Below are positions 1 to 47,868 of a stretch of DNA of 47,868 nt, in pieces. Each line of letters opens with the position of its first letter. The stretch's first letter is position 1. This DNA comes from Prevotella sp. (GTDB lineage Bacteria; Bacteroidota; Bacteroidia; Bacteroidales; Bacteroidaceae), in assembly GCA_017645905.1 (NCBI GenBank), contig JAGCNO010000002.1, forward strand, positions 1 through 47,868, written 5' to 3'. A program made the translations under genes and the position numbers. Below the pieces are notes generated by a model that was given only the letters and a program-made list of their open reading frames with translations, ran no database searches and was not told the DNA's origin.

Positions 1-12
1 CGAGAATTCAAA

Positions 13-93
13 AGAAAGAACGGCTTTTTCTCAGTTCAATGTATACTCTTCCTTCGAGTATGAACGGACTTTACTCTCAGCTACATCCGTTCA
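13..93. repeat. Single 22-bp dyad unit plus GAACGG hairpin at the left edge
   Basis: Positions 13-34 match one unit of the 22-bp tandem arrays seen at 17.5, 27.5 and 33.4 kb, with core AGAAAGAACGGCTTTTTCT followed by CAG. Downstream, TGAACGGA (61-68) and TCCGTTCA (86-93) form an 8-bp inverted repeat carrying the GAACGG word that borders the other arrays. Bases 1-12 do not match a further unit, so this looks like a degenerate or one-unit copy. The order of unit then GAACGG matches the 33.4 kb copy. Confidence 0.7.
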
Positions 94-119
94 ATGGTTT
101 CAACGTACCGTTATAGCGT

Positions 120-287
120 TTATTCCTCCTCGTCGTCCCAGAAACCACCACGGCGGGAAAGAGCCTTGTCATAAGAACCATTATTAGTAGATGCAGATTC
201 ACCACTCGTCTGAATAGACGGTTCCATCAGATGTGTTGGTGTTACGGCCAATACAATTGTCATGGGCTGTTTATATGTCTTTTTCAT
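120..287 (-). CDS. 55-aa small protein with acidic W-D-D-E tail
   Basis: This short frame runs from ATG (285-287) to TAA (120-122). The product starts MKKTYKQPMTIVLAV and ends RRGGFWDDEEE. It has a basic N-terminus, a short hydrophobic stretch without a convincing signal peptidase site, a Ser/Thr/Asn-rich middle and a strongly acidic C-terminus after a double Arg. As I recall, Prevotella genomes carry many annotated hypothetical proteins of this plan (MKKTY..P start, WDDE-type end). It lies 66 bp downstream of the large secreted protein on the same strand and may be co-transcribed. Function is unknown; the conserved ends argue for a real gene. Confidence 0.6.
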   Translation of the reverse strand: MKKTYKQPMTIVLAVTPTHLMEPSIQTSGESASTNNGSYDKALSRRGGFWDDEEE

Positions 288-353
288 AATCGTTTGCTGT
301 TTTATATGTTTAAAACTATTTTTGATAAATCTCGATAAATCCTTGCCATCCGT

Positions 354-3134
354 TTACTTCACCAGCACCTTCTTGCCGTTCACGATGTACAGACCCTTAG
401 TGGGCTGCATGACGCGGCGGCCCTGCAGATCGAAGTAACGGTTATAGGTCATTGTCTCAACGTTCACGTTGCTGATAGCCGTTGCATCGTCGAACACCAC
501 GCTCAGACGGGCACCGTTTGCAGAAGCATCATAAGCTGTCGAGAGGTAAGCCTTGCCAGCGGCCAGAGTAGCTCCGCCCACAACAGCCATCTTGAACACT
601 GGGCCAGCCTCCAGAATATAGTTATACTTAGTGCCGTCGGTCTTGTAAACAGTTGTAGGAGTGGTTACGCCAACCAGCTCATTGTCACTTACATCATCAG
701 CAGTAGCGGTAAGCTCAGGAACATTGACAGCTGCCACAGCACCTTCATCCATGCCTAAAGCATTCATCAGGATGACACCAGTATTTGCGCGCACTTTATG
801 AATCTGAGTCAGCTTAACAACATTACCCTCAACTTTTGCCTTATAGACGGCAATAGCATCGGCACCCGTGAAATCAAGATCCTTCTCTGAGCAGAATGTA
901 GCGATACCGGCAGAACCTATCTCTACGGCTACAGCTTCATCAAGATAAACAATGTCGCTCTCGAAACGGGGGAAGATTTCGTAGGTGGTATTGTATACAG
1001 TTGCGATACCACTAACATCAACAGACTTGCCAGTAGTTGCAGTGTAGCCTACACTAAAATTATCGTAAAGCTGAATGTCTGACTCATCACCTACATAATA
1101 CTTACTACTACTTTCTGATATTTCTGTATTCTCAATCTTAACAAGGTCGCAGAGATTGGCGGCTATGGCTTCGGTCGTTCCTGCGATTACTTTTGCCACC
1201 ACAGTCTCATTTCCAGTTACAGTAACAAGATCAAGATTTGCATTGGTAATCTCCGGCAGATTCTTATATGGACTGTACGTGCCATACAGATAACCTCCCA
1301 ACAAATCACCTGTTGTTAAGCTCGTGCTAAAGCCACTATTATTAAAGACATCAATTGCGCCACTGGTATCACGCACATAAATGTTTTTCTTGGCATTGTC
1401 TATATATACCACCTGTGCTCCAGCCATATTCAAATAGCCCGTAGCATTGGCGGTCTTGAATGCAGCAATATTAGCGTAAATAGTTGGGAATGTCAGCGTA
1501 ACGGTTGCCACCTCAGAGTCATCGGTACCATTGTACGCAATAGCCTTTATCGTAGTGGTTGTGCTCACTTCAATAGCACCAGTGTATTCTGTGCTCGCAT
1601 TTGTGGGTGTGGTGCCGTCAGTGGTGTAGTAGATAGTTGCACCGTCTGTCTCACAACTGATAGTCACGTTCTGAGTCTCAAAATAATCGCCAGTCTCAAC
1701 ATTGAAAGTCGGAGTAGCCACATTCTTCACAACAGTGGGAGTAATAGTAATAGTGCTGATGACTGCATAGACAGAACCAGCTGAGATGGTTATGTCTGCG
1801 GAGGTAGCGTTTACTTCCAGAGTATTTGTGCCAGAGTTAGTTCCATCACTTACGGTGACACTGTTTGTCGTAGCAGTAACAACAATTGTAAAGCCAGCAT
1901 CAGAAAGAATAGTAGGCATTTTAACTCTTCCGTCACTCTTTCTCATCTGCAAATTATTGCTGCTTTTTAGGACATTTTCCAATGTCCATCCTGGATATTC
2001 ATTACTATCGCTACCAGTATATGAAACATTAGTATAACTTTGATAGCTATTACCAAGAGATGTAGAACTACCAGGACTGAATGACAAAGCAGTTGTTACA
2101 CCACGCAAATCAATTTCTGAGGGTACAAGAATAGTATATCCAGCTGATGTCACACTACTCTCATTCTCGTATGTATCCACAGCAATAGCTTTTACAGTCA
2201 TGGCACAATTAATAGCAATGGGCTCAGAATAAGTTTCACCAACATTGTTCACATACGAAGGCGTAGTGCCGTCTGTTGTATAAAGAATGGTATGTCCAGT
2301 GGTTGCCGTAATAGATAACTCTGTTCCTTCCTCTACACCACCAGCTGGAACGCTGAAAGTAGGTGCAGCCACATTAATGGTATAAGTAGCAGATGCAATA
2401 GAACTAACATTTTCATCAGAATCAATGGCAATAGCCTTCACCGTACAGGGCTTAGTTATGGTGATTTTGTCTGTGGAGCTATAAATTGAACCAACGTTAT
2501 TCTCATAGTCAGGGTCTGTGCCATCTATTGTATACATAATCAAATCGGCATCATTCTGAGTCAGCTCTAACGTGGTGGGGGCTGTCACAGCACCTGAGGG
2601 CACACTAAATGCAGGAGAAGCCACAACGCCTGAAGCTGAATAAGAATAAGTAAGGACAAGTGAACTTATTCCCACTTGATTACTAGATGAGCTAAATGTT
2701 ATTTTTACAGCATTAGTACCCGAAGGTAAATTATCATTGGTTATTGTAAAATTGTTTGAAGTGACTTCAGTAGAAGTATAAGTGCTACCACCATTTGTGC
2801 TATAATGCAATGTGATTGTTTGAGCTTTATTAGTCCATTGTTTACAATTGAATGTGGCAGCACTGATAGTATAACCTTCATTCATTATAAACTCAACAGG
2901 CTTTCCTTTTGTAACAGGTCTATCAGTAATTGTACTTGTTTGTTGATTGGCAGATTCAAATATAACAGTTCCTTCGGTATAACTATACGAATGCTCAGCG
3001 TAAGTACTTGACCATTCTGCTGTACCTCCCATATCTTGGAAAAGGAAACTGAATGTTTTACTATCTGCCCACACATTACTTCCCACTACGAGGGCGCATA
3101 GCAGGAGCATTGTTTTTAATAAGTAAAGTTTCAT
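354..3134 (-). CDS. Secreted protein with chitobiase-like repeats and type IX sorting tail
   Basis: This 926-aa protein has a signal peptide (about residues 1-23, cleavage after VWA). A beta-rich region (24-165) follows, then three repeats resembling the chitobiase/beta-hexosaminidase C-terminal domain at about 173-254, 256-337 and 473-550; each carries a YTTDGT-P type motif. Residues about 553-735 (from YANIAAFKTANATGYLN) look like an OB-fold-like domain often found in Bacteroidetes surface proteins. The end (about 895-926, YFDLQGRRVMQ to GLYIVNGKKVLVK) is a type IX secretion type A sorting signal, predicting export and cell-surface attachment or release. No catalytic domain is recognised, so an adhesive or carbohydrate-binding role is only an inference. 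Codon use is more AT-rich than in the neighbouring metabolic genes. Confidence 0.85.
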   Translation of the reverse strand: MKLYLLKTMLLLCALVVGSNVWADSKTFSFLFQDMGGTAEWSSTYAEHSYSYTEGTVIFESANQQTSTITDRPVTKGKPVEFIMNEGYTISAATFNCKQWTNKAQTITLHYSTNGGSTYTSTEVTSNNFTITNDNLPSGTNAVKITFSSSSNQVGISSLVLTYSYSASGVVASPAFSVPSGAVTAPTTLELTQNDADLIMYTIDGTDPDYENNVGSIYSSTDKITITKPCTVKAIAIDSDENVSSIASATYTINVAAPTFSVPAGGVEEGTELSITATTGHTILYTTDGTTPSYVNNVGETYSEPIAINCAMTVKAIAVDTYENESSVTSAGYTILVPSEIDLRGVTTALSFSPGSSTSLGNSYQSYTNVSYTGSDSNEYPGWTLENVLKSSNNLQMRKSDGRVKMPTILSDAGFTIVVTATTNSVTVSDGTNSGTNTLEVNATSADITISAGSVYAVISTITITPTVVKNVATPTFNVETGDYFETQNVTISCETDGATIYYTTDGTTPTNASTEYTGAIEVSTTTTIKAIAYNGTDDSEVATVTLTFPTIYANIAAFKTANATGYLNMAGAQVVYIDNAKKNIYVRDTSGAIDVFNNSGFSTSLTTGDLLGGYLYGTYSPYKNLPEITNANLDLVTVTGNETVVAKVIAGTTEAIAANLCDLVKIENTEISESSSKYYVGDESDIQLYDNFSVGYTATTGKSVDVSGIATVYNTTYEIFPRFESDIVYLDEAVAVEIGSAGIATFCSEKDLDFTGADAIAVYKAKVEGNVVKLTQIHKVRANTGVILMNALGMDEGAVAAVNVPELTATADDVSDNELVGVTTPTTVYKTDGTKYNYILEAGPVFKMAVVGGATLAAGKAYLSTAYDASANGARLSVVFDDATAISNVNVETMTYNRYFDLQGRRVMQPTKGLYIVNGKKVLVK

Positions 3135-3328
3135 AATGATTTAAATAATTAATAATATGTAAGTTGATATATTCTCAACATTTACCGCACGCTCCTGCTA
3201 CACATTATTATATATAAAAGAAGCAGGAGAGTGTGGTCGTGTGTTTTACTATTTCGCAATAGCTGTGCTCCCGAAGAGGGGAGCGATTGATAAAAATAAG
3301 TAAAGTTTTTTAGCGATCTACGCCTCAA
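3135..3328. other. Intergenic region with two hairpins
   Basis: No gene is seen. GCTCCC (3267-3272) and GGGAGC (3279-3284) form a 6-bp hairpin just downstream of the 84-aa minus-strand gene, with no clear T tract. CTCCTGCT (3192-3199) and AGCAGGAG (3222-3229) form a second 8-bp inverted repeat with a 22-nt loop upstream of the large secreted protein. No convincing TAnnTTTG box for that gene was found. Confidence 0.45.
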
Positions 3329-3583
3329 TTACTTCTTCAAGAGAGGCAGGAAGTTCTGAATGGCGTCGACGAACTGCTGCATATCCTGCTTGTCGTCGTC
3401 TGACTGGAAGGACACGCGCCCGCTGGTGAGGATAGCGATGCCTTTCTTCAGAATCTCGGGCAGGTCGCCAGCAATCTTCTCCAGGTCGGGCAGGTTGCCG
3501 CCGGTAATTGACTCGATGGTCTTGGCGATATCGCCACCGCCTAACTTCTCAAGGACAGAGCCCAGAATTGAATTGTTTGCCAT
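3329..3583 (-). CDS. Conserved 84-aa hypothetical protein
   Basis: The start at 3583 gives MANNSILGSVLEKLGGGD. Upstream codons in the same frame overlap the promoter, so the longer 127-aa reading is unlikely. The protein is small, with no signal peptide or membrane segment. It has Gly-rich turns (LGGGD, ITGGN), amphipathic helices and a C-terminal helix ending FLPLLKK. The family is not recognised. It is transcribed divergently from fumarase, and each gene has its own consensus promoter in the 220-bp gap. A cytoplasmic helical protein is all that can be said. Confidence 0.65.
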   Translation of the reverse strand: MANNSILGSVLEKLGGGDIAKTIESITGGNLPDLEKIAGDLPEILKKGIAILTSGRVSFQSDDDKQDMQQFVDAIQNFLPLLKK

Positions 3584-3649
3584 AATGGTAGATTTAATTA
3601 AAATGGAACAGTTGTTATATAATTTGCTGTAGCGTAACAAATCTGGGTG

Positions 3650-3680
3650 CAAAGGTACTGACATTTTGCGAATTAGCCAA
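3650..3680 (-). promoter_or_regulatory. Bacteroidetes promoter for the 84-aa gene
   Basis: Read on minus: TTGG (3677-3680), a 19-nt spacer, then TACCTTTG (3657-3650). This matches the Bacteroidetes -33/-7 pattern. The predicted transcript starts near 3643 and leaves a leader of about 60 nt. Confidence 0.7.
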
Positions 3681-3698
3681 GAAAAAGGACGGAAAAGT

Positions 3699-3730
3699 TT
3701 TGGCCGTATCAACTTTTTTGCGTAATTTTG
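3699..3730 (+). promoter_or_regulatory. Bacteroidetes promoter for fumarase
   Basis: TTTG (3699-3702), a 20-nt spacer, then TAATTTTG (3723-3730). It lies back to back with the minus-strand promoter at 3650-3680, so the two units share one divergent control region. Confidence 0.75.
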
Positions 3731-3801
3731 CCGCCGTTATCCTTTGACAGATGAACTTTTATTTGACAGAAAGACATAAGGACACATATAAATTTAATAC
3801 T

Positions 3802-5451
<1,650 letters not shown>

Positions 5452-5485
5452 ACGCTGCCCTCTTGACGGCTCAACACATTATCTT

Positions 5486-5520
5486 CAGGACGGCTCCCTC
5501 ATCTGCAGAGAGCCGTCCTG
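5486..5520 (+). terminator. Terminator-like hairpin after fumarase
   Basis: CAGGACGGCTC (5486-5496) and GAGCCGTCCTG (5510-5520) form a perfect 11-bp stem with a 13-nt loop. No U tract follows. The stem carries the same GACGGCTC word as the dispersed repeat elements, and a second partial copy (TTGACGGCTCAAC) lies at 5463-5475. Confidence 0.55.
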
Positions 5521-5564
5521 ATGCCGTCCTGATTAGTTAATTGAAATAAAAAGTTCGGTGAAAA

Positions 5565-5596
5565 TTTGGTCAGATAAAAAAAAAGCACTACTTTTG
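5565..5596 (+). promoter_or_regulatory. Promoter of tRNA-Ser
   Basis: TTTG (5565-5568), a 20-nt spacer, then TACTTTTG (5589-5596), 14 nt before the tRNA 5' end. Confidence 0.75.
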
Positions 5597-5610
5597 CACC
5601 CGCATTTCAA

Positions 5611-5697
5611 GGAAGGTTGGCAGAGTGATCGATCGCGCTGGACTCGAAATCCGGTATACCCTTCTGGGTATCGGGGGTTTGAATCCCTCACCTTCCG
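5611..5697 (+). tRNA. tRNA-Ser(CGA)
   Basis: The acceptor stem GGAAGGT (5611-5617) pairs with ACCTTCC (5690-5696), and the discriminator is G5697. The anticodon arm is CTGGA-CTCGAAA-TCCGG with anticodon CGA. A long variable arm (TACCC/GGGTA) and the GTTTGAATC T-loop fit a class II serine tRNA. The 3' CCA is not fully encoded. Confidence 0.93.
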
Positions 5698-5703
5698 CAA
5701 AAG

Positions 5704-5736
5704 GAGCTTAATGAGCAACATCGTTAAGCTCTTTTT
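5704..5736 (+). terminator. Terminator after tRNA-Ser
   Basis: GAGCTTAA (5704-5711) and TTAAGCTC (5724-5731) form an 8-bp stem with a 12-nt loop, followed directly by five T. This is a good intrinsic terminator on the plus strand, and it lies just past the end of the convergent phosphatase gene. Confidence 0.75.
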
Positions 5737-5742
5737 CTGCGT

Positions 5743-6459
5743 TCAAGTGAGGGATTCACCTCCCCAATACTTGATTGCCGTTTCGATGAGTTCTCTTTGA
5801 GCCATAAAGGAGGTGTAGGCAATATTGACCAAACTCCAGTTCCACGTCATCAAACCAATGCCAACACACTTCTTTACCGTCGGCCAGAACGCATTTCGAT
5901 TTGTACGCATATAGTCTTTGATGATTTCCTCATCGCTGACACCGTATAATTTCAACAAGGCCATGCTTAAAATACCTGTCCTGTCCTTTCCTGCTGTGCA
6001 ATGGAAAAGTGTGCAGATGCCTTGCGCAGCATTATCCCTTAGTTTTGAGACGGCTTTCTCCAACTGGCATCTACTGTATTCGTCTGTTACTGCTTGAATA
6101 TAGAGGACCTTGAAGTCTGGCACCATTTCCTTTAGCTTGTCAGGATTCTTACGAAGATTGCGGATGATGGTCATGGGGTCGGAACCTGTCTCATGGGTAA
6201 TCCCGACAGCAGCATCTTGCAGAAGAGGGATTTGCAGATACTCCACACCTTCAGGCAGCGGGTCAGGAAATTCGGATGCTTCAACAGACGTGCGCAAGTC
6301 TATCACGCAGCCTATATTGTACATCTTAAAGAGACTGGCACACTCTTCTTTAGTTAGAATACTGAGCTTTCCACTTCGTAGGAACAAGCCATGAGGGACA
6401 ACACCTCCAGAAAAAGGTATTCCCCCAAGGTCTCGCAGGTTAAGCTCATGTCTTTTCAT
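5743..6459 (-). CDS. Tyrosine-protein phosphatase (Y_phosphatase3 type)
   Basis: This 238-aa cytoplasmic protein has the phosphatase signature HCTAGKDRTG at residues 153-162. Cys154 is the predicted nucleophile and Arg160 the phosphate-binding arginine (CX5R). The N-terminal NLRDLGG and LFLRSGKLS motifs are typical of the bacterial tyrosine/serine phosphatase family (COG2365, PF13350). No signal peptide is present. The substrate is unknown; members act on phosphotyrosine and some on phosphoinositides. It stands alone on minus between tRNA-Ser and a small exported protein. The CX5R loop makes the family call firm, while specificity remains open. Confidence 0.88.
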   Translation of the reverse strand: MKRHELNLRDLGGIPFSGGVVPHGLFLRSGKLSILTKEECASLFKMYNIGCVIDLRTSVEASEFPDPLPEGVEYLQIPLLQDAAVGITHETGSDPMTIIRNLRKNPDKLKEMVPDFKVLYIQAVTDEYSRCQLEKAVSKLRDNAAQGICTLFHCTAGKDRTGILSMALLKLYGVSDEEIIKDYMRTNRNAFWPTVKKCVGIGLMTWNWSLVNIAYTSFMAQRELIETAIKYWGGESLT

Positions 6460-6547
6460 TGATGTGCTGACCTTGTGCTTATTTATTAATAAGTCTCATA
6501 ATCTATGTCTTTGGTCGAGTTACATGATAAACAATCATATAATTACG

Positions 6548-7201
6548 TCATAGTTCATGGTTACCGAGCTTCTCCAGAGGTTTCTTTTTCATCTTGCTCC
6601 AGCTCTCTCGCTTATGACCATCTTCAAAGGCATTGTCCTTGATGGTCTGCCTTTTCCAGGTCAGGTAATTCTCGCTTATTGTCTCCATCTCACCCGTATT
6701 GCGCATCATGCTGCTTCGCTCCTTGCCGATGAGGTAGAAATCACCGTCTTGGTAGCGGTAGATATAGCTGGAGTTGTCGGTGCCATAGCTGCCAGCAACA
6801 GCAAAGATTTGTGTGTCAATCTTCAGTGTGCCCCGGTCGGTGATGTCAATGCTGATATCCACGCTGCACCACTCATCGCTGGCAGGAAACAGTTCCTTGT
6901 ACTGCTTCCAAAGTTTGAAGGCCCCGTCCTCCTGTCCGAAGTAGATGGCGAGTATTTCCCTGTTAAAGTTATACACATATCCGTCATCACGGGTCTTCAT
7001 GTTCTCCGAGAAGTTGGGCTTGGCCAGCAAGACAAGGTCTTTGATGCCATCCTTGTTCAAGTCGCCCTCTGCTTCTGCGTGTTCCCAGCCTTGCGGGACA
7101 ATATGCCCCACAAAATCTCCCTGTTGTTTCAATACCTGAGCTTGCATGTTCAAGGCATACAGACCTAACGTTATGATGAAAAATAATAACCTCATAAACA
7201 T
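6548..7201 (-). CDS. Exported protein with EF-hand/VCBS-like repeat
   Basis: This 217-aa protein has an N-terminal signal peptide (about residues 1-21, ending NMQAQ). Near residues 45-57, GDLNKDGIKDLVLL matches the calcium-loop pattern of FG-GAP/VCBS-like proteins. The rest is beta-rich, with many aromatic and Asp residues, and ends in a basic region (KMKKKPLEKLG). A second in-frame ATG (7195) is an alternative start. The exported protein at 42706 has the same DxDxDG segment and similar size, so the two may be distant paralogues. No function is assigned. It is divergent from the 7340 gene, with the two -7 boxes forming an inverted repeat. Confidence 0.75.
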   Translation of the reverse strand: MFMRLLFFIITLGLYALNMQAQVLKQQGDFVGHIVPQGWEHAEAEGDLNKDGIKDLVLLAKPNFSENMKTRDDGYVYNFNREILAIYFGQEDGAFKLWKQYKELFPASDEWCSVDISIDITDRGTLKIDTQIFAVAGSYGTDNSSYIYRYQDGDFYLIGKERSSMMRNTGEMETISENYLTWKRQTIKDNAFEDGHKRESWSKMKKKPLEKLGNHEL

Positions 7202-7255
7202 TTCCTTTTTATGATTGAATATCCATTAATATCACAAAACTTATTAAAAGTATGT

Positions 7256-7295
7256 GCAAAGTTACACAACAATGTTTATAATTTCGTAACTTTGC
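7256..7295. promoter_or_regulatory. Divergent -7 boxes forming a perfect inverted repeat
   Basis: GCAAAGTTAC (7256-7265) and GTAACTTTGC (7286-7295) are perfect 10-bp inverted copies with a 20-nt centre. Each contains TAACTTTG, the -7 box: one points at the minus gene (start 7201), the other at the plus gene (start 7340). Neither has a strong -33 TTTG. Confidence 0.6.
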
Positions 7296-7339
7296 AACCA
7301 TTATTACGATTATTTAATCAACAAAAATCACTCATCATA

Positions 7340-8032
7340 ATGAAAAAGAGCATTATTTTGTTGTTTGCCCTCATGGCAATAACATTCTGCGGTAACACGG
7401 GAAGCCCCCGACAAACGGAAACAGGTCTCGAGCCAGAAGCAGCAGTACCTGATACGCTTAACACGGTAGAAGCTGTCGAAAAACAGGTGAATGCCATCTA
7501 TGACTATTGGAATGAACTGAGGGAAAACTATAATGAAGACATGCCCTCAATAGACGAGCTTTTTGGTAGTAAGGAGTGGCAGCAGGTGCGAAAGGAAGTG
7601 GAAGACGTCGACCGTGATTGTGAATGTGGCGGATTCTTCGATTTCGGTGAAGAGGGACCTCTGGATGCCTGGACATACGACTGCTACGAGGGTACCGTCA
7701 GTGCCAACGACATTCAGGTCAAGCTACAACCAGACAGTACTGCCGAGGTCTGGTTCCTGGTGAAGGATGCCGTCACCATCGATGGAATCCCCATGCGCTG
7801 GCTGATGCGCATTGAGGATGGCCAATGGCGTGTTGCCAACATATTTTTTGAGAAAGAAGACGGCTTCGACATCCTTATGGGTATGCGGGCCTATGTCGAT
7901 GCCCAGAAGGATAATACATGCGCTGACGAGAAATGGGAAATGAGAAATGAGAGTGAAGAAGATAGTATTTTCGCTGATGATGCCCGTGTTATGGGCAATG
8001 GCTGCCACCTTATTGGTAGCTTGTGGAAGTAA
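7340..8032 (+). CDS. Putative exported DUF3828-like protein 1
   Basis: ATG 7340 gives a 230-aa product starting MKKSIILLFALMAITFCGN. The hydrophobic N-terminus ends in a Cys that could be a lipidation site, although ITFC is a weak lipobox. I chose this start because the longer frame reads back through the promoter. The body, with CECGGFFDFG, an acidic DAWTYDCYEG stretch and WRVANIFFE, resembles its neighbour's DUF3828-like fold. Its last 29 residues overlap the next gene out of frame, and the overlap begins in a GAGAAAT heptamer repeat (7928-7955). This suggests repeat growth removed an earlier stop codon. Envelope function is unknown. Confidence 0.7.
   Translation: MKKSIILLFALMAITFCGNTGSPRQTETGLEPEAAVPDTLNTVEAVEKQVNAIYDYWNELRENYNEDMPSIDELFGSKEWQQVRKEVEDVDRDCECGGFFDFGEEGPLDAWTYDCYEGTVSANDIQVKLQPDSTAEVWFLVKDAVTIDGIPMRWLMRIEDGQWRVANIFFEKEDGFDILMGMRAYVDAQKDNTCADEKWEMRNESEEDSIFADDARVMGNGCHLIGSLWK
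7928..7955. repeat. Heptamer repeat GAGAAAT x4 in the gene overlap
   Basis: Four 7-nt units lie in tandem: GAGAAAT, GGGAAAT, GAGAAAT, GAGAGTG. They encode part of the C-terminus of the upstream protein and contain the start codon (7947) of the downstream lipoprotein. Confidence 0.75.
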
Positions 8033-8915
8033 AACAGGAAAGTCTGCCAGTGAGACAGACTCATTGGCTGCTGACTCCCTGAATGATGAGACTATCGATA
8101 AGCACTCGGAGGCCTATATCCGTCAGCGTATCGATACCATCTACAAATTTGTTGGCAAGGTTACTTATGATTCTGAAGGGAATCGGAATTATACTTATAG
8201 CACTTTCAATCTTGACAGTGCCTATCGCTCCGAGCGTTACTATGCTCTCATGCAGCAGGCTTTGGATATTTGTGATGAGACGGGCGACATCTTGTATGAC
8301 TACGACTATTGGGTATGCGGGCAGGACTGGTCTGACGACTGGAGTTGCAAGGTGGCGAAGGTCTATAACGTCACTGACTCTACGGCTCTCGTAGACCTTG
8401 CCATCCATAATTTCAGCGATATGGAAACGACTATTGCCCTCCGCTTTGAGCGTGGCGACTGGTATATTGACGACTTTTGTCCATCGGAAGATGGCAACGA
8501 TGACAAGAACTACCTGCAGGAAGTCATCCGTCAGGGCTTAATAGCCCGTGAGAAAGCTAAGAATCTCGTCGGATATTGGGGATGGGTGGGCGACGACTGT
8601 CCTGAATTGCTACTACGTCTGGAGATGACCGACGAGGGACTGGAGGTCACGGAGTGTAACATCTATCGCCTCTATGGTTTCGACAAGACCACCGTTTCCT
8701 TCAATGGCACAGACCTTTCTGTCAATGAACTGGATTACGACGAAGAGGCCCAAGAAGTAAACCATGAATTCCACTTCGATGCCCATTTGGACATCAACGG
8801 GGATTTGACAGGCGAATGTCTTATCAGGCATCCATTAGCCAGCAGGAATTACGTGGGGCCACTAACTCTCCGTAAGGACTACTTTAAATATCGTGATGAT
8901 GTGAAACGGAAGTAG
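7947..8915 (+). CDS. DUF3828-like lipoprotein 2
   Basis: This 322-aa protein has a clear lipoprotein signal: hydrophobic segment then LLVACGSK, with Cys at about residue 26. ATG 7947 lies in the heptamer repeat; ATG 7977 (MMPVLWAM) is an equally good start with less overlap. The N-terminal half (AYIRQRIDTIY, MQQALDICDETG, VDLAIHNFSD, WYIDDFCP) resembles DUF3828 domains of Bacteroidetes envelope proteins. The C-terminal half is a beta-rich domain (VGYWGWVGDDC, LTGECLIRH). It is probably anchored to a periplasmic or outer membrane face. With the 7340 gene it forms a two-gene unit of likely tandem origin. The function is unknown. Confidence 0.8.
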   Translation: MRVKKIVFSLMMPVLWAMAATLLVACGSKTGKSASETDSLAADSLNDETIDKHSEAYIRQRIDTIYKFVGKVTYDSEGNRNYTYSTFNLDSAYRSERYYALMQQALDICDETGDILYDYDYWVCGQDWSDDWSCKVAKVYNVTDSTALVDLAIHNFSDMETTIALRFERGDWYIDDFCPSEDGNDDKNYLQEVIRQGLIAREKAKNLVGYWGWVGDDCPELLLRLEMTDEGLEVTECNIYRLYGFDKTTVSFNGTDLSVNELDYDEEAQEVNHEFHFDAHLDINGDLTGECLIRHPLASRNYVGPLTLRKDYFKYRDDVKRK

Positions 8916-8961
8916 TAAGAGTGAGGAGTTAATCGACACATTGTTAAAAATGGGAAAATAA

Positions 8962-8993
8962 TTTGGGCAGTTCAGTTTTTGTTCTTATTTTTG
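8962..8993 (+). promoter_or_regulatory. Promoter of the glycine-cleavage operon
   Basis: TTTG (8962-8965), a 20-nt spacer, then TATTTTTG (8986-8993). Transcription would start near 9000, leaving only about 24 nt before lplA, so there is no room for a glycine riboswitch. Confidence 0.75.
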
Positions 8994-9023
8994 CAGTTAA
9001 TTTGTTAACCTGCAAATTAATTC

Positions 9024-9749
9024 ATGAAATACGCTGCCCTTAAAGAGGAAAAAGTCCGGCATTTGTCCTTTTACCTTGCTATGGAGGAATATCTGGCCCG
9101 CAGGGTGCTTCCCACCTTAGGTACGGAAGGCTACGATGGACTGTTCTTTATGTGGCAGGTACGTCCCAGCGTCATCTTCGGCCGCAATCAGGTTGCAGAA
9201 AACGAGGTGAACCTGGAATACTGTCGTAAGCACGGCATTGAAGTATTTCGTCGGAAGAGCGGTGGCGGCTGCGTTTATGCCGACGAGGACAACTTGATGC
9301 TCTCTTTCATCACCAGCGACGAGAACGTTAATTTCACTTATAACCGTTTCATCAATATGTTGCTGCTGGTGTTGCGCCGTCTTGGCATAGAGGCCACGGG
9401 CACTAACCACAACGACGTGCTGATAGGCGACAGAAAGGTGAGCGGAACCGCGTTCTATCACCTGCCAGGAGCCAGCATCGTTCACGCCACCATGCTCTAC
9501 GATACAAACATGGACCACATGTTGAATGCCATCACGCCAAGCAGCGAGAAACTGAAACGTAAGGGTGTGGAAAGTGTGCGCCAGCGTATTACGTTGCTGA
9601 AGAATCACACCACGCTGAGCATCGACGAACTAAAAGCCTTTGTTCGTCAAACCCTATGTCAAGGGGAAACAACACTTACCTCTGCCGACGAGGCAGCCAT
9701 TGAAGAGATGGAACAGGATTATCTTGCGCTGACGTTAAATGAGAAATGA
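9024..9749 (+). CDS. lplA: Lipoate-protein ligase
   Basis: This 241-aa enzyme activates lipoate with ATP and transfers it to a lysine of acceptor domains; here the evident target is GcvH, two genes downstream. It has the family motif RRKSGGGCVY (76-85) and DRKVSGTA (136-143), with Lys138 as the predicted catalytic lysine. It is shorter than E. coli LplA (about 338 aa) and lacks the C-terminal accessory domain, so it is either a minimal ligase or a member of the LipM/LplJ-like branch. It is first in the operon behind a good promoter. The stop codon (9747-9749) lies in an AAATGAG-type heptamer repeat. Confidence 0.9.
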   Translation: MKYAALKEEKVRHLSFYLAMEEYLARRVLPTLGTEGYDGLFFMWQVRPSVIFGRNQVAENEVNLEYCRKHGIEVFRRKSGGGCVYADEDNLMLSFITSDENVNFTYNRFINMLLLVLRRLGIEATGTNHNDVLIGDRKVSGTAFYHLPGASIVHATMLYDTNMDHMLNAITPSSEKLKRKGVESVRQRITLLKNHTTLSIDELKAFVRQTLCQGETTLTSADEAAIEEMEQDYLALTLNEK

Positions 9750-9758
9750 TAAATGAAA
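9738..9758. repeat. Heptamer repeat AAATGAN x3 at the lplA end
   Basis: Units AAATGAG, AAATGAT and AAATGAA lie in tandem, followed by a degenerate AATGATT. The lplA stop codon TGA falls inside the second unit. Confidence 0.7.
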
Positions 9759-9778
9759 ATGATTAATTTTATAACGCT

Positions 9779-10891
9779 ATGGAAGTGAAACAAGAGAATA
9801 AACGTACCTGTCTTTACGACAAGCATGTGGAACTGGGAGCACTGATGTCGCCCTTCGCTGGTTTTGAGATGCCCATTCAGTATAGTGGCATTACAGACGA
9901 GCACCTTGCCGTGCGCCAGCATTGCGGCGTGTTCGACGTGAGCCACATGGGTGAGGTGGTTGTCAACGGTAAGGACGCGGAACGCTTTGTACAGCACATT
10001 TTCACTAACGACGTGAAGGATGCCAAGGACGGGCAAGTGTTCTATGGCATGATGTGTCACGAGGATGGTGGCACCGTCGATGACCTGCTAGTCTATAAGA
10101 TGGCATTGGGGGACTATTTTCTAGTAATCAACGCCGCCAACATCGACAAGGACTGGGCATGGATTCAGGAACAGGCCAAGGGTTTCGAAGTCCTTTTAGA
10201 CAACAGGTCTGACCGCTACGCCCAATTGGCTGTCCAAGGTCCAGAGGCCGAGAAGGTCATATCGGAAGTGCTGGGGCTGGCAGAGTGCCAGACGATAGAG
10301 TTTTATCATGCCCGCTATGTCGACATCGACCCTAAGGTTCGCATGATTATGAGCCGCACGGGCTACACCGGCGAGGACGGCTTCGAGATTTATGCCTCGC
10401 CAGAAACCATCAATAATTATTGGGACAAGCTGCTGGCCAGCGGACGCTGCAAGCCATGCGGACTGGGATGCCGCGATACGCTACGCTTTGAGGTGGGACT
10501 GCCGCTCTATGGCGATGAACTGTCGGACGACATCTCGCCCGTCATGGCAAGCCTGTCGATGTTCGTGAAATTCGACAAGCCAGAGTTTATCGGACGCGAG
10601 GCGCTACTGAAACAAAAGACCGAGGGAACGGCCAAAAAGCTTGTCGGCATCGAACTGCACGACAAGGCCATCCCCCGTCACGGTTATACGGTCCTCAACA
10701 TGGAAGGCCAGCCCATTGGCGAGGTGACTACAGGCTATCATGGCATCTCCGTGGACAAGAGCGTCTGCGTGGCTCTTATTGATACAGCATACGCCAAACT
10801 GGGCACCGACCTGCAGATTCAAATCCGCAAAAAGGTATTCCCAGGTACGGTAGTGAAGAAACAGTTCTACAGTAAAAGCTATAAGCATTAG
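9779..10891 (+). CDS. gcvT: Glycine cleavage T protein (aminomethyltransferase)
   Basis: This 370-aa cytoplasmic enzyme releases ammonia from aminomethyl-lipoyl-GcvH and makes 5,10-methylene-tetrahydrofolate. Typical GcvT features are SPFAGFEMPIQYSGI, GVFDVSHMGEV, the RTGYTGEDGFEIY folate-site block and the C-terminal GEVTTGYHGISVDKS barrel. Length is normal for the family. It lies 29 bp after lplA. The TAG stop touches a large inverted repeat (10890-11002) that fills the space before gcvH. Confidence 0.96.
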   Translation: MEVKQENKRTCLYDKHVELGALMSPFAGFEMPIQYSGITDEHLAVRQHCGVFDVSHMGEVVVNGKDAERFVQHIFTNDVKDAKDGQVFYGMMCHEDGGTVDDLLVYKMALGDYFLVINAANIDKDWAWIQEQAKGFEVLLDNRSDRYAQLAVQGPEAEKVISEVLGLAECQTIEFYHARYVDIDPKVRMIMSRTGYTGEDGFEIYASPETINNYWDKLLASGRCKPCGLGCRDTLRFEVGLPLYGDELSDDISPVMASLSMFVKFDKPEFIGREALLKQKTEGTAKKLVGIELHDKAIPRHGYTVLNMEGQPIGEVTTGYHGISVDKSVCVALIDTAYAKLGTDLQIQIRKKVFPGTVVKKQFYSKSYKH

Positions 10892-11002
10892 CCCCCTAAG
10901 TTAGGGGAATGGGGTCTGAACAGGCGCAGACTCCCTCACTATCAACAATTAAATGGTCTGATAAACGCTTGTTCAGACCCCCATCCCCCTAACTTAGGGG
11001 GC
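10890..11002. repeat. Large C-rich inverted repeat between gcvT and gcvH
   Basis: The left arm (10890-10922) and right arm (10970-11002) are near-perfect inverted copies of about 33 bp, differing by single-base gaps. Each arm contains its own palindrome CCCCTAAGTTAGGGG and the word TCTGAACA. The loop is 47 nt. The right arm ends 7 nt before the gcvH ATG, so the folded RNA could influence gcvH translation. A single right-arm copy is embedded in lpdA at 14270-14306. Confidence 0.85.
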
Positions 11003-11009
11003 TTAAAAC

Positions 11010-11390
11010 ATGGCAAAAGTAATTGAAGGACTCTATTACAGCGAGTCGCACGAGTATGTGAGAGTGGAAGGTGGCTTCGGCTACATTGGTATTAGTGACT
11101 ATGCCCAGAACGCCTTGGGCAACGTGGTCTATGTGGACATGCCCGACGTGGACGACGAAGTGGAGGCCGGCGAGGAATTCGGCGCCGTAGAGAGTGTGAA
11201 GGCCGCCAGCGACTTGATAGCACCCGTCAGCGGCACCGTGGTCGAAGTGAACGAGGCCCTCGACGACCAGCCAGAACTACTGAACCAGGATCCCTACGAG
11301 AACTGGATTATCAAGGTGGAACTGAGCGACGAGTCCGAACTGGACAACCTTATGGGCGCAACAGCTTATACCGAGTTTACTGCGAAATAG
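11010..11390 (+). CDS. gcvH: Glycine cleavage H protein
   Basis: This 126-aa lipoyl carrier protein shuttles the aminomethyl group between P, T and Lpd. The lipoylation lysine is Lys64 in AVESVKAASD. The fold motifs YVRVEGGFGYIGISDYAQ and LGNVVYVDMP are typical, and length is normal. Its neighbours in the operon supply all partners, including the ligase LplA that modifies it. It is preceded by the C-rich inverted repeat and followed by a T run and an AATTCGTGG repeat region. Confidence 0.97.
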   Translation: MAKVIEGLYYSESHEYVRVEGGFGYIGISDYAQNALGNVVYVDMPDVDDEVEAGEEFGAVESVKAASDLIAPVSGTVVEVNEALDDQPELLNQDPYENWIIKVELSDESELDNLMGATAYTEFTAK

Positions 11391-11398
11391 TTTTTTTA

Positions 11399-11473
11399 AC
11401 CACGAATTAAACGAATGGTTCGTGAAATACATTAATAGTTCGTGTCAATTCGTGGTATTCGTCAAATTCGTGG
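11399..11473. repeat. CCACGAATT inverted/direct repeat between gcvH and gcvPA
   Basis: CCACGAATT (11400-11408) is matched by inverted copies AATTCGTGG at 11447-11455 and 11465-11473, with related ACGAATGGTTCGTG and TATTCGTC words between. This fills the 101-bp gcvH-gcvPA gap. It may fold in RNA; it has no coding content. Confidence 0.65.
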
Positions 11474-11491
11474 TAGAAATAATAGGAAATC

Positions 11492-12805
11492 ATGTATAAG
11501 TATTTTCCGCATACCGAGTCAGACCTTCAGGCGATGATGGATGTCATCGGTATCAAGAGCCTTGATGAGCTATATGCTGAGGTGCCTGAGTCGGTACGTT
11601 TCAGGGGTGACTACCAGCTACCGTCGGAGATGAGCGAGTTGGAAGTGCGCCAGCTGTTCGAGCAGCTGGGGGCGCAGAACCGCCAACTGGTATGCTTTTC
11701 CGGCGCAGGTGTCTACGACCACTACACGCCGTCGGTCATCCCGCAGCTACTGTCGCGCTCAGAATTCCTGACATCGTATACGCCCTATCAGGCAGAGATT
11801 TCGCAAGGCACCCTGCACTATATCTTCGAGTTCCAAAGCATGATGGCCGAGCTGACAGGCATGGACATCAGCAACGCTTCGATGTACGACGGCAGTACCG
11901 CCACCGCCGAGGCAATGATGATGGCTGTGGCTGCCGGTAAGAAGCAGAACAAGGTGCTGGTCAGCGAGACCATTGACCCCAAGACGCTCGCCGTCGTCAA
12001 GACCTATGCCCATTTCCACGGCATCGACTTGGAGATGATTCCTGCAAAGAATGGCGTTACCGACCTCTCTGCTCTCAACTCTCAACTTTCAACTCAAACT
12101 GGCGTGGCTGGCGTTATTGTCCAGCAACCTAACTTCTTCGGCATCGTGGAGGACTATAGCGGCTTTGCCGAGGCTATCCACAACGCGAAGGCCCTGTTCA
12201 TCATGAACAGCGTCATTGCCGACCTCGCTGTGCTGAAGACACCTGCCGAATGGGGTGCCGACATTGCGGTTGGCGACGGCCAGTCGCTTGGCATACCGAT
12301 GCAATGGGGCGGTCCCTACGTAGGCTATATGTGCTGCACGGAGAAACTGATAAGAAAGATGCCAGGACGTATCGTCGGCAAGACCGTCGACAATCGTGGC
12401 CAAAGGGCTTTCGTGCTTACGCTCCAGGCTCGCGAACAGCACATCCGACGGCAGAAGGCCACCTCGAACATCTGTTCTAACCAGTCGTTGATGGCACTAT
12501 TCGCCACCATCTACTGCTCACTAATGGGTCGCCAAGGACTGAAGGAGGCCGCCGAGTTGAGTTATGCCGGTGCCCACTACCTATGCGATAAGCTCATAGC
12601 TACGGGCCACTTCACCCTCGTCTACAACCAGCCTTTCTTCAACGAGTTCGTCGTCCGCTACGACGGCAATGTCGATGCCTTGCAGAGGCGTTTTCTGGAG
12701 AATGGCATCTTTGGTGGTGTCAAGGTGGCCGACGAGGAGCTTATGTTTGCCGTTACCGAAAAGAGAACAAAGGAAGAGATTGACAAATTAATAGCATTGG
12801 TATGA
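11492..12805 (+). CDS. gcvPA: Glycine dehydrogenase (decarboxylating) subunit 1
   Basis: This 437-aa protein is the N-terminal half of the split P protein, which decarboxylates glycine with PLP. Typical features are the N-terminal YKYFPHTESD block, GAGVYDHYTPSVI (71-83), QGTLHYIFEFQ and the QARIDQHIRR-type block, here LQAREQHIRRQKATSNICSN. The PLP lysine is in the partner subunit GcvPB. Residues about 194-203 (SALNSQLSTQ) are encoded by a CTCTCAA heptamer repeat (12072-12099), in a loop where homologues are normally shorter. The last bases overlap gcvPB by 4 nt (ATGA). Confidence 0.95.
   Translation: MYKYFPHTESDLQAMMDVIGIKSLDELYAEVPESVRFRGDYQLPSEMSELEVRQLFEQLGAQNRQLVCFSGAGVYDHYTPSVIPQLLSRSEFLTSYTPYQAEISQGTLHYIFEFQSMMAELTGMDISNASMYDGSTATAEAMMMAVAAGKKQNKVLVSETIDPKTLAVVKTYAHFHGIDLEMIPAKNGVTDLSALNSQLSTQTGVAGVIVQQPNFFGIVEDYSGFAEAIHNAKALFIMNSVIADLAVLKTPAEWGADIAVGDGQSLGIPMQWGGPYVGYMCCTEKLIRKMPGRIVGKTVDNRGQRAFVLTLQAREQHIRRQKATSNICSNQSLMALFATIYCSLMGRQGLKEAAELSYAGAHYLCDKLIATGHFTLVYNQPFFNEFVVRYDGNVDALQRRFLENGIFGGVKVADEELMFAVTEKRTKEEIDKLIALV
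12072..12099. repeat. In-frame heptamer repeat CTCTCAA inside gcvPA
   Basis: Four tandem 7-nt units (CTCTCAA, CTCTCAA, CTTTCAA, CTCAAAC) lie within the open frame, encoding SALNSQLSTQ. They belong to the same CTYAACT-like family as the intergenic array at 40882-40965. Confidence 0.75.
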
Positions 12806-14211
12806 ACAACAAGTTATACGGAAACCTGATTTTCGAACTCTCCCAAGAAGGTCGCTGTGGCTACTCGCTGCCGAAGAACCGCTTTGGCAATTATGAGATA
12901 CCTGTATCGATGCGGCGCAAAGAAGATGCCCAGCTTCCTGAGTGCGACGAGATGACTGTCGTGCGCCACTATACCAACCTTTCCGCCAACAACTTCGGCG
13001 TGGACAACGGCTTCTATCCCCTCGGCTCCTGTACCATGAAGTACAACCCCAAGATTAACGAGGAGATGGCAGCCCTGCCGCAGTTCCAGAACCTGCATCC
13101 CCTGCAGCCTGCTGAGACTGTGAAGGGTGCGGAGGCGGTATGCACGCTTCTCTGTCGCTCGCTCTGCGAACTGACGGGTCTCCATGCCTTCACGCTGAAG
13201 CCCTTTGCCGGTGCTCATGGTGAGCTGACAGGACTCATGGTCATCAAACGTTACCACGAGAGTCGTGGCGACATGCAGCGTACTAAGGTCATTGTGCCCG
13301 ACTCTGCCCACGGCACCAACCCTGCCAGTGCCGCCGTCTGTGGCTTCGACATCCTTGAAGTGAAGTCCACCCCAGAGGGTCTGGTCTCTTTGGAAGACTT
13401 AGAGAATATAGTCGCTCAAGAGAAAGACACTATCGCCGCCATGATGATGACCAACCCCAACACCCTCGGTCTCTTCGAACGTCAGATTCCTGCCATCGAG
13501 AAGATTATCCACGAGGCTGGAGGTCTGATGTACTACGACGGTGCAAATCTCAACCCCATGCTTGGTGCTGCCCGCCCAGGTGACATGGGCTTCGACGTGA
13601 TGCACATCAACCTCCACAAGACCTTCTCCACTCCCCACGGCGGTGGCGGTCCCGGAGCCGGTCCTGTAGGAGTGCGCAAGGGCTTGGAAACGTTCTTCCC
13701 CGAGGTATCGCCCTATCATGGCAACTTCGCCGTCGCCATCCGAGCCTACGCTTACATCCTCTCCTTAGGTCGAGAGCACATCAAGGAGGTGGGACCGCTG
13801 GCCACCCTCAATGCCAATTACATAAAGGAGCAGTTGAAGGATGTCTACGAGCTTCCCATCGAAGGCCTTTGCAAGCATGAGTTCGTATTCGACGGTCTGA
13901 CGGATAAGTCCACGGGCGTCACCACTATGGATGTAGCCAAGCGTCTGCTCGACTACGGCTATCACGCCCCCACCATCTACTTTCCCCTGCTGTTCCACGA
14001 GAGCCTGATGATTGAGCCTACAGAGAACGAGTCGAAGGAGACTATCGACGGCTTCATCGCCGTGATGCGCCAGATAGCCCAGGAGGCGAAGGACACCCCT
14101 GATATGGTGAAGTCGGCCCCTCACAACACTCCCATCGGCCGCGTCGACGATGTGCTGGCTGCCAAGCACCCAGTCACCACCTATCGTCAGCTCATTAGCC
14201 CACAAAGTTAA
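12802..14211 (+). CDS. gcvPB: Glycine dehydrogenase (decarboxylating) subunit 2
   Basis: This 469-aa C-terminal half of the P protein carries the PLP site. Lys273 in HINLHKTFSTPHGGGGPG is the Schiff-base lysine, followed by the conserved Gly-rich loop. Other signatures are YPLGSCTMKYNPK (72-84), PDSAHGTNPASAA and NPNTLGLFE. It is translationally coupled to gcvPA by the ATGA overlap, as expected for subunits of one heterotetramer. Length is normal. Confidence 0.97.
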   Translation: MNNKLYGNLIFELSQEGRCGYSLPKNRFGNYEIPVSMRRKEDAQLPECDEMTVVRHYTNLSANNFGVDNGFYPLGSCTMKYNPKINEEMAALPQFQNLHPLQPAETVKGAEAVCTLLCRSLCELTGLHAFTLKPFAGAHGELTGLMVIKRYHESRGDMQRTKVIVPDSAHGTNPASAAVCGFDILEVKSTPEGLVSLEDLENIVAQEKDTIAAMMMTNPNTLGLFERQIPAIEKIIHEAGGLMYYDGANLNPMLGAARPGDMGFDVMHINLHKTFSTPHGGGGPGAGPVGVRKGLETFFPEVSPYHGNFAVAIRAYAYILSLGREHIKEVGPLATLNANYIKEQLKDVYELPIEGLCKHEFVFDGLTDKSTGVTTMDVAKRLLDYGYHAPTIYFPLLFHESLMIEPTENESKETIDGFIAVMRQIAQEAKDTPDMVKSAPHNTPIGRVDDVLAAKHPVTTYRQLISPQS

Positions 14212-14244
14212 GAGGCTGAACAAATTACATTAATCAAACCCTAT

Positions 14245-15642
14245 ATGGATGAATTGAAAACGGGGGCTACTTGTTCAGACCCCCAACCCCCCAACTTAGG
14301 GGGCTCCGCAGATGTGATTATCATCGGAGCTGGCCCAGGTGGTTACCGAGCCGCAGAACTTGCCGCCAAGGCCGGCCTGAAGGTTGTCATCTTCGAGCAG
14401 GGGCATGTTGGCGGCACCTGCCTCAACGAGGGTTGCATACCCACAAAGACCTACGTCCACAGCGCCACCTTCGCTGAGGCAGTAGAGCGCCAGCCTCAGG
14501 TCGTTCAACAGTTGCGTGCCGGTGTGGAGCAAATCCTCTCCCACCCCAACATCACCCTTGTCCGTGCTGAGGCTCGCTTTGTCGACGCCCATACTGTCGA
14601 AGCATTAGAAGTAGAGTACAGCGCCCCTTACATCATCATCGCCACAGGTTCTGTTCCCAAGTGCCTACCCATAGAGGGAGCCTCGCTTGCCCTCGACAGC
14701 CGTGACCTGCTCCAGCTCGACCATCTGCCCGAAAGCCTCTGCATCATCGGTGCAGGTGTCATCGGTATGGAGTTTGCGAGCATCTTCAATACTTTTGGCT
14801 CTAAGGTTACGGTCGTGGAGTTCCTGAAAGAGTGCCTCCCCGCCCTCGACAGCGACATCGCCAAGCGTCTGCGTAAGGTTTTGGAGAAGCGCGGCGTGGA
14901 GTTCTGTCTTCAGAGCGCAGTTACAGGAATCCGCTCTTCTCACTTAACTCCTAACACCTCACTCTTAACTCCTAACTCCTCGAAGACCGTCACCTTCACC
15001 GACAAGAAGGGCAAGGAGCAGACCCTCGAAGCCGAGGAAGTATTGATGGCTGTCGGCCGCGCTCCCCGCGTCTATGACCACTTCCGCAATGCCGGCTTCG
15101 ACTATGATGTCCGCTCCGGGATTAAGGTAGACGACCACTTCGAGACCACCGTCAAGGGCATCTACGCCATCGGCGACTGTAACGGTCGTCAGATGCTTGC
15201 CCACGCCGCAGAGGCCCAGGCCAAAGCCGTCGTGGAGCACATCCTTTCACTCCTTGTCCTAAACCACCAAACTACTAATCCCCAAAACGACCAAACGCTC
15301 ATTCCTGCCGCCATCTTCACCAAGCCCGAGGCTGCCTGCGTAGGTCCCGGCGAAGACCAGCTGAAAGCCGCCGGTACCCTCTACGAGTGTCGGAAGGCCT
15401 TCTATCGTGCCAACGGTAAAGCCCTGGCAATGAACGAGACAGAGGGTATGCTTAAACTCTTTTCTGAGCTCAACGCCGGTCGCATCCTTGGCTGTCACGT
15501 CTTCGGCGCCCATAGTGCCGACCTGGTACAGGAGGCCAGCGTGCTGATGTATTTGGGTGCCACAGTAGCCCAGCTACGCCAGATGGTGCACATCCACCCC
15601 ACCCTCAGCGAGCTCCTGCTATCGGCTGCAGAGATCGACTAA
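14245..15642 (+). CDS. lpdA: Dihydrolipoyl dehydrogenase with three low-complexity insertions
   Basis: This 465-aa FAD enzyme reoxidises dihydrolipoyl-GcvH with NAD+ (L protein). The FAD motif GAGPGG is at 28-33, the redox disulfide is C59/C64 (GGTCLNEGCIPTKT), the NAD motif IIGAGVIGMEF starts near 167, and the C-terminal His451-Pro with Glu456 is the catalytic dyad. Three segments do not look like the family: residues about 9-21, encoded by a C-rich palindromic repeat (14270-14306); 231-246, encoded by CTTAACT/CCTAACT heptamers (14943-14977); and about 338-350 (NHQTTNPQNDQ), also from a repetitive AC-rich stretch. All keep the frame and avoid the active site, so the enzyme is probably functional. 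Confidence 0.95.
   Translation: MDELKTGATCSDPQPPNLGGSADVIIIGAGPGGYRAAELAAKAGLKVVIFEQGHVGGTCLNEGCIPTKTYVHSATFAEAVERQPQVVQQLRAGVEQILSHPNITLVRAEARFVDAHTVEALEVEYSAPYIIIATGSVPKCLPIEGASLALDSRDLLQLDHLPESLCIIGAGVIGMEFASIFNTFGSKVTVVEFLKECLPALDSDIAKRLRKVLEKRGVEFCLQSAVTGIRSSHLTPNTSLLTPNSSKTVTFTDKKGKEQTLEAEEVLMAVGRAPRVYDHFRNAGFDYDVRSGIKVDDHFETTVKGIYAIGDCNGRQMLAHAAEAQAKAVVEHILSLLVLNHQTTNPQNDQTLIPAAIFTKPEAACVGPGEDQLKAAGTLYECRKAFYRANGKALAMNETEGMLKLFSELNAGRILGCHVFGAHSADLVQEASVLMYLGATVAQLRQMVHIHPTLSELLLSAAEID
14270..14306. repeat. C-rich palindromic repeat in frame in lpdA
   Basis: Positions 14270-14306 match the right arm of the gcvT-gcvH inverted repeat (TTGTTCAGACCCCC then CAACTTAGGGGGCT). Here the repeat lies within the first 21 codons and is translated as TCSDPQPPNLGGS just before the FAD-binding strand. 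Confidence 0.85.
14943..14977. repeat. In-frame heptamer repeat CTTAACT/CCTAACT in lpdA
   Basis: Five tandem 7-nt units (CTTAACT, CCTAACA, CCTCACT, CTTAACT, CCTAACT) encode LTPNTSLLTPNS. The same units make up the intergenic array at 40882-40965 and, inverted, the right edge of the window. Confidence 0.85.
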
Positions 15643-15659
15643 TATAATTACAACATATT

Positions 15660-17339
15660 ATGAAAACAGACATACAGATTGCACGAGAATGTGAACTGAA
15701 GCCTATTGGCGACATTGCTGCACAGTTAGGAATAGCTCTGGAAGATATTGAGCCTTACGGACGCTATATGGCCAAGGTGCCCCTGTCACTCATCAATGAG
15801 GAGAAGGTCAGGCAGAGCCGTCTGATTCTGGTGACAGCCATCAGTCCCACGAAGACCGGTATTGGCAAGACCACCGTCAGCATCGGCCTGACACTGGGTC
15901 TTAACAGGATTGGCAAGAAGGCCGCCGTAGCCCTACGTGAGCCATCGCTCGGCCCTTGTTTCGGCATCAAGGGCGGTGCTGCCGGCGGCGGTTATGCCCA
16001 GGTGCTGCCTATGGAGAAGATTAACCTGCACTTTACAGGCGACTTCCACGCCGTGACCTCGGCACACAACACCATCAGTGCCCTCTTAGACAACTATCTC
16101 TACCAGCACCGTAAGGAGGGTTTCTCTCTGCGCGAGATATTCTGGAAGCGCGTGCTCGATGTCAACGACCGTGCCCTGCGTAACGTAGTGACTGGCCTGC
16201 GTGGCGACGGCGTGGTCTCTGAGACAGGCTTCGATATCACCCCGGCCTCTGAACTGATGGCCATCCTCTGTCTGGCTACCAGCGAGGAAGACCTTCAGCG
16301 TCGTATTGAGAACATCGTGCTGGGCATCACTGCCGATGGCAAGTTGTTCAAGGTTAAAGACCTCGGCGTGGCAGGAGCCATCACCGTACTGCTGAGGGAC
16401 GCCCTCAACCCCAACCTCGTACAGACAACGGAGAACACGCCAGCCTTTATCCACGGCGGGCCCTTTGCCAACATCGCCCACGGCTGCTCCAGCGTGCTGG
16501 CCACCAAGATGGCCATGAGCTACTGCGACTATGTAGTCACAGAGGCAGGCTTCGGAGCCGACCTCGGGGCAGAGAAGTTCTTTGACATCAAGTGCCGCAA
16601 GGCAGGCCTGCAGCCGCGACTGGTGGTTATTGTTGCCACTACACAGGGCCTGAAGATGCACGGCGGCGTGAGCCTCGACCATATCAAGGAACCGAACAGC
16701 AACGGACTGAAGGAAGGATTGAAGAACCTGAACCGCCATATCAACAATATGCAGGGCTTCGGACAGCCCGTCATCGTGACGCTCAACCGCTTCGATTCCG
16801 ACTCAGAAGAGGAGATAGACATCGTTCGCAAGAACTGCGAGGAGCTGGGCGTGGGCTTTGCCGTCAACGAAGCCTTCCTCAAAGGCGGTGAGGGCGCCGT
16901 AGAACTGGCCCAGAAAGTGGTGGACACCATCGACCGCATACAGCCACTGCCCATCCGCTTTACCTATAAGGAGGCCGACTGTCTGGAGGATAAGATTGAG
17001 AAGGTCTGCAAGCGCATCTATGGCGCTTCGGCAGTGGAGTATGGCAAGACCGTGAAAAAGAAACTCGAATCCCTGCGCGCCACCTTTACCGATGAAGACC
17101 AGGTCATCGCCCACTACCCTGTGTGCATCGCCAAGACACAGTTCTCCTTCACCGCCGATTCTACCCGCTACGGTTCGCCCGAGGGCTTTACCATCCGTAT
17201 CCGTGACGTCATACTCAACTGTGGCAGCGAGATGATAGTGGCCATCGCCGGCGACATGCTCCGTATGCCAGGACTCCCCAAGAGTCCACAGGCCGAACGC
17301 ATCAACATCGTAAACGGAGAAATCGAGGGACTGTCATAA
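15660..17339 (+). CDS. fhs: Formate-tetrahydrofolate ligase
   Basis: This 559-aa cytoplasmic enzyme makes 10-formyl-tetrahydrofolate from formate, THF and ATP. The P-loop-like segment [11 protein letters not shown] is at about 62-72, followed by [22 protein letters not shown] and the HFTGDFHA motif of this family. Length is normal. It lies 17 bp after lpdA in the same operon, so the glycine-cleavage output (methylene-THF) and formate activation share control; it is followed by a terminator-like hairpin. It could run toward formyl-THF for purine synthesis (purN is at 40.3 kb) or in reverse to yield ATP and formate. Confidence 0.97.
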
Positions 17340-17391
17340 AGTATGACCCATGAGGGCAATGCATCGTTGGACACTGAATACTATTTTTTCG

Positions 17392-17428
17392 TGACCCTGT
17401 AAAGTACTGACTGACAGGGTCATATTTA
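17392..17428 (+). terminator. Terminator-like hairpin after fhs
   Basis: TGACCCTGT (17392-17400) and ACAGGGTCA (17414-17422) form a 9-bp stem with a 13-nt loop, followed by TATTTATT. It lies 53 bp past the fhs stop and is the probable end of the glycine-cleavage operon. Confidence 0.65.
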
Positions 17429-17471
17429 TTGTCATTGCCAGAATAGAATGCTTATTAAAGACAGGGGTCAG

Positions 17472-17578
17472 ACTTTGAGCCGTTTGAACTATGAGAAAAA
17501 GCCGTTCTTTCTACTAGTAAAAGCCGTTCTTTCTGATAGAAAAAGCCGTTCTTTCTATGAGAGAAAGCCGTTCTTTCT
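17472..17578. repeat. 22-bp dyad array, copy 1 (four units)
   Basis: ACTTTGAGCCGTTTGAACT (17472-17490) is followed by exactly four tandem 22-bp units at 17491-17512, 17513-17534, 17535-17556 and 17557-17578. The core of each is A-G-A-A-A-x-A, then GCCGT, then TCTTTCT, a 7-bp dyad around 5 nt, with a variable 3-nt spacer. It lies between the fhs terminator and the GH53 promoter and has no coding potential. Confidence 0.9.
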
Positions 17579-17632
17579 GCCAGAGATATAAAAAAATGAT
17601 TTGCTATTGAGCTATTTATAAAATAAAATGTG

Positions 17633-17640
17633 TATTTTTG
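17633..17640 (+). promoter_or_regulatory. -7 box of the GH53 gene
   Basis: TATTTTTG matches TAnnTTTG. A -33 TTTG at correct spacing is not seen. The dyad array ends 54 bp upstream. Confidence 0.5.
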
Positions 17641-17677
17641 CAGCGTCCAAAAGCAAAGCGTAATGGATTATTCAAAC

Positions 17678-18703
17678 ATGAAAAGACTATTTCTTATTGC
17701 ATGGTGCCTTGTGACGACAGGCACGGTGCTGGCACAGACCGCCGACTTTGTGAAGGGTGCCGACGTGGGATTCCTGCAGGGACAGGAACGGCGGGGCGTG
17801 AAGTTCCACGACCGTAACGGACAGGAACGCGAATGTCTGGAACTCCTAAAGAACGACTACCAGATGAGTGCCATCAGGATGCGTGTCTGGGTGAATCCCC
17901 GTGGCGGCGACTGCGACAAGCACGCGCTACTGGCTATGGCTAAACGGGTAAAGGAGCTGGGCATGGACCTGATGGTGGACTTCCACTACAGCGACTCATG
18001 GGCAGACCCCGCTAAGCAGCCCATCCCTGCCTCCTGGCAAGGACACAGCTACAAGCAGATGAAGAAAGACCTGCGCAACCATACTGTCGAGGTATTGACA
18101 TTGTTGAAGGATAACGGCATAGCGCCACGCTGGGTACAGGTAGGCAACGAGACCGCCAATGGTCTGCTTTGGCCGATGGGGCACATCGAGAAGAACCCGA
18201 AGCAGTATGCCGGATTTATCCGCGCAGGCTATGATGCCGTGAAGAAAGTTTTTCCCAACACCATAGTCCTCATCCACCTGGACCGAGGCCACAAGCAGAG
18301 CCTCTACGACTGGAACCTTGACATCGTCCGCAAGTACGGTGGCCGGTGGGACATGGTGGGCATGTCGCTCTATCCCTACTGGGCTCAACAAGATCATCCC
18401 GAGCTGAAGGCCGACGACATCATCACCGACTGCATAGCCAACATCCGCCACGTCAGCGAGAAGTACCAGTGTGACGTGATGATTGTGGAGACAGGCTTCG
18501 AGGTAGACGAGCAGCACCCAGAGAAGATGGAGGAGGGCCGCCGCCAGCTGGCCCGTGTCGTCCGCGAGGCCCGCAGCGAGACCAACGGTCATTGCCGTGG
18601 TGTGTTCTACTGGGAACCACAGTGCCTGCCCGGCGGCTACAAGCTCGGAGCATTCAACAGCAAGGCCGCCCCGACCGTCATCATGGAAGGATTTATAGAG
18701 TAA
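17678..18703 (+). CDS. GH53 endo-beta-1,4-galactanase
   Basis: This 341-aa exported enzyme is predicted to cleave beta-1,4-galactan (pectin arabinogalactan I side chains). The signal peptide is residues 1-20 (ends VLAQ) and the catalytic barrel covers nearly the whole rest. The family motif KGADVGFLQGQE is near 26-37. The acid/base is Glu158 in VQVGNETANGLLWP and the nucleophile is Glu271 in VMIVETGFEV. ATG 17678 gives the clean signal peptide; ATG 17663 adds five residues. It ends 20 bp before a radical SAM gene on the same strand. No SusC/D pair is nearby, so this is not a full polysaccharide utilisation locus. It is likely periplasmic or outer-surface. Confidence 0.9.
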   Translation: MKRLFLIAWCLVTTGTVLAQTADFVKGADVGFLQGQERRGVKFHDRNGQERECLELLKNDYQMSAIRMRVWVNPRGGDCDKHALLAMAKRVKELGMDLMVDFHYSDSWADPAKQPIPASWQGHSYKQMKKDLRNHTVEVLTLLKDNGIAPRWVQVGNETANGLLWPMGHIEKNPKQYAGFIRAGYDAVKKVFPNTIVLIHLDRGHKQSLYDWNLDIVRKYGGRWDMVGMSLYPYWAQQDHPELKADDIITDCIANIRHVSEKYQCDVMIVETGFEVDEQHPEKMEEGRRQLARVVREARSETNGHCRGVFYWEPQCLPGGYKLGAFNSKAAPTVIMEGFIE

Positions 18704-18723
18704 ATAAAGATTATAGCACAGAC

Positions 18724-19785
18724 ATGGAACTGCGTAAACGTCTTGGGCTGGAGCTTGCCCGCATGATGAACAACAACCTGAAGCGTGAGCACCCACTGCG
18801 CCAACTGTTCTGGGAGAGTACGCTGCGTTGTAACGTGAGCTGCCGCCATTGTGGCAGCGACTGCCGTGCCTCGGCGGTGCATCCTGACATGCCCCGCGAG
18901 GACTTTTTCCGTGTGCTCGACGGCATCGCCGCCCGGTTGGACCCGCACAAGGTGTTCGTCATCGTCAGCGGGGGCGAGCCGCTCATGCGCGAAGACCTGG
19001 AGCTATGCGGCCGCGGCATCTACGAACGCGGTTTCCCCTGGGGCATGGTCACCAACGGCCTCGCCCTCACCCCCGAGCGTTTCCAAAGCCTGAAGGCAGC
19101 GGGATTGTGCTCCGTGGCCGTGAGCCTCGACGGACTGCAGGAGAGCCACGACTGGCTGCGCCGCCATCCGCAGAGCTTCCGCATGGCCAGCCGCGCACTG
19201 GACCTGCTCGTGGCCGACGGCGAGATAAAGTTCGACGCCGTGACATGTGTCAATCAGAAGAACTACGGACAGCTGGCTGAGATACGCGATTTCCTCATCA
19301 GCAAGGGAGTCAGGGACTGGCGCCTCTTCCCCATCTTCCCCGTGGGCCGCGCTGCCAACGACCCTATGCTGCAGGTGAGTAACGAGCAGTTCCGCGAACT
19401 GCTGCAGTTCATCAAGCAGACCCGGCGGGAAGGCAAGATTCACGCCAACTACAGCTGCGAAGGCTTTGTTGGCGACTACGAGGGCGAAGTGCGCGACTGG
19501 GTGTTCCGCTGTGCCGCCGGTGTCACCGTAGGCTCCGTGCTCATTGATGGCAGCATCAGCGCCTGCACCAGCATACGATCTAACTACGCTCAGGGGAACA
19601 TCTACGAAGACGACTTCCTCGAAGTGTGGGAAAACCGTTTCCAGACATTCCGCGACCGCTCGTGGATGAAGAAGGACAAGTGTGCCGACTGCAAGTACTG
19701 GCGATACTGCGAGGGCAACGGCATGCACCTGCGCACCGACGACGGGCGACTGTTAGTGTGCCATTTAGAACGAATCAACAAATAA
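18724..19785 (+). CDS. Radical SAM/SPASM maturase (rSAM/lipoprotein-system type)
   Basis: The 353-aa product starts at ATG 18724 (MELRKRLGLE). The radical SAM cluster is C36-x3-C40-x2-C43 (CNVSCRHCG), followed by VSGGEPLMRED and TNGLAL motifs. A C-terminal SPASM-like region has the cysteines FRCAAG, SACTS, CADCKYWRYC and LVCHLE, which would hold auxiliary clusters. The N-terminus and LFWESTLRCN segment resemble, from memory, the Bacteroidetes group named 'radical SAM enzyme, rSAM/lipoprotein system' (TIGR04133). The usual small lipoprotein partner is not evident here; the upstream neighbour is GH53, which carries an ordinary signal peptide. The substrate is unknown. The next gene starts 90 bp downstream. 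Confidence 0.85.
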   Translation: MELRKRLGLELARMMNNNLKREHPLRQLFWESTLRCNVSCRHCGSDCRASAVHPDMPREDFFRVLDGIAARLDPHKVFVIVSGGEPLMREDLELCGRGIYERGFPWGMVTNGLALTPERFQSLKAAGLCSVAVSLDGLQESHDWLRRHPQSFRMASRALDLLVADGEIKFDAVTCVNQKNYGQLAEIRDFLISKGVRDWRLFPIFPVGRAANDPMLQVSNEQFRELLQFIKQTRREGKIHANYSCEGFVGDYEGEVRDWVFRCAAGVTVGSVLIDGSISACTSIRSNYAQGNIYEDDFLEVWENRFQTFRDRSWMKKDKCADCKYWRYCEGNGMHLRTDDGRLLVCHLERINK

Positions 19786-19875
19786 ATAATGACATTTGCA
19801 ATAATATTATACTTTTTGAGTTATATAATAATAATGTATAAAAGCATTTTGGGAAATAGAAACAAAACGATAAAT

Positions 19876-22395
19876 ATGAGAAAAGTATTCTTCATTTTAG
19901 CCATGGTGCTTCTGTCGATGACCCCAACTCAGATGCAGGCTCAGTCGACAATGACAGACCAGGAGTTGATAACTTTCATCTTGAATGAGCGCGACAAGGG
20001 CTCCTCGCAAAACGACATTATCACGAAGCTGATGCAGCGCGGTGTGGACATTCAGCAGATACAGCGCGTGAAACGCAGATACGACCGACAAATCAACAAT
20101 GTCGGCCTTGGCGCTGTGGCCGAAGAGTCGGTGAACAAAGCTGCCAGCCGCATGAGAAAGAACAACGGAAAGGAGAAAAGGGTGGTGTCCAACAGCAGGA
20201 CTAAGATTCAGGGGACGATAAGCGGACGCTCAGCATACGACACGAACGATCCCGACTTCATTGCTTACAGGAATGAACTGGGCGACATGCTGCCCACGGA
20301 CTCCATGGCCATGCTCAGAGAGTATATCAAGGCAGAACGGGCCGGACAGAGCAAGATTTTCGGCCATGACCTCTTCAACAACGATAACCTGACGTTCGAG
20401 CCCAACATGAACATCGCCACGCCGAAGGACTATGTGCTGGGGCCTGGCGATGCCGTCATCGTAGATGTCTACGGAGCCTCGCAGGAAAGTTTCCATGAAA
20501 CCGTCTCGCCCGACGGCTACATCACCATACAGGGCTACGGACCCATACAGGTCGGCGGCATGAGTGTAAGCCAGGCCACGTCATACCTGCGCTCGCAGCT
20601 GGGCACACGCTACAGTAGCAGCCAGATACGCCTCAGCGTAGGGCAGACACGAACCATTACGGTGAACATAGCCGGTGAGGTGAACGCTCCAGGAACTTAC
20701 ACCATGTCGGCGTTCTCAACCGTGTTCAATGCACTCTACATGGCCGGCGGCATCAACGACCTGGGTACACTGCGTAACATCAAGGTCTATCGCAACAACC
20801 GTCTGCTATCGACCATCGACGTCTATGATTACATCATCAACGGAAAGGCTACGGGCAACGTGAAACTGACTGACAACGACATGATTATCGTCGAGTCGTA
20901 CGACTGTTTGGTGAACATCAGCGGTCGTGTAAAGCGTCCTATGTACTACGAAATGAAGCAGGGCGAAAGCCTCAATTCACTGATTAAATATTCAGGAGGC
21001 TTCGCCAGCGATGCCTATCGTACCAGCGTCAGGGTGATGCGCAAGAACGGGGCACTCCGCTCGGTACATACCGTGAACGAATTCGACATGGGTACATTCA
21101 AGATGGCCGACGGCGACAGCGTGACCGTGGACTCCATCATCGACCGCTACCAGAACATGGTCGAGGTGCTGGGTGCCGTGTTCCGTCCCGGAAAGTATAA
21201 CATCGGAGGTGATATAACCAGCGTGCGCTCCCTCATTGAGAGTGCACAGGGTGTAACCGAGGATGCCTTCACCACACGAGCCATCATGCACCGCATGAAG
21301 GAAGATCGTACACTCGAGGTGCTGGCCGTTGACCTTGCCGGCATCCTCGAAGGAAGAGTCAGCGACGTAGTGCTCCAGAACGAGGACGTGCTCTTCGTTC
21401 CCAGCCAGAGAGAAATCATTGAAAACCAGTCGATAACCATCATCGGCGAGGTGCAAGACCCCGGAATATACAAGTATGCCGAAAACGAGACGCTTGAGGA
21501 CTTCATCCTTCAGGCCGGCGGTCTCACAGAGTCGGCCTCTACGGCAAAAATAGACATAGCACGGCGCATTATTGACCCAAGTGCTACACAGACGAGCGAC
21601 ACCATCGCATACATTTACAGCTTCGACCTTAAAGATGGATTCGTTATTGGCGAAGGTAACAGTGCCTTCCACCTCGAACCCTACGATTGTGTATACGTGC
21701 GCCGGAGCCCGGGTTACACAGAACGGCGAAACGTGTCAGTCGTGGGTGAAGTGCTCTTCGAGGGTAGCTATGCCTTGTCGAAAAAGAGTGAACGCATCAG
21801 CGAGGTCATCAAGAGAGCTGGAGGACTCACCAAGACGGCCTATTCTCCCGGAGCAAGACTTATTCGCAGACGCACTGCCGACGAGATGGCCCGTCAAGAG
21901 GCTATACTGGAAGCTGCAAAGCGTTCCAACAAAGGAAAAGATTCTATCGACGTCAGCAGCCTCGACCTCGGACCGACGTATGAAGTGGGCATTGAGCTGG
22001 ACAAGGCTTTGAAAGAGCCAGGAAGCGATGCCGATATCGTATTGCGCACAGGAGACCGCATCGTAGTGCCCGAATATTCCGGAACAGTGAAAATCAACGG
22101 CGAAGTGATGTACCCCAACACCGTGAGCTTCGTAGAAGGCAAAGACCTGGAATACTATATCAACCAGGCAGGCGGATGGAGCGACAACTCAAAGAAGAGC
22201 AAGACATACATCATCTACATGAACGGCACCGTGGCAAAGGCCGACCGTAAGCATAAGCCCATGCCGGGATGCGAGATTGTAGTGCCTACGAAACAACGAG
22301 GACGCAAGATGTCGACTGCCGAGCTGCTGGCCATAGGAACCTCCACAGCCAGTATCGCCACGATGATTGCTACTATTGTTAACGTGCTGAAATAA
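19876..22395 (+). CDS. Polysaccharide export protein with multiple SLBB domains
   Basis: The 839-aa product starts at ATG 19876 (MRKVFFILAMVLL) with a signal peptide ending QMQAQ. The polysaccharide-export domain begins near residue 185 (DYVLGPGDAVIVDVYG). Several SLBB-type beta-grasp units follow, recognisable by repeated GEVNAPGTY, GAVFRPGKY and GEVQDPGIY motifs, and one hydrophobic helix ends the protein (about 815-839). Family members form outer-membrane export channels (Wza-like), but this is about twice Wza length, as is common in Bacteroidetes. No Wzc-like kinase, flippase or glycosyltransferase cluster is adjacent. It lies 6 bp ahead of dnaX, so it may be co-transcribed with it. Confidence 0.88.
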   Translation: MRKVFFILAMVLLSMTPTQMQAQSTMTDQELITFILNERDKGSSQNDIITKLMQRGVDIQQIQRVKRRYDRQINNVGLGAVAEESVNKAASRMRKNNGKEKRVVSNSRTKIQGTISGRSAYDTNDPDFIAYRNELGDMLPTDSMAMLREYIKAERAGQSKIFGHDLFNNDNLTFEPNMNIATPKDYVLGPGDAVIVDVYGASQESFHETVSPDGYITIQGYGPIQVGGMSVSQATSYLRSQLGTRYSSSQIRLSVGQTRTITVNIAGEVNAPGTYTMSAFSTVFNALYMAGGINDLGTLRNIKVYRNNRLLSTIDVYDYIINGKATGNVKLTDNDMIIVESYDCLVNISGRVKRPMYYEMKQGESLNSLIKYSGGFASDAYRTSVRVMRKNGALRSVHTVNEFDMGTFKMADGDSVTVDSIIDRYQNMVEVLGAVFRPGKYNIGGDITSVRSLIESAQGVTEDAFTTRAIMHRMKEDRTLEVLAVDLAGILEGRVSDVVLQNEDVLFVPSQREIIENQSITIIGEVQDPGIYKYAENETLEDFILQAGGLTESASTAKIDIARRIIDPSATQTSDTIAYIYSFDLKDGFVIGEGNSAFHLEPYDCVYVRRSPGYTERRNVSVVGEVLFEGSYALSKKSERISEVIKRAGGLTKTAYSPGARLIRRRTADEMARQEAILEAAKRSNKGKDSIDVSSLDLGPTYEVGIELDKALKEPGSDADIVLRTGDRIVVPEYSGTVKINGEVMYPNTVSFVEGKDLEYYINQAGGWSDNSKKSKTYIIYMNGTVAKADRKHKPMPGCEIVVPTKQRGRKMSTAELLAIGTSTASIATMIATIVNVLK

Positions 22396-22401
22396 TATAA
22401 T

Positions 22402-24165
22402 ATGGAATATATTGTTTCGGCAAGAAAGTATCGTCCCATGTCGTTCGACACCGTGGTGGGGCAGTCAGCACTGACCACTACGCTGAAGAACGCCGTGAAG
22501 AGTGGGAAACTGGCTCATGCATACCTGTTCTGCGGACCACGCGGTGTGGGAAAGACTACCTGCGCACGCATCTTTGCCAAGGCCATCAATTGTCAGAACC
22601 CGACAGTTGACGGAGAGGCCTGTGGGGAATGTGAGAGCTGCCAGTCGTTCAACGAGCAACGCTCGCTTAACATCTTCGAGCTTGACGCCGCCTCAAACAA
22701 CTCTGTGGAGCACATAAAGACGCTCATGGAGCAGACACGCATACCCCCGCAGATTGGCAAGTATAAAGTCTTTATTATTGACGAGGTGCACATGCTCTCA
22801 ACAGCAGCTTTCAACGCCTTCCTCAAGACACTGGAGGAGCCGCCCGCACACGTCATATTTATTCTCGCAACGACGGAGAAGCATAAGATTCTGCCCACTA
22901 TCCTCTCCCGCTGCCAGATTTACGACTTCGAGCGCATGACGGTGAAGAACACCATCGAACATCTGAAGCAAGTGGCCGAGAAGGAAGGCATACAATATGA
23001 GGAGGAGGCGCTGGCCGTCATTGCCGAGAAGGCTGATGGCGGCATGCGTGACGCCCTCTCCATCTTCGACCAGGCGGCATCGTTCTGCCAGGGCAACATC
23101 ACTTATCAGAAGGTCATTGAAGACCTAAACGTGCTCGATGCCGAATACTACTTCCGTATTATCGACTACTCCACACTGAACAAGGTGTCTGACATAATGG
23201 TGCTGCTTAACGACGTGCTCAACAAGGGTTTCGATGCTGGACTACTTGTACAGGGTCTTGCCCGGCACACACGCAATGTGCTCATGGCGAAAGACCCACA
23301 GACGTTGCCACTGTTAGAGGTCAGCGACCAGATGCGACAGCGTTATCTGGAACAGGCACAGCGAGCTGATACCCGTTTCCTCTATGCAGCGTTGAAAATC
23401 ATGAACGACTGCGACATCAACTACCGCACATCATCCAACAAGCGGCTGCTTGTAGAACTGACCCTTATTCAGGTGGCTCAGATAACACAACCAGAAGATG
23501 TTCCTGGCAGTGGGCGCAAGCCCAGAAGATTAAAATCCCTGTTCAAACAACTTATCCAGCAAGCGCAGCCCGTAAAGAAGTCGGTCCCGCAGGTAGCCGC
23601 GGTTGAGCAGCCAGATACCCCTCAAGAACCTCCAAAGGATAGTCCTCAGCCTCTTCCAGCAGCTAAGGAAGCACCTACTCTTCGTCTTTCAAGTATTGGC
23701 ACTTCTTGGAACAATCTGCGCCAACAGAACAAGAAAATGCAGATACTCCCCGGCATGCAGGGAACAGATGCCAAGAAAGGAGAGGAACTGGAACAATTCT
23801 CACAGCAAGACCTTGAATTGCAATGGATGGCCATGTGTAAGCGCATGCCACAGCGACTCAGCGGCATTGCGGCCCGCATGAAGAACATGAATCCCGTCAT
23901 TGCCGGGGGTAATTGGCAGTCACCAACTATCGAGGTTATCGTCCCCAACGAAATCATTAAGACCGAGATGGAGCAAATACGCGGCAGCATACTTGCCACG
24001 CTGAAACTCCATCTTCACAATTCTGCCATTACTCTTGCCCTGCGTGTGGCCGAGCAGGAAGAGAAAGCTAAGCTCCTAACCCGTCGTGAGCAGTTCGAGC
24101 TACTTACTTCTCAGAATTCTACCATAGAAAAACTCCGTGAGGTATTCGACCTCGAGCTGGCATAG
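22402..24165 (+). CDS. dnaX: DNA polymerase III gamma/tau subunit
   Basis: This 587-aa clamp-loader ATPase has Walker A GPRGVGKT (45-52), zinc cysteines C64/C74/C77/C80, Walker B VFIIDEVH (123-130) and the SRC sensor (169-171). Residues about 360-480 are a Pro/Gln/Lys-rich linker of low conservation; the rest is a tau-like C-terminal domain. I saw no obvious A-run slippage site in the linker. It begins 6 bp after the SLBB gene, and its stop overlaps the birA frame. Confidence 0.95.
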   Translation: MEYIVSARKYRPMSFDTVVGQSALTTTLKNAVKSGKLAHAYLFCGPRGVGKTTCARIFAKAINCQNPTVDGEACGECESCQSFNEQRSLNIFELDAASNNSVEHIKTLMEQTRIPPQIGKYKVFIIDEVHMLSTAAFNAFLKTLEEPPAHVIFILATTEKHKILPTILSRCQIYDFERMTVKNTIEHLKQVAEKEGIQYEEEALAVIAEKADGGMRDALSIFDQAASFCQGNITYQKVIEDLNVLDAEYYFRIIDYSTLNKVSDIMVLLNDVLNKGFDAGLLVQGLARHTRNVLMAKDPQTLPLLEVSDQMRQRYLEQAQRADTRFLYAALKIMNDCDINYRTSSNKRLLVELTLIQVAQITQPEDVPGSGRKPRRLKSLFKQLIQQAQPVKKSVPQVAAVEQPDTPQEPPKDSPQPLPAAKEAPTLRLSSIGTSWNNLRQQNKKMQILPGMQGTDAKKGEELEQFSQQDLELQWMAMCKRMPQRLSGIAARMKNMNPVIAGGNWQSPTIEVIVPNEIIKTEMEQIRGSILATLKLHLHNSAITLALRVAEQEEKAKLLTRREQFELLTSQNSTIEKLREVFDLELA

Positions 24166-24931
24166 TCACTTATCACATATCACTTTGCACTTCATCCATC
24201 TCCCTGAGACCGACTCGACCAACCTATGGCTTCGCAACCACGCCGATGAATTCTCGTCAGAAGAGTTCACCGTCGTCTGGACTGACCACCAGACTGCTGG
24301 CCGGGGGTGCGGCACCAATATCTGGGAAAGCGCTTCGGGAGAGAACCTGCTTTTCTCCGTTCTTTGTCACCCAAAGAATATTCCTGCCATTCAGCAATTC
24401 CTACTTCTGGAAACCATGGCATTGGCGATAAAAGACATCCTCGACCGCACACTACCCCATGACAAAGAAATCAAGATAAAGTGGCCTAACGACATCTACT
24501 GGCACGACAGCAAACTGGGCGGGACGCTTACCGAGTGTGCACTCAACGGTCAGAACATGCGCTGGTGCATCATCGGCACAGGACTGAATATCAATCAGAC
24601 AGTCTTTTCTTCCCAGCTGCACAACCCCGTCTCACTGGCACAGATAACAGGAAAGCACCTCGAATTGTCTCCCCTACTCCACCGAATATGCGAGGCATTC
24701 ATCCTCCGTCTGCAGCACTTGGAAAATGAACTTGACACCTTCATCGACCAGCTGCAAGAAGAATATATGTCCGCACTCTTTCGTCGCCACGGTTTTCACC
24801 CTTTTCACGACGCTCACGAAACCTTCGAGGCCGAAATCGTCAGCATTGCCCCCGACGGTACCCTCACCCTACGCGACAAACAACAACGCCTCCGCAACTA
24901 CAAGTTCAAGGAAATTTCGTTCAAGATTTAA
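24137..24931 (+). CDS. birA: Biotin-[acetyl-CoA-carboxylase] ligase
   Basis: This enzyme of up to 264 aa joins biotin to the biotin-carrier lysine through biotinyl-AMP. Motifs are LPETDSTN (about 22-29), the biotin/ATP loop TAGRGCGTNIWES, the KIKWPNDIYW segment and GTGLNINQT. No N-terminal DNA-binding domain is present, so it is an enzyme only. The start is uncertain. ATG 24137 overlaps dnaX by 29 nt, and codons 11-19 come from a CACTTAT heptamer repeat (24167-24194). TTG 24185, inside the repeat, would begin LHFIHLPETDS, which fits the family's usual N-terminus better. Confidence 0.9.
   Translation: MRYSTSSWHSHLSHITLHFIHLPETDSTNLWLRNHADEFSSEEFTVVWTDHQTAGRGCGTNIWESASGENLLFSVLCHPKNIPAIQQFLLLETMALAIKDILDRTLPHDKEIKIKWPNDIYWHDSKLGGTLTECALNGQNMRWCIIGTGLNINQTVFSSQLHNPVSLAQITGKHLELSPLLHRICEAFILRLQHLENELDTFIDQLQEEYMSALFRRHGFHPFHDAHETFEAEIVSIAPDGTLTLRDKQQRLRNYKFKEISFKI
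24167..24194. repeat. Heptamer repeat CACTTAT x4 at the birA start
   Basis: Units CACTTAT, CACATAT, CACTTTG and CACTTCA run in tandem immediately after the dnaX stop and are within the birA frame. Confidence 0.7.
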
Positions 24932-24945
24932 ATGGCGTGATAACA

Positions 24946-24969
24946 AAATATCGAAATATCGAAATAACG
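24946..24969. repeat. Octamer repeat AAATATCG x3 before pyrH
   Basis: Units AAATATCG, AAATATCG and AAATAACG lie in tandem in the 60-bp birA-pyrH gap. Confidence 0.7.
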
Positions 24970-24991
24970 TTATAACTAAACAACAAAAACA

Positions 24992-25702
24992 ATGTCAAGA
25001 TTCAATCGTATTCTTCTAAAGCTGTCGGGCGAGAGCCTGATGGGTAAGCAGGGCTATGGCATAGACCCTGAGCGGCTGTCACAGTATGCTCAGCAGATAA
25101 AGGACGTCCATGAGATGGGCGTGCAGATAGGCATCGTCATTGGTGGTGGCAACATCTTCCGAGGTCTGAGCGGAAGCCAAAAAGGTTTCGACCGCGTGAA
25201 GGGTGACCAGATGGGCATGTGTGCCACGGTCATTAACTCCCTCGCTCTGAGTTCCGCCCTTGGAGCCGTTGGTGTAAAGAACCGTGTGCTGACCGCCATC
25301 CGCATGGAGCCCATCGGCGAGTTCTACACCAAGTGGCGCGCCATTGAGGCAATGGAGCGCGGCGAGGTCTGCATCTTCTCCGCCGGCACCGGCTCACCCT
25401 ATTTCACTACCGACACCGGTTCCTCTCTACGCGGCATAGAGATTGAGGCCGACGTGATGCTGAAGGGCACCCGCGTGGACGGCATCTACACCGCCGACCC
25501 GGAGAAAGACCCCACGGCCACGAAGTTCCACGACATCAGCTACAACGAAGTGCTTGCCCGTGGGTTGAAGGTCATGGACCTCACCGCCATCTGCATGTGT
25601 CAGGACAACAACCTTCCCATCTACGTCTTCAACATGGACGTACAAGGGAACCTGCTCCGTGTCATGCAGGGTGAGGACATCGGCACACTGGTGCACCCTT
25701 AG
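24992..25702 (+). CDS. pyrH: UMP kinase
   Basis: This 236-aa amino-acid-kinase fold enzyme phosphorylates UMP to UDP. Motifs are LLKLSGESLMG at the N-terminus, VIGGGNIFRG, and GTRVDGIYTADPEKDP, which binds ATP. Length is normal for the hexameric bacterial enzyme. Its stop (TAG 25700-25702) overlaps the stop of the convergent HAD gene (25699-25701) with no terminator between them. Confidence 0.96.
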   Translation: MSRFNRILLKLSGESLMGKQGYGIDPERLSQYAQQIKDVHEMGVQIGIVIGGGNIFRGLSGSQKGFDRVKGDQMGMCATVINSLALSSALGAVGVKNRVLTAIRMEPIGEFYTKWRAIEAMERGEVCIFSAGTGSPYFTTDTGSSLRGIEIEADVMLKGTRVDGIYTADPEKDPTATKFHDISYNEVLARGLKVMDLTAICMCQDNNLPIYVFNMDVQGNLLRVMQGEDIGTLVHP

Positions 25703-26325
25703 GCTTGTAAGAAATCATAAATCTCTGCCGTCCAGTCTGCACCGTTCTGCGGACAGAAAGTTCTGATGCCTATCTGACTGGCAGCGGCTACGTTTCGCGG
25801 CCCGTCATCCACGAAGAGACATTCTCCCGGAGGAGTCTGCTCGGCCATGAGCACCCGGCGGAAGAATGTCTCGTCGGGTTTCATTACCTTCATCTGATAG
25901 CTCAGGTAACAGGCATCGAAATAATAGTCCAGGGCGTGACCCTTGCCGTCGAAGGCTGTCGACATGGCCCATGCCATCATGCAGGGATTGGTATTTGAAA
26001 GCAGAACGACGCGGTAGCCTTCTTTCCGCAGCCGGACCAGTGCGTCAAGGTTCCGCTGAGGAACTTCTTTTGCATAGCCCTGCCAGGCATACTCACACTC
26101 CGACATAGTCACTTCGCGACCAATAATCAGACTCAACTCCTTGCGGAAGTCTTCGGCTGTGATAAGCCCATTCTCAAGTTCGCCAAAAATGCCTTTCTGC
26201 GTATAAGGGTCGAGCCACGTTGTGGCATCCTTGAGACCCAATTCGGTGAAGCGACGTACCGCCTCATCGTGGTCAATGGTCATGATGACCCCACCGAGGT
26301 CAAATATAATAGTCTTAATCATCAT
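25699..26325 (-). CDS. HAD-superfamily hydrolase (subfamily IA)
   Basis: This 208-aa cytoplasmic phosphatase-like protein has all four HAD motifs: FDLGGVI (nucleophile Asp9), LLSNTN (motif II), the Lys in KVMKPDETFF (motif III) and FVDDGPRN (motif IV). The cap is helical, with LDPYTQKGIFGELENG. Related enzymes act on sugar phosphates or nucleotides; the substrate here is not predictable. It is last of a three-gene overlapping operon, its start overlapping the smpB stop by 4 nt. Confidence 0.88.
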   Translation of the reverse strand: MMIKTIIFDLGGVIMTIDHDEAVRRFTELGLKDATTWLDPYTQKGIFGELENGLITAEDFRKELSLIIGREVTMSECEYAWQGYAKEVPQRNLDALVRLRKEGYRVVLLSNTNPCMMAWAMSTAFDGKGHALDYYFDACYLSYQMKVMKPDETFFRRVLMAEQTPPGECLFVDDGPRNVAAASQIGIRTFCPQNGADWTAEIYDFLQA

Positions 26326-26804
26326 CGAAAATCTTTCATCGCCCGGTCAATCTCTCGTCTGTCCTCCTTATCTTTCAGTGTCTGTCGTTTGTCGTAGGCT
26401 TTCTTTCCCTTGCAGAGCGCGAGGTCCATCTTCGCTCGTCCATTCTCGTCAATCCAAATTAGTGTAGGCACAATGGTGTAGCCCGTCTGCCGTGTAGCAC
26501 TATCCAATCGCGCTATCTCACGTCGATTAAGAAGCAGTTTGCGGTCGCGCTTCTGGACGTGGTTGTTATAAGAGCCATAGAAATAGGGACTTATGCTCAT
26601 TCCCTTCACCCACACTTCACCATTGATAATAGTGCAGTAGGTATCCACCAGACTAGCTTTTCCAGCACGTATGGATTTTATTTCCGTGCCGGTAAGCACC
26701 AGACCGGCGGTATATTCCTCAATGAAGAAATACTCAAAGGCTGCCTTCCTGTTTTTTATTTGTACGGGGCTCTTCTTGCGGAGCTCCTCTTGCTGCTTGT
26801 TCAT
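26322..26804 (-). CDS. smpB: SsrA-binding protein
   Basis: This 160-aa tmRNA-binding protein works in ribosome rescue. Motifs are IKNRKAAFEYFFIEEYTAGLVLTG (split here as IKNRKAAFEY and EYTAGLVLTG), TEIKSIRAGK and the C-terminal Lys/Arg-rich tail from ALCKGKKAYDKRQTLK to RAMKDFR. Length is normal. It is translationally coupled at both ends by 4-nt overlaps. The tmRNA gene itself is not in the window. Confidence 0.95.
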   Translation of the reverse strand: MNKQQEELRKKSPVQIKNRKAAFEYFFIEEYTAGLVLTGTEIKSIRAGKASLVDTYCTIINGEVWVKGMSISPYFYGSYNNHVQKRDRKLLLNRREIARLDSATRQTGYTIVPTLIWIDENGRAKMDLALCKGKKAYDKRQTLKDKEDRREIDRAMKDFR

Positions 26805-27307
26805 TTTATCGTTGCAAACTTTTCCAGATTATTGTCAACGTACTGTGCTATCTCTTCCGTCCATCGCGGCTCGTTCTCTATGAAAGCATCGTCGTAGTCA
26901 TCAAACTGCGGGTACTGCTCATAGAGCGCCATGAACTCCTCCTCAGTGCAGTCGCGCTCCAGTGACTCGCGATTCTCCAGCCACAAAGTGTGCACCTCGT
27001 AGAGCATCTTCGACAAGTCTCGTATGCCCCACATCTTGTTCAACGCCTTAGCAAAGGGATTCTTGAAGATGAATGGGCCATACCCATTGTGTATCAGCTG
27101 GATAAAGCCGCCCACCATCACCTCCTCCCTTAAGGTGTCCCAACAGAGGAGTGTCATCTGGTCAGCGTTCAATTCAGCCATTGTCTCCGGCGTAGGCTCG
27201 CCGCCGATGGCCTCGCGAAGCGCATGAACAAACACTTGCAGAAAGTCGCTCATGCCAGCCAGTGCTGCCTGCGACAATTCGGAGTCTTTTACGGTTATCT
27301 GTTTCAT
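26801..27307 (-). CDS. DUF4375/DMP19-like cytoplasmic protein
   Basis: The 168-aa product starts at ATG 27305-27307 (MKQITVKDSEL); the upstream TTG (27317-27319) is part of the promoter. Features are GGFIQLIHNGYGPFIF, a conserved block of the DUF4375 family, then a helical acidic C-terminus (FDDYDDAFIENE). Function is unknown; DMP19-type members have been linked to DNA mimicry in other bacteria, but that role is not shown here. It heads the operon with smpB and the HAD hydrolase. The -7 box ends only 9 nt from the ATG, so the message is probably leaderless. Confidence 0.75.
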   Translation of the reverse strand: MKQITVKDSELSQAALAGMSDFLQVFVHALREAIGGEPTPETMAELNADQMTLLCWDTLREEVMVGGFIQLIHNGYGPFIFKNPFAKALNKMWGIRDLSKMLYEVHTLWLENRESLERDCTEEEFMALYEQYPQFDDYDDAFIENEPRWTEEIAQYVDNNLEKFATIK

Positions 27308-27316
27308 ATCTGGCCG

Positions 27317-27348
27317 CAAAATTACAACAATTCCCGCAAACCACCAAA
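27317..27348 (-). promoter_or_regulatory. Promoter of the DUF4375-smpB-HAD operon (leaderless)
   Basis: Read on minus: TTTG (27348-27345), a 20-nt spacer, then TAATTTTG (27324-27317). The ATG begins at 27307, so the predicted transcript start falls within a few bases of it. Confidence 0.75.
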
Positions 27349-27468
27349 TAATTAGCGAAAAATCCGGGTGCCACGCCGATGACGCCCGGACTCAGAAGGG
27401 AGTCTGAAATATTGCCAAACAATTTGAGTCCTTCTCATGGCAGGGAATTGCGCTTGTCTAATTCCATT

Positions 27469-27603
27469 TTGAGAAAGAGCCGTTCTTTCAATGAGAAAGA
27501 GCCGTTCTTTCTATGAGAATAAGCCGTTCTTTCAATGGGAAAGAGCCGTTCTTTCTCCAACCCCTTGAGACAGTCATACTATGGCTTTGAACGGCTCAAA
27601 GTA
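27469..27603. repeat. 22-bp dyad array, copy 2 (four units)
   Basis: Four exact 22-bp units lie at 27469-27490, 27491-27512, 27513-27534 and 27535-27556, each with GAGCCGTTCTTTC or AAGCCGTTCTTTC at the core. The bordering palindrome CTTTGAACGGCTCAAAG (27585-27601) sits 28 bp after the last unit, on the opposite side compared with copy 1. The array lies in the 504-bp divergent gap between the DUF4375 gene and gyrA, so it is not the terminator of a flanking gene. Confidence 0.9.
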
Positions 27604-27663
27604 TAGGGCAGTAGTTAAATAAGTGAAGGCAGAAGTCCTCTGTGGGTTAAAAATTGCTTATTT

Positions 27664-27695
27664 TTTGTTTATTAGCGGAAAAAGTAGTACCTTTG
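27664..27695 (+). promoter_or_regulatory. Promoter of gyrA
   Basis: TTTG (27664-27667), a 20-nt spacer, then TACCTTTG (27688-27695). The leader before gyrA is about 110 nt and contains an AAATCGC/AAATAGT-like short repeat stretch. Confidence 0.75.
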
Positions 27696-27811
27696 TCGGC
27701 AGTTTGAAAAAGGGCAAAACGCAACAGCGGCCATTTAAAGTGCCTCTACGGCGATTTTCCGCCCAAATGACAAATCGCAAATCAAAAATCAGTAAATAGT
27801 AAATTAACACA

Positions 27812-30400
27812 GTGGATCAGACGTTTGACAACGACAGGATTTTAAAGATTAACATTGAGGAGGAGATGAAGTCTTCCTACATCGACTATTCGATGTCGGT
27901 GATTGTGGCCCGTGCCCTCCCCGATGTTCGTGATGGATTCAAGCCCGTGCACCGCCGCATACTCTACGGTATGCAGGAGCTAGGCAACACGAGCGACAAG
28001 CCGTATAAGAAGTGTGCACGCGTAGTTGGCGACGTGCTCGGTAAGTATCACCCCCACGGCGACAGTTCCGTGTACGGTGCTCTGGTACGTATGGGCCAGG
28101 AGTGGAACATGCGCTACACGCTCGTTGACGGACAGGGTAACTTCGGTAGCGTGGACGGCGACTCGCCGGCTGCCATGCGATACACAGAGTGCCGCCTCTC
28201 GAAGATGGGTGAGCACATCATGGACGACCTCGAAAAGGAGACCGTCGACATGGATCCGAACTTCGACAATACGCTGGTGGAGCCCAGCGTAATGCCGACA
28301 AAAGTGCCCAATCTGCTGGTGAATGGCGGCAACGGCATTGCCGTGGGTATGGCAACAAACATCCCCACGCACAACCTCGGTGAGGTCATTGACGGCTGCT
28401 GCGCCTTCATCGACAACCCCGACATCGACACCGACGGGCTGATGGAGTACATCCCTGGCCCCGACTTCCCGACGGGTGCATATATTTATGGTATACAGGG
28501 CGTGCGCGATGCCTACGAGACGGGCCGCGGACGTATCGTCATGCGTGCCAAGGCTGAAATTGAGGCCGGTGAAACGCACGACAAAATTGTGGTGAACGAA
28601 ATTCCCTACGGTGTGAACAAGGCCGAGCTGGTGACCTACATCGCCGAGCTGGCCAACCAGCACAAGATTGAGGGCATTGCCAACGTGAACGACGAGAGCG
28701 GACGCGACGGCATGCGCATCGTGGTAGACTGCAAGCGTGACGCAAACGCTAACGTCATACTGAACAAGTTGTTCAAGATGACGGCTCTACAGAGCTCATT
28801 CTCAGTGAATAACATTGCACTGGTACCCATCAAGACCAGCGACGGCACACGCCTTCGTCCGAAGTTGCTTTCGCTGCGTGAGTGCATCCGCTACTTCATC
28901 GACCATCGCCACGAGGTGACCATCCGCCGCACAAAGTACGACCTGAAGAAGGCTCAAGAGCGTGCCCACATTCTGGAAGGACTCATCATTGCCGTGAACA
29001 ACATCGACGAGGTGGTGCACATCATTCGTCAGTCGTCAACGCCCAGCGACGCCCAGCGTAACCTAGAGAAGCGTTTCGACCTGGACGAGCTGCAGTCGAA
29101 GGCCATCGTCGACATGCGCCTGTCGCAGCTCACCGGTCTGCGTGTGGAGCAGCTGCACCAGGAGTATGACGACTTGATGAAGCTCATAGCCGACCTGCAG
29201 GAAATCCTCGACAACCCCGAGCGCTGCAAGGAAGTTATGAAGCAGGACCTCTTAGAGGTGAAGGAGAAATACAGCGACGAGCGCCGTACGGAGATTATTC
29301 CCTTCGACCATGAGTTCAATGCAGAGGACTTCTATCCCGACGACCCTGTTGTCATCACCCTCTCGCACATGGGCTACATCAAGCGCACACCGCTCTCAGA
29401 ATTCCATGCACAGAGCCGTGGCGGCGTGGGAGCCAAGGGAGCCCGCCATCGCGACAACGACTTTACCGAGTATATCTATCCCGCCACAATGCACAACACG
29501 CTTCTTTTCTTTACTCAGAAGGGGCGTTGCTACTGGCAGAAGTGCTATGAGATACCCGAGGGCGACAAAAACTCAAAGGGCCGCGCCATACAGAACATGC
29601 TCAACATCGAGAGCGACGACGCCATCAATGCCGTGCTGCGCATCAAGAACTTCGGTGATGAAGAATTCCTGAAGTCACACTACGTGGTGTTCGCCACCAA
29701 GCAGGGTATCATCAAGAAGACACGCCTCGATGCCTACAAGAATGTGCGTGCTGCCGGTGTCAAAGCCCTGATTTTCAACGAGGGCGACGAGGTAGTAGGC
29801 GTACGTCTGACCAACGGCAAGAATGAAATCGTTATGGCTAACCGCAACGGACGTGCAGTGCGCTTCAACGAGAGCGAGATTCGTGCTATGGGCCGTGTGG
29901 CTACAGGTGTGACGGGTATGAAGCTCGACGGCGGCGACGACGAGGTGGTGGGCATGGTATGTGTCAACGACCCGCAGACAGAGACCATTATGGTTGTATC
30001 GGAGAATGGCTACGGCAAGCGCTCAGACATCGAGGATTACCGCAAGACCCACCGAGCCACTCAGGGTGTGCGTACGTTGAACATCACAGAGAAGACTGGT
30101 CGTCTGGTGGCCATCAAGATTGTCACCGACGACAATGACCTAATGATTATAAACAAGAGCGGCATACTCATCCGGCTGAACGTCAGCGAGGTACGTGTCA
30201 TGGGACGTGCCACGCAGGGTGTCCGCCTCATCAACCTCACAAAGAAGAACGACACTATCGCCAGCGTCTGTAAGGTACAGAAAGCGACCGAGGAGGAACT
30301 TGCCGAGGAAGCTGAAGAAAATATAGAGGGCGCAGAGATAACTGAGTCTTCAGATACTCCGGAGAACGCCGCCCCGATGGTGGACTTCGAAGAACAGTAA
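27812..30400 (+). CDS. gyrA: DNA gyrase subunit A
   Basis: This 862-aa topoisomerase subunit has catalytic Tyr124 in MRYTECRL. The start codon is GTG (27812). The quinolone-pocket segment is [17 protein letters not shown]: the serine equivalent of E. coli Ser83 is present (Ser85), while the Asp87 equivalent is Gly89. A GyrA-box-like [10 protein letters not shown] precedes the C-terminal beta-pinwheel (about 540-830), and an acidic tail ends the protein. It is preceded by a 504-bp gap with its own promoter and followed by a TPR protein after 64 bp. Confidence 0.97.
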
Positions 30401-30464
30401 CCAATCGTTAAATAGTACACATTTAATTATTTTATAGTAAATATCATTAACCTTTTAACTCATA

Positions 30465-31721
30465 ATGCAAATGAAAAAGTTTTTGACCATGGCCCTGATG
30501 GCAGCATTTGCCACCACGACCTTTGCACAGGAAGCCACCGTTAAGGAGGCAAAGAAACTCTTTGGTAAGAGCGACTTCGACGCTGCTGCCCAGTTGCTCG
30601 CACCGGCCCTCACGTCGGCAGAGACCATTGACAAGGCCGCCGCATGGAACCTCCAGTCGGAAATCATGCACGGCAAATATAACGCCATCTCTTCCAAGCA
30701 GATGGAGAATCAGGTGAAGAAGATTAACGAGGCCACCGACACCCTCGGCATGCATCAGGCTGCCGTTGCCGCTTGGGAGGCCGCTTTGAAGTGCGACGAG
30801 TTCGACCAGCTGCCAGACGCTAAGGGCAAGGTGAAGCTGAAATATCGCACACCCGCTCAGACTAAGTACAAGAACTTCGGTGTCTCGCTCGTTCAGGCCG
30901 GTCAGTTCTTCTATCAGAAGAAGGACACCAAGAACGCTATCCGAGCTTGGAACGCCTATCTCGACATGAAGAAATCCCCGATTTTCGCCGAGGTGGCCGA
31001 TTTTCCCAAAGACCCGTTCTACGATGACATCGTCTACTATGTATCGTTCCTCTCCTATCAGGAGAAGGACTACGACACAGCCATGAAGTATGCCCAGCAG
31101 CTTGCCGCCAACCCCGAGAAGGCTGACGAAGCCAACGAAATCCTGCTCTTCTCCAAGAAGGAGACCCTCAAGAGCAAGGCTGATTCTCTGGAGTATGTCG
31201 GCATGGTGAAAGACCTGCACAAGGCCAACCCCGACAACGAGCGCTACTTCAACCTGCTCGTCGACTACTTCAACCACGCTCCCAAGGCCGACAAGCTGGC
31301 TTGGGTGGAAGAGGAGATTGCCGTCGCCCCACAGAACAAGATGCCTTGGGCCATCAAGGGTGAGTCGCTCATGGGCGATGAGAAGTGGGACGAGGCCGTC
31401 GAGGCTTTCAAGAAGGCCGTAGAGATCGACCCCGAGTGGGTGCCCTGCCTCTTCAACATCGGCATCTGCCTTAACTCAAAGGCTATCGCCCTCAACGACC
31501 AGCTCATGGACAAAAAGACCATGGGTCTGACACCCGAGAACCTGGAGAAGGTGAAGGACGTTCTCCGCGACGCACAGGTGTACCTGGAGAAGACCCGCGA
31601 GTTCGACCCCGACCAGCTGCAGACCAAGTGGGGATACCCCCTCTACCGCATCTACTACTCACTTGGCAACAAGGAGAAGATGGCAGAGTTAGAGAAGCTC
31701 GACCCCACGCTGGCACAGTAA
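30465..31721 (+). CDS. Exported TPR-repeat protein
   Basis: This protein of up to 418 aa has a signal peptide (MKKFLTMALMAAFATTTFAQ from ATG 30471; ATG 30465 adds two residues). Helical repeats fill the body, and a clear TPR unit, DEAVEAFKKAVEIDPEW, lies near residues 306-322. It probably acts as a periplasmic scaffold. Similar proteins follow gyrA in other Bacteroidales as far as I recall, but no specific partner is known. Confidence 0.82.
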   Translation: MQMKKFLTMALMAAFATTTFAQEATVKEAKKLFGKSDFDAAAQLLAPALTSAETIDKAAAWNLQSEIMHGKYNAISSKQMENQVKKINEATDTLGMHQAAVAAWEAALKCDEFDQLPDAKGKVKLKYRTPAQTKYKNFGVSLVQAGQFFYQKKDTKNAIRAWNAYLDMKKSPIFAEVADFPKDPFYDDIVYYVSFLSYQEKDYDTAMKYAQQLAANPEKADEANEILLFSKKETLKSKADSLEYVGMVKDLHKANPDNERYFNLLVDYFNHAPKADKLAWVEEEIAVAPQNKMPWAIKGESLMGDEKWDEAVEAFKKAVEIDPEWVPCLFNIGICLNSKAIALNDQLMDKKTMGLTPENLEKVKDVLRDAQVYLEKTREFDPDQLQTKWGYPLYRIYYSLGNKEKMAELEKLDPTLAQ

Positions 31722-31749
31722 AATTGATAATTGACAATTGATAATTGAA
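31722..31749. repeat. Heptamer repeat AATTGAT x4 that supplies a start codon
   Basis: Units AATTGAT, AATTGAC, AATTGAT and AATTGAA are in tandem. The TTG in the last unit (31745-31747) is the apparent start codon of the glycosyltransferase. Confidence 0.75.
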
Positions 31750-32893
31750 GCTAGCCGTCGTCATCGTAAGCTACCGCGTAAAGCACTACCTCGAGCAGTG
31801 CATCATTAGCGTGGAGCGTGCCACGGAAGACATCGACCGCGAGATTGTCGTGGTGGACAACCATTCCGACGACGGTACCGTGGAGTTCCTCAAGGAACGC
31901 TTTGCCGACCGCATCACGCTCGTAGAGAGCAACCACAACCTGGGATTCTCGAAGGCCAACAACATTGCCATCCGCCAGACAGACAGCGACTACGTGCTGC
32001 TGCTCAACCCCGACACCTTTGTAGCCGAGGACAGTTTGCACAAGGTGCTGACGTTCATGGACGAGCATCCGAAGAGTGGAGGATGCGGAGTGAAGATGCA
32101 TAATGCCGACGGCAGCGTGGCACGAGAGTCACGACGCGGAATACCTACGCCCTGGGTGGCCCTGCAGAAGATGCTGGGCCGCTCAGGGCGATATTATATG
32201 AGCCACCTGCCCTGGGACCAGCCCGCACAGATAGAAGCCATGAGCGGTGCTTTCTGCATGTTGCGGCGCGAAGCCCTGGACAAGGTCGGACTGCTCGACG
32301 AGGATTTCTTCATGTATGGAGAAGACATCGACCTAAGCTACCGGCTGCTCAAGGGAGGCTACGAGAACTGGTACCTGCCGGCCAGTATCGTCCACTACAA
32401 GGGTGAGTCTACCCAGAAGTCGAGCTTCCGCTACGTTCACGTGTTCTACCAGGCCATGCTCATCTTCTTCCGCAAGCACTACAGCCATGCCTCCTGGTTC
32501 ATCACCCTGCCCATCAAGGCCGGCATCTACCTTCGTGCCTTTCTGGCACTGCTGCAGATGCTCTACTGGAACCTGCGTCTGTCGTTGGGTTTCGTCGACA
32601 AAGACACCGTCCAGCCCGATTATATGTTTATCGGTAGTGATGCCATGCTCGATGAGTGTCGCCAGCTGGTTCGCCGTAAAGGACTCAACGCCACCTTTAC
32701 GAAAGAACCCTTCATTCTCCCCTGTTCAAAAGAGGCTACTGATGGGAACTCTCCCGTCTGCATAGTTTACGACACCTCGACCTTCTCCTTCAGCCAGATT
32801 ATTGCTTTGGCATCAAAGAACAGCCCGGCACGCATCGGCACCTATTCTTCCCTCACCCACACCCTCATCACACCCACGGAAATAATTCGATGA
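31745..32893 (+). CDS. Family 2 glycosyltransferase
   Basis: This 382-aa enzyme has an N-terminal GT-A fold starting VVIVSYRVKHYLEQC. The nucleotide-sugar and metal motif is LLLNPDTF and the acceptor motif is YGEDIDLSYRL (ED-type), both typical of rhamnosyl/galactosyl-type GT2 enzymes. A hydrophobic amphipathic stretch (YLRAFLALLQMLYW) may associate with the membrane. No ATG is available; TTG 31745 gives the expected MKLAVVIVSYR start and lies in a heptamer repeat. It overlaps the acetyltransferase by 4 nt. The acceptor and sugar are unknown. Confidence 0.88.
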   Translation: MKLAVVIVSYRVKHYLEQCIISVERATEDIDREIVVVDNHSDDGTVEFLKERFADRITLVESNHNLGFSKANNIAIRQTDSDYVLLLNPDTFVAEDSLHKVLTFMDEHPKSGGCGVKMHNADGSVARESRRGIPTPWVALQKMLGRSGRYYMSHLPWDQPAQIEAMSGAFCMLRREALDKVGLLDEDFFMYGEDIDLSYRLLKGGYENWYLPASIVHYKGESTQKSSFRYVHVFYQAMLIFFRKHYSHASWFITLPIKAGIYLRAFLALLQMLYWNLRLSLGFVDKDTVQPDYMFIGSDAMLDECRQLVRRKGLNATFTKEPFILPCSKEATDGNSPVCIVYDTSTFSFSQIIALASKNSPARIGTYSSLTHTLITPTEIIR

Positions 32894-33405
32894 CCGAACC
32901 TGTCAAAGTTACCCTGCGGGCGATGGAGCCCGAAGACCTCGACCTGCTCTACCGTATAGAGAACGACCGCGAGCTGTGGAGCCTGGGAAGCACCAACGTG
33001 CCCTATTCTCGATATGCCCTCCACGACTACATGGCCAACAGCACCGGCGACATCTACACCGACAAGCAGGTGAGACTTATCATCGAGAATGAAGACCATG
33101 ATACGGTCGGAATCGCAGACCTCACCAACTTTGACCCCAAGCACCTTCGTGCCGAGATTGGCCTGGTGATAGAGAAGCCCATGCGACGTCAGGGCTATGC
33201 CACCGCAGCCCTTGTGCAACTCCACGACTACGCCCTCCACACCCTCCACCTTCATCAGGTGTTTGCTATTGTGAGCATCGACAACATCGCAACCATCAGC
33301 CTTCTCGCCCTTCAGGGCTACGAAGAGACTGCCCGCCTCCGCCAATGGATTTATGACGGGGCGGACTATCACGATGCCCTGCTCATGCAGCGGTTGCTCC
33401 TGTAG
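32890..33405 (+). CDS. GNAT-family N-acetyltransferase
   Basis: This 171-aa protein has the GNAT acetyl-CoA loop RRQGYATAAL (about 98-107), the preceding EIGLVIEKP strand, and the RimJ/SpeG-like start VTLRAMEPEDLDLLYRIEN. It is coupled to GT2 by an ATGA overlap, which suggests joint work on an envelope sugar or a shared precursor (inference). The substrate is unknown. Confidence 0.87.
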   Translation: MTEPVKVTLRAMEPEDLDLLYRIENDRELWSLGSTNVPYSRYALHDYMANSTGDIYTDKQVRLIIENEDHDTVGIADLTNFDPKHLRAEIGLVIEKPMRRQGYATAALVQLHDYALHTLHLHQVFAIVSIDNIATISLLALQGYEETARLRQWIYDGADYHDALLMQRLLL

Positions 33406-33432
33406 CATAAGTTTCTGAAAAACACGAAGTTG

Positions 33433-33540
33433 AGAAAGAACGGATTTCTCTCATAGAAAGAACGGCTTTTTCCCATAGAAAAAACGGCTTTTTCTGGTAG
33501 AAAAAACGGCTTTTTCTCAGGGTTTGAACGGCTCAAAGTT
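33433..33540. repeat. 22-bp dyad array, copy 3 (four units, inverted)
   Basis: Units lie at 33433-33454, 33455-33476, 33477-33498 and 33499-33520. The cleanest core is AGAAAAAACGGCTTTTTCT, a perfect 7-bp stem around ACGGC. The bordering GGTTTGAACGGCTCAAAGTT follows directly (33521-33540). Read on minus this is the same order as copy 1. It lies upstream of the glycogen operon promoter. Confidence 0.92.
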
Positions 33541-33656
33541 TTGCCTCGCCTTCTGTCCCTCATAAAACTGTACGGGACACTTGGCAGGTTAAAGTGCGTA
33601 TGGACTTACCGCTCATGCTGTTTTTTCTTGAAAATTGTTAAATATACGGTTATATT

Positions 33657-33688
33657 TTTGTCGCTTCGGCTGAAATTGTGTATCTTTG
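33657..33688 (+). promoter_or_regulatory. Promoter of the glycogen operon
   Basis: TTTG (33657-33660), a 20-nt spacer, then TATCTTTG (33681-33688). The leader is about 45 nt to the ATG at 33740. Confidence 0.75.
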
Positions 33689-33739
33689 GACGATATTTTG
33701 TATAACCTTAAATTTGTAAAAACCAATAACAACGGAACT

Positions 33740-35689
33740 ATGAGTTATTTGCGATTTGAAAAAGCCGTGATGACGAACCTTGAGGAGAGTCTGCGCCGCG
33801 AATTGCTCCGTACCAACCGTTCAGGTGCTTACAGTGCTTCGACGCTTGTCGACTGCAACACCCGTAAGTACCACGGTCTGCTAGTAGTCCCCGTACCTGA
33901 GATTGACGACGAGAACCATGTGCTCTTGTCGTCATTTGATTGTACGGTGGTGCAGCACGGAGCCGAGTTCAACCTGGGCCTCCACAAGTATCAGGGCAAC
34001 AATTTCAGCCCGAAAGGGCACAAGTACATCCGAGAGTTCGACGCTTCGTTAGTGCCGACAACGACCTATCGTGTAGGCGGCGTCATCCTGAAGCGTGAGA
34101 CCATCTTCCAGGCCTACGAGGACCGAATCCTCATCCGCTACACGCTGGAGGATGCCCATTCGGCCACGACGCTGCGCTTCCGCCCCTTCCTGGCTTTCCG
34201 AAGCGTGAGGCAGTTCACTCATGAGAACAGCGTTGCCAGCCGTGAGTATCACGAGGTGGAGAACGGTATCAAGACGTGCATGTACGCCGGCTATCCCGAC
34301 CTCTACATGCAGTTCAACAAGAAGAACGCATTCATCTTCCAGCCCGACTGGTATCGTGGCATCGAGTACCCGAAGGAGCAGGAGCGCGGCTATGCCTCGA
34401 ACGAGGACCTCTACGTGCCCGGCTACTTCGAGATTCCCATCAAGAAAGGCGAGAGCATCGTATTCTCAGCCTCGACAAAGCCCATCAAGACTTCTACGCT
34501 GAAGGCGCTGTTCCAGAAAGAGATAGACCTGCGCGTGCCGCGCGACAACTTCTATCATTGCTTAGTGACGGCTGCCCACCAGTTCCACAACCGTGAGGCT
34601 GACGACACGCGCTACCTGCTGGCCGGTTATCCCTGGTTCAAGTGCCGCGCCCGTGACACGTTCATCTCGTTGCCCGGTCTGACGCTCGCCATCGACGAGC
34701 CTGACTACTTCGAGCTGGTGATGAGCACGGCCGAGCGCGGTCTGCGTGAGTTCATGGAAGAGAAACCCCTCTCGGTTAAGATTTATGAAATGGAACAGCC
34801 CGACGTGCCTCTCTGGGCCGTATGGGCCATTCAGCAGTACGCCAAGTATCAGGGCCGAGACAAGTGCTTTGAGAAATACGGGCAGCTGCTCATCGACATC
34901 GTGAAATATATCGAGGAGGGCGGACACCCCAACCTGCGTCTTGACGACAACGGACTGCTCTACTCGAACGGCCGCGACCGTGCCGTGACGTGGATGAACT
35001 CTACAGCCAACGGACGCCCCGTGGTGCCACGCTCAGGCTACATCGTAGAGTTCAACGCCCTGTGGTACAACGCCCTGAAGTTCTGCGCATCGCTGGCTGC
35101 CAGCCGCAACGACCAGCAGAGTGCTGACCGCCTGGAGGAGCTGGCCGCCAAGACCAAGCAGAGCTTCGTCGAGACCTTCGTCAACGATTTTGGCTATCTG
35201 CTCGACTACGTAGATGGCAACATGATGGACTGGTCGGTACGCCCGAACCAGATCTTCGCCGTCGCCCTCGACTACTCGCCCCTGAGCCAGCAGCAGATGA
35301 AGAGCGTAGTAGATATATGTACGCGCGAACTTCTTACTCCTAAGGGCCTGCGCTCGCTGTCGCCCAAGAGCGGCGGCTACAACCCCATGTATGTCGGCCC
35401 GCAGACGCAGCGCGACTATGCCTACCATCAGGGCACGGCATGGCCATGGCTCGGCGGATTCTACATGGAGGCCTGCCTGAAGCTCTACAAGCGCACACGT
35501 CTCTCCTTCGTGGAGCGTCAGATGGTGGGCTATGAGGATGAGATTGACTACCACGCCATCGGCACCATCTCGGAACTCTTCGACGGCAACCCGCCCTTCC
35601 ACGGACGTGGCGCCATGTCGTTTGCCATGAACGTGGCCGAGATTCTTCGCACGATGAAGTTACTTGAAAAGTATTCATATCAAAAATAA
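33740..35689 (+). CDS. Glycogen debranching enzyme
   Basis: The 649-aa product starts at ATG 33740 (MSYLRFEKAVM). The N-terminal beta domain has SGAYSASTLVDCNTRKYHGLLV, here quoted as CNTRKYHGLLV, typical of the bacterial GDE_N family. The C-terminal alpha/alpha barrel has GRPVVPRSGYIVEFNALWYN (residues about 435-455) and YHQGTAWPWLGGF, motifs of amylo-alpha-1,6-glucosidases. It removes alpha-1,6 branches in glycogen. No signal peptide, so it acts in the cytoplasm on stored glycogen. It is the first gene of the trio, 12 bp before the glycosyltransferase. Confidence 0.94.
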   Translation: MSYLRFEKAVMTNLEESLRRELLRTNRSGAYSASTLVDCNTRKYHGLLVVPVPEIDDENHVLLSSFDCTVVQHGAEFNLGLHKYQGNNFSPKGHKYIREFDASLVPTTTYRVGGVILKRETIFQAYEDRILIRYTLEDAHSATTLRFRPFLAFRSVRQFTHENSVASREYHEVENGIKTCMYAGYPDLYMQFNKKNAFIFQPDWYRGIEYPKEQERGYASNEDLYVPGYFEIPIKKGESIVFSASTKPIKTSTLKALFQKEIDLRVPRDNFYHCLVTAAHQFHNREADDTRYLLAGYPWFKCRARDTFISLPGLTLAIDEPDYFELVMSTAERGLREFMEEKPLSVKIYEMEQPDVPLWAVWAIQQYAKYQGRDKCFEKYGQLLIDIVKYIEEGGHPNLRLDDNGLLYSNGRDRAVTWMNSTANGRPVVPRSGYIVEFNALWYNALKFCASLAASRNDQQSADRLEELAAKTKQSFVETFVNDFGYLLDYVDGNMMDWSVRPNQIFAVALDYSPLSQQQMKSVVDICTRELLTPKGLRSLSPKSGGYNPMYVGPQTQRDYAYHQGTAWPWLGGFYMEACLKLYKRTRLSFVERQMVGYEDEIDYHAIGTISELFDGNPPFHGRGAMSFAMNVAEILRTMKLLEKYSYQK

Positions 35690-35701
35690 GGAGGAACGAC
35701 T

Positions 35702-36976
35702 ATGAAAGTATTAATGTTTGGATGGGAGTATCCTCCTCATGTATTCGGCGGACTTGCAACCGCTAACTATGGTATTTCTGAGGGACTGAAGGCTCAGGGC
35801 GACATCGAGACGGTGCTCTGTCTGCCCCACCCCTTCGGTGATGAGAGCCAGCATGCCTGCCGCATCGTGGCCATGAATGCCGTGCCTATAGCCTGGCGCG
35901 ACGTGAGCTACGATTACGTTCGTGAGCGTGTGGGCAACATCATGGACCCCGACTACTACTTCAAGTGTCGGGAACATCTCTATGCCGATTTCAACTATAT
36001 GCACGTCAACGACCTCGGAGCTATGGAGTTTGCCGGAGGCTACCCCAGCAACCTGCACGAGGAGATTAACAACTACTCCATCATTGCCGGCGTCGTGGCC
36101 CGCACCGAGGAGTTCGACATCATCCACGCTCACGACTGGCTGACCTTCCCTGCCGGCATACACGCCAAGCAGGTCTCAGGAAAACCATTGTGCATACACG
36201 TGCATGCCACCGACTTCGACCGCTCTCGTGGAAAGGTGAACCCCACCGTCTACTCCATCGAGAAGAACGGTATGGACAACGCCGACTGCATCATGTGCGT
36301 GTCGGAGCTGACCCGCCAAACGGTCATCAACCAGTATCATCAGGACCCGCGCAAGTGCTACACCGTGCACAATGCCGTCTATCCGCTGCCGCAGGAGTAT
36401 CAGGACATCCCGCGTCCCGACCACACCGGCAAGGAGAAGGTGGTGACGTTCCTCGGACGTATCACCATGCAGAAAGGTCCCGAATACTTCGTTGATGCTG
36501 CCACGATGGTGCTCCACCGCACCCGCAACGTGCGTTTCTGCATGGCTGGCTCAGGTGATATGATGGATGCCATGATCTACATGGCTGCCGAGCGCGGCAT
36601 TGCCGACCGCTTCCACTTCCCGGGCTTCATGCGCGGCAAGCAGGTGTATGAGTGCCTGAAGGACTCCGACGTCTACGTCATGCCGTCGGTATCCGAACCG
36701 TTCGGCATCTCGCCCTTAGAGGCCATGCAATGCGGCACGCCGTCGATTATCTCCAAGCAGTCAGGCTGTGCCGAGATTCTCGACAACTGCATCAAGGTAG
36801 ACTACTGGGACGTGCATGCCCTGGCCGATGCCATCTACAGCATCTGCATGAACGACTCGCTCTTCCACTACCTGCAGGACGAGGGCAAGCGCGAGGTCGA
36901 CCAGATTACCTGGGAGAAGGTCGGCACATGGATTCGAACGCTGTATAGAAGAACCCTTGGGTGGGAGACCGCCTAA
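35702..36976 (+). CDS. GT4 glycosyltransferase, probable glycogen synthase
   Basis: This 424-aa GT-B fold enzyme has an N-terminal loop MFGWEYPPHVFGGLATAN and a C-terminal nucleotide site SVSEPFGISPLEAMQCG (E-x7-E motif). Further blocks are FLGRITMQKGPEYF and HAHDWLTFPAGI. The gene order, between a debranching enzyme and a GH57 homologue, matches Bacteroidales glycogen operons and supports alpha-glucan elongation from a nucleotide sugar. It starts 12 bp after the debranching gene, with an AGGAGG-like AAGGAGGAACG just upstream, an unusually good Shine-Dalgarno for this lineage. Confidence 0.88.
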   Translation: MKVLMFGWEYPPHVFGGLATANYGISEGLKAQGDIETVLCLPHPFGDESQHACRIVAMNAVPIAWRDVSYDYVRERVGNIMDPDYYFKCREHLYADFNYMHVNDLGAMEFAGGYPSNLHEEINNYSIIAGVVARTEEFDIIHAHDWLTFPAGIHAKQVSGKPLCIHVHATDFDRSRGKVNPTVYSIEKNGMDNADCIMCVSELTRQTVINQYHQDPRKCYTVHNAVYPLPQEYQDIPRPDHTGKEKVVTFLGRITMQKGPEYFVDAATMVLHRTRNVRFCMAGSGDMMDAMIYMAAERGIADRFHFPGFMRGKQVYECLKDSDVYVMPSVSEPFGISPLEAMQCGTPSIISKQSGCAEILDNCIKVDYWDVHALADAIYSICMNDSLFHYLQDEGKREVDQITWEKVGTWIRTLYRRTLGWETA

Positions 36977-36980
36977 GCGA

Positions 36981-37004
36981 AATAACGTAATAACGAAATA
37001 ACGT
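36981..37004. repeat. Octamer repeat AATAACGN x3 before the GH57 gene
   Basis: Units AATAACGT, AATAACGA and AATAACGT are in tandem in the 44-bp gap between GT4 and GH57. Confidence 0.7.
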
Positions 37005-37020
37005 AATAAGGAATACAACA

Positions 37021-38415
37021 ATGAAAACAATTTGCTTATATTTTGAGATACATCAGATTATACATCTGAAGCGCTACCGTTTCTTCGACATCGGTACCGA
37101 CCATTACTACTACGACGACTACGAGAACGAGCGCAGCATCAGCGACATCGCCGAGCGCTCTTACATGCCTGCCCTGAACACCCTGCTGCAGATGATCAAG
37201 GACAACGGCAAGTATTTCAAGGTGGCCTTCTCGCTCTCCGGCACAGGCATCGAGCAGCTGGAGATGCACGCCCCACAGGTGCTCACCAAGCTGCAGGAGC
37301 TCAACGAGACGGGCTGCGTGGAGTTCCTCGCCGAGCCTTACAGCCACGGCCTCTCCTCTTTAGCCAACCCCGACAGCTTCGCCCGCGACATGAAGAAGCA
37401 GGTGCAGAAGATGGAAGAATACTTCGGACAGACACCAAAGGTGGCCCGCAACTCGTCGCTCATCTACAGCGACGACATCGGCGCACAGATTGCCGCCCTG
37501 GGCTTCAAGGGTATGCTCACCGAGGGTGCCAAACACGTGCTCGGATGGAAGTCGCCACACTACATCTATCATTGCAACATGGCTCCGAACCTAAAGCTGC
37601 TGCTGCGTGACGTGGAACTCTCCGACGACATCTCCCTGCGTTTCAACAACGCCGAGTGGGAGGGCTATCCCCTCTTCGCCGATGCCTACATCGACCGCAT
37701 AGCCCGTCTGCCTGAAGAAGAGCAGTTCATCAACATCTTCATGGAGCTCTCAGCATTAGGCATAGCTCAGCCGCTATCGTCAAACATCCTCGACTTCATC
37801 CGCGCCCTGCCCGTCTGCGCCAAGGAGAAGGGAATCACCTTCTCTACGCCCACCGAGATTTGCATGAAGACAAAGAGCGTGGGTCAGCTCGACGTGCCCG
37901 ACACCCTGTCGTGGGTCGACGAGGAGCGCGACTGCTCCTGCTGGCTCGGCAACGCCATGCAGCGCGAGGCCTTCCAGAAGCTCTACAGCGTGGCCGACCG
38001 CCTGCTCATTGCCGACGACCCGCGCATCATGCAGGACTGGGACTATCTGCAGGCTTCGAACAATTTCCGCTTCATGACCACCAAGCCCTCGAACGTTGGT
38101 CTCGACCGCGGCATCTACAGCGGACCCTTCGATGCCTTCACTAACTACATGAACATCCTGGGCGACTTCATCAACCGCGTCAACGCCCTCTACCCATTAG
38201 AGATTGAGAACGAGGAGCTGAACTCCCTGCTCACCACCATCCGTAACCAAGGCGATGAGATTGAAATCAAGGACAAGGAAATAGAGCGCCTGAAAGCCCG
38301 CTTAGAGAAGCTCGACCCCACCTTCAAGGCCGACGAGGAGGCACCCGCGCCAAAGAAGCCTGCTCCAAAGAAGAAGAGTGCGCCACGCAAGAAGAAAGAG
38401 GCTCCAGCTAAATAA
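37021..38415 (+). CDS. GH57 alpha-amylase-like protein lacking the catalytic glutamate
   Basis: This 464-aa cytoplasmic protein follows the GH57 alpha-amylase plan: FEIHQ (8-12), CVEFLAEPYSHGL (99-111), ARNSSLIYSDDI (142-153), LTEGAKHVLGWKSP and FMELSALGIAQ (240-250). In active enzymes the third block reads RNTELIY, with Glu as nucleophile; here Ser146 replaces it. The fifth reads FMDYETFGEH in active members, with Asp as acid/base; here Glu242 occupies that spot and the His is lost. Residues about 405-435 form a coiled coil, and the tail is Lys/Pro/Ala-rich. It is likely a pseudoenzyme, perhaps glucan-binding or a partner of the GT4, rather than an amylase. A strong terminator follows. Confidence 0.88.
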   Translation: MKTICLYFEIHQIIHLKRYRFFDIGTDHYYYDDYENERSISDIAERSYMPALNTLLQMIKDNGKYFKVAFSLSGTGIEQLEMHAPQVLTKLQELNETGCVEFLAEPYSHGLSSLANPDSFARDMKKQVQKMEEYFGQTPKVARNSSLIYSDDIGAQIAALGFKGMLTEGAKHVLGWKSPHYIYHCNMAPNLKLLLRDVELSDDISLRFNNAEWEGYPLFADAYIDRIARLPEEEQFINIFMELSALGIAQPLSSNILDFIRALPVCAKEKGITFSTPTEICMKTKSVGQLDVPDTLSWVDEERDCSCWLGNAMQREAFQKLYSVADRLLIADDPRIMQDWDYLQASNNFRFMTTKPSNVGLDRGIYSGPFDAFTNYMNILGDFINRVNALYPLEIENEELNSLLTTIRNQGDEIEIKDKEIERLKARLEKLDPTFKADEEAPAPKKPAPKKKSAPRKKKEAPAK

Positions 38416-38436
38416 TCTGCCTTATCCATCATTACG

Positions 38437-38471
38437 GCCTGCCCCCATAACGAGGGCAGGCTAATTTTTTT
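38437..38471 (+). terminator. Intrinsic terminator of the glycogen operon
   Basis: GCCTGCCC (38437-38444) and GGGCAGGC (38454-38461) form an 8-bp GC-rich stem with a 9-nt loop, followed by TAATTTTTTT. Confidence 0.88.
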
Positions 38472-38480
38472 CGATAATTG

Positions 38481-38512
38481 TTTGGTGATGTCACAAAAAA
38501 GCCGTACCTTTG
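38481..38512 (+). promoter_or_regulatory. Promoter of tRNA-Gln and tsaD
   Basis: TTTG (38481-38484), a 20-nt spacer, then TACCTTTG (38505-38512), 38 nt before the tRNA. Confidence 0.78.
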
Positions 38513-38550
38513 CAGCCGATTTCAAGGAATCGTTTGTTTTTCTTAATGAT

Positions 38551-38621
38551 TGGACGATGGTGTAATGGTAACACTACAGGTTTTGGTTCTGTCATTCCCG
38601 GTTCGAATCCGAGTCGTCCAA
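38551..38621 (+). tRNA. tRNA-Gln(TTG)
   Basis: Acceptor TGGACGA (38551-38557) pairs with TCGTCCA (38614-38620); the discriminator is A38621. The anticodon loop TTTTGGT carries TTG. The D arm (GTGTAATGGTAACAC) and T arm (CCCGGTTCGAATCCGAG) are standard. It may be co-transcribed with tsaD, which starts 34 nt later. Confidence 0.93.
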
Positions 38622-38625
38622 CAAA

Positions 38626-38654
38626 AATTGTAAATTGTAAATTGTCAAATTGTA
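38626..38654. repeat. Heptamer repeat AAATTGT x4 leading into the tsaD ATG
   Basis: Three tandem AAATTGT units (38626-38646), one inserted C, and a fourth unit (38648-38654) run directly to the tsaD start codon at 38656. Confidence 0.75.
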
Positions 38655-38655
38655 A

Positions 38656-39705
38656 ATGAACAATGACGTTTACATATTAGGAATAGAGTCCAGCTGCGAC
38701 GATACGTCGGCAGCTGTTCTTCGTAATGACGTGTTGCTTTCGAACGTCACGGCCTCACAGTCCGTCCACGAGGCTTACGGCGGTGTAGTGCCTGAGCTGG
38801 CCAGCCGTGCCCATCAGCAGAACGTGGTGCCTGTGGTGAGCGAGGCCATCAAGCGGGCAGGCATCAGCAAGGAGCAGCTCTCGGCCGTGGCTTTCACCCG
38901 AGGACCAGGTCTCATGGGCTCGCTGCTCGTGGGCGTGAACTTCGCTAAGGGTTTTGCGCGCTCGTTAGGTATACCTCTTATCGACGTGAACCATTTGCAG
39001 GGACATGTCATGGCACACTTTATTAAGAGCCCCCTCCAACCTCCCCCCGAAGGGGAGGCTCCCGGCATCCCTCCCCTACCCTTCCTCTGCCTGCTCGTCA
39101 GTGGCGGCAACTCACAGATAGTAAAGGTAGAAGCCTACAACAAGATGACCATCCTGGGGCAAACCATCGACGACGCTGCCGGCGAGGCCATCGACAAGTG
39201 CTCGAAGGTGATGGGGCTGGGCTATCCCGGAGGCCCTATCATCGATAAGCTGGCACGACAGGGCGACCCGCACGCCCTGCAGTTTGCCGAGCCGCAGATT
39301 CCGGGCTACGACTACAGTTTCTCAGGCCTCAAGACCTCGTTCCTCTACAACCTGAGGAAGTGGATAGAGGACGACCCGCAGTTCATTGAGCACCATAAGG
39401 AAGACCTGGCGGCATCGTTAGAGTGGACCATCGTTGACATTCTTATGCGCAAGCTGCGCAAGGCCGTAAAGGACACAGGCATCAAGCATGTGGCCGTAGC
39501 AGGAGGCGTAAGTGCCAACACGGGGCTGCGTAACGCTTTCTACGACCATGCCCGCCGATATAAATGGACCGTGTACATCCCGAAATTCAGTTACACCACC
39601 GACAACGCCGCCATGATTGCCGTCACCGGCTACTACAAGTATCTCGACAAGGAGTTCTGCGACATCGATGCGCCGGCATTCTCGAAAGTAACATTGGAGG
39701 GATGA
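38656..39705 (+). CDS. tsaD: tRNA N6-threonylcarbamoyladenosine transferase TsaD
   Basis: This 349-aa ASKHA-fold enzyme transfers the threonylcarbamoyl group to A37 of ANN-decoding tRNAs. The metal-binding His pair lies in VNHLQGHVMAH (about 111-121), and the ATP site blocks are ESSCDDTSAA, VSGGNS, DDAAGEAIDK and AGGVSANTGL. Residues about 124-141 (KSPLQPPPEGEAPGIPPLP) are an enlarged Pro-rich loop encoded by a palindromic C-rich repeat (39027-39061). The loop is normally shorter and not conserved, so activity is probably kept. TsaC, which makes the substrate, is at 42.1 kb. Confidence 0.96.
   Translation: MNNDVYILGIESSCDDTSAAVLRNDVLLSNVTASQSVHEAYGGVVPELASRAHQQNVVPVVSEAIKRAGISKEQLSAVAFTRGPGLMGSLLVGVNFAKGFARSLGIPLIDVNHLQGHVMAHFIKSPLQPPPEGEAPGIPPLPFLCLLVSGGNSQIVKVEAYNKMTILGQTIDDAAGEAIDKCSKVMGLGYPGGPIIDKLARQGDPHALQFAEPQIPGYDYSFSGLKTSFLYNLRKWIEDDPQFIEHHKEDLAASLEWTIVDILMRKLRKAVKDTGIKHVAVAGGVSANTGLRNAFYDHARRYKWTVYIPKFSYTTDNAAMIAVTGYYKYLDKEFCDIDAPAFSKVTLEG
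39027..39061. repeat. C-rich palindromic repeat in frame in tsaD
   Basis: CCTCCCC (39040-39046) and GGGGAGG (39052-39058) form a 7-bp hairpin with a CCGAA loop, preceded by AGCCCCCTCCAA. It looks like an intergenic REP-type element but is translated in the TsaD loop. Confidence 0.75.
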
Positions 39706-39751
39706 GTGACAAGTGATTAGTGTTTTATTTGCTTTCGCGATAGTAACAATT

Positions 39752-39780
39752 CGCAAATCGTAAATACGTAAATCGTAAAT
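39752..39780. repeat. Heptamer repeat CGTAAAT x4 before pncC
   Basis: Units CGCAAAT, CGTAAAT, (A) CGTAAAT and CGTAAAT lie in the 82-bp tsaD-pncC gap. Confidence 0.7.
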
Positions 39781-39787
39781 ATATTCG

Positions 39788-40312
39788 ATGGATTTTGAAG
39801 GAAAAATGATAAGCCGTGAGATCAGCTCACTGCTTTGGGAAAAGGAAAAGACCGTCGCCACAGCCGAGAGCTGCACCGGCGGCCGCATCGCCGAGGCTAT
39901 TATTGCCGTGCCTGGCGCGTCGAAATATTTCAAGGGTGGCATCATCTGCTACGTCAACGAGGTGAAGGAAAACCTGCTGGGCGTCTCCCACCAGCTGTTA
40001 GAGGAGAAAACTGCCGTCTGCGAGGAGGTAGCCATAGAGATGGTGAAAGGTGCCTGCCAAGCGCTCCATACCGACTATGCCATTGCCTCAACAGGCATCG
40101 CCGGTCCTTCAGGTGGCACAAAGGAAATTCCCGTGGGAACCATCTGGCTGGCCTGCGGAAGTCCTGAAAGAATTGTCACTAAGATGGTTCAGGAAGACCA
40201 CGGGCGAGACATCAACCTCGCCATCGCCACGAATCAGGCCATGCAACTCTTCTGCAACTACCTCAAGGACGAAGAGTCGGAGAATTGCGAAGCCGAAGAG
40301 CTTAAGAGTTAA
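39788..40312 (+). CDS. pncC: Nicotinamide-nucleotide amidohydrolase (CinA C-terminal family)
   Basis: This 174-aa stand-alone CinA/PncC domain deamidates NMN to nicotinic acid mononucleotide in NAD recycling. Motifs are TAESCTGGRIAE (about 25-36), GGIICYVNEVKENLLGV, and STGIAGPSGGTKEIPVGTIW (in parts STGIAGPSGGT and PVGTIW). The N-terminal molybdopterin-like domain of full CinA is absent. An acidic tail ends the protein. Its end overlaps convergent purN by 11 nt. Confidence 0.92.
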   Translation: MDFEGKMISREISSLLWEKEKTVATAESCTGGRIAEAIIAVPGASKYFKGGIICYVNEVKENLLGVSHQLLEEKTAVCEEVAIEMVKGACQALHTDYAIASTGIAGPSGGTKEIPVGTIWLACGSPERIVTKMVQEDHGRDINLAIATNQAMQLFCNYLKDEESENCEAEELKS

Positions 40313-40874
40313 GCAGTTGCTCCACCACCTGCGGGAAGTGTTCCATCTCTAACTGGTGCTCCTTGGCGGCAATGTCGTCAACGCTGTCGGTAGGCAGAAG
40401 GGGCACACGGAACTGGGCAATAATATCACCACCATCACAGACGGGCGTGACGTAATGTACGGTCATGCCCGTCTCTGTGTCTCCAGCAGCCTTCACGGCC
40501 TCGTGCACATGATGGCCCCACATGCCCTTGCCACCATGACGAGGCAGCAGCGCCGGGTGAAGGTTGATGATGCGGCGGGGGAAGGCTTCGATGAGATAAT
40601 CCGGGATAAGCGGCAAGAAACCAGCCAAGACAATAAAACTGATGCCGTACTCTTCCAAAAGAGGGAGCACGTTGGCAGGTTCCTGCAGTTCTTTCTTTGT
40701 TACTACGGCAGAGGGAACGCCCAGCCGCTCTGCCCTTGTGAGGGCAAAGGCATCGGCACGGTTGCTTACCACAAGGGCGCAGCAAATACGCTCATGGCCA
40801 GAGAAATAGCGGATGAGGTTCTCGCAATTAGTACCGCCGCCCGAAACAAAGATTGCTATGTTTGTCTTTTCCAT
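40302..40874 (-). CDS. purN: Phosphoribosylglycinamide formyltransferase
   Basis: This 190-aa purine enzyme formylates GAR with 10-formyl-THF. Motifs are VSGGGTNCENLI (GAR/phosphate loop), INLHPALLPRHGGKGMWG (the catalytic Asn and His lie in NLHPALLP) and VCDGGDIIAQ with the catalytic Asp. Length is normal. Its cofactor can be supplied by Fhs (15.7 kb). It is upstream of nothing else on minus; a 12-unit heptamer array separates it from mltG. Confidence 0.95.
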   Translation of the reverse strand: MEKTNIAIFVSGGGTNCENLIRYFSGHERICCALVVSNRADAFALTRAERLGVPSAVVTKKELQEPANVLPLLEEYGISFIVLAGFLPLIPDYLIEAFPRRIINLHPALLPRHGGKGMWGHHVHEAVKAAGDTETGMTVHYVTPVCDGGDIIAQFRVPLLPTDSVDDIAAKEHQLEMEHFPQVVEQLLNS

Positions 40875-40881
40875 AATCCAT

Positions 40882-40965
40882 CAACTCTTAACTCTCAACT
40901 CCTAACTCTCAACTCCTAACTCTTAACTCCTAACTCTTAACTCCTAACTCTTAACTCCTAACTCA
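40882..40965. repeat. Twelve-unit heptamer array (YAACTCN) between purN and mltG
   Basis: Exactly 84 bp, twelve 7-nt units alternating CAACTCT, TAACTCT, CAACTCC and TAACTCC. It fills almost the whole gap and includes the mltG stop codon (40963-40965). It is the longest array in the window. Confidence 0.92.
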
Positions 40966-41958
40966 CTTGATTCCCCGTTCGTTAAGTGCCTTAGCATAGC
41001 GAGCCGCGTTCTTCTGGTGCTCGGCTAAAGAAACTGCAAAGTTATGCGTTCCCGAAAAGTCCTCCTTGGCGCACATGTAGAGGAAGGGATTCTGTGAAGC
41101 GTGCAGCACGGCGTCGATGGCCTCCTTACTGGCAATCTTGATAGGTCCGGGAGGCAGTCCGGCGTTGCGGTAAGTATTGTAGGGACTCTCAGCCTCCAAG
41201 TGTTTGTTCAGGACACGTCGCAGCGCAAAGTCCTGCAGGGCAAACTTCACCGTGGGGTCGGCCTGCAGGAGCATACCACGACGCAAGCGGTTGAGGTACA
41301 TGCCGGCAATGTCGGGCTTCTCTCCGCTGTTGGCCGTTTCCTCGTCGATGATGCTTGCCAGCGTACACACCTCGTCGGGTGTCAGCCCGTGATTGGCGGC
41401 CAGCTGTCGGCGGTTATTGCTGTCCCAGAACTTATCATGTTCCTTCTTCATGCGCTCCATGAGTGCCTCGGCAGAGATGTTCCAGTAGACCTCGTAAGTG
41501 TCGGGCACGAAGAGGCAGGGTGCCAGCGTGTCGCCGACGATGAGCGGCGCAATGTCAGCGCTGTCTATCATCAGCTTGTTTCCCAGCCGGCATGCCAGCT
41601 GCTCCATAGTCCGCACCTCGGGAATGGTAAGCATGACGGGTGTCTGAATGCCATTCTTCAGCTGCCGCAACACGTCGTAAGTCCTCATGCCAGGCTCAAT
41701 GGCGTAGCGACCGGTGCGCACATGCTCGTTATACTCCGTGTGGCGCATCATCGTGGAGAGGCCTGCAAGCGAGTACTCCCGCCCGACGGGCTGCAGCTTC
41801 GTGAGCACAGAGTCCACGTTATCGTCGGTGTCAATATACAAATAATACGTCTCATCCTGAATACTGAACGCCGTACAGCAGCAGTAATAAGCCATCGCCG
41901 CAATACCTAACAGACAGAGCAACGCCGGCAACAGGAAATATTTAATTCTGTTCTTCAT
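40963..41958 (-). CDS. mltG: Endolytic transglycosylase MltG
   Basis: The 331-aa product starts at 41958 (MKNRIKYFLLPALLCLLG); the longer reading runs back into an ATTGAAG-type repeat. One N-terminal membrane helix (about 7-28) is followed by a LysM-like region and the YceG catalytic domain. The conserved acidic stretch ASIIDEETANSGEKPDIAGMY (in parts ASIIDEET and KPDIAGMYLNRL) holds the catalytic Glu. Near the end, GLPPGPIKIASKEAIDA is a family hallmark. It cuts nascent glycan strands at the inner membrane. Confidence 0.95.
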   Translation of the reverse strand: MKNRIKYFLLPALLCLLGIAAMAYYCCCTAFSIQDETYYLYIDTDDNVDSVLTKLQPVGREYSLAGLSTMMRHTEYNEHVRTGRYAIEPGMRTYDVLRQLKNGIQTPVMLTIPEVRTMEQLACRLGNKLMIDSADIAPLIVGDTLAPCLFVPDTYEVYWNISAEALMERMKKEHDKFWDSNNRRQLAANHGLTPDEVCTLASIIDEETANSGEKPDIAGMYLNRLRRGMLLQADPTVKFALQDFALRRVLNKHLEAESPYNTYRNAGLPPGPIKIASKEAIDAVLHASQNPFLYMCAKEDFSGTHNFAVSLAEHQKNAARYAKALNERGIK

Positions 41959-42074
41959 TGATGATTGAAGATTGAAATTTGAAATAACGGCTGCAAAATT
42001 ACTCATTTTCATCCGAAGCAGGGACTATTTTTAGTTTTTTAACCACAAGCCACATTACAAAAGGCATGGTTTTC

Positions 42075-42105
42075 TTGGCTGTCTGCGCATTTTGCCGTAC
42101 CTTTG
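42075..42105 (+). promoter_or_regulatory. Promoter of tsaC (leaderless)
   Basis: TTGG (42075-42078), a 19-nt spacer, then TACCTTTG (42098-42105). The ATG at 42114 is only 8 nt further. Confidence 0.72.
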
Positions 42106-42113
42106 CCGCCGCT

Positions 42114-42680
42114 ATGACTCAAGAACAGGACATTAGGAATGCCGTGGAGGTGCTGCGCCGAGGCGGCGTCATCCTCTATCCCACGGACACCATCTGGGGC
42201 ATCGGCTGCGACGCCACCAACGAGGATGCAGTACGACGAGTGTATGAAATCAAGCAGCGCGACGACTCCAAGGCCCTCATCTGCCTGGTGGACAGCGACG
42301 CCCGCCTGCAGCGCTATGTGCGCAACGTGCCCGACGTGGCCTGGCAGCTCATCGACTGCGTGGTGAAGCCCACCACCCTCATCCTCGACGGAGCCGTCAA
42401 CCTGGCGCCCAACCTTATAGCCGACGACGGTTCCATCGGCATACGCATCACCCAGGAGCCTTTCTCCCACGAGCTGTGCTATCGTTTCCAGAAGGCCATC
42501 GTCTCCACCTCTGCCAACATCAGCGGAGAGCCTGCCGCACAGAACTACCGCGACATCGACCCGCGTATCATCGAGCAGGTAGACTACGTCTGCTGGAGCC
42601 GCCGACAGGAGCACAAGCCCCACCAGCCATCAGCCATCATCAAGTTAGGGCTCGGAGGCGAGGTGAAGGTCATCCGATAA
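42114..42680 (+). CDS. tsaC: L-threonylcarbamoyladenylate synthase
   Basis: This 188-aa YrdC-fold enzyme makes threonylcarbamoyl-AMP from Thr, bicarbonate and ATP, the substrate of TsaD. Motifs are GGVILYPTDTIWGIGCDA (in parts LYPTDTIWGIGCDA), IKQRDDSKALICLV and STSANISGEPA. No Sua5 C-terminal domain is present. ATG 42114 is chosen because the upstream ATG (42066) precedes the promoter boxes. The leader is predicted to be 0-5 nt. It is divergent from mltG. Confidence 0.94.
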   Translation: MTQEQDIRNAVEVLRRGGVILYPTDTIWGIGCDATNEDAVRRVYEIKQRDDSKALICLVDSDARLQRYVRNVPDVAWQLIDCVVKPTTLILDGAVNLAPNLIADDGSIGIRITQEPFSHELCYRFQKAIVSTSANISGEPAAQNYRDIDPRIIEQVDYVCWSRRQEHKPHQPSAIIKLGLGGEVKVIR

Positions 42681-42683
42681 AGT

Positions 42684-42711
42684 TCTAAGGTCTAAAATCT
42701 AAAGTCTAAGG
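42684..42711. repeat. Heptamer repeat TCTAAGG x4 in the convergent gap
   Basis: Units TCTAAGG, TCTAAAA, TCTAAAG and TCTAAGG. The stop codon of the minus-strand gene (42706-42708) lies in the last unit, and degenerate units continue into its last codons (TFDLYP). Confidence 0.7.
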
Positions 42712-43191
42712 ATAAAGGTCAAAGGTCGAGAGCGCTGTTTCCTTGTCAACGTTTTTCACAAGGAACCGCTCGAAAGCCAGGCCGAAGTCGTCCCAACGGT
42801 ATTCAGCCACAACGTAGCGCCCGTCGGCAGTCGTCTCCAAGCTGCGGATGAAGCCGTCGACAAACCTGAAATCCTGAAGTATGCCGCCCAGCTTAGACCC
42901 CATCCACAAGGGTCGGGCCTTGCCGTTCACCAAATGGAAGATGAACAGGCGGCGACCTATTTCCTTGTGATAGCGTGTAGACTTCACCACTCCCACAAGC
43001 GCATCCTCGCTGCCGTCGCCGTCCACATCGCCCGTGCAAAAGCGGTACACAGGATAGGGCAGCCGCCAGTCGTTCAACCAGTACAGGCTGTCGTGCTCCT
43101 GACGCAGCGTGAACTGGGCGAAAGAAGTGATAAGTGACAAGTGATAAGTGATAAGCGTGAGCAACACGACACGCGAGAGATGTCTAAACAT
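42706..43191 (-). CDS. Small exported protein with EF-hand/VCBS-like loop
   Basis: The 161-aa product starts at 43191 (MFRHLSRVVLLTL). The signal peptide ends SFAQ, and its hydrophobic core, TLITYHLSLITS, is encoded by AAGTGAT heptamers (43125-43159). A calcium-loop-like segment, GDVDGDGSEDALVG, lies near residues 56-69. The rest is beta-rich (RRLFIFHLVNGK, YVVAEYRWDDFG). It resembles the 6548 protein in plan. Function is unknown. The -7 box ends 5 nt before the ATG, so the transcript should be leaderless. Confidence 0.72.
   Translation of the reverse strand: MFRHLSRVVLLTLITYHLSLITSFAQFTLRQEHDSLYWLNDWRLPYPVYRFCTGDVDGDGSEDALVGVVKSTRYHKEIGRRLFIFHLVNGKARPLWMGSKLGGILQDFRFVDGFIRSLETTADGRYVVAEYRWDDFGLAFERFLVKNVDKETALSTFDLYP
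43125..43159. repeat. In-frame heptamer repeat AAGTGAT encoding a signal-peptide core
   Basis: Units AAGTGAT, AAGTGAC, AAGTGAT, AAGTGAT and AAGCGTG. On minus they translate as TLITYHLSLIT, the h-region of the signal peptide. Confidence 0.8.
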
Positions 43192-43196
43192 GGGCA

Positions 43197-43227
43197 CAAA
43201 GGTACAAAATATAATTGTACCCGACAA
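43197..43227 (-). promoter_or_regulatory. Promoter of the 42706 gene (leaderless)
   Basis: Read on minus: TTG (43227-43225), a 20-nt spacer, then TACCTTTG (43204-43197), with the ATG starting at 43191. Confidence 0.7.
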
Positions 43228-43295
43228 GTTTTTTGCAAAATAGTTTAATTATTGTGTTACAACGGCATTCCTGCACACAATGCACGTAGCAGGCT

Positions 43296-43383
43296 GTGAG
43301 TTTCCAGTAAGGAAACTGGCAGTTCCCCCGGAGGAAACTGTGAGTTTCCACGTAGGAAACTGAGAGAGAGAACGGCTCAAGCT
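43296..43383. repeat. 22-bp dyad array, copy 4 (variant sequence, same geometry)
   Basis: Three 22-bp units lie at 43296-43317, 43318-43339 and 43340-43361. The core AGTTTCC-AGTAA-GGAAACT is a 7-bp stem with a 5-nt centre and a 3-nt spacer, as in copies 1-3, but with a different stem sequence. GAACGGCTCAAG (43370-43381) follows, the same border word as in the other copies. The 435-bp divergent gap around it has no other gene. Confidence 0.85.
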
Positions 43384-43589
43384 CCTACAATATGCCGTCC
43401 AAAGCCTGCAATTCCCTTATTCTCCCTCACAATCAGGACGTTCGCATCCTATTGTACTTGACACTCCAATCCAAATAAAACGTAAGTCAACTTTCGCAAG
43501 CTCCAAAACTACTGGTGTAGGGGCACAGTATTTTCACAGCTTGAGAAACTTGGGAAACATAAGTCAAAAGCAGAAAAACGGAAAAACTT

Positions 43590-43620
43590 TTTGCTATTCC
43601 AAAATTTGTTCGTATCTTTG
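43590..43620 (+). promoter_or_regulatory. Promoter of the modular surface protein
   Basis: TTTG (43590-43593), a 19-nt spacer, then TATCTTTG (43613-43620); leader of about 38 nt to ATG 43663. Confidence 0.75.
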
Positions 43621-43662
43621 CGCCGTGAACAAATTATTATTAACTATAAAACAAAATCAAAG

Positions 43663-46600
43663 ATGAAGACAAAACGATTACTTAGCGCATTAATCCTTTC
43701 CTGCCTCCTTCCCTTGGTGGCCAGTGCGTATGATACCATTTACAATGGTATCTATTACGATATTGACGAGAGCACGAAAACGGCAACAGTGACTAGCGGT
43801 AACAAAAAGTATTCCGGTGCAGTCAACATCCTTCCATCTGCCTACTACAACGGTAAAAATTACAGCGTGACGAGCATAGGATACAAAGCTTTCTATGAAT
43901 GCTTCGACCTGACCTCTGTCACGATTCCCAACAGCGTGACGAGCATAGGAAGGCTTGCATTCTTTGAATGTTTCGGCCTGACCTCAGTCACGATTCCTAA
44001 CAGCGTGACGAGCATAGGAGGCTCTGCTTTCCAAAATTGCAGCAGCCTGACCTCCGTCACGATTGGCAACAGCGTGACGAGCATAGGAGACTGGGCTTTC
44101 TGGGGTTGCAGCGGCCTGACCTCCGTCACCATTCCAAACAGCGTGACGAGCATAGGATACGAGGCTTTCTATAATTGCAGCGGCCTGACCTCGGTCACGA
44201 TTCCAAACAGCGTGACGAGCATAGGAAGCTATGCTTTCCGTGGTTGCAGCGGCCTGACCTCCGTCACGATTCCAAACAGCGTGACGAGCATAGGAAGCTA
44301 TGCTTTCTATGGTTGCAGCGGCCTGACCTCCGTCACTTCGTGGATTCTTGAACCTTTTGAAATTTATAAAAGTGTTTTCTCATCCGACACTTATTCTAAA
44401 GCTACCTTAACCGTTCCAGCTGGCACGAAAGAGAAATACCTGTCCACAAATTATTGGAATGCGTTCAAGGAGATAGTTGAGAAAGAGGCAGAACAGCAGA
44501 TAACTATAAGTGCAAACAGTTACTCTCGTGAATATGGTGAGGACAATCCTGAGTTTTCATTCACTGTAAGTGGGGGCACACTGGATGGAACGCCGAGTAT
44601 TACTTGCTCAGCAACAAAGACTTCTCCTGTGGGAACCTATCCGATTAAGATAGAAAAGGGAACTGTAACCAATAGTAACGTGACTTTCGTAGATGGCACG
44701 CTGACCATCACCGCGGCGCCGCTGACTATTACGGCCAAGTCGTACACCCGCAAGCAGGGAGAGCCGAACCCAAACTTTGAGGTCACGTATAGCGGATTCA
44801 AGAATGATGAGACACCCTCGGTGCTGACCAGCATGCCCGTCTGCTCCACTACGGCAACGGAAAGCAGTGCTCCAGGGACATACGACATCACCGTGTCCGG
44901 TGCCTCTGCCAGCAACTATGACATCAGCTATGTGAAAGGAGAGCTGACTGTAACACAGGCTGTCGCCGTCACTGTAACGGCAAACAGCTTCACCCGCAAA
45001 TACGGAGAGGACAATCCGGAATTCACGTTTACGTCGAGCGGGGGAACATTGAACGGCACACCTAAGATTACGTGTACTGCTACAAGGACATCGCCTGCCG
45101 GAACCTATCCGATTCTAATAGAGCAGGGAAGCGTGACAAGCTATAACGTGACATACGTACAGGGGACGCTGACCATTACCAGGGCGCCGCTGACCATTAC
45201 CGCCAAGTCGTACACCCGCAAGCAGGGAGAGCCGAACCCAAACTTTGAGGTCACGTATAGCGGATTCAAGAACGGAGAGACAGAGTCTGTCTTGACCAGA
45301 AAACCGACTTGCTCCACTACGGCTACTCCAGACAGTTCTCCAGGAACATACCAAATTACAGTGTCTGGAGCTGAGGCACAGAACTATGATATCTATTACA
45401 CGTATGGTGTGCTGACAGTGGAGGAGCCTGATGTCATCTTACCGACTTATTACACGCTCACCATAAAGTCAACTGGCAATGGCTCGGCTTCGTTCGACGG
45501 AACGACGGTTATCAAGGGTTCGCGTTCTTTCTCCTTAGAGGAAGGCTCTACTGCCACCATTACGTTTAGTCCGAATGAGGGGCATAGAATAAAGAGCGTA
45601 AAAGTCAACAACTCCACAGTTACAATCACGAACAATCGATACACCGTTAGCAATATTAGCAGAGACACAACTGTGGAAGTGGAGTTTGAGGCCATCCCTC
45701 TAACATACTACAACCTTTTCATAAAATCCACGGGCAACGGCTCGGTAACATTCGACGGCACGACAATTACTAATGGCTCTCGAACATTCTCTGTGGTAGA
45801 AGGCTCTTCGGCAACGATAACGTTCAGCCCTGATGATGGTTTCAGGATAAAGAGTGTAAAGGTTGGAGGCTCTGATGTCACTGCCAACGTAACTGATAAC
45901 CGATACACCATAAGCAGCATAAAGGCCAACACGACAGTGGAAGCGGAGTTTGAGGCCATCCCGCCAACAATCTATACGTTATCTATTAAGGCAAATGGTA
46001 GTGGCTATGCATCATATAATAGTACGACGGTTCGCAACACTACAGAGTCATTTAAGGTCAATAAAGGTACTTCGGCAACCATATATTTCTGGCCCGACAC
46101 AGAGAATCGCATCAAGAGCCTAACTGTAAACGGAACAGTGCATGATAACTATTCATCATATTTTTACACGTTTGACAGTATAGAGGAAAACGCTACTATT
46201 GAAGTGGAGTTTGAGGCAATCCCGCCAACATTCTATGACCTTGTCGTCATGTCTACAGGCAACGGCTCGGTAACATTCGACGGCACGACGATTACCAATG
46301 GTTATCGAACATTCTCTGTGGTAGAAGGCTCTTCGGCAACGATAACGTTCAGCCCTGATGACGGTTTCAGGATAAAGAGCGTAAAGGTTGGAGGCTCTGA
46401 TGTGACTGCCAACGTAACTGATAACCGATACACCATAAGCAGCATAAAGGCCATCACGACAGTGGAAGCAGAGTTTGAGGCAATTCCGACAGTTACCTAT
46501 ACGCTGACCATCAAGGCTAATGGAAATGGAGTAGTATCTTTTGACGGGAACACTGTCCGCAATAAGTCGGAGAATTTCACAGTAAACGAGGGAACGACAG

Positions 46601-47841
46601 CAAATCTCGTGTTCTCGCCCGACGACGGCTTTTACACAAAGAGCGTGAAGGTGAACGGAACAGATGTGACAGAAAGCATAGTGGACGATAAATACGCCAT
46701 TAGCAACATTGCGGCGATAACTGCTATTGAAGCAGAATTTGCTGAAGAGCTGAAAGCATTTACCTCGGAGGGAGTGAACTATGTAGTGAAAACGTTTAAG
46801 AACAGGACCGTAGTTGTAACGAAGGGTGACTACGGGAAGATGCTGACAGTGCCTGCAACGGTGAACTATCAGGACGAGGACTGGACAGTCGTGGGCATTG
46901 AAGAAGATGCGCTGGCAGATGATGACGAGCTGGCAGCAGTAATCTGGAACGCTAAGGCTCAGTTCACTGCAACGACAAGCAATCCCAACTTGCTGCTCTA
47001 TGTCACTGACGGCAACTATGCTCCATCAACGGTGAATAACGTGGTGGTGAATGGTAAGGCGGAAAGCATCACCCTGACAGATGCCAAAAGTGGAAACAAC
47101 TTCTATTGTCCGCAAGAGTTCACGGCCGAAAGCATTAGCTACTCCCATAGATACACGATGACAACAGGTATAGGTGAGGCCCGTGGCTGGGAGACGTTAG
47201 CACTGCCTTTCGACGTACAGCAGGTGAAGCACGAGAACAAGGGAGAACTGACTCCCTTTGCCAACTGGAAGAGCGGCAATGAGGAGAAACCTTTCTGGCT
47301 GATGGAGCTGAGCAGCAGTGGATGGCGGGAGACAGACAGGATCATGGCGAACATGCCCTATATCGTCAGTATGCCAAACAACGAGAAATACAAAGAGGAG
47401 TTCCTGCTTAACGGCAACGTCACCTTCTCGGCAGAAAACGCAACGGTGAGAAAGACTGAGGACGTGAAAACGGTGCAGTATAAAGACCGTACGTTCATTC
47501 CAACCTTCTCGGAGATTGGTGAGGGCGACGGTGCATACGCCCTGAACGTGAAGAACGACTACGAGACGAACGTCAGTGGTGTGGACGACGGCAGCCGCTT
47601 CGTGCTTAACCTAAGAAAAATCCATCCCTTTGAGGCTTACATGCAGTCGTCGGCAAAGACCCGGGCTTTTGACATCAGCGACGGCATGGGCATCGTGACC
47701 AACACCGAGCAACTGATGATAAAGGTCTATAACCTGAAAGGCCAGATGTTAAAGCATCAAGAAGGCACTGAAGAGGACATCAAGAAGCACCTGCCCAAAG
47801 GCCTGTACATCATCAACGGAAAGAAAATAATAGTTAGGTGA
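43663..47841 (+). CDS. BspA-like LRR / MBG / InlB-repeat surface protein, type IX secreted
   Basis: The 1392-aa product starts at ATG 43663 with signal peptide [22 protein letters not shown]. Residues about 68-226 are seven or eight 23-aa LRR_5 repeats ([12 protein letters not shown]), as in BspA and Treponema surface LRRs. Residues about 279-586 are four MBG-type domains in ABAB order ([19 protein letters not shown], and [14 protein letters not shown]). Residues about 590-1027 are five divergent InlB B-repeat units (FDGTT..., [17 protein letters not shown]). The rest is a beta-rich region, and the end is a type IX sorting tail (YNLKGQML to [13 protein letters not shown]). It probably acts in adhesion. 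Near-identical DNA repeats make it prone to copy-number change. Confidence 0.9.
43861..44340. repeat. 69-bp tandem repeats in the LRR region
   Basis: The word AACAGCGTGACGAGCATAGG recurs at 43930, 43999, 44068, 44137, 44206 and 44275, exactly 69 bp apart (23 codons), with a related first copy near 43861. Units are nearly identical at DNA level. Confidence 0.92.
45717..46484. repeat. Near-identical long direct repeats in the InlB-repeat region
   Basis: About 190 bp at roughly 45738-45930 is repeated almost exactly at roughly 46261-46455 (both include GGAGGCTCTGATGT and AGCAGCATAAAGGCCA). A divergent unit lies between them, so recombination would delete or duplicate one repeat pair in frame. 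Confidence 0.8.
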
Positions 47842-47848
47842 CACAGAC

Positions 47849-47868
47849 GGTTAGGAGTTAGGAGTTAG
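47849..47868. repeat. Heptamer repeat TTAGGAG at the right edge
   Basis: GTTAGGAGTTAGGAGTTAG is the inverted form of the CTAACTC unit at 40882-40965 and runs off the window. Confidence 0.75.

What the first reader, a model, noticed from the sequence alone, without database searches (positions are those of the whole stretch)
17472..33540. Dispersed intergenic array of four 22-bp dyads with a GAACGGCTC border
Copies at 17491-17578, 27469-27556 and 33433-33520 each hold exactly four 22-bp units: a 7-bp dyad (AGAAAAA / TTTTTCT), a 5-nt centre (ACGGC) and a 3-nt spacer. Each has the near-palindrome TTTGAACGGCTCAAAG beside it. A single unit is at 13-34. A period of 22 bp is about two helical turns, so the dyads face the same side of DNA, as expected for cooperative protein binding. 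One copy lies in a divergent gap, so it is not just a terminator. I know of no described Bacteroidetes repeat with this plan.
Basis: partly seen in the sequence, partly recalled or inferred. Interest (0 to 1): 0.82.

Follow-up and report, generated by a model that had tools for sequence, protein, structure and literature searches.

The report
Evenly spaced 22-bp dyad arrays, Prevotella
This Prevotella genome carries what looks like a few hundred small clusters of about four near-palindromic 22-base units between its genes, kept in exact helical step and spread along the sampled chromosome more evenly than chance, which hints at a DNA-level, possibly chromosome-organising, role that has not been tested.

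Summary
The arrays are real and belong to a large family. In the own genome (3.40-Mb draft) 671 adjacent unit pairs match (reversed-pattern control 0). An 825-kb sample holds 78 sites. Of 98 non-redundant arrays 50 have four units; 290 of 308 core-to-core steps are exactly 22 bp. Within arrays the 17-bp core differs at 8% and the 5-bp linkers at 40% of positions, yet linker length is kept. Sites are over-dispersed: mean spacing 9.7 kb, 3 of 57 intervals below 4.5 kb against 16.9±2.9 in a matched null (not significant if only gaps of 300 bp or more are kept). A small E. coli REP control is not significantly even by CV. Arrays occupy divergent, tandem and convergent gaps without strand preference, so they are hardly terminators. 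The same letters were found in few other genomes, but the plan (7+5+7+3 = 22 bp) recurs with other letters here and in other Prevotella. No Y1 transposase passes its cut-off in the draft; flanks share no leader, tail or terminal repeat. Best reading: phased binding platforms for a fast-evolving DNA-binding protein, perhaps marking chromosome domains. A selfish repeat with insertion immunity is nearly as likely. Binder and mode of spread are unknown.

The parts
17491..17578 (+). array 1, four 22-bp units, tandem gap between FTHFS and GH53 genes
17472..17489 (.). border near-palindrome ACTTTGAGCCGTTTGAAC beside array 1
27469..27556 (+). array 2, four units, divergent gap between a DMP19 gene and gyrA
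27585..27601 (.). near-palindrome CTTTGAACGGCTCAAAG, 28 bases from array 2; a counterpart GTTTTGACGGCTCAAAG stands at the same place before the gyrA promoter of sister G723
33433..33520 (-). array 3, four units (GCCGT strand is -), tandem gap between GNAT and glycogen-debranching genes; missing from the same gap of sister G723
33523..33538 (.). border near-palindrome TTTGAACGGCTCAAAG beside array 3
13..34 (-). single unit at the contig edge, probably a truncated array
43299..43361 (.). second-letter array: three units AGTTTCC / N5 / GGAAACT in the same 22-bp phase, 9.5 kb from the nearest AGAAA-family site

Best explanation
The arrays are DNA-level platforms of about four near-palindromic sites. 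The sites are held exactly two helical turns apart so that a DNA-binding protein, probably a dimer, can load cooperatively on one face of the helix. Shown: core kept, linker free in letters but fixed in length; mode of four units; no clear strand preference, and all three gap classes used; over-dispersion. Inferred: that a protein reads the cores, that it co-evolves with them (in the one aligned sister array letters differ while phase and unit number stay), and that the spread-out platforms mark or constrain chromosome or supercoil domains, as has been proposed for E. coli BIMEs. How the sites spread is not known.
For: Within-array mismatch 0.082 in the core against 0.396 in the linkers; 290 of 308 steps are 22 bp and 3 are 23-24 bp. 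Over-dispersion: CV 0.426 against 0.742±0.074 in a null matched for gap size and class, 0 of 10,000 draws as low; intervals below 4.5 kb 3 of 57 against 16.9±2.9. Both neighbour orientations repel: below 4.5 kb 2 of 34 same-strand and 1 of 29 opposite-strand intervals. Six dyad arrays with other letters in the sample lie at least 4.4 kb from the nearest AGAAA site (what was left out is under evidence against). One array aligns with sister G723: four units in both, no length change across the array, different letters. No polarity towards contig GC skew (37 of 78 agree) or gene-strand majority (45 of 78). No terminator-like placement. Letter-free odd-centred dyads pair up in excess at 11, 22, 33 and 44 bp (at 22 bp 20 against 1.96 expected in this genome, 13 against 1.40 in gyrA-nearest genomes; lesser peaks such as 23 bp, 9, in this genome and 32 and 47 bp in the others). 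A passage in PMC6907758 says that a BIME impeded supercoil diffusion and that BIMEs are candidate domain barriers.
Against: No binder is identified and none was tested. Dyad symmetry of the AGAAA family is weak: 0 of 24 consensus units at p<=0.05, and no covariation. The spacing result held with gaps of at least 50, 100, 150 and 200 bp but not when only gaps of 300 bp or more were kept (CV P 0.28), and is weaker for sites with three or more units (P 0.0007 and 0.0047 under the two nulls). The repulsion looks like a hard core and not a ruler: intervals above 15 kb are as many as in the null (8 against 9.8±2.3). That other-letter arrays share the spacing is weak after block matching (P 0.035); from the seven other runs of the letter-free scan I dropped a coding one 1.7 kb from a site and an AT-rich one 19 kb away, and some non-dyad 22-bp arrays lie close to family sites (78, 234, 1746 and 3844 bp). 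Of six gaps compared with sister G723 (each known to hold an array in at least one of the two) one array is aligned; one gap has an array at another place, one has a different 22-bp array, and three have an array in one species only, so positions turn over. Spacing could not be tested in a second Prevotella: G797 holds 4 family arrays in 127 kb.
Confidence: 0.35

Rival explanations
1. A selfish miniature repeat that spreads by an unknown enzyme, with new copies avoided or lost near existing ones (target immunity or purging). Phase and unit number are properties of the copying enzyme and not of a host function.
For: Same-letter arrays found in few genomes; positions turn over between sisters, three of six gaps with an array in one species only; hard-core spacing fits immunity as well as function; one pair of arrays differs at 2 of 83 positions with different downstream flanks; the 22-bp period recurs with other letters across the genus.
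Against: No shared leader, tail or terminal repeat in the flanks; no Y1 transposase over cut-off in the draft genome, and no link with arrays in 30 genomes that I chose (8 of 16 array-bearing, 8 of 14 without a GCCGT match); unit 1 of one array is no more like unit 1 of another than like other units, so whole arrays do not look like copies of one master; repulsion holds for opposite orientation too.
Confidence: 0.33
2. Replication slippage or a polymerase/nuclease quirk in Prevotellaceae makes 22-bp tandem duplications of any intergenic sequence; the AGAAA family is one that also spread.
For: Non-coding arrays of 22 bp are the commonest of period 15 or more in samples not chosen for arrays: 16 of 35 in gyrA-nearest genomes and 7 of 17 in C1 stretches of the genus. 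Many are not clear dyads: 16 of 99 period-22 consensus units outside the AGAAA class (which still holds a few AGAAA variants) and 0 of 24 inside it reach p<=0.05, against 3 of 46 of period 21.
Against: Does not explain about 10% core divergence between arrays at many loci, core-versus-linker conservation, or over-dispersion. Adjacent linkers are not more alike than non-adjacent ones (0.598 against 0.614), unlike recent tandem growth.
Confidence: 0.16
3. Operators of a transcription factor regulon, about four sites per regulated promoter.
For: Near-palindromic 19-bp units in phase; 27 of 70 divergent gaps occupied; array 2 lies upstream of the conserved gyrA promoter region.
Against: 9 of 27 convergent gaps are occupied too; an extrapolated few hundred sites spread evenly is not how regulons are usually laid out (general knowledge).
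Confidence: 0.1
4. RNA hairpins: transcription terminators or mRNA ends.
For: Some arrays fold well as RNA: array 2 on its + strand z -6.3, array 3 on its - strand z -3.2, the AGTTTCC array at 43299 z -4.3, AGTTCGC array of G488 z -8.8, L220 z -13.2.
Against: No clear strand preference in tandem gaps (14 against 22); 27 of 70 divergent gaps occupied; array 1 folds little better than shuffles on either strand (z -1.3, -1.0) and array 3 on its + strand z -0.95; no covariation inside the family; no Rfam match at the arrays.
Confidence: 0.05

Closest known systems
REP / BIME elements of E. coli and other bacteria (GTAG and CGTC super-families, PMC3733652, passages read)
   Same: Short intergenic near-palindromes in many copies, clustered, species-specific; BIMEs proposed as supercoil-domain barriers (PMC6907758, passages).
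   Different: Direct head-to-tail units in a rigid 22-bp phase; no constant GTAG or CGTC tag in the linkers; no RAYT over cut-off in the draft; common in divergent gaps (27 of 70), whereas the E. coli REP sites of my control sat in 0 of 53; over-dispersed, whereas the CV of E. coli REPs was not significantly below its null (2046 of 5000 draws as low).
BrickBuilt minisatellite MITE of Porphyromonas gingivalis (PMC4596501, abstract and passages read)
   Same: Bacteroidales, intergenic, short tandem unit (23 nt), limited to one species and its close kin.
   Different: BrickBuilt has leader and tail with terminal inverted repeats in many of its copies, 19 copies in ATCC 33277, and no spacers; here 22 bp with variable linkers, no shared flanks, and an extrapolated few hundred sites.
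TnpA-REP subclass 2.6 atypical structures of Bacteroidetes (PMC6006769, passages read)
   Same: Secondary structures in Bacteroidetes genomes, copies of which occur elsewhere in the genome.
   Different: Those flank Y1 transposase genes; no Y1_Tnp match over cut-off in this draft (best E 9e-4, 20.7 bits). Flanks of Y1 genes in the other genomes were not read.
BOX/RUP-type interspersed repeats of streptococci (search listing only, PMC3049150; details recalled)
   Same: Modular intergenic repeat with variable copies of an inner unit (recalled).
   Different: No boxA/boxC-like ends seen here; fixed phase and over-dispersion were not compared with BOX.

Membership tests
REP/BIME | short palindromic unit in many intergenic copies | tested here: inconclusive
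   many and intergenic: 671 unit pairs, 1 of 78 site midpoints more than 30 bp inside a called gene; but the dyad is imperfect (A.C in 237 of 259; 0 of 24 significant)
REP/BIME | unpaired GTAG or CGTC tag at one end | tested here: not met
   spacers vary: ATG 78, ATT 23, CAT 18 and more; outer position A142 G54 C49 T14 of 259 units
REP/BIME | associated RAYT (Y1) transposase | tested here: not met
   no PF01797 match over cut-off in G000, a draft 87.5% complete; CGTC REPs also lack one
REP/BIME | units in alternating orientation (dimers) | tested here: not met
   units are direct, 290 of 308 steps 22 bp
BrickBuilt-like MITE | leader, tail and terminal inverted repeats around the minisatellite | tested here: not met
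   flank columns weak beyond the first two or three bases; border motif within 60 bp in 18 of 98 arrays
BrickBuilt-like MITE | period 23 without spacers | tested here: not met
   period 22 with a variable 5-bp linker
intrinsic terminator | placed downstream of genes in the sense orientation | tested here: not met
   27 of 70 divergent gaps occupied; 14 against 22 orientation in tandem gaps
chromosome-domain element | over-dispersed along the chromosome | tested here: met
   0 of 10,000 matched draws as even; not significant with gaps of 300 bp or more
chromosome-domain element | bound by a nucleoid protein or topoisomerase | not testable with these tools
   needs ChIP or pull-down

The most novel reading that the evidence does not exclude
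Prevotella chromosomes carry a letter-free punctuation: clusters of about four dyads in exact 22-bp phase, kept about 4.5 kb or more apart, whose letters are rewritten from species to species by a fast-evolving binder while the plan (often AG-N5 / N5 / N5-CT / N3) stays. Families with different letters inside one genome are interchangeable members of the same spacing system.
Probability: 0.2. Interest if true: 0.92.

Novelty: new variant of a known kind. Interest (0 to 1): 0.71.

Why it matters
If the even spacing reflects function, a common gut and rumen genus has a readable map of chromosome-organising sites, and what sets bacterial domains on the 10-kb scale becomes testable by deleting arrays. 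If it reflects insertion immunity, it exposes an undescribed way of spreading short repeats with no recognised transposase. Either way the 22-bp phase with changing letters is a handle for finding the protein behind it.

Tried and rejected
RAYT/REP: searched PF01797 in 30 chosen genomes; no link with arrays and none over cut-off in the own genome. Terminator/RNA: set aside on gap class and orientation, folding and Rfam (only two tRNAs in the window). Covariation inside the AGAAA family: absent, so RNA structure is not argued. Universal dyad claim: weakened; 16 of 99 other period-22 units and 0 of 24 AGAAA units are significantly dyadic. Phage or plasmid origin: array 1 has no match in phages or plasmids, and an exact two-unit pattern none in viral contigs. 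Polar (KOPS-like) sites: no polarity. Deletion between direct repeats as the cause of spacing: not favoured, opposite-strand neighbours repel too. Spacing in a second species: G797 too sparse. Master-array copying: not supported by unit-index comparison. Literature: (0 papers). Searches found 216, 100, 125, 39 and 643 papers, of which 12, 12, 12, 10 and 8 were listed; none of those listed describes this repeat by title, the rest were not seen. The library holds open-access papers only, so absence from print is not shown.
Full report
What is there. The window is contig C62 of a 3.40-Mb draft in 181 contigs, 87.5% complete and 5.58% contaminated. Array 1 is between FTHFS and GH53 genes, array 2 in the divergent gap of a DMP19 gene and gyrA, array 3 between a GNAT and a glycogen-debranching gene.

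How many. Two units in phase match 671 times in the own genome, control 0. I sampled 825 kb in 15 long contig blocks (24% of the assembly; contigs chosen from the match lists) and found 78 sites, 74 of them with two or more units. Extrapolated this is about 320 sites; from the 671 pairs at about three pairs per array it is about 220. Both figures are inference.

Phase and conservation. In 98 non-redundant arrays (sample plus loci L001-L060) core-to-core steps are 22 bp in 290 of 308, 23-24 bp in 3, and 42-44 bp (one unit too diverged) in 15. Within arrays the 17-bp core differs at 8.2% and the 5-bp linker at 39.6% of positions; between arrays 9.7% and 57.1%. Letters in the linker are nearly free but its length is not. 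I read this as purifying selection on core and phase; homogenisation of cores alone is an alternative. The dyad itself is imperfect: pair 6/14 is A.C in 237 of 259 units and position 5 is a T in 81, 79 of them facing a T, and 0 of 24 AGAAA-family consensus units are more dyadic than shuffles at p<=0.05.

Spacing. Mean distance is 9.7 kb over 63 intervals. CV is 0.456, against 0.798 and 0.727 when sites are placed in random gaps of at least 100 bp with uniform or length weights, 0 of 3000 draws each; for sites with three or more units CV is 0.548 and P 0.0007 and 0.0047. With a null matched for gap size and class the CV is 0.426 against 0.742±0.074 (0 of 10,000), and 3 of 57 intervals are below 4.5 kb against 16.9±2.9. 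With gaps of 50, 100, 150 or 200 bp and more, counted without the array, the result holds; with 300 bp and more it does not (P 0.28; 32 of 73 gaps occupied). Long intervals are not rarer than in the null (8 above 15 kb against 9.8±2.3), so this is repulsion at short range and not a ruler. As a control I ran the same kind of script on REP sites in 450 kb of E. coli K-12: 24 sites found with one recalled half-motif, CV 0.903 against 0.959±0.179 (2046 of 5000 draws as low), 2 of 22 intervals below 4.5 kb against 5.1±1.7 (241 of 5000 draws as low), 0 of 53 divergent gaps occupied. The control is small, and its short-interval count leans the same way at about P 0.05.

Context. Gaps of at least 100 bp occupied: 35 of 126 tandem, 27 of 70 divergent, 9 of 27 convergent; 1 of 78 midpoints lies more than 30 bp inside a called gene. 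In an earlier, smaller sample with cruder gene sites fell inside called genes. Genes were called by my own script and not by an annotation pipeline. No clear orientation rule: 14 against 22 in tandem gaps, 37 of 78 with contig GC skew, 45 of 78 with the gene-strand majority.

Other letters, same plan. Two units with this family's letters were found in 2 of 399 family genomes: the own, and G124 of another genus with 2 matches. The genomes of the two named records have 19 (G454) and 15 (G455) matches. The first, out-of-phase pattern hit 1 of 60 relatives, the own (out of phase by one base, so it understates counts). A pattern fixing only GCCGT three times at period 22 matched in 120 of 398 genus genomes with different letters around it; the reversed control also matched in many of them, which I did not tally, and this search selects for GCCGT. 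A letter-free dyad scan (odd centre) gave pairs at 22 bp of 20 (expected 1.96) in G000, 11 (1.60) in array-selected genomes, 13 (1.40) in the 20 gyrA-nearest genomes, no excess in 20 C1 stretches, and 8 (1.52) in other genera and families, where the listed cases do not look like arrays; other distances over threshold were 11, 33 and 44 bp, and also 23 bp (9) in G000 and 32 and 47 bp in the gyrA set, with small peaks for even centres. Clear cases with 7+5+7+3 are AGTTCGC-GCCGT-GCGAACT (G488, upstream of gyrA), AGATAAG-TGCCA-CTTATCT (G788), AGTCTAC-TCCCG-GTAGACC (G520, upstream of gyrA), and inside G000 the AGTTTCC..GGAAACT family (5 arrays in the sample, one at window 43299-43361) and one AGTTTGA-GCCGT-TCAAACT array. 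Non-coding tandem arrays of period 22 are the commonest of period 15 or more in samples not chosen for arrays: 16 of 35 and 7 of 17; 3 of 3 in other genera of the family, 0 of 5 in other families of the order. Not all are dyads: 16 of 99 units outside the AGAAA class at p<=0.05, against 3 of 46 of period 21 (part of these loci were chosen for GCCGT arrays).

Do other letters share the spacing? Six dyad arrays with other letters lie 4.4-17 kb from the nearest AGAAA site. The chance that all are at least 4.4 kb away is 0.0046 over all blocks and 0.035 with block matching: suggestive only. From the scan's seven other runs I dropped a coding one (1.7 kb from a site) and an AT-rich one (19 kb), and added one AGTTTCC array found by consensus. 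Non-dyad 22-bp arrays do lie close to family sites in some places.

Sister species. G723 has gyrA 88% identical and appears to be RGIG5135 (G455), by equal size and equal match coordinates. Six gaps were compared, each known to hold an array in at least one of the two. One array is aligned: four units in both, no length change across the array, and changed letters, such as AGAGAAA-GCCGT-TTTCTCT in G723 and a variant unit AGAAAAG-ATAGT-CTTTTCT in G000. In one gap both have an array at different places. Upstream of gyrA both have 22-bp arrays of different letters. The GNAT gap and a gap on C80 have one only in G000, and the gap after window 38415 only in G723. So plan and number were kept in the one array that persists, but positions turn over.

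Origin. Flanks share no leader, tail or terminal repeat. Unit index does not matter between arrays (core similarity 0.90-0.94 whatever the index, 45 four-unit arrays), linkers are more alike within (0.587) than between arrays (about 0.41), and one pair is nearly identical, 2 of 83 differences, with different downstream flanks but a similar TTCTCATTTCTCATTTTT run upstream. PF01797 has no match over cut-off in G000, and genomes with and without arrays do not differ (8 of 16, 8 of 14; genomes chosen by me, 'without' meaning no GCCGT match).

Known kinds. Passages of PMC3733652, PMC6006769 and PMC6907758, and the abstract and passages of PMC4596501, were read. The arrays fail the tag, RAYT and orientation tests of REPs and the leader/tail test of BrickBuilt. 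They may still work like BIMEs as domain barriers; that is inference. I file them as a new variant of the known kind 'dispersed intergenic palindromic repeat'. What sets them apart is the rigid phase with changing letters and the over-dispersion.

Noticed in passing
window 10890-11003 and 14270-14305; L218 10677-10816: Inverted-repeat element with ends AGCCCCCTAAGTTAGGGG / CCCCTAACTTAGGGGGCT and GGTCTGAACAAGCG; relatives sit between the gyrA promoter and start codon in G723, G488 and G631. Looks like a MITE.
   Followed up: partly
window 14934-14980, 40871-40966, 43125-43155, 31722-31748: 7- and 14-bp period runs (AACTCCT/AACTCTT and similar), common in non-coding sequence of this genome (39 non-coding arrays of period 7 in the 825-kb sample).
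   Followed up: no
L008, L012, L015, L018, L038, L047: A repeat close to TTCATTACGCAAGCGTCTCCTTCGTCGCCGAGCGCTTTC lies directly beside several arrays and between sub-arrays.
   Followed up: no
L006, L007, L014, L028, L030: A palindrome close to AATTCTCTCGAGAATT stands between or beside sub-arrays, nearly in the 22-bp register.
   Followed up: no
window 43591-47841: ORF of 1416 aa with 69-bp (23-codon) tandem repeats at 43862-44336; resembles surface leucine-rich repeat proteins (recalled, not tested).
   Followed up: no
window about 27645-27700: gyrA promoter region (GTTAAAAATTGCTTA .. TAGTACCTTTG) well conserved in many of the 20 nearest genomes while the sequence just upstream is replaced wholesale.
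   Followed up: partly
G454 (CAJOOC01): All 19 matches are on one strand of a few contigs; binning contamination from an array-rich species is possible.
   Followed up: no
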